A stretch of 11,479 nucleotides of DNA from assembly GCA_021804195.1 (NCBI GenBank), contig JAJZKJ010000027.1, forward strand, positions 1 through 11,479. Reading direction: 5' to 3'. The notes under the pieces are model-generated. The model saw only the letters and a list, made by a program, of their open reading frames with translations, was not told the origin of the DNA and did no database searches. The translations under genes and the position numbers were made by a program. Below are positions 1-11,479 of the stretch, piece after piece. Every line of letters starts with the position of its first letter. Position 1 is the stretch's first letter. This stretch comes from Acidobacteriota bacterium (lineage in GTDB: Bacteria; Planctomycetota; Phycisphaerae; WQYP01; JAJZKJ01).

Positions 1-55
1 TTTGGAGGAGGTCGCCAAGCATGGCTAGTCGAACATTCACCAACAGCCAAACCGG
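1..55. repeat. 55-bp inverted repeat, outer arm at the window edge
   Basis: This is a perfect reverse complement of 254-308, starting at the first base of the window. It carries a plus-strand copy of the start of the 57-aa gene, which would stop after 14 codons. The true repeat may extend beyond the edge. Confidence 0.95.
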
Positions 56-109
56 GCCGTGGTGACGCTGCCGATACCACTTGATTCTGCCATCCTCAAT
101 CGTTGCCAT
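1..109 (-). CDS. Possible start of a gene running off the left edge
   Basis: An ATG at 109, 5 bases after the stop of the 57-aa gene, opens a frame to the edge, beginning MATIEDGRIKWYRQRHHG. The first 18 residues come from unique sequence and look like a plausible charged N-terminus. The rest comes from the inverted repeat and is antisense to two other genes, so it is doubtful. No clear ribosome binding site is present. If the left end is an assembly fold-back, the true gene continues differently from codon 19. Confidence 0.35.
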   Translation of the reverse strand, partial: MATIEDGRIKWYRQRHHGPVWLLVNVRLAMLGDLLQ

Positions 110-114
110 CGTGA

Positions 115-288
115 CTAAAGGTGATGTGAAATCGCCAGAGCGAGAAGCACGCCGAGACCAACCATAAGGCCGCCTATTGCTCCGAAGATTGCGAAGTGCC
201 AATAGGAAAGGATTGTGGGGCTGGCGTTCACGTTTGGAGCCGCGGTGACGACTCCGGTTTGGCTGTTGGTGAATGTTCGACTAGCCAT
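115..288 (-). CDS. Small membrane protein (57 aa)
   Basis: The protein has a polar N-terminal part (MASRTFTNSQTG, then a short Ala/Asn/Pro region) and one hydrophobic helix at about 33-54 (FAIFGAIGGLMVGLGVLLAL). It ends SHHL. ATG at 288 is chosen because AGGAGG lies 9 bases upstream and it overlaps the previous gene by 8 bases; an upstream in-frame start would lie inside that gene. The first 12 codons and the ribosome binding site are in the 55-bp inverted repeat. Inversion of the enclosed segment would replace the rest of the protein with TGG TGA after GP, truncating it. A virion membrane role is inferred from context. Confidence 0.7.
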   Translation of the reverse strand: MASRTFTNSQTGVVTAAPNVNASPTILSYWHFAIFGAIGGLMVGLGVLLALAISHHL

Positions 289-308
289 GCTTGGCGACCT
301 CCTCCAAA
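254..308. repeat. 55-bp inverted repeat, inner arm
   Basis: This is a perfect reverse complement of bases 1-55. It covers the end of the 78-aa gene, the Shine-Dalgarno site and the first 12 codons of the 57-aa gene. The arms enclose 198 unique bases. Confidence 0.95.
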
Positions 309-517
309 GTGTTGACGAGATGGCGAACCGCGTCCTCGAGTGAGCGTGGGCGCTCCACACCGTCCAGCGCTTTGCGCGCCAGGGCTACGCCCTCTGCCAG
401 CAGTTCGGACACGGTGGACTCGGCCTCTTCGACAAAGCGCTCCGGCTCGTCCTCGACCGCCTCTGCTTTTGGCTCCTCGACCGTCTCTGCGGCTTCGTTC
501 TGGTCTGCTTCTGTCAT
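281..517 (-). CDS. Small acidic helical protein (78 aa)
   Basis: This 78-residue soluble protein of unknown function is strongly acidic over residues 3-45 (ETVEEPKAEAVEDEPERF, then VEEAESTVSELLAEG) and ends in a predicted amphipathic helix (SLEDAVRHLVNTLEEVAKHG). The start is ATG at 517 with AGGA 6 bases upstream. The open frame continues upstream through the neighbouring gene, but that extension is repeat sequence. Its first 28 codons are duplicated in the chimeric gene. Its end overlaps the next gene by 8 bases. The composition recalls the larger glutamate-rich protein at 10817, but I see no clear homology. Confidence 0.7.
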   Translation of the reverse strand: MTEADQNEAAETVEEPKAEAVEDEPERFVEEAESTVSELLAEGVALARKALDGVERPRSLEDAVRHLVNTLEEVAKHG

Positions 518-632
518 AGTGTTTCCTTTCCTAGTTTGAATAACCGAGTTGATGGGCGGCCCATTGGGCGGCCCATATTCCCATGATGGCACCGAAGGCG
601 ACGAGGGCGGCGAGGCCAACTGGCGCGGCCAG
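434..632. repeat. Tandem duplication, copy A (199 bp)
   Basis: This copy is identical to 633-819 apart from an extra 12 bp: TGGGCGGCCCAT occurs twice in a row at 553-564 and 565-576, against once in the other copy. Lack of any substitution means the duplication is recent, kept uniform by recombination, or an assembly product. Confidence 0.95.
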
Positions 633-716
633 AAAGCGCTCCGGCTCGTCCTCGACCGCCTCTGCTTTTGGCTCCTCGACCGTCTCTGCGGCTTCGTTCT
701 GGTCTGCTTCTGTCAT
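531..716 (-). CDS. Chimeric acidic/membrane protein made by the duplication (61 aa)
   Basis: Residues 1-28 (MTEADQNEAAETVEEPKAEA, then VEDEPERF) are identical to the N-terminus of the 78-aa acidic protein. Residues 29-61 are the C-terminal hydrophobic part of the 42-aa membrane protein, with an in-frame duplication of WAAQ/WAAH near the end. It is therefore a fusion created where the two repeat copies join (632/633). It keeps its own AGGAAAGGA ribosome binding site, ATG and TAG. Whether it is expressed or useful is unknown; it would put an acidic tail on a membrane helix. It may be a by-product of duplication or an assembly error. The frame is open upstream, but the ATG at 716 is the natural start. 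Confidence 0.55.
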   Translation of the reverse strand: MTEADQNEAAETVEEPKAEAVEDEPERFLAAPVGLAALVAFGAIMGIWAAQWAAHQLGYSN

Positions 717-819
717 AGTGTTTCCTTTCCTAGTTTGAATAACCGAGTTGATGGGCGGCCCATATTCCCATGATGGCACCGAAGGCGACGAGGGCGGCGA
801 GGCCAACTGGCGCGGCCAG
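633..819. repeat. Tandem duplication, copy B (187 bp)
   Basis: This segment is repeated directly next to itself at 434-632. The two copies are identical base for base except for a 12-bp insertion in the other copy. The unit spans the last 30 codons of the 42-aa membrane gene, the intergenic Shine-Dalgarno region and the first 28 codons of the acidic gene. Confidence 0.95.
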
Positions 820-858
820 TGCAATAAACGCATTCCAGACTATTGCTCCTAACTTCAT
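730..858 (-). CDS. Tiny hydrophobic membrane protein (42 aa)
   Basis: This is a single hydrophobic stretch at about 4-35 (GAIVWNAFIALAAPVGLAAL, then VAFGAIMGIWAA) with a polar end, HQLGYSN. The ATG at 858 overlaps the stop of the holin-like gene. The last 30 codons lie inside a tandem duplication: the same C-terminal sequence, with a 4-residue insertion, ends the chimeric gene downstream. This copy is the intact parent, because its N-terminus (MKLGAIVWNA) is unique. Function is unknown; a virion membrane or lysis accessory protein is possible. Confidence 0.7.
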   Translation of the reverse strand: MKLGAIVWNAFIALAAPVGLAALVAFGAIMGIWAAHQLGYSN

Positions 859-1055
859 GGCTTTGTAGCCTTGTTGGCATTGGATCCGCTGGTAGCTACC
901 GCGTGGGCGATGGCGAACGCGGAGCCTATGCCAGCAATGAGAGCATACTCCTCACCGCTCGAGAGCGTGACGCCCGCGCCGTGTGCGATCACAAACGCAG
1001 CCGATACGAGGGATACCCAAAAACTGGGCATCCTTAGAAACTCCGGAATCTTCAT
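855..1055 (-). CDS. Small two-pass membrane protein, holin-like
   Basis: This 66-residue protein has hydrophobic helices at about 10-28 (PSFWVSLVSAAFVIAHGAG) and about 36-56 (YALIAGIGSAFAIAHAVAT), a short loop holding LSSGEE, and a Lys-containing tail. Size and topology are those of many small phage holins, which would release a murein hydrolase or collapse the membrane at lysis. The same features suit a structural virion membrane protein, so the role is open. The frame is open further upstream, but ATG at 1055 is preferred because it overlaps the previous stop (ATGA) and has GGAG and AGG just upstream. The stop overlaps the next ATG. Confidence 0.75.
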   Translation of the reverse strand: MKIPEFLRMPSFWVSLVSAAFVIAHGAGVTLSSGEEYALIAGIGSAFAIAHAVATSGSNANKATKP

Positions 1056-1228
1056 AACCTCGCTCCTTTGATAATTGCCATGCTGCGCTTCCGCCATTCG
1101 CGGCGGAGCCGTTCGAAAATCCAGAATACCACGGCAGTAGCCAGGGCGCCCAGCACCCCGCCAATAATGGCAGCGTGGACGCGACTGACGCCCATCGTCG
1201 AGTTGAGAAGATCGAATGGAAAGATCAT
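1052..1228 (-). CDS. Small single-pass membrane protein with basic tail (58 aa)
   Basis: Residues 17-38 form one hydrophobic helix (VHAAIIGGVLGALATAVVFW). It is followed at once by a strongly basic amphipathic segment (FERLRREWRKR) that would stay inside the cytoplasm or face DNA. The start is ATG at 1228, with AGGAG about 11 bases upstream in the end of the spike gene. The ATG overlapping the spike stop gives only four codons, so it is not the start. The stop overlaps the next ATG (ATGA). A small holin-like protein or virion membrane protein is possible; no family was recognised. Confidence 0.7.
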   Translation of the reverse strand: MIFPFDLLNSTMGVSRVHAAIIGGVLGALATAVVFWIFERLRREWRKRSMAIIKGARL

Positions 1229-1235
1229 GGCGTGT

Positions 1236-2039
1236 TCATTCTCCTCTCACAGATGCTGTGCCTATCGTTGCCGTACCGGTAATCGTCAGAGACCAATACC
1301 AGCCTGCCGGGACAATGAGTGTTAAGTTGTCTGTGCCGATGGCGCCAGTAGCGGCACCACCCCACGCACCCGGTGCTGAGGTTGGTCCTAACGCAAACTG
1401 CCATGTTCCCGCGGCTGACCAGCTTACAGGCACCGTGATCACAATGTTGTATGCGTTGGTATTCTGATAGACAGTCCCCGATACCACGGCCTGAGTGGTT
1501 GGTGCTGCGGGTTGGGTTGCCAGTGATCCGGAAGTGTCTCCCAGTTTGGCGACAGACATCCATGTTTGGGGTTCGCCATTTAATGGCTGGGCCGCACCGC
1601 TGTACTGCTCAGTCTGTAGCGTTATCTTGTCTCCTGCGGCAAGTAATACCATTGCAGAGACTCCTTTACCGTTGTAACTTGAAGACATGGTAAAGTTTCC
1701 CGACAGTGAAATTTGGGTCCCATTATTAAGAATAGCTACGAACGCATTTGAAGAGGTACCTGGCGAAATGGCACCATTTTTGTATTGCAGATTTGCGATT
1801 ATCACGTAGTATCCTGCAGACGGCGCTGTGTACGTGTACGTGCTTACGTCAAAATTCCCCTGGGGATCAAAGTCAACCGTGTCCAACACGACAGTGGTTG
1901 CTGTAGCACTTGCTATCGACTGCGCAGTAGCCGCAGCCTGGTAAACCCGCGTGACGGTGCCAAACATCGGTGCGGGTGCACCTGGAGCGCCAGCAGCACC
2001 TGCTGGTCCTACAGGAGCAGGAGAAAGTATCGTACCCAA
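1236..2039 (-). CDS. Collagen-like / C1q-like trimeric spike candidate
   Basis: This 267-residue protein has three parts. Residues 11-22 hold four Gly-X-Y triplets (GPAGAAGAPGAP), a short collagen-like stalk. Residues 28-166 resemble a C1q/TNF-like jelly-roll: FDVSTYTYTAPSAGYYVI with the usual Pro-x-x-Gly-x-Tyr element, a central NAFVAILNNG strand, AAGDKITLQTEQYSG, and the closing MSVAKLG. Residues 180-267 are another beta domain, ending ITGTATIGTASVRGE. A collagen-like stalk with a TNF-like head is the architecture of PRD1 spike protein P5, so a trimeric vertex spike or receptor binder is likely. The start is TTG with GGAGGG 6 bases upstream. Part of the C1q coding region is clearly AT-richer than other genes here, as often seen in exchanged host-recognition modules. 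Confidence 0.8.
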   Translation of the reverse strand: MGTILSPAPVGPAGAAGAPGAPAPMFGTVTRVYQAAATAQSIASATATTVVLDTVDFDPQGNFDVSTYTYTAPSAGYYVIIANLQYKNGAISPGTSSNAFVAILNNGTQISLSGNFTMSSSYNGKGVSAMVLLAAGDKITLQTEQYSGAAQPLNGEPQTWMSVAKLGDTSGSLATQPAAPTTQAVVSGTVYQNTNAYNIVITVPVSWSAAGTWQFALGPTSAPGAWGGAATGAIGTDNLTLIVPAGWYWSLTITGTATIGTASVRGE

Positions 2040-2041
2040 TG

Positions 2042-3430
2042 TTATCCCTCCACCATTGCGGACACATATACCTGGCTAGCTGTTCCAGCAGTGACGATTA
2101 CGTCAATGGTGTCACCGCCGACGCAGGCAAAGGTGACAGGCGTGATTGTATAACTTCCTACCGCCTCACTGGTCAGGGGAAGCAGTGTAAAGGTTTGCGC
2201 TCCTGTGGCATCGGTGCTGGTAGCTGTGATGGTGACATCTGTAGCAGCAGTGACCACGCGGAAGTACACATATGCCGTGTACAGACCAGATCCAGACGGT
2301 GTAACAGACAACACTGTGGTTGCAGTGGTCGTTGCGATCTCTGTTTCATATGTGCTTCCCAGGGTGCCCTTCACGTTCAGGTTGCCGTTCGACACAGGCA
2401 GCACCGCACCGCCAGCAGTGATGTTGAGAGGGCCAGTCGCGTTGTTGATAGACGTAACCGCAAAGGCCTTGCCTACACCGTTCGTGGAGCTGCCGGACAT
2501 CGGAGACACGATTCCCGATACGATCACGTCTGCATTTCCGGAGCTGAGGTATCCATAAACACCCATCGGTCGTCCATTTCCCGAGGAATCATCCTCAATG
2601 GCAGGTTCCCACTGCCAGGTATTCTCAGGCACTGCAATTCCGGTGCCGGGCGCAAGCGACGATGCGCTGCCGACATACCAATGTGCGAGCTGCGTCAATC
2701 CGCCATTGTCGAGGTGCCAGAGTCCCAGGGTGTCCTGGTCGGCGTTAAACGGTTCCTGCGGCACTGGACAGGTAAGACCGACGTATCTCGCAATCGTGGA
2801 TAAACGGATCTCGTCCAGCGTTATCGTTGGATTGGATGTCGAACTCGTGTATTGTGAGTTGCTGGCAAGCATCATGCCAGCAGGAATTGTGTACGGCGGT
2901 TTTGTTGCCAGCAGTGTTCCGCCGTTGTACACCCTGGTGCTGAGCCCATCACAGGTTATCGCAAGCCATGTTGCAGGTAGCGGAGTTGGGAAACTCGCTG
3001 GCAGGTCAACTGTGCTGCCGTCCGGAAAAACCACCGCAAGCGTTTGGGCGGACCCGACAACAGAGCAGTACATTCCCAAATAAGGCGTCGTGCCAGCCGG
3101 TTGCGGCGTTGCCACTCCTGCAGGGTTTTGCCAGAAGCCCATGCTGGTGAGCACCGCCGGGGCGTAGTACGCAAATTCCAGTGTCCACTCTGACAGTTCT
3201 GGCAGATCAGGCAACGTGGATAGACCAAAGTCTTCGGAAGCGTCCGCGCCGTTCGCAACCACAGCAAGTCCAAATCCGGTTGTAGTAAAGAGCGCAGTTC
3301 CCAGCGCGTGTATGTGGTCAGCGGACGCCACGAGATAGGACTCGCCCGCGGCCGCGCTGGATCCCACAAACTCCACGCCTATCTGATTAGATTGGCGCGC
3401 GTGAATTGTGGGTGGATTGGTTATTGGCAT
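2042..3430 (-). CDS. LamG-like spike / receptor-binding protein candidate
   Basis: This 462-residue, almost wholly beta protein has no membrane segment. Residues 1-70 include a short collar-like start with ADHIHALGTALF. Residues 70-245 resemble a LamG/concanavalin A-like jelly-roll: LSEWTLEFAYYAP (79-91), TWLAITCDGLSTRVYNGGT (154-172), TITLDEIRLSTIARY (202-216) and the closing TLGLWHLDN (234-242). Such domains often bind carbohydrate. Residues 310-462 form a second beta region with SGLYTAYVYFRV and a GDTIDVIVTAG end. It ends in VEG, whose codons serve as Shine-Dalgarno site for the next gene. In context it is probably a vertex spike or receptor-binding protein. No catalytic site is seen. Confidence 0.78.
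   Translation of the reverse strand: MPITNPPTIHARQSNQIGVEFVGSSAAAGESYLVASADHIHALGTALFTTTGFGLAVVANGADASEDFGLSTLPDLPELSEWTLEFAYYAPAVLTSMGFWQNPAGVATPQPAGTTPYLGMYCSVVGSAQTLAVVFPDGSTVDLPASFPTPLPATWLAITCDGLSTRVYNGGTLLATKPPYTIPAGMMLASNSQYTSSTSNPTITLDEIRLSTIARYVGLTCPVPQEPFNADQDTLGLWHLDNGGLTQLAHWYVGSASSLAPGTGIAVPENTWQWEPAIEDDSSGNGRPMGVYGYLSSGNADVIVSGIVSPMSGSSTNGVGKAFAVTSINNATGPLNITAGGAVLPVSNGNLNVKGTLGSTYETEIATTTATTVLSVTPSGSGLYTAYVYFRVVTAATDVTITATSTDATGAQTFTLLPLTSEAVGSYTITPVTFACVGGDTIDVIVTAGTASQVYVSAMVEG
2046..2051 (-). promoter_or_regulatory. Shine-Dalgarno site that decides a TTG start
   Basis: GGAGGG lies 6 bases before TTG at 2039, with the stop of the LamG-like gene between them. There is no ATG or GTG at suitable distance, so it supports the unusual TTG start of the next gene. 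Confidence 0.65.
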
Positions 3431-3795
3431 TAGCTGTTTACCTGCTCCACGTCGGCGTCAAGTTCGGTAACGCGGAGTACCTGCGGCGCGGTCGCCGTCG
3501 GATCCGCGGTCGCCCACATGCGCCCGGTGAATCCCTCCAGCTCGGCGACAGCGCCAGGCAGGAGGACGGTTCCCTGTCCCCACGGCGACTTGGGGCCAGT
3601 AAGTTCGATATTGTATGTATTATTCGGATCTGCCTGGATCGAATAGAGGCCGCGCTGGTCGCGCGCGCTAAGGACCGGCGTGTTGCCGGTTCCGTCCACA
3701 TATGCTGGAACCTGAACCGCTGATGGCAACCAGTCGCCCCTGTACTTGTGCCGAACCTGTCGAGTGATCTGCACCGATGGCGCTGTCGTTCCCAT
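3430..3795 (-). CDS. Beta-rich 121-aa protein, penton candidate
   Basis: This soluble protein has many short beta-prone segments (PSVQITRQV, SAVQVPAYV, TYNIELTG, GTVLLPGAVAEL, QVLRVTELD) and no membrane segment or known motif. I do not recognise the family from sequence. Its length is close to the PRD1 penton protein P31 (126 residues, a single jelly-roll), and as in PRD1 it lies directly before spike-like genes, so a vertex/penton role is plausible but unproven. The ATG overlaps the lysozyme stop (TAATG) and has AGGAG 7 bases upstream. Its own stop overlaps the next ATG in the same way. Confidence 0.72.
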   Translation of the reverse strand: MGTTAPSVQITRQVRHKYRGDWLPSAVQVPAYVDGTGNTPVLSARDQRGLYSIQADPNNTYNIELTGPKSPWGQGTVLLPGAVAELEGFTGRMWATADPTATAPQVLRVTELDADVEQVNS

Positions 3796-4487
3796 TACGC
3801 TGCTCCTATTGCTTGCGCCGCGGCCAGCGAATGGCTCACAACCGGAATTCGACGAGCCATTGGCCTCGACATGATGATAATACCAATAACGATAAGTGCG
3901 AAGCCGAAGAGGGCGATACCTACACGGAAAAGACCTGCGGCTCCTATTCCGGTTAGGTTGAAGATGCCGCCGTTGGGATTGAGCGAGTTATTAAGCGCCA
4001 TCAGGATCTTGGTGGTGGCGCTCGCGGAGGCGCTCGAGGTCTTGGTAGAGGTCTTGGACGACATCGACGACGTTCCCTTGGTGCTGCCAGTGGGAAGGCC
4101 GACCTTGTACCCGGACTTCGCCAGGCTCGTCACGGCCGCGGTCGCTGTCGGTAGGTTGGCCTTGGCGGCGCCATTCTGCCACGTTGACCAGGGATTCCAG
4201 TTAGTGCCGCCATTGCTGATTTGATAGGCTGCTGCGGCATTCTGAGCGGGGTTATACGCCATCGCGTTTGTCACCGAGGGGTGCCAGTAGCTGTTTATCT
4301 GCCAGAGGCCGCGGTCCACGCTGCCGGGCGCGTCTTGGAGGTAAGCAGCGCTGTTGCCGCTGGACTCCGCCATAGCCACGGCGACGGCGTTGATCAATCC
4401 CTCTCCGCGAAAGCCAGCGTTGTACGCCAACTGCGCTAACTGCACCGGAGTGTAAAGTTTGTTTGGATAGGCGGAATTGATCGCCAT
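3795..4487 (-). CDS. Lysozyme-like (transglycosylase) protein with C-terminal membrane anchor
   Basis: This 230-residue enzyme probably cuts peptidoglycan glycan strands during entry or release. Residues 10-105 fit a lysozyme-like/SLT-type fold: AMAESSGNSAA (38-48) holds the likely catalytic glutamate E41, DRGLWQINS (58-66) matches the conserved GLWQI element, and NPAQNAAAAYQI (79-90) with NWNPWSTW (96-103) matches the later helix and aromatic part. A Thr/Ser-rich linker follows, then a membrane helix at about 186-206 (LFRVGIALFGFALIVIGIII) and a short basic tail. There is no signal peptide. The membrane anchor suggests a virion-membrane enzyme like PRD1 P7 rather than a free endolysin. Its stop overlaps the next start (TAATG). 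Confidence 0.85.
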   Translation of the reverse strand: MAINSAYPNKLYTPVQLAQLAYNAGFRGEGLINAVAVAMAESSGNSAAYLQDAPGSVDRGLWQINSYWHPSVTNAMAYNPAQNAAAAYQISNGGTNWNPWSTWQNGAAKANLPTATAAVTSLAKSGYKVGLPTGSTKGTSSMSSKTSTKTSSASASATTKILMALNNSLNPNGGIFNLTGIGAAGLFRVGIALFGFALIVIGIIIMSRPMARRIPVVSHSLAAAQAIGAA

Positions 4488-4488
4488 A

Positions 4489-5118
4489 CTATCCGTTCTT
4501 TTTGATGAACTCGGGAGACTTTGAAAAGTTGGCGAATACAGGCGCTATGTTTCCGTGGTCAGCCGCTATCAGGCTGCCCCAATGGCTCAGGCCGGTTGCG
4601 CCTGCCTTCCGATGCAGGTAACTGTGATACCAGCTCTGGATGATGGCCTCGGGACTGTTTTTGATGCCATTGAGCGCAACGCCCAATCCCTGAGATTGAG
4701 CAACGCTGTTCCAGTGTGCGAGGGAGGATGCCGACAAACTCCGGTAAAGGCTGCTCTGCGCCTGCGCCTGCAACTGCGCGGCATAGGTCGGAGTATAGGT
4801 CGTGCCAGTCGGCGTCTTTACCGTTGTGGTCGGGGGATTGACCGGGACTGTCTTACTGATTGGGCTGGTGGGAGCCGGGCCGCTGCTGGTCACGCGCCGC
4901 GAGCGCCGGTTAACCGTCACGTAAACCGTGGGCGCCTTGCTGCTGCCGGTTGAGGTCGGAACCATGATTTGCTGTGGCATTGCGCCGGACGAGGAGGATG
5001 AAGAGGACGATTTGCCCTTGCTAAGAAACATGTACACGACCAGGAACGCGAGCGTTCCACCCCCAATAATGAGAATCACGGTTCGGTGGTCGTGCCACAT
5101 CTCCTCAAAGTTCGTCAT
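4489..5118 (-). CDS. Membrane-anchored protein with DUF4214-like repeats
   Basis: This 209-residue protein has a single N-terminal membrane segment at about 13-33 (TVILIIGGGTLAFLVVYMFL), an eight-serine run at 37-44, and a Ser/Thr/Pro-rich linker to about 115. The C-terminal part (about 118-209) holds two similar helical units. Each has an aromatic start, a Leu-x-His-Trp core and a turn (SLAHWNS at 135-141; GLSHWGS at 176-182), and the second ends in SPEF. This resembles the DUF4214 family of repeats, common in bacterial surface and secreted proteins. An anchor, flexible stalk and end domain suggest a protein reaching from the viral membrane outward, or a host-envelope-interacting part. It ends just before the lysozyme-like gene, also membrane-anchored, so a shared entry role is plausible. 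Confidence 0.75.
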   Translation of the reverse strand: MTNFEEMWHDHRTVILIIGGGTLAFLVVYMFLSKGKSSSSSSSSGAMPQQIMVPTSTGSSKAPTVYVTVNRRSRRVTSSGPAPTSPISKTVPVNPPTTTVKTPTGTTYTPTYAAQLQAQAQSSLYRSLSASSLAHWNSVAQSQGLGVALNGIKNSPEAIIQSWYHSYLHRKAGATGLSHWGSLIAADHGNIAPVFANFSKSPEFIKKNG

Positions 5119-5411
5119 TTCCAGACCTGCACGCCTGCGCTAGGCAGACTAACTTGTGCTGGATTGGAGCCAGCGGAGGGAGTGACCTGCGTCTGCCGCG
5201 CTGCGGTGGGCGATGACTGCCGCACGATGACGGTGCGCAGCGATGGTTCGGCGTAGAAGTACAGAAGGCGCTTTGGGTTAAGGATGGGTGCGCTTTGGCG
5301 TACGATCTCGTCCCTGTTGCGTGACGTGGATCCATAATTCGCAGGGTGCCGACGCACGACGACGGGAACATCTCCCTTGATGCTTTGCGCGATTTGCGCG
5401 CGGAGGTTCAT
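5115..5411 (-). CDS. Hypothetical basic 98-aa protein of the virion block
   Basis: I do not recognise this 98-residue protein. It is soluble and rich in Arg and Ser. A probably folded N-terminal half has a VPVVVRR strand and the motif RLLYFYAEPSLRTVIVRQ (48-65). The C-terminal part from about 66 is Ser/Pro/Gln/Thr-rich and probably extended. There is no membrane segment. It lies between small membrane proteins and the anchored DUF4214-like protein, and its stop overlaps the next ATG (ATGA). A capsid-to-membrane or vertex linker would fit the context, but the sequence does not show this. Confidence 0.7.
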   Translation of the reverse strand: MNLRAQIAQSIKGDVPVVVRRHPANYGSTSRNRDEIVRQSAPILNPKRLLYFYAEPSLRTVIVRQSSPTAARQTQVTPSAGSNPAQVSLPSAGVQVWK

Positions 5412-5413
5412 GG

Positions 5414-5590
5414 TCAGGCTGCCGTTCCAGCCTTGCCGACGAACAGTGTCTTTACGATGTTACCTATCCCGGTAAAGAACGCCCCCAGGATGCCTGTGGA
5501 TGCGTTTCCGTGCTGCAACATTTGAAAGATGATGCTCGCCAGGATGACTCCGGTGATGCCGGATGCGATAAGACCGATGATGCCTGTCAT
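5414..5590 (-). CDS. Small hydrophobic protein (58 aa)
   Basis: Residues 1-24 form a hydrophobic segment (MTGIIGLIASGITGVILASI and on). A second Gly- and Phe-rich hydrophobic or amphipathic segment covers about 32-50 (GILGAFFTGIGNIVKTLF), and the end is short and basic. The start has GGAGGG followed by 4 bases, and this site spans the stop of the gene before it. It ends 2 bases before the next ATG. Gly-rich paired helices suit a membrane-packing or membrane-shaping role in the virion, which is inference. Confidence 0.75.
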   Translation of the reverse strand: MTGIIGLIASGITGVILASIIFQMLQHGNASTGILGAFFTGIGNIVKTLFVGKAGTAA

Positions 5591-5591
5591 G

Positions 5592-5861
5592 TTACCCTCC
5601 GATGAGACTATATAGCTGATAAATCAGGGCCGCGACTCCGAGCATGATTACAGGCGTCCGCACAGGTGGGAACGCTGCCGCTGCTCCTGCCAGGGCGAGG
5701 ACAGATCCGACAATGACAATCCACGATGGGATGCCAAAGATAGTCGACCCCTTGGCGCTCGAGGCGGTTTTGGCAGCGCCTGTGATGCCGCTCGAGGGCG
5801 TCTTGGATGCGGTCGAGCCTGTGCCGCTAGCGGTGCTGGTATGTCCGTATGCGATTTTCAC
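5592..5861 (-). CDS. Small membrane protein with two hydrophobic segments (89 aa)
   Basis: Residues 2-42 are Ser/Thr/Gly/Ala-rich and probably unstructured. Two hydrophobic helices follow: about 45-66 (GIPSWIVIVGSVLALAGAAA) and about 69-86 (VRTPVIMLGVAALIYQLY), with a turn holding PPVR between them. The GTG start at 5861 overlaps the previous stop and has AAGG 7 bases upstream; the sequence then reads KIAYGH. The stop is inside the Shine-Dalgarno site of the next gene (GGAGGGTAA). It is probably an internal-membrane protein of the particle. No family is recognised. Confidence 0.75.
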   Translation of the reverse strand: MKIAYGHTSTASGTGSTASKTPSSGITGAAKTASSAKGSTIFGIPSWIVIVGSVLALAGAAAAFPPVRTPVIMLGVAALIYQLYSLIGG

Positions 5862-5974
5862 GGCAGCACCTTGGTTCCAGCCATCGCGCCTCCGAAATTA
5901 GCCAGGATATTGCTGTGGCTGCGGATCAGCGCAATCACCAGCACCAGGCCGAAGAGAAGGAGGATTGGTGTCAT
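5858..5974 (-). CDS. Tiny single-pass membrane protein (38 aa)
   Basis: The protein starts MTPILLLFGLVLVIALIRSH, a single membrane-spanning helix of about 17 residues, followed by a short tail ending in TKVLP. The start overlaps the preceding stop (ATGA), has GGAG 7 bases upstream, and the stop overlaps the GTG of the next gene (GTGA). That double coupling makes a real gene likely despite its size. It is probably a virion membrane component; no family is recognised. Confidence 0.68.
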   Translation of the reverse strand: MTPILLLFGLVLVIALIRSHSNILANFGGAMAGTKVLP

Positions 5975-6261
5975 CCGATGACTCCGTAGCTTTTGCCGTT
6001 GATGATCGTCACGCCGCTCTTTGGCTGTTTCTGCTCGAGAATGCCGTTTACCATCTTGCCCTGCAATGTCTGTCCGGACTTGCCTCCAACCGAACCGGGT
6101 CCAACGTAGGGGGTGGCGATTGCCTTTGGAATGCCGTCGGCGGTGCCAGAACTCGTCAGGGCCGAGGAGTCCACCAGGGCAGCTAGCATTGCTGCCAGCC
6201 GCCCGGTGATGCCTCCGAACGCCACGAGAGCGCCTGTGACCGCGACTATGGCGCCAAACAT
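5971..6261 (-). CDS. Small membrane protein (96 aa) after the capsid gene
   Basis: The N-terminus is a hydrophobic segment (MFGAIVAVTGALVAFGGITG, residues 1-20, with a hydrophobic continuation to about 31). It is followed by a Gly/Ser/Thr-rich soluble part with a beta-like end (GVTIINGKSYGVIG). It is probably anchored at the N-terminus with the tail on one face of the virion membrane. The start is one base after the capsid stop (TGAGATG), and the end overlaps the next small gene in an ATGA arrangement. The ribosome binding site is weak (AGGAAG, 12 bases upstream), so translation is probably coupled to the capsid gene. I do not recognise a family. Confidence 0.75.
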   Translation of the reverse strand: MFGAIVAVTGALVAFGGITGRLAAMLAALVDSSALTSSGTADGIPKAIATPYVGPGSVGGKSGQTLQGKMVNGILEQKQPKSGVTIINGKSYGVIG

Positions 6262-6262
6262 C

Positions 6263-7585
6263 TCAGTAGGTCGCTTCCTGCAGCGTGAAGGAGCAGGTCG
6301 AGATTCCTGTGAATGCAGTCGTCGCGGTGCCGCTAGGGAGGCGAGTGACGATTTGCATGTTGGGGGTGGGCATAAGATCCCAAATCGCCGCCAACGGCAC
6401 CGAATCGGTCATGAGGGCGTCGTAGGGTGTAAGCATTGGATCGTTGGGATCCTCGCCTCCCACATTGTCCACCACGTCCACGCCGAAGGGCAGATAGCGT
6501 CCGTATCGCGCCTGATAGTCGCGGAACTTATCCGCAAAGTTGTTGATGCTCGCATCATACTCCGAGCGCGCTGTTTTCTGAGACTCGTCGTCCCACACGG
6601 AGAAGTAGTTGTTCCGCACCAGGCTGTTGGCCGCCAGGGTGAGGACGTTGACCTTGAGGTAGATACCGTTCTCCTGCATCCACACTGGGGTGAGGGAGTT
6701 GGCACTGCCAATGGTCGTGTCCTTCTGGTTTACGAACAGCGCATATCCGACCGTGGGCGGGGTCGCCGTCTGCCCAGGCTCGAGCGTGTCGATCGCCTTC
6801 GATCGGATGACGTTGATGACCTGCACGGACCCTACGGTCTGCGCTGTCACGCCAAAGGTTGCTCCGCCAGCCCCGCCAGTATCCTGCAGCGGAGACTGGT
6901 CCTCGCGCGCGCCAACAATCGGAGCCAACTGCACGGATACAGCGGGCCGGTTGCCAGGATCTCCGAGCGGGATCATCCCTATGCAGTTGTCCCGGAAGCG
7001 CTGGAGCTGGATCTTCACCCGGTAGGTCACCGTGTAGTTTGTCGTGGTGGAAGCGGTGGTGGTGTTGTTCACCGCGACGCCTGGTGTCAGGCCGCCGAGG
7101 TCGAATTGCGAACCTCCGTCATCCTGATACTGCGAGACTCCGCCAGAGTTGGAGGCGTCTCCAATTCCCCTGTAGGAGGGGTCGCGGTTCACGCGGTTGG
7201 TGATCTCATCCAGATAAAATTCGTGGGCAGAGATGAAGTCGAAGTACGTCGCGCCTCCGAATTTTAGTTTCACCAGCACGCTATTGAATGGGAACAGCCT
7301 CGAGGGAGTGAAACCGCCACCCGCTGGCACCGTGACCGCGATCTCTTCCTGAATGAAGAGGTCGAATTCAGACGCCCACCGTGAAACTTTGGGTATGTCT
7401 GACTGCCAAACTGTGTTGGCGAGACTGCCGCCCGCGGTTGGTCCGGTGATGGTGCCGACGAGAACGATCTCTGGTGTGTCCCGCGCCAGAGTGAGCCAGG
7501 GAAGGCACTCGGCGGAAAGGGCTGCTGGTGTGCCGGGCGCGGCGCTGGTGGATGCGTTTGGCTGTGCCACTGTTTTGCTGCTCAT
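6263..7585 (-). CDS. Major capsid protein, probable double jelly-roll
   Basis: This 440-residue beta-rich protein without membrane segments probably forms the trimeric capsomers of an icosahedral tailless virion. Its length is near that of DJR capsid proteins (PRD1 P3 is about 395). The first barrel would span roughly 60-225, ending in a segment that runs YRVKIQLQR (188-196), then IGMIPLGD (202-209), then NRPAVSVQL (212-220). An IPL element followed by a beta strand is typical of this lineage in my reading. A second beta-rich half follows from about 245 (SVQVINVI, IYLKVNVLTLA) to the end. The N-terminal 30 residues are Ala/Ser/Pro-rich and probably flexible. It sits between small membrane-protein genes, two genes after the packaging ATPase. 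No homology search was possible; a different beta-rich capsid fold is the main alternative. Confidence 0.75.
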   Translation of the reverse strand: MSSKTVAQPNASTSAAPGTPAALSAECLPWLTLARDTPEIVLVGTITGPTAGGSLANTVWQSDIPKVSRWASEFDLFIQEEIAVTVPAGGGFTPSRLFPFNSVLVKLKFGGATYFDFISAHEFYLDEITNRVNRDPSYRGIGDASNSGGVSQYQDDGGSQFDLGGLTPGVAVNNTTTASTTTNYTVTYRVKIQLQRFRDNCIGMIPLGDPGNRPAVSVQLAPIVGAREDQSPLQDTGGAGGATFGVTAQTVGSVQVINVIRSKAIDTLEPGQTATPPTVGYALFVNQKDTTIGSANSLTPVWMQENGIYLKVNVLTLAANSLVRNNYFSVWDDESQKTARSEYDASINNFADKFRDYQARYGRYLPFGVDVVDNVGGEDPNDPMLTPYDALMTDSVPLAAIWDLMPTPNMQIVTRLPSGTATTAFTGISTCSFTLQEATY

Positions 7586-7586
7586 C

Positions 7587-7745
7587 TTAGCCGAGGCTCA
7601 CTACTGCGGCGCCCACGGAGGCTACCGGTGAAATGAATGGCAACTTTAGCGATGAGACGAAGCCAAACAATAGCTTCAGTGAAATGATGAACGCCAGGGC
7701 GTATGCGCCGATGACGACAAAGTGTTCTGCCATGTTCCGAAGCAT
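7587..7745 (-). CDS. Small membrane protein (52 aa) upstream of the capsid gene
   Basis: This 52-residue protein begins MLRNMAEHFVV and has one long hydrophobic stretch at about 9-29 (FVVIGAYALAFIISLKLLFG) and a second, weaker one in the C-terminal half (ISPVASVGAAVVSLG). I do not recognise a family. The call rests on a full AGGAGG at good spacing, exact filling of the gap between ATPase and capsid genes, and a stop one base before the capsid ATG (TAAGATG). In membrane-containing icosahedral viruses, short hydrophobic proteins encoded beside the capsid gene are usually components of the internal membrane; that role is inferred. Confidence 0.75.
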   Translation of the reverse strand: MLRNMAEHFVVIGAYALAFIISLKLLFGFVSSLKLPFISPVASVGAAVVSLG

Positions 7746-7754
7746 TAAGCGTTG

Positions 7755-7760
7755 CCTCCT
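7755..7760 (-). promoter_or_regulatory. Shine-Dalgarno site for the 52-aa membrane protein
   Basis: A full AGGAGG lies 9 bases before the ATG at 7745. It is the main support for this very short gene at the head of the capsid block. Confidence 0.65.
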
Positions 7761-7802
7761 GCGAGATTCAAATACCTGCGCGGGCGACGCGATGGATAAG
7801 AG

Positions 7803-7831
7803 TATATACCCTGCAGGTCACCGAATGACAA
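7803..7831 (-). promoter_or_regulatory. Candidate sigma70-type promoter for the capsid block
   Basis: On the minus strand TTGTCA (7831-7826) and TATATA (7808-7803) are separated by 17 bases; TATACT at 7806-7801 is an alternative -10 with a 19-base spacer. The -35 box lies in the last codons of the ATPase gene. The -10 falls in the 72-base gap before the 52-aa membrane protein and capsid genes, one of only two gaps of more than 50 bases here. It would give separate, stronger expression of structural genes. Confidence 0.45.
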
Positions 7832-8483
7832 GGGGGAACTTCGAGAAGTCTGGATAGTAGGTCCAGGCCGCTCCTCCGACGAGGTCTCCCCACCAGAAGC
7901 CGTGGGCGTCCGGCAGGTCGCCCTTGTACTGGCGACACATCTCCTGCAGCATCTTTTCATCGTTCACGAACGGGCACCTCATGAGCAGAGCGTGCTGCGC
8001 TTGTGATATAAGCTGCCGCGGAATGTTTACTGGCTCTTGGGTGCATCCGATGATGCCAATGTTGCGCCCGCGGCCTTGCCCGAATGCCTGATCGAGCGCC
8101 TCGCCAGGCGTCCGGGCGGTCGGGCAGACTTGCTTGAACTCGTCGATAAGGATCTCGACGTTGCACCTGTCATAGCACCACTGGATTACTCGCTGCGCAA
8201 CCTCCCACTTGGTGAGGCCCTTCTGCGCCAGGCATCGCACCACGAGTAGCCGGTTGTCAGAATCGCTGCGGAGGCGGTTTGGCTTTACTTCGACGTACCC
8301 AGCCTTCCGCCACATCGCGAGGTCGTTGGGATCTTCCTTGGTGCTCAGGATCAGCCCAATCTCCGGGTAGGGACAACTCGCCACCAGCGTGTGGTGGATT
8401 GCGGTCGCTACGGTCGTCTTGCCCGTACCGCGCTGCCCTATGATGGACACCACCTCGTCAGAGGCGATGGTGATTTGTTTCAC
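7818..8483 (-). CDS. Genome-packaging ATPase (FtsK/HerA, A32-like)
   Basis: This 221-residue P-loop NTPase probably powers DNA entry into the preformed capsid. Walker A is GQRGTGKTT (16-24) and Walker B is ILIDEF (111-116) with D114 and E115. NIGIIGCTQEP (141-151) matches the conserved polar segment with a Gln seen in FtsK/HerA-type ATPases. Length, motif spacing and lack of extra domains fit packaging ATPases of tailless membrane viruses (PRD1 P9 is about 227 residues). The frame stays open far upstream inside the methyltransferase gene, but the GTG at 8483 is chosen: it overlaps the methyltransferase stop (GTGA), has GAAGAG upstream, and puts Walker A at the usual position near the N-terminus. 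It lies upstream of the capsid gene, as in many DJR viruses. An unrelated HerA-like ATPase is the alternative, less likely here. Confidence 0.87.
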   Translation of the reverse strand: MKQITIASDEVVSIIGQRGTGKTTVATAIHHTLVASCPYPEIGLILSTKEDPNDLAMWRKAGYVEVKPNRLRSDSDNRLLVVRCLAQKGLTKWEVAQRVIQWCYDRCNVEILIDEFKQVCPTARTPGEALDQAFGQGRGRNIGIIGCTQEPVNIPRQLISQAQHALLMRCPFVNDEKMLQEMCRQYKGDLPDAHGFWWGDLVGGAAWTYYPDFSKFPLVIR

Positions 8484-9745
8484 TGCGCCAACTCTTCGAG
8501 CCGCAGCCGCGTGGTTTCGACGCAACCCGGGTCGAGGTCGCCGCCCAGGAAGTTGCGCCCGGTAGTGAGGGCAGCGACGCCCGTAGTACCAGATCCGACA
8601 AAGGGATCGAATACTGTCTCGCCGGGTTCGGACACCATATCGACCCAATGCGCCATGCCGTCGACTGACTGCTGCCAAGGGTGGAGCGGACGGAATTCGG
8701 CAGCCGTGTTTCCCTCCTGTGTCGAAGCAATGTACATATCGTGGATCCACTTGCGCGGCTCATACTTGCCTGCACTATAAAGGAGAATAGAGCGATGCCT
8801 GCCATTTATCTGCCGGACGTGAACCTTTGTATGCTTCCCAGGGAGGACGTTGACACCATGCCAGGCATAGGTGAGTCCACCCTCCTTGAGGAGATCCATC
8901 TCCTCTGGCAACGATAGGTGCCCACAATAAACTGCCGCCAGCCTGCCCGGCTTAAGAACGCGCGCAGCCAGGCGCGCCAGATCCGCAAACAACGGCACCC
9001 CTGCGAGATCATAGGGAGGGTCGGTCACGACGGCGTCAATCGATCCATCAGGGATGTCCTTCCAGACCTCGCGCAGGTCGCTGTGGCGAATCTCATAATT
9101 CCGCCCACCCTGCCGCTCAGGCACATCCACGCTGCGGCGCCGCATCATGAAGGCATCCCGCGCTCGGCTCTCTGCCACGTTGAGCGCCAGGAGCCTGCCG
9201 GGTGCCTCTTCGCCCAAGGTCTCGAGCGCCGCTCTGGCGCGCGCCTCATCACGCGGTGACCCGACTATGATCGAGGGCGCCACCCGCGGGCGCTGCGGAC
9301 GGTAGCTCTTCCCATCCTTCCCCACGATAGGCACAGGAGTGGAAATACCAACTTGTGAAACGTCGCCGCGTACCGTGGTGTGGTCCACCCCAAGTGCCTG
9401 CCCTATGCGCCGCAGGGACCAGCCGCGCGCCCGCAGGGAGGCCACCACCTCGACCCGCTGTTCCCTGGTGAGATGACGGCGGAAAAGGTTGCTCGACACC
9501 ACGAATCCTACCCGGTCCTCGTCGTCTTCGAACCTTCGCACGTCCACCAGCGGTTTCACGGCGATGCCCTCCTCGCGCAACTCGGCAACTGCCTTCAGCC
9601 GATGGTGCCCATCAATAGTGGCGCCGGTAGAGCCATCTTTAACAATGGGCACGCGCACCCCATGCGCAGCGATGTCTGCCTTGAGATTGGCATATTCCGC
9701 GTCTGACAATGCTGGCAGCAGTTGCCAGGGGTCGGCATCGGTCAC
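8480..9745 (-). CDS. ParB-like domain fused to a class-beta DNA methyltransferase
   Basis: This 421-residue fusion probably binds or recognises DNA through its N-terminal half and methylates an exocyclic amino group (N6-adenine or N4-cytosine) with S-adenosylmethionine through its C-terminal half. Residues 8-105 resemble the ParB/Spo0J N-terminal domain, with IDGHHRLKA at 44-52. A helix-turn-helix-like segment lies at 109-129 (SLRRIGQALGVDHTTVRGD). In the methyltransferase the catalytic motif IV is DPPYD (242-246) and the cofactor motif FDPFVGSGTTG (379-389) comes after it, the permuted order of class-beta enzymes. Base specificity cannot be read from this. The GTG start at 9745 overlaps the previous stop, and the stop overlaps the GTG of the ATPase, so the three genes are translationally coupled. 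No partner restriction enzyme is visible. It may protect viral DNA or mark or segregate the genome. Confidence 0.9.
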   Translation of the reverse strand: MTDADPWQLLPALSDAEYANLKADIAAHGVRVPIVKDGSTGATIDGHHRLKAVAELREEGIAVKPLVDVRRFEDDEDRVGFVVSSNLFRRHLTREQRVEVVASLRARGWSLRRIGQALGVDHTTVRGDVSQVGISTPVPIVGKDGKSYRPQRPRVAPSIIVGSPRDEARARAALETLGEEAPGRLLALNVAESRARDAFMMRRRSVDVPERQGGRNYEIRHSDLREVWKDIPDGSIDAVVTDPPYDLAGVPLFADLARLAARVLKPGRLAAVYCGHLSLPEEMDLLKEGGLTYAWHGVNVLPGKHTKVHVRQINGRHRSILLYSAGKYEPRKWIHDMYIASTQEGNTAAEFRPLHPWQQSVDGMAHWVDMVSEPGETVFDPFVGSGTTGVAALTTGRNFLGGDLDPGCVETTRLRLEELAQ

Positions 9746-10380
9746 TGCGCTGTCGGAGTTGCAGCGGCCGCCTTGGCCTGCGCCGCTGCCATTTGCGCGG
9801 CAAAACTACGGCGCAGCACTATCAAGGAGACCACATGCGTTGCAATGGCAACAATCGCAGATCCGACAAGGATCCATACCAGCAGCCCGTCCAGTTTCTG
9901 AAGCGCTTTGTACCCCGAGGGAGTCTCCTCGAGCCGCGCTACTGCCTCCGCCACCTGCGCGACGGCATCGCTTGGTAGTGCCAGGGATTGTCCGGTCGGC
10001 GTGAGCGGCGCCAGGGGGTCGCCTCCTTCCCACACGACAAATGCTGGCATCCCGGTGATGAGTACGCCCGCCTTAACCACCAGCGGGTTGAAGTCGCGCC
10101 GCAGCGTTTCCTGGTGCGCTGCCAGGCGTTCTGCGCGCGAGTCGCGCTTTGGAACGGCAGAGATCAGCCGCCTGCGCCGGTTGGCGTCGCGGATCCGAAT
10201 CGCCTTGGCCTCTGCTTCCTCCGGATTCGCCTCGACCTTCTCCTTTCGTTTCGCGGTGCGCTTTACCGGACCGTCGAGGATTCCATCGGACTTCGGCTCC
10301 TTAACCTTCTTGACGTCTGCCGGATCGCCAGGCACCAGCGGCTCGAGCTTTGGCAGTTCCTCAGCAATCACTTCCACCAC
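9742..10380 (-). CDS. Hypothetical protein with C-terminal membrane segment (212 aa)
   Basis: I do not recognise this 212-residue protein. Residues 1-110 are highly charged and rich in Lys, Arg and Glu (KRTAKRKEKVE, ANRRRRLIS). A mixed region with AFVVWEGGDPLAP follows. One clear hydrophobic segment lies at about 166-188 (LVWILVGSAIVAIATHVVSL), then an Ala/Gln-rich tail. It is probably anchored in a membrane with most of the protein on one side. The start is one of two adjacent GTG codons at 10380-10375, about 11 bases after GAAGAAGAG and inside the end of the acidic gene. The end overlaps the methyltransferase start in a GTGA arrangement. It could be a virion membrane protein or a replication/membrane anchor. 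Confidence 0.7.
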   Translation of the reverse strand: MVEVIAEELPKLEPLVPGDPADVKKVKEPKSDGILDGPVKRTAKRKEKVEANPEEAEAKAIRIRDANRRRRLISAVPKRDSRAERLAAHQETLRRDFNPLVVKAGVLITGMPAFVVWEGGDPLAPLTPTGQSLALPSDAVAQVAEAVARLEETPSGYKALQKLDGLLVWILVGSAIVAIATHVVSLIVLRRSFAAQMAAAQAKAAAATPTAQ

Positions 10381-10817
10381 TTCCGATAACTCTTCTTCTC
10401 AGGCTCAGCGACGCGCGAAATCACCTCGACCGGCTCGGTTTCCGCTGGCGCCTCGACCTCCTCCTCGACCGTCTCTTCGACTGCCTCCTCGACCGCGGCG
10501 GCGACGACTTCAGGAACGATCTCCTCCACGGCTTCTTCCTGAGCCTCCTCCGCCACGGCCTCAGCGATTGCGGCGGACTCCACCACGGCTTCCGCCACGG
10601 TTGCCGCCGCTAATGTTTCGCGTTCTTTTCTCTCGCGTTCGTGTTGCGCCTCATGTTCGATGCGCCAGGCTTCGTGCTCTGCCAGGTGCACATCACGCTC
10701 GGCGGCGTGCAGCATGTGATGCTCGGATGATACCGGCGTCTCATGCTCGCGCTCCGGCTCCTCCTCCGGTTCTGGATCGCGCTCCAGTTCTGGAACCTTA
10801 ACCGTGATCTCGGTCAT
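10368..10817 (-). CDS. Glutamate-rich, coiled-coil-like acidic protein
   Basis: This 149-residue protein of unknown function has very biased composition: 43 residues are Glu by my count. Residues 30-70 are a His/Glu/Arg-rich predicted helix (EHHMLH, HLAEHEAW, QHERERKERE). Residues 70-135 are a low-complexity Glu/Ala/Val stretch of near-repeating EEAVEE and EEVEA units, probably an extended helix. The last ten residues switch to basic and aromatic (EKKSYRKWWK). The N-terminus also carries a Pro/Glu run. Such proteins often act as scaffolds, DNA mimics or flexible linkers; this is inference. The ATG overlaps the upstream stop, and the gene end overlaps the start of the 212-aa membrane protein by 13 bases, so the two may work as a pair. 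Confidence 0.7.
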   Translation of the reverse strand: MTEITVKVPELERDPEPEEEPEREHETPVSSEHHMLHAAERDVHLAEHEAWRIEHEAQHERERKERETLAAATVAEAVVESAAIAEAVAEEAQEEAVEEIVPEVVAAAVEEAVEETVEEEVEAPAETEPVEVISRVAEPEKKSYRKWWK

Positions 10818-11059
10818 GCCTTCACCCCCGGCGCTGGATTTGGCACGAATTTCCCGATGGGAAACTCAACCAAGATGCCCTCCACCATGAAGGCCGCCGC
10901 ATCTTCGTTGGTGGCACCGGGAATCGCCTCGGCAAGATTGGTAATCTGTCGGCGGATCTCCGCCCGGATCAGTTCGCCAGGATCAACGCCCGCGGGGATC
11001 AAATCCTGCTGCTGCTGCACTGCGGCCTCTGCCGCCGCCTTTATTGATGCCTCGTCCAT
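10814..11059 (-). CDS. Hypothetical 81-aa protein
   Basis: I do not recognise this small soluble protein. Residues 1-50 are predicted helical and rich in Ala, Glu and Gln (MDEASIKAAAEAAVQQQQ). The C-terminal part (EGILVEFPIGKFVPNPAPG) looks like a short hydrophobic strand followed by a proline-rich tail. It has no membrane segment. The start is well supported by AGGAGG 5 bases upstream. The stop overlaps the ATG of the glutamate-rich gene (ATGA), so the two are probably made together. It could be an assembly or replication accessory protein, but nothing in the sequence decides this. Confidence 0.7.
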   Translation of the reverse strand: MDEASIKAAAEAAVQQQQDLIPAGVDPGELIRAEIRRQITNLAEAIPGATNEDAAAFMVEGILVEFPIGKFVPNPAPGVKA

Positions 11060-11064
11060 GATTG

Positions 11065-11070
11065 CCTCCT
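11065..11070 (-). promoter_or_regulatory. Strong Shine-Dalgarno site for the 81-aa gene
   Basis: AGGAGG lies 5 bases before the ATG at 11059. It fixes this start and shows that translation restarts independently after the stem-loop. Confidence 0.7.
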
Positions 11071-11078
11071 GTTGCTTG

Positions 11079-11103
11079 GTGCGGGTGGTCGCCCCACCCG
11101 CAC
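11079..11103. other. Perfect 10-bp intercistronic stem-loop
   Basis: GTGCGGGTGG and CCACCCGCAC form a perfect 10-bp inverted repeat around a 5-base loop. It lies between the stop of the 102-aa gene and the Shine-Dalgarno site of the 81-aa gene, with the minus-strand 3' side of the stem 8 bases from that AGGAGG. There is no T-run after the stem on the minus strand, so it does not fit a standard intrinsic terminator. A transcript-stabilising or processing stem, or a partial attenuator, is more likely. Confidence 0.6.
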
Positions 11104-11110
11104 GATTATT

Positions 11111-11419
11111 CTAATCTACCGACCAACGGTTTCTGCTGCCGCTGCGCTTGCGGACGATGTGAGATGTTCGGCGTCTGCCCTTTTCCAGGGCCGCGCGCTT
11201 GCGCTCCGAGTAGAGCTTTGGATCCCACTCCTCCATGACGATGTCCGAATATAACTGCGCACCACGCCACACACGCTCCTCGTCGCCTTCGCGAATTAGG
11301 AAAACGTGCGGCCCATCGGTGTACACGTCGTCAATCACATCACCCTCGTGCAAAACGCCTTCATATAGCCATTGTATTCTCATGCCCCGGAGCACGTTGT
11401 GGCATTGCCGCCATTTCAT
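11111..11419 (-). CDS. Hypothetical basic 102-aa protein
   Basis: I do not recognise this 102-residue protein. Its N-terminal 60 residues look like a small beta-rich fold (VLHEGDVIDDVY, then PHVFLIREGDEERVW). The last 30 residues are strongly basic (KGRRRTSHIVRKRSGSRNR), which would suit nucleic-acid binding; that is inference. It has no signal peptide or membrane segment. The ATG at 11419 overlaps the stop of the preceding partial frame, and an in-frame stop lies 13 codons upstream, so the start is either this ATG or the internal one at residue 13. Neither has a clear ribosome binding site. The gene is followed by 51 non-coding bases holding a strong stem-loop. It belongs to the early half of the cluster, upstream of the methyltransferase and ATPase. 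Confidence 0.6.
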   Translation of the reverse strand: MKWRQCHNVLRGMRIQWLYEGVLHEGDVIDDVYTDGPHVFLIREGDEERVWRGAQLYSDIVMEEWDPKLYSERKRAALEKGRRRTSHIVRKRSGSRNRWSVD

Positions 11420-11479
11420 GTGCGCAGGCCGGGCGTCTTGCGAATGTTGTCACCAACCACCCAACGCGAGGCTGGAAAC
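11416..11479 (-). CDS. C-terminal end of a gene cut by the window edge
   Basis: This frame is open from the right edge of the window and encodes about 20 residues, ending in NIRKTPGLRT and a TGA stop. That stop overlaps the ATG of the next gene in an ATGA arrangement, the same coupling used by several genes in this window, and this is the only reason to call it. Function cannot be told from so short a tail. It could be chance, because an open frame of this length is not rare. Confidence 0.4.
   Translation of the reverse strand, partial: FPASRWVVGDNIRKTPGLRT

What the first reader, a model, noticed from the sequence alone, without database searches (positions are those of the whole stretch)
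1..11479. Candidate uncharted DJR-type membrane virus gene cluster
The combination seen here is a small packaging ATPase, a 440-aa beta-rich capsid candidate, a membrane-anchored lysozyme-like protein, collagen/C1q-like and LamG-like spikes and at least ten tiny membrane proteins. This matches the logic of PRD1-like viruses, but the ParB-methyltransferase, DUF4214-like protein and LamG spike are not part of the classical tectivirus set as I know it. It may represent a divergent lineage.
Basis: partly seen in the sequence, partly recalled or inferred. Interest (0 to 1): 0.82.

Follow-up and report, generated by a model that had tools for sequence, protein, structure and literature searches.

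The report
Divergent PRD1-like tailless phage genome fragment
This DNA is most of the virion-building gene block of an apparently undescribed tailless, probably membrane-containing bacterial virus distantly related to phage PRD1; distant relatives of its capsid gene occur in actinobacterial genome assemblies, and a DNA-methylating enzyme gene sits among its DNA-packaging genes.

The parts
11111..11419 (-). ORF of 102 aa, no family; most upstream complete ORF of the window
10814..11059 (-). ORF of 81 aa, no confident family
   Evidence: Shine-Dalgarno-like AGGAGG upstream
10368..10817 (-). acidic 149-aa protein (30% D+E) in the position of PRD1 P6 and the acidic proteins of Toil, P19 and phiG2
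   Evidence: composition and position; L009, L014 and L017 have acidic proteins beside the ATPase block; homology to the L009 one only barely above shuffles (19.7 against at most 17.4, probability 3%)
9742..10380 (-). 212-aa protein with C-terminal hydrophobic segment, position of PRD1 P10
   Evidence: homology to the P10-position proteins of L009/L016/L017 not shown (13 of 40 and 2 of 25 shuffles as high)
8480..9745 (-). ParB-like domain + N6/N4 DNA methyltransferase, 421 aa; GTGA 4-nt overlaps with the genes on both sides
   Evidence: overlaps read from the coordinates and codons
7818..8483 (-). P9/FtsK-HerA-type genome packaging ATPase, 221 aa
   Evidence: phrog_2666 2.3e-19 (scanned with the longer ORF 7818-8750), same top PHROG for 5 of 5 DJR-phage ATPases; hhalign to four tectivirus ATPases 98.4%, E 8.3e-15
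7587..7745 (-). 52-aa membrane protein between ATPase and MCP (position of PRD1 P20)
   Evidence: hhalign score 21.0 to the same-position proteins of L009+L016, shuffles at most 13.4; an earlier test with a shorter L009 piece alone was not above shuffles
6263..7585 (-). [quoted passage not shown]
5971..6261 (-). 96-aa membrane protein, homologue in L009
   Evidence: BLASTP 3.6e-5, hhalign 8.3e-7
5858..5974 (-). 38-aa membrane protein
5592..5861 (-). 89-aa membrane protein, two hydrophobic segments, GTG start
5414..5590 (-). 58-aa membrane protein
5115..5411 (-). 98-aa protein, no hydrophobic segment
4489..5118 (-). 209-aa N-terminally membrane-anchored protein with DUF4214
3795..4487 (-). entry lysozyme candidate, SLT_3 domain plus C-terminal TM, 230 aa
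   Evidence: Pfam 1.7e-31; best phage match is the 'putative entry lysozyme' of Rhodococcus phage Toil, 46% over 91 residues, 1e-10
3430..3795 (-). 121-aa protein, penton-base candidate by size and position only
   Evidence: inference; no PDB match of note, hhalign to L009/L015 same-position proteins at noise level
2042..3430 (-). 462-aa putative receptor-binding spike, LamG-like by eye only
   Evidence: no confident family
1236..2039 (-). 267-aa spike candidate with short collagen-like run and C1q domain (TTG start)
   Evidence: C1q 3e-5; phrog_15750 (unknown function) 5.7e-10 and phrog_13989 'virion structural protein' 4.7e-8
1052..1228 (-). 58-aa membrane protein
855..1055 (-). 66-aa membrane protein
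730..858 (-). 42-aa membrane protein, overlapping the tandem duplication region
434..819 (.). tandem duplication 434-632 / 633-819, identical except for one 12-nt unit; makes a chimeric ORF 531-716
1..308 (.). fold-back: arms 1-55 and 254-308 are perfect reverse complements, 198 nt apart; probably an assembly or library artefact

Best explanation
The window is the late (virion) operon of a tailless icosahedral dsDNA bacteriophage of the PRD1 fold lineage, from a deeply branching group with actinobacterial relatives. Shown by computation: a P3-like double jelly-roll capsid protein, a P9-type packaging ATPase, small membrane proteins and a membrane-anchored lysozyme in tectivirus order. Inferred: capsid trimers coat an internal membrane carrying the small TM proteins; the ATPase pumps DNA through a special vertex; the C1q-type spike and the 462-aa protein bind the host; the membrane-bound lysozyme opens the peptidoglycan during entry; the ParB-methyltransferase, whose gene overlaps its neighbours, methylates the phage genome late in infection, most likely against host restriction.
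Against: Only one of five AF2 models was good (72.1 against 47.9 or less); the single-sequence model failed. The capsid profile matches PRD1+GC1 (82.7%, 9.5e-6) and weakly phiG2 (34.4%, 4e-4) but not Toil+P19+WheeHeim or PM2 alone. The ATPase matches PRD1+GC1 only weakly (11.1%, score 26.7 against shuffles of at most 20.4) and PM2 alone hardly (5.0%). No relative of the window's ATPase except itself among 143 candidates of the 5.8-billion search. Replication genes, genome ends, membrane and virion were not seen. BLASTP found no methyltransferase in L009, L015, L016 or L017. The acidic, 212-aa and 121-aa proteins and the lysozyme do not, or only barely, exceed shuffles against their positional counterparts in these relatives.
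Confidence: 0.92

Rival explanations
1. A narrower reading of the same thing: an ordinary new genus inside the family Tectiviridae, with PolB, terminal protein and inverted repeats just outside the window.
For: Same order of the core genes as Toil, P19 and WheeHeim and the lysozyme domain matches theirs; tectiviruses keep the replication block upstream of the virion operon, which here lies beyond 11479; a contig with an identical capsid reaches 16,775 bases.
Against: Capsids of the group are split from six tectivirus capsids by a long 100/100 branch (unrooted); no BLASTP match at E<=0.1 of the window's capsid or ATPase to PRD1, GC1, Toil or P19 ORFs; the 492-aa orphan gene of the relative L015 does not match tectivirus PolB.
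Confidence: 0.35
2. It is a defective or satellite element or a provirus remnant rather than a replicating phage.
For: No replication gene, integrase or terminal repeat recognised in the window; duplication and fold-back at the low end.
Against: The virion genes are open and tightly packed; an identical capsid is on three contigs, the longest 16,775 bases; relatives with parts of the same block occur in four genomes. The low-end oddities look like assembly artefacts.
Confidence: 0.05
3. It is a tailed phage or a bacterial surface-protein cluster.
For: C1q, DUF4214 and methyltransferase genes also occur in other phages and bacteria (partly recalled).
Against: DJR capsid fold and P9-type ATPase; among 20 of the 23 called proteins scanned against PHROGs no tail or portal family (for the methyltransferase only the best 25 of 44 rows were shown); the 'terminase large subunit' PHROG hit is the P9 family.
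Confidence: 0.01

Closest known systems
Tectiviridae: PRD1 (Alphatectivirus) and GC1 (Gammatectivirus)
   Same: P3-fold capsid; order ATPase, two tiny proteins, capsid, tiny proteins, transglycosylase; in PRD1 an acidic protein and a 203-aa protein before the ATPase.
   Different: 12% identity in the structural alignment to PRD1 P3; methyltransferase between the P10-position gene and the ATPase; SLT_3 instead of SLT lysozyme domain; PolB/TP not seen.
Actinobacterial tectiviruses Toil, P19, WheeHeim
   Same: SLT_3 lysozyme (Pfam for Toil; tblastn matches in all three); same core order; actinobacterial hosts.
   Different: The capsid profile of this group does not match theirs directly; no methyltransferase is annotated in those records.
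Lysinibacillus phage phiG2 (Tectiviridae)
   Same: Closest ATPase among the named phages compared (hhalign 98.2%; BLASTP 5.9e-10); same order.
   Different: Capsid only weakly related (hhalign 34.4%).
Odin group of Yutin et al. 2018 (PMC5894146, Results section read)
   Same: DJR capsid; ParB-family proteins are reported there.
   Different: Odin genomes lack a packaging ATPase according to that paper; this window has one. Not compared by sequence.
Corticoviridae PM2 and PM2-like phages
   Different: No capsid profile match and hardly any ATPase match to PM2 alone.

Membership tests
DJR-capsid tailless phages (Tectiliviricetes-like) | capsid protein with two jelly-rolls | tested here: met
DJR-capsid tailless phages (Tectiliviricetes-like) | P9/A32-like packaging ATPase near the capsid gene | tested here: met
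   one 52-aa gene lies between them
DJR-capsid tailless phages (Tectiliviricetes-like) | no tail genes | tested here: inconclusive
   no tail or portal family above noise among 20 of 23 called proteins of the window; the genome is not complete
Tectiviridae | protein-primed family B polymerase and terminal protein | tested here: inconclusive
   not recognised in the window, which lacks the upstream part; the L015 492-aa ORF does not match tectivirus PolB
Tectiviridae | linear genome with inverted terminal repeats | tested here: inconclusive
   window ends are not shown to be genome ends; only an internal fold-back 1-55/254-308
Tectiviridae | capsid groups with known tectivirus capsids | tested here: inconclusive
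   unrooted split of 12 against 6 with 100/100 support; no outgroup, long branches
Tectiviridae | internal lipid membrane | not testable with these tools
   nine tiny TM proteins fit but do not show it
Odin group | DJR capsid without packaging ATPase | tested here: not met
   ATPase present
FLiP / Finnlakeviridae | M13-like rolling-circle Rep and FLiP-type capsid | tested here: inconclusive
ParB-methyltransferase fusion proteins | ParB-like N-terminus and N6/N4 methylase C-terminus | tested here: met
   of 225 phage records matched, two (Methanoculleus viruses L4768 and Blf4, same record length and position) cover at least 80%, 24.6% identity

The most novel reading that the evidence does not exclude
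A family- or order-rank lineage of PRD1-fold phages of uncultured Actinobacteria in which, in this member, a ParB-type DNA methyltransferase has become part of the packaging module, its gene overlapping both the gene before it and the packaging ATPase, so that the genome is marked or protected as it is packaged, with a replication system other than the tectivirus protein-primed polymerase.
Probability: 0.15. Interest if true: 0.75.

Novelty: new variant of a known kind. Interest (0 to 1): 0.55.

Why it matters
A 2024 preprint (PMC11071308, passages read) argues that eukaryotic viruses of the polinton kind evolved from tectivirids, possibly from a group not yet discovered. A new deep capsid lineage whose relatives can be traced to one actinobacterial family gives a handle to find complete genomes or inducible phages, to read their replication system, and to ask whether genome methylation can be tied to packaging.

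Tried and rejected
Single-sequence AlphaFold2 of the capsid failed (pLDDT 29.5) and was not used. A first translation of the ATPase was out of frame and replaced. Searches that gave no relatives: megablast of the window and tblastn of its capsid in 50,697 phage records, tblastn of P0007 and P0002 there and of P0002 in plasmids; IMG/VR scans with the capsid, alignments A1, A2, A3, A10 and P0007 and with the ATPase; genome scan with A1. An IMG/VR scan with the GC1 capsid found only GC1 itself. No tRNA, no Rfam family at gathering score. PolB for the 492-aa ORF of L015: I suspected it by eye; hhalign against Toil/P19/WheeHeim and PRD1/GC1 polymerases was matched or beaten by all 25 shuffles each time, and PDB gave nothing of note, so it is dropped. 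Homology of the 212-aa, 121-aa and acidic proteins and of the lysozyme to counterparts in L009/L015/L016/L017 was tried and is not, or only barely, above shuffles. One search did not list P0006 and P0007 although one search did; both searches scored only the 7995 candidates sharing most words. In some searches at most 4 first-look candidates a genome were scored in the rows shown, so those counts are lower bounds. Bam35 and Wip1 records were not held under the accessions I tried; STIV, Autolykiviridae and the contigs of Yutin et al. were not compared by sequence. The inverted repeat 1-55/254-308 as a terminal repeat was rejected because both arms lie at one end, 198 nt apart.

Papers: PMC5894146 abstract, the whole Results section and passages; PMC9502842, PMC11071308 and PMC11768872 passages (and search listing) only; all others search listing only. 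I saw no paper describing this group in the listings of those four searches; the library lacks most subscription journals, and PRD1 biology beyond these is recalled.
Full report
What is in the window. The plausible genes lie on the minus strand and tile it nearly without gaps. From upstream to downstream: 102 aa, 81 aa, an acidic 149-aa protein, a 212-aa protein with a C-terminal hydrophobic segment, a 421-aa ParB-methyltransferase, a 221-aa ATPase, a 52-aa membrane protein, the 440-aa capsid candidate, five small proteins (96, 38, 89, 58, 98 aa; the first four with a hydrophobic segment), a membrane-anchored DUF4214 protein, a lysozyme with C-terminal TM, 121 aa, 462 aa, a C1q protein, and several tiny proteins, most of them with a hydrophobic segment. 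The methyltransferase gene overlaps the gene before it and the ATPase after it by GTGA (coordinates and codons), which suggests a settled part of the operon.

ATPase. The PHROG it hits (phrog_2666, 2.3e-19, called 'terminase large subunit') is the top PHROG for the packaging ATPases of PRD1, GC1, Toil, phiG2 and PM2, 5 of 5 tested. hhalign to four tectivirus ATPases gives 98.4%, E 8.3e-15, score 96.1; shuffles reach at most 25.2. By branch: phiG2 98.2%, Toil+P19+WheeHeim 95.0%, PRD1+GC1 11.1%, PM2 5.0%. The Walker A glycines and lysine, the DE of Walker B and an R..Q.P pattern after it are invariant in six sequences.

Order. In PRD1, GC1, Toil, P19, WheeHeim and phiG2 the ATPase is followed by one or two proteins of 40-49 aa and then the capsid; the seven of these that I tested have a hydrophobic segment. 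Small proteins and a lysozyme or transglycosylase follow. In PRD1, Toil, P19 and phiG2 an acidic protein of 143-166 aa (19-26% D+E) and a protein of 165-203 aa stand directly before the ATPase; GC1 and WheeHeim fit less well (GC1 has a 75-aa gene between, WheeHeim's first protein is only 7% acidic). The window shows an acidic 149-aa (30%) and a 212-aa protein there, with the methyltransferase between the latter and the ATPase. The lysozyme's best phage match is the 'putative entry lysozyme' of Toil (46%, 1e-10); 6 of 12 matched records are Toil, P19, WheeHeim and RickRoss (the last known to me as a tectivirus by recall), and 11 of 12 have actinobacterial hosts. Toil's enzyme carries the same Pfam domain.

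Relatives and host. A contig of the MAG Actinomycetes bacterium LSA5.bin104 (L009) carries a capsid (33% by BLASTP), an ATPase (27% by BLASTP; hhalign 1.4e-16), a homologue of the 96-aa membrane protein and an SLT_3 lysozyme (7.1e-7). Searching genomes with the capsid alignment: 4 of 397 in the order of that genome, 3 of 32 in its family, and 1 of 396 drawn from the phylum, that one being the same genome. In G273 and G032 an acidic protein, ATPase, a TM protein and the start of a capsid stand in one block; in G032 the acidic and P10-position proteins run along with the ATPase as in the window, but without a methyltransferase; in L009 and G273 they point the other way. This supports an actinobacterial host for that sub-branch; for the window itself it is an inference, since capsid identity is only about a third.

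Placement. In a maximum-likelihood tree (18 capsids) the 12 members of this group and six tectivirus capsids are on opposite sides of a 100/100 branch. The tree is unrooted, has no other DJR groups, several long end branches that the program warns about, and the window's place inside its group is unresolved. So I call it a deep lineage beside the tectiviruses sampled, not a proven family.

Mechanism. Shown by computation: capsid fold, ATPase type, gene order, membrane anchoring by hydropathy, lysozyme and methylase domains. Inferred from PRD1 biology (recalled): trimers of the capsid protein on a membrane vesicle, vertex-based packaging, spike-based adsorption, lysozyme-assisted entry. The methyltransferase is most likely for protection against restriction; the overlap with the packaging genes suggests late expression.

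Limits. The window lacks the upstream genes: a contig with an identical capsid reaches 16,775 bases. No polymerase, terminal protein, integrase or terminal repeat was recognised. In the relative L015 (17,067 bases, beginning inside the capsid gene) a 492-aa orphan has no family and does not match tectivirus polymerases. The first 820 bases hold a perfect fold-back and a nearly exact tandem duplication that fuses two genes; gene calls there should be treated with care.

Noticed in passing
window 1-308: Perfect 55-nt inverted repeat (1-55 / 254-308) with a 198-nt spacer, both arms holding the start of the same 57-aa membrane protein gene: probable fold-back chimera at a contig end.
   Followed up: partly
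window 434-819: Tandem duplication of 199/187 nt, identical but for one 12-nt unit, creating a chimeric acidic/membrane ORF at 531-716.
   Followed up: yes
window 1236-3430: The two spike genes have third-position GC of 0.48 and 0.59 against 0.63-0.77 for most other genes, which may mean recent acquisition.
   Followed up: no
L009 9406-9816: 136-aa protein with an Acb2/Tad1 hairpin Pfam match just at the cut-off (4.7e-6): possible anti-defence sponge in the actinobacterial relative.
   Followed up: no
L015 10287-11201: Protein hitting phrog_8332 (5.8e-35, unknown function) over a stretch with 12-nt repeats.
   Followed up: no
L015 15156-16838: Two low-complexity stretches of GCC-rich imperfect repeats with spacings such as 12 and 37 nt.
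   Followed up: no
L009, L014/L016 vs L017 and window: The acidic protein and its P10-position partner point away from the ATPase-capsid block in L009 and L014/L016 but along it in L017 and the window: a small inversion within the lineage.
   Followed up: partly
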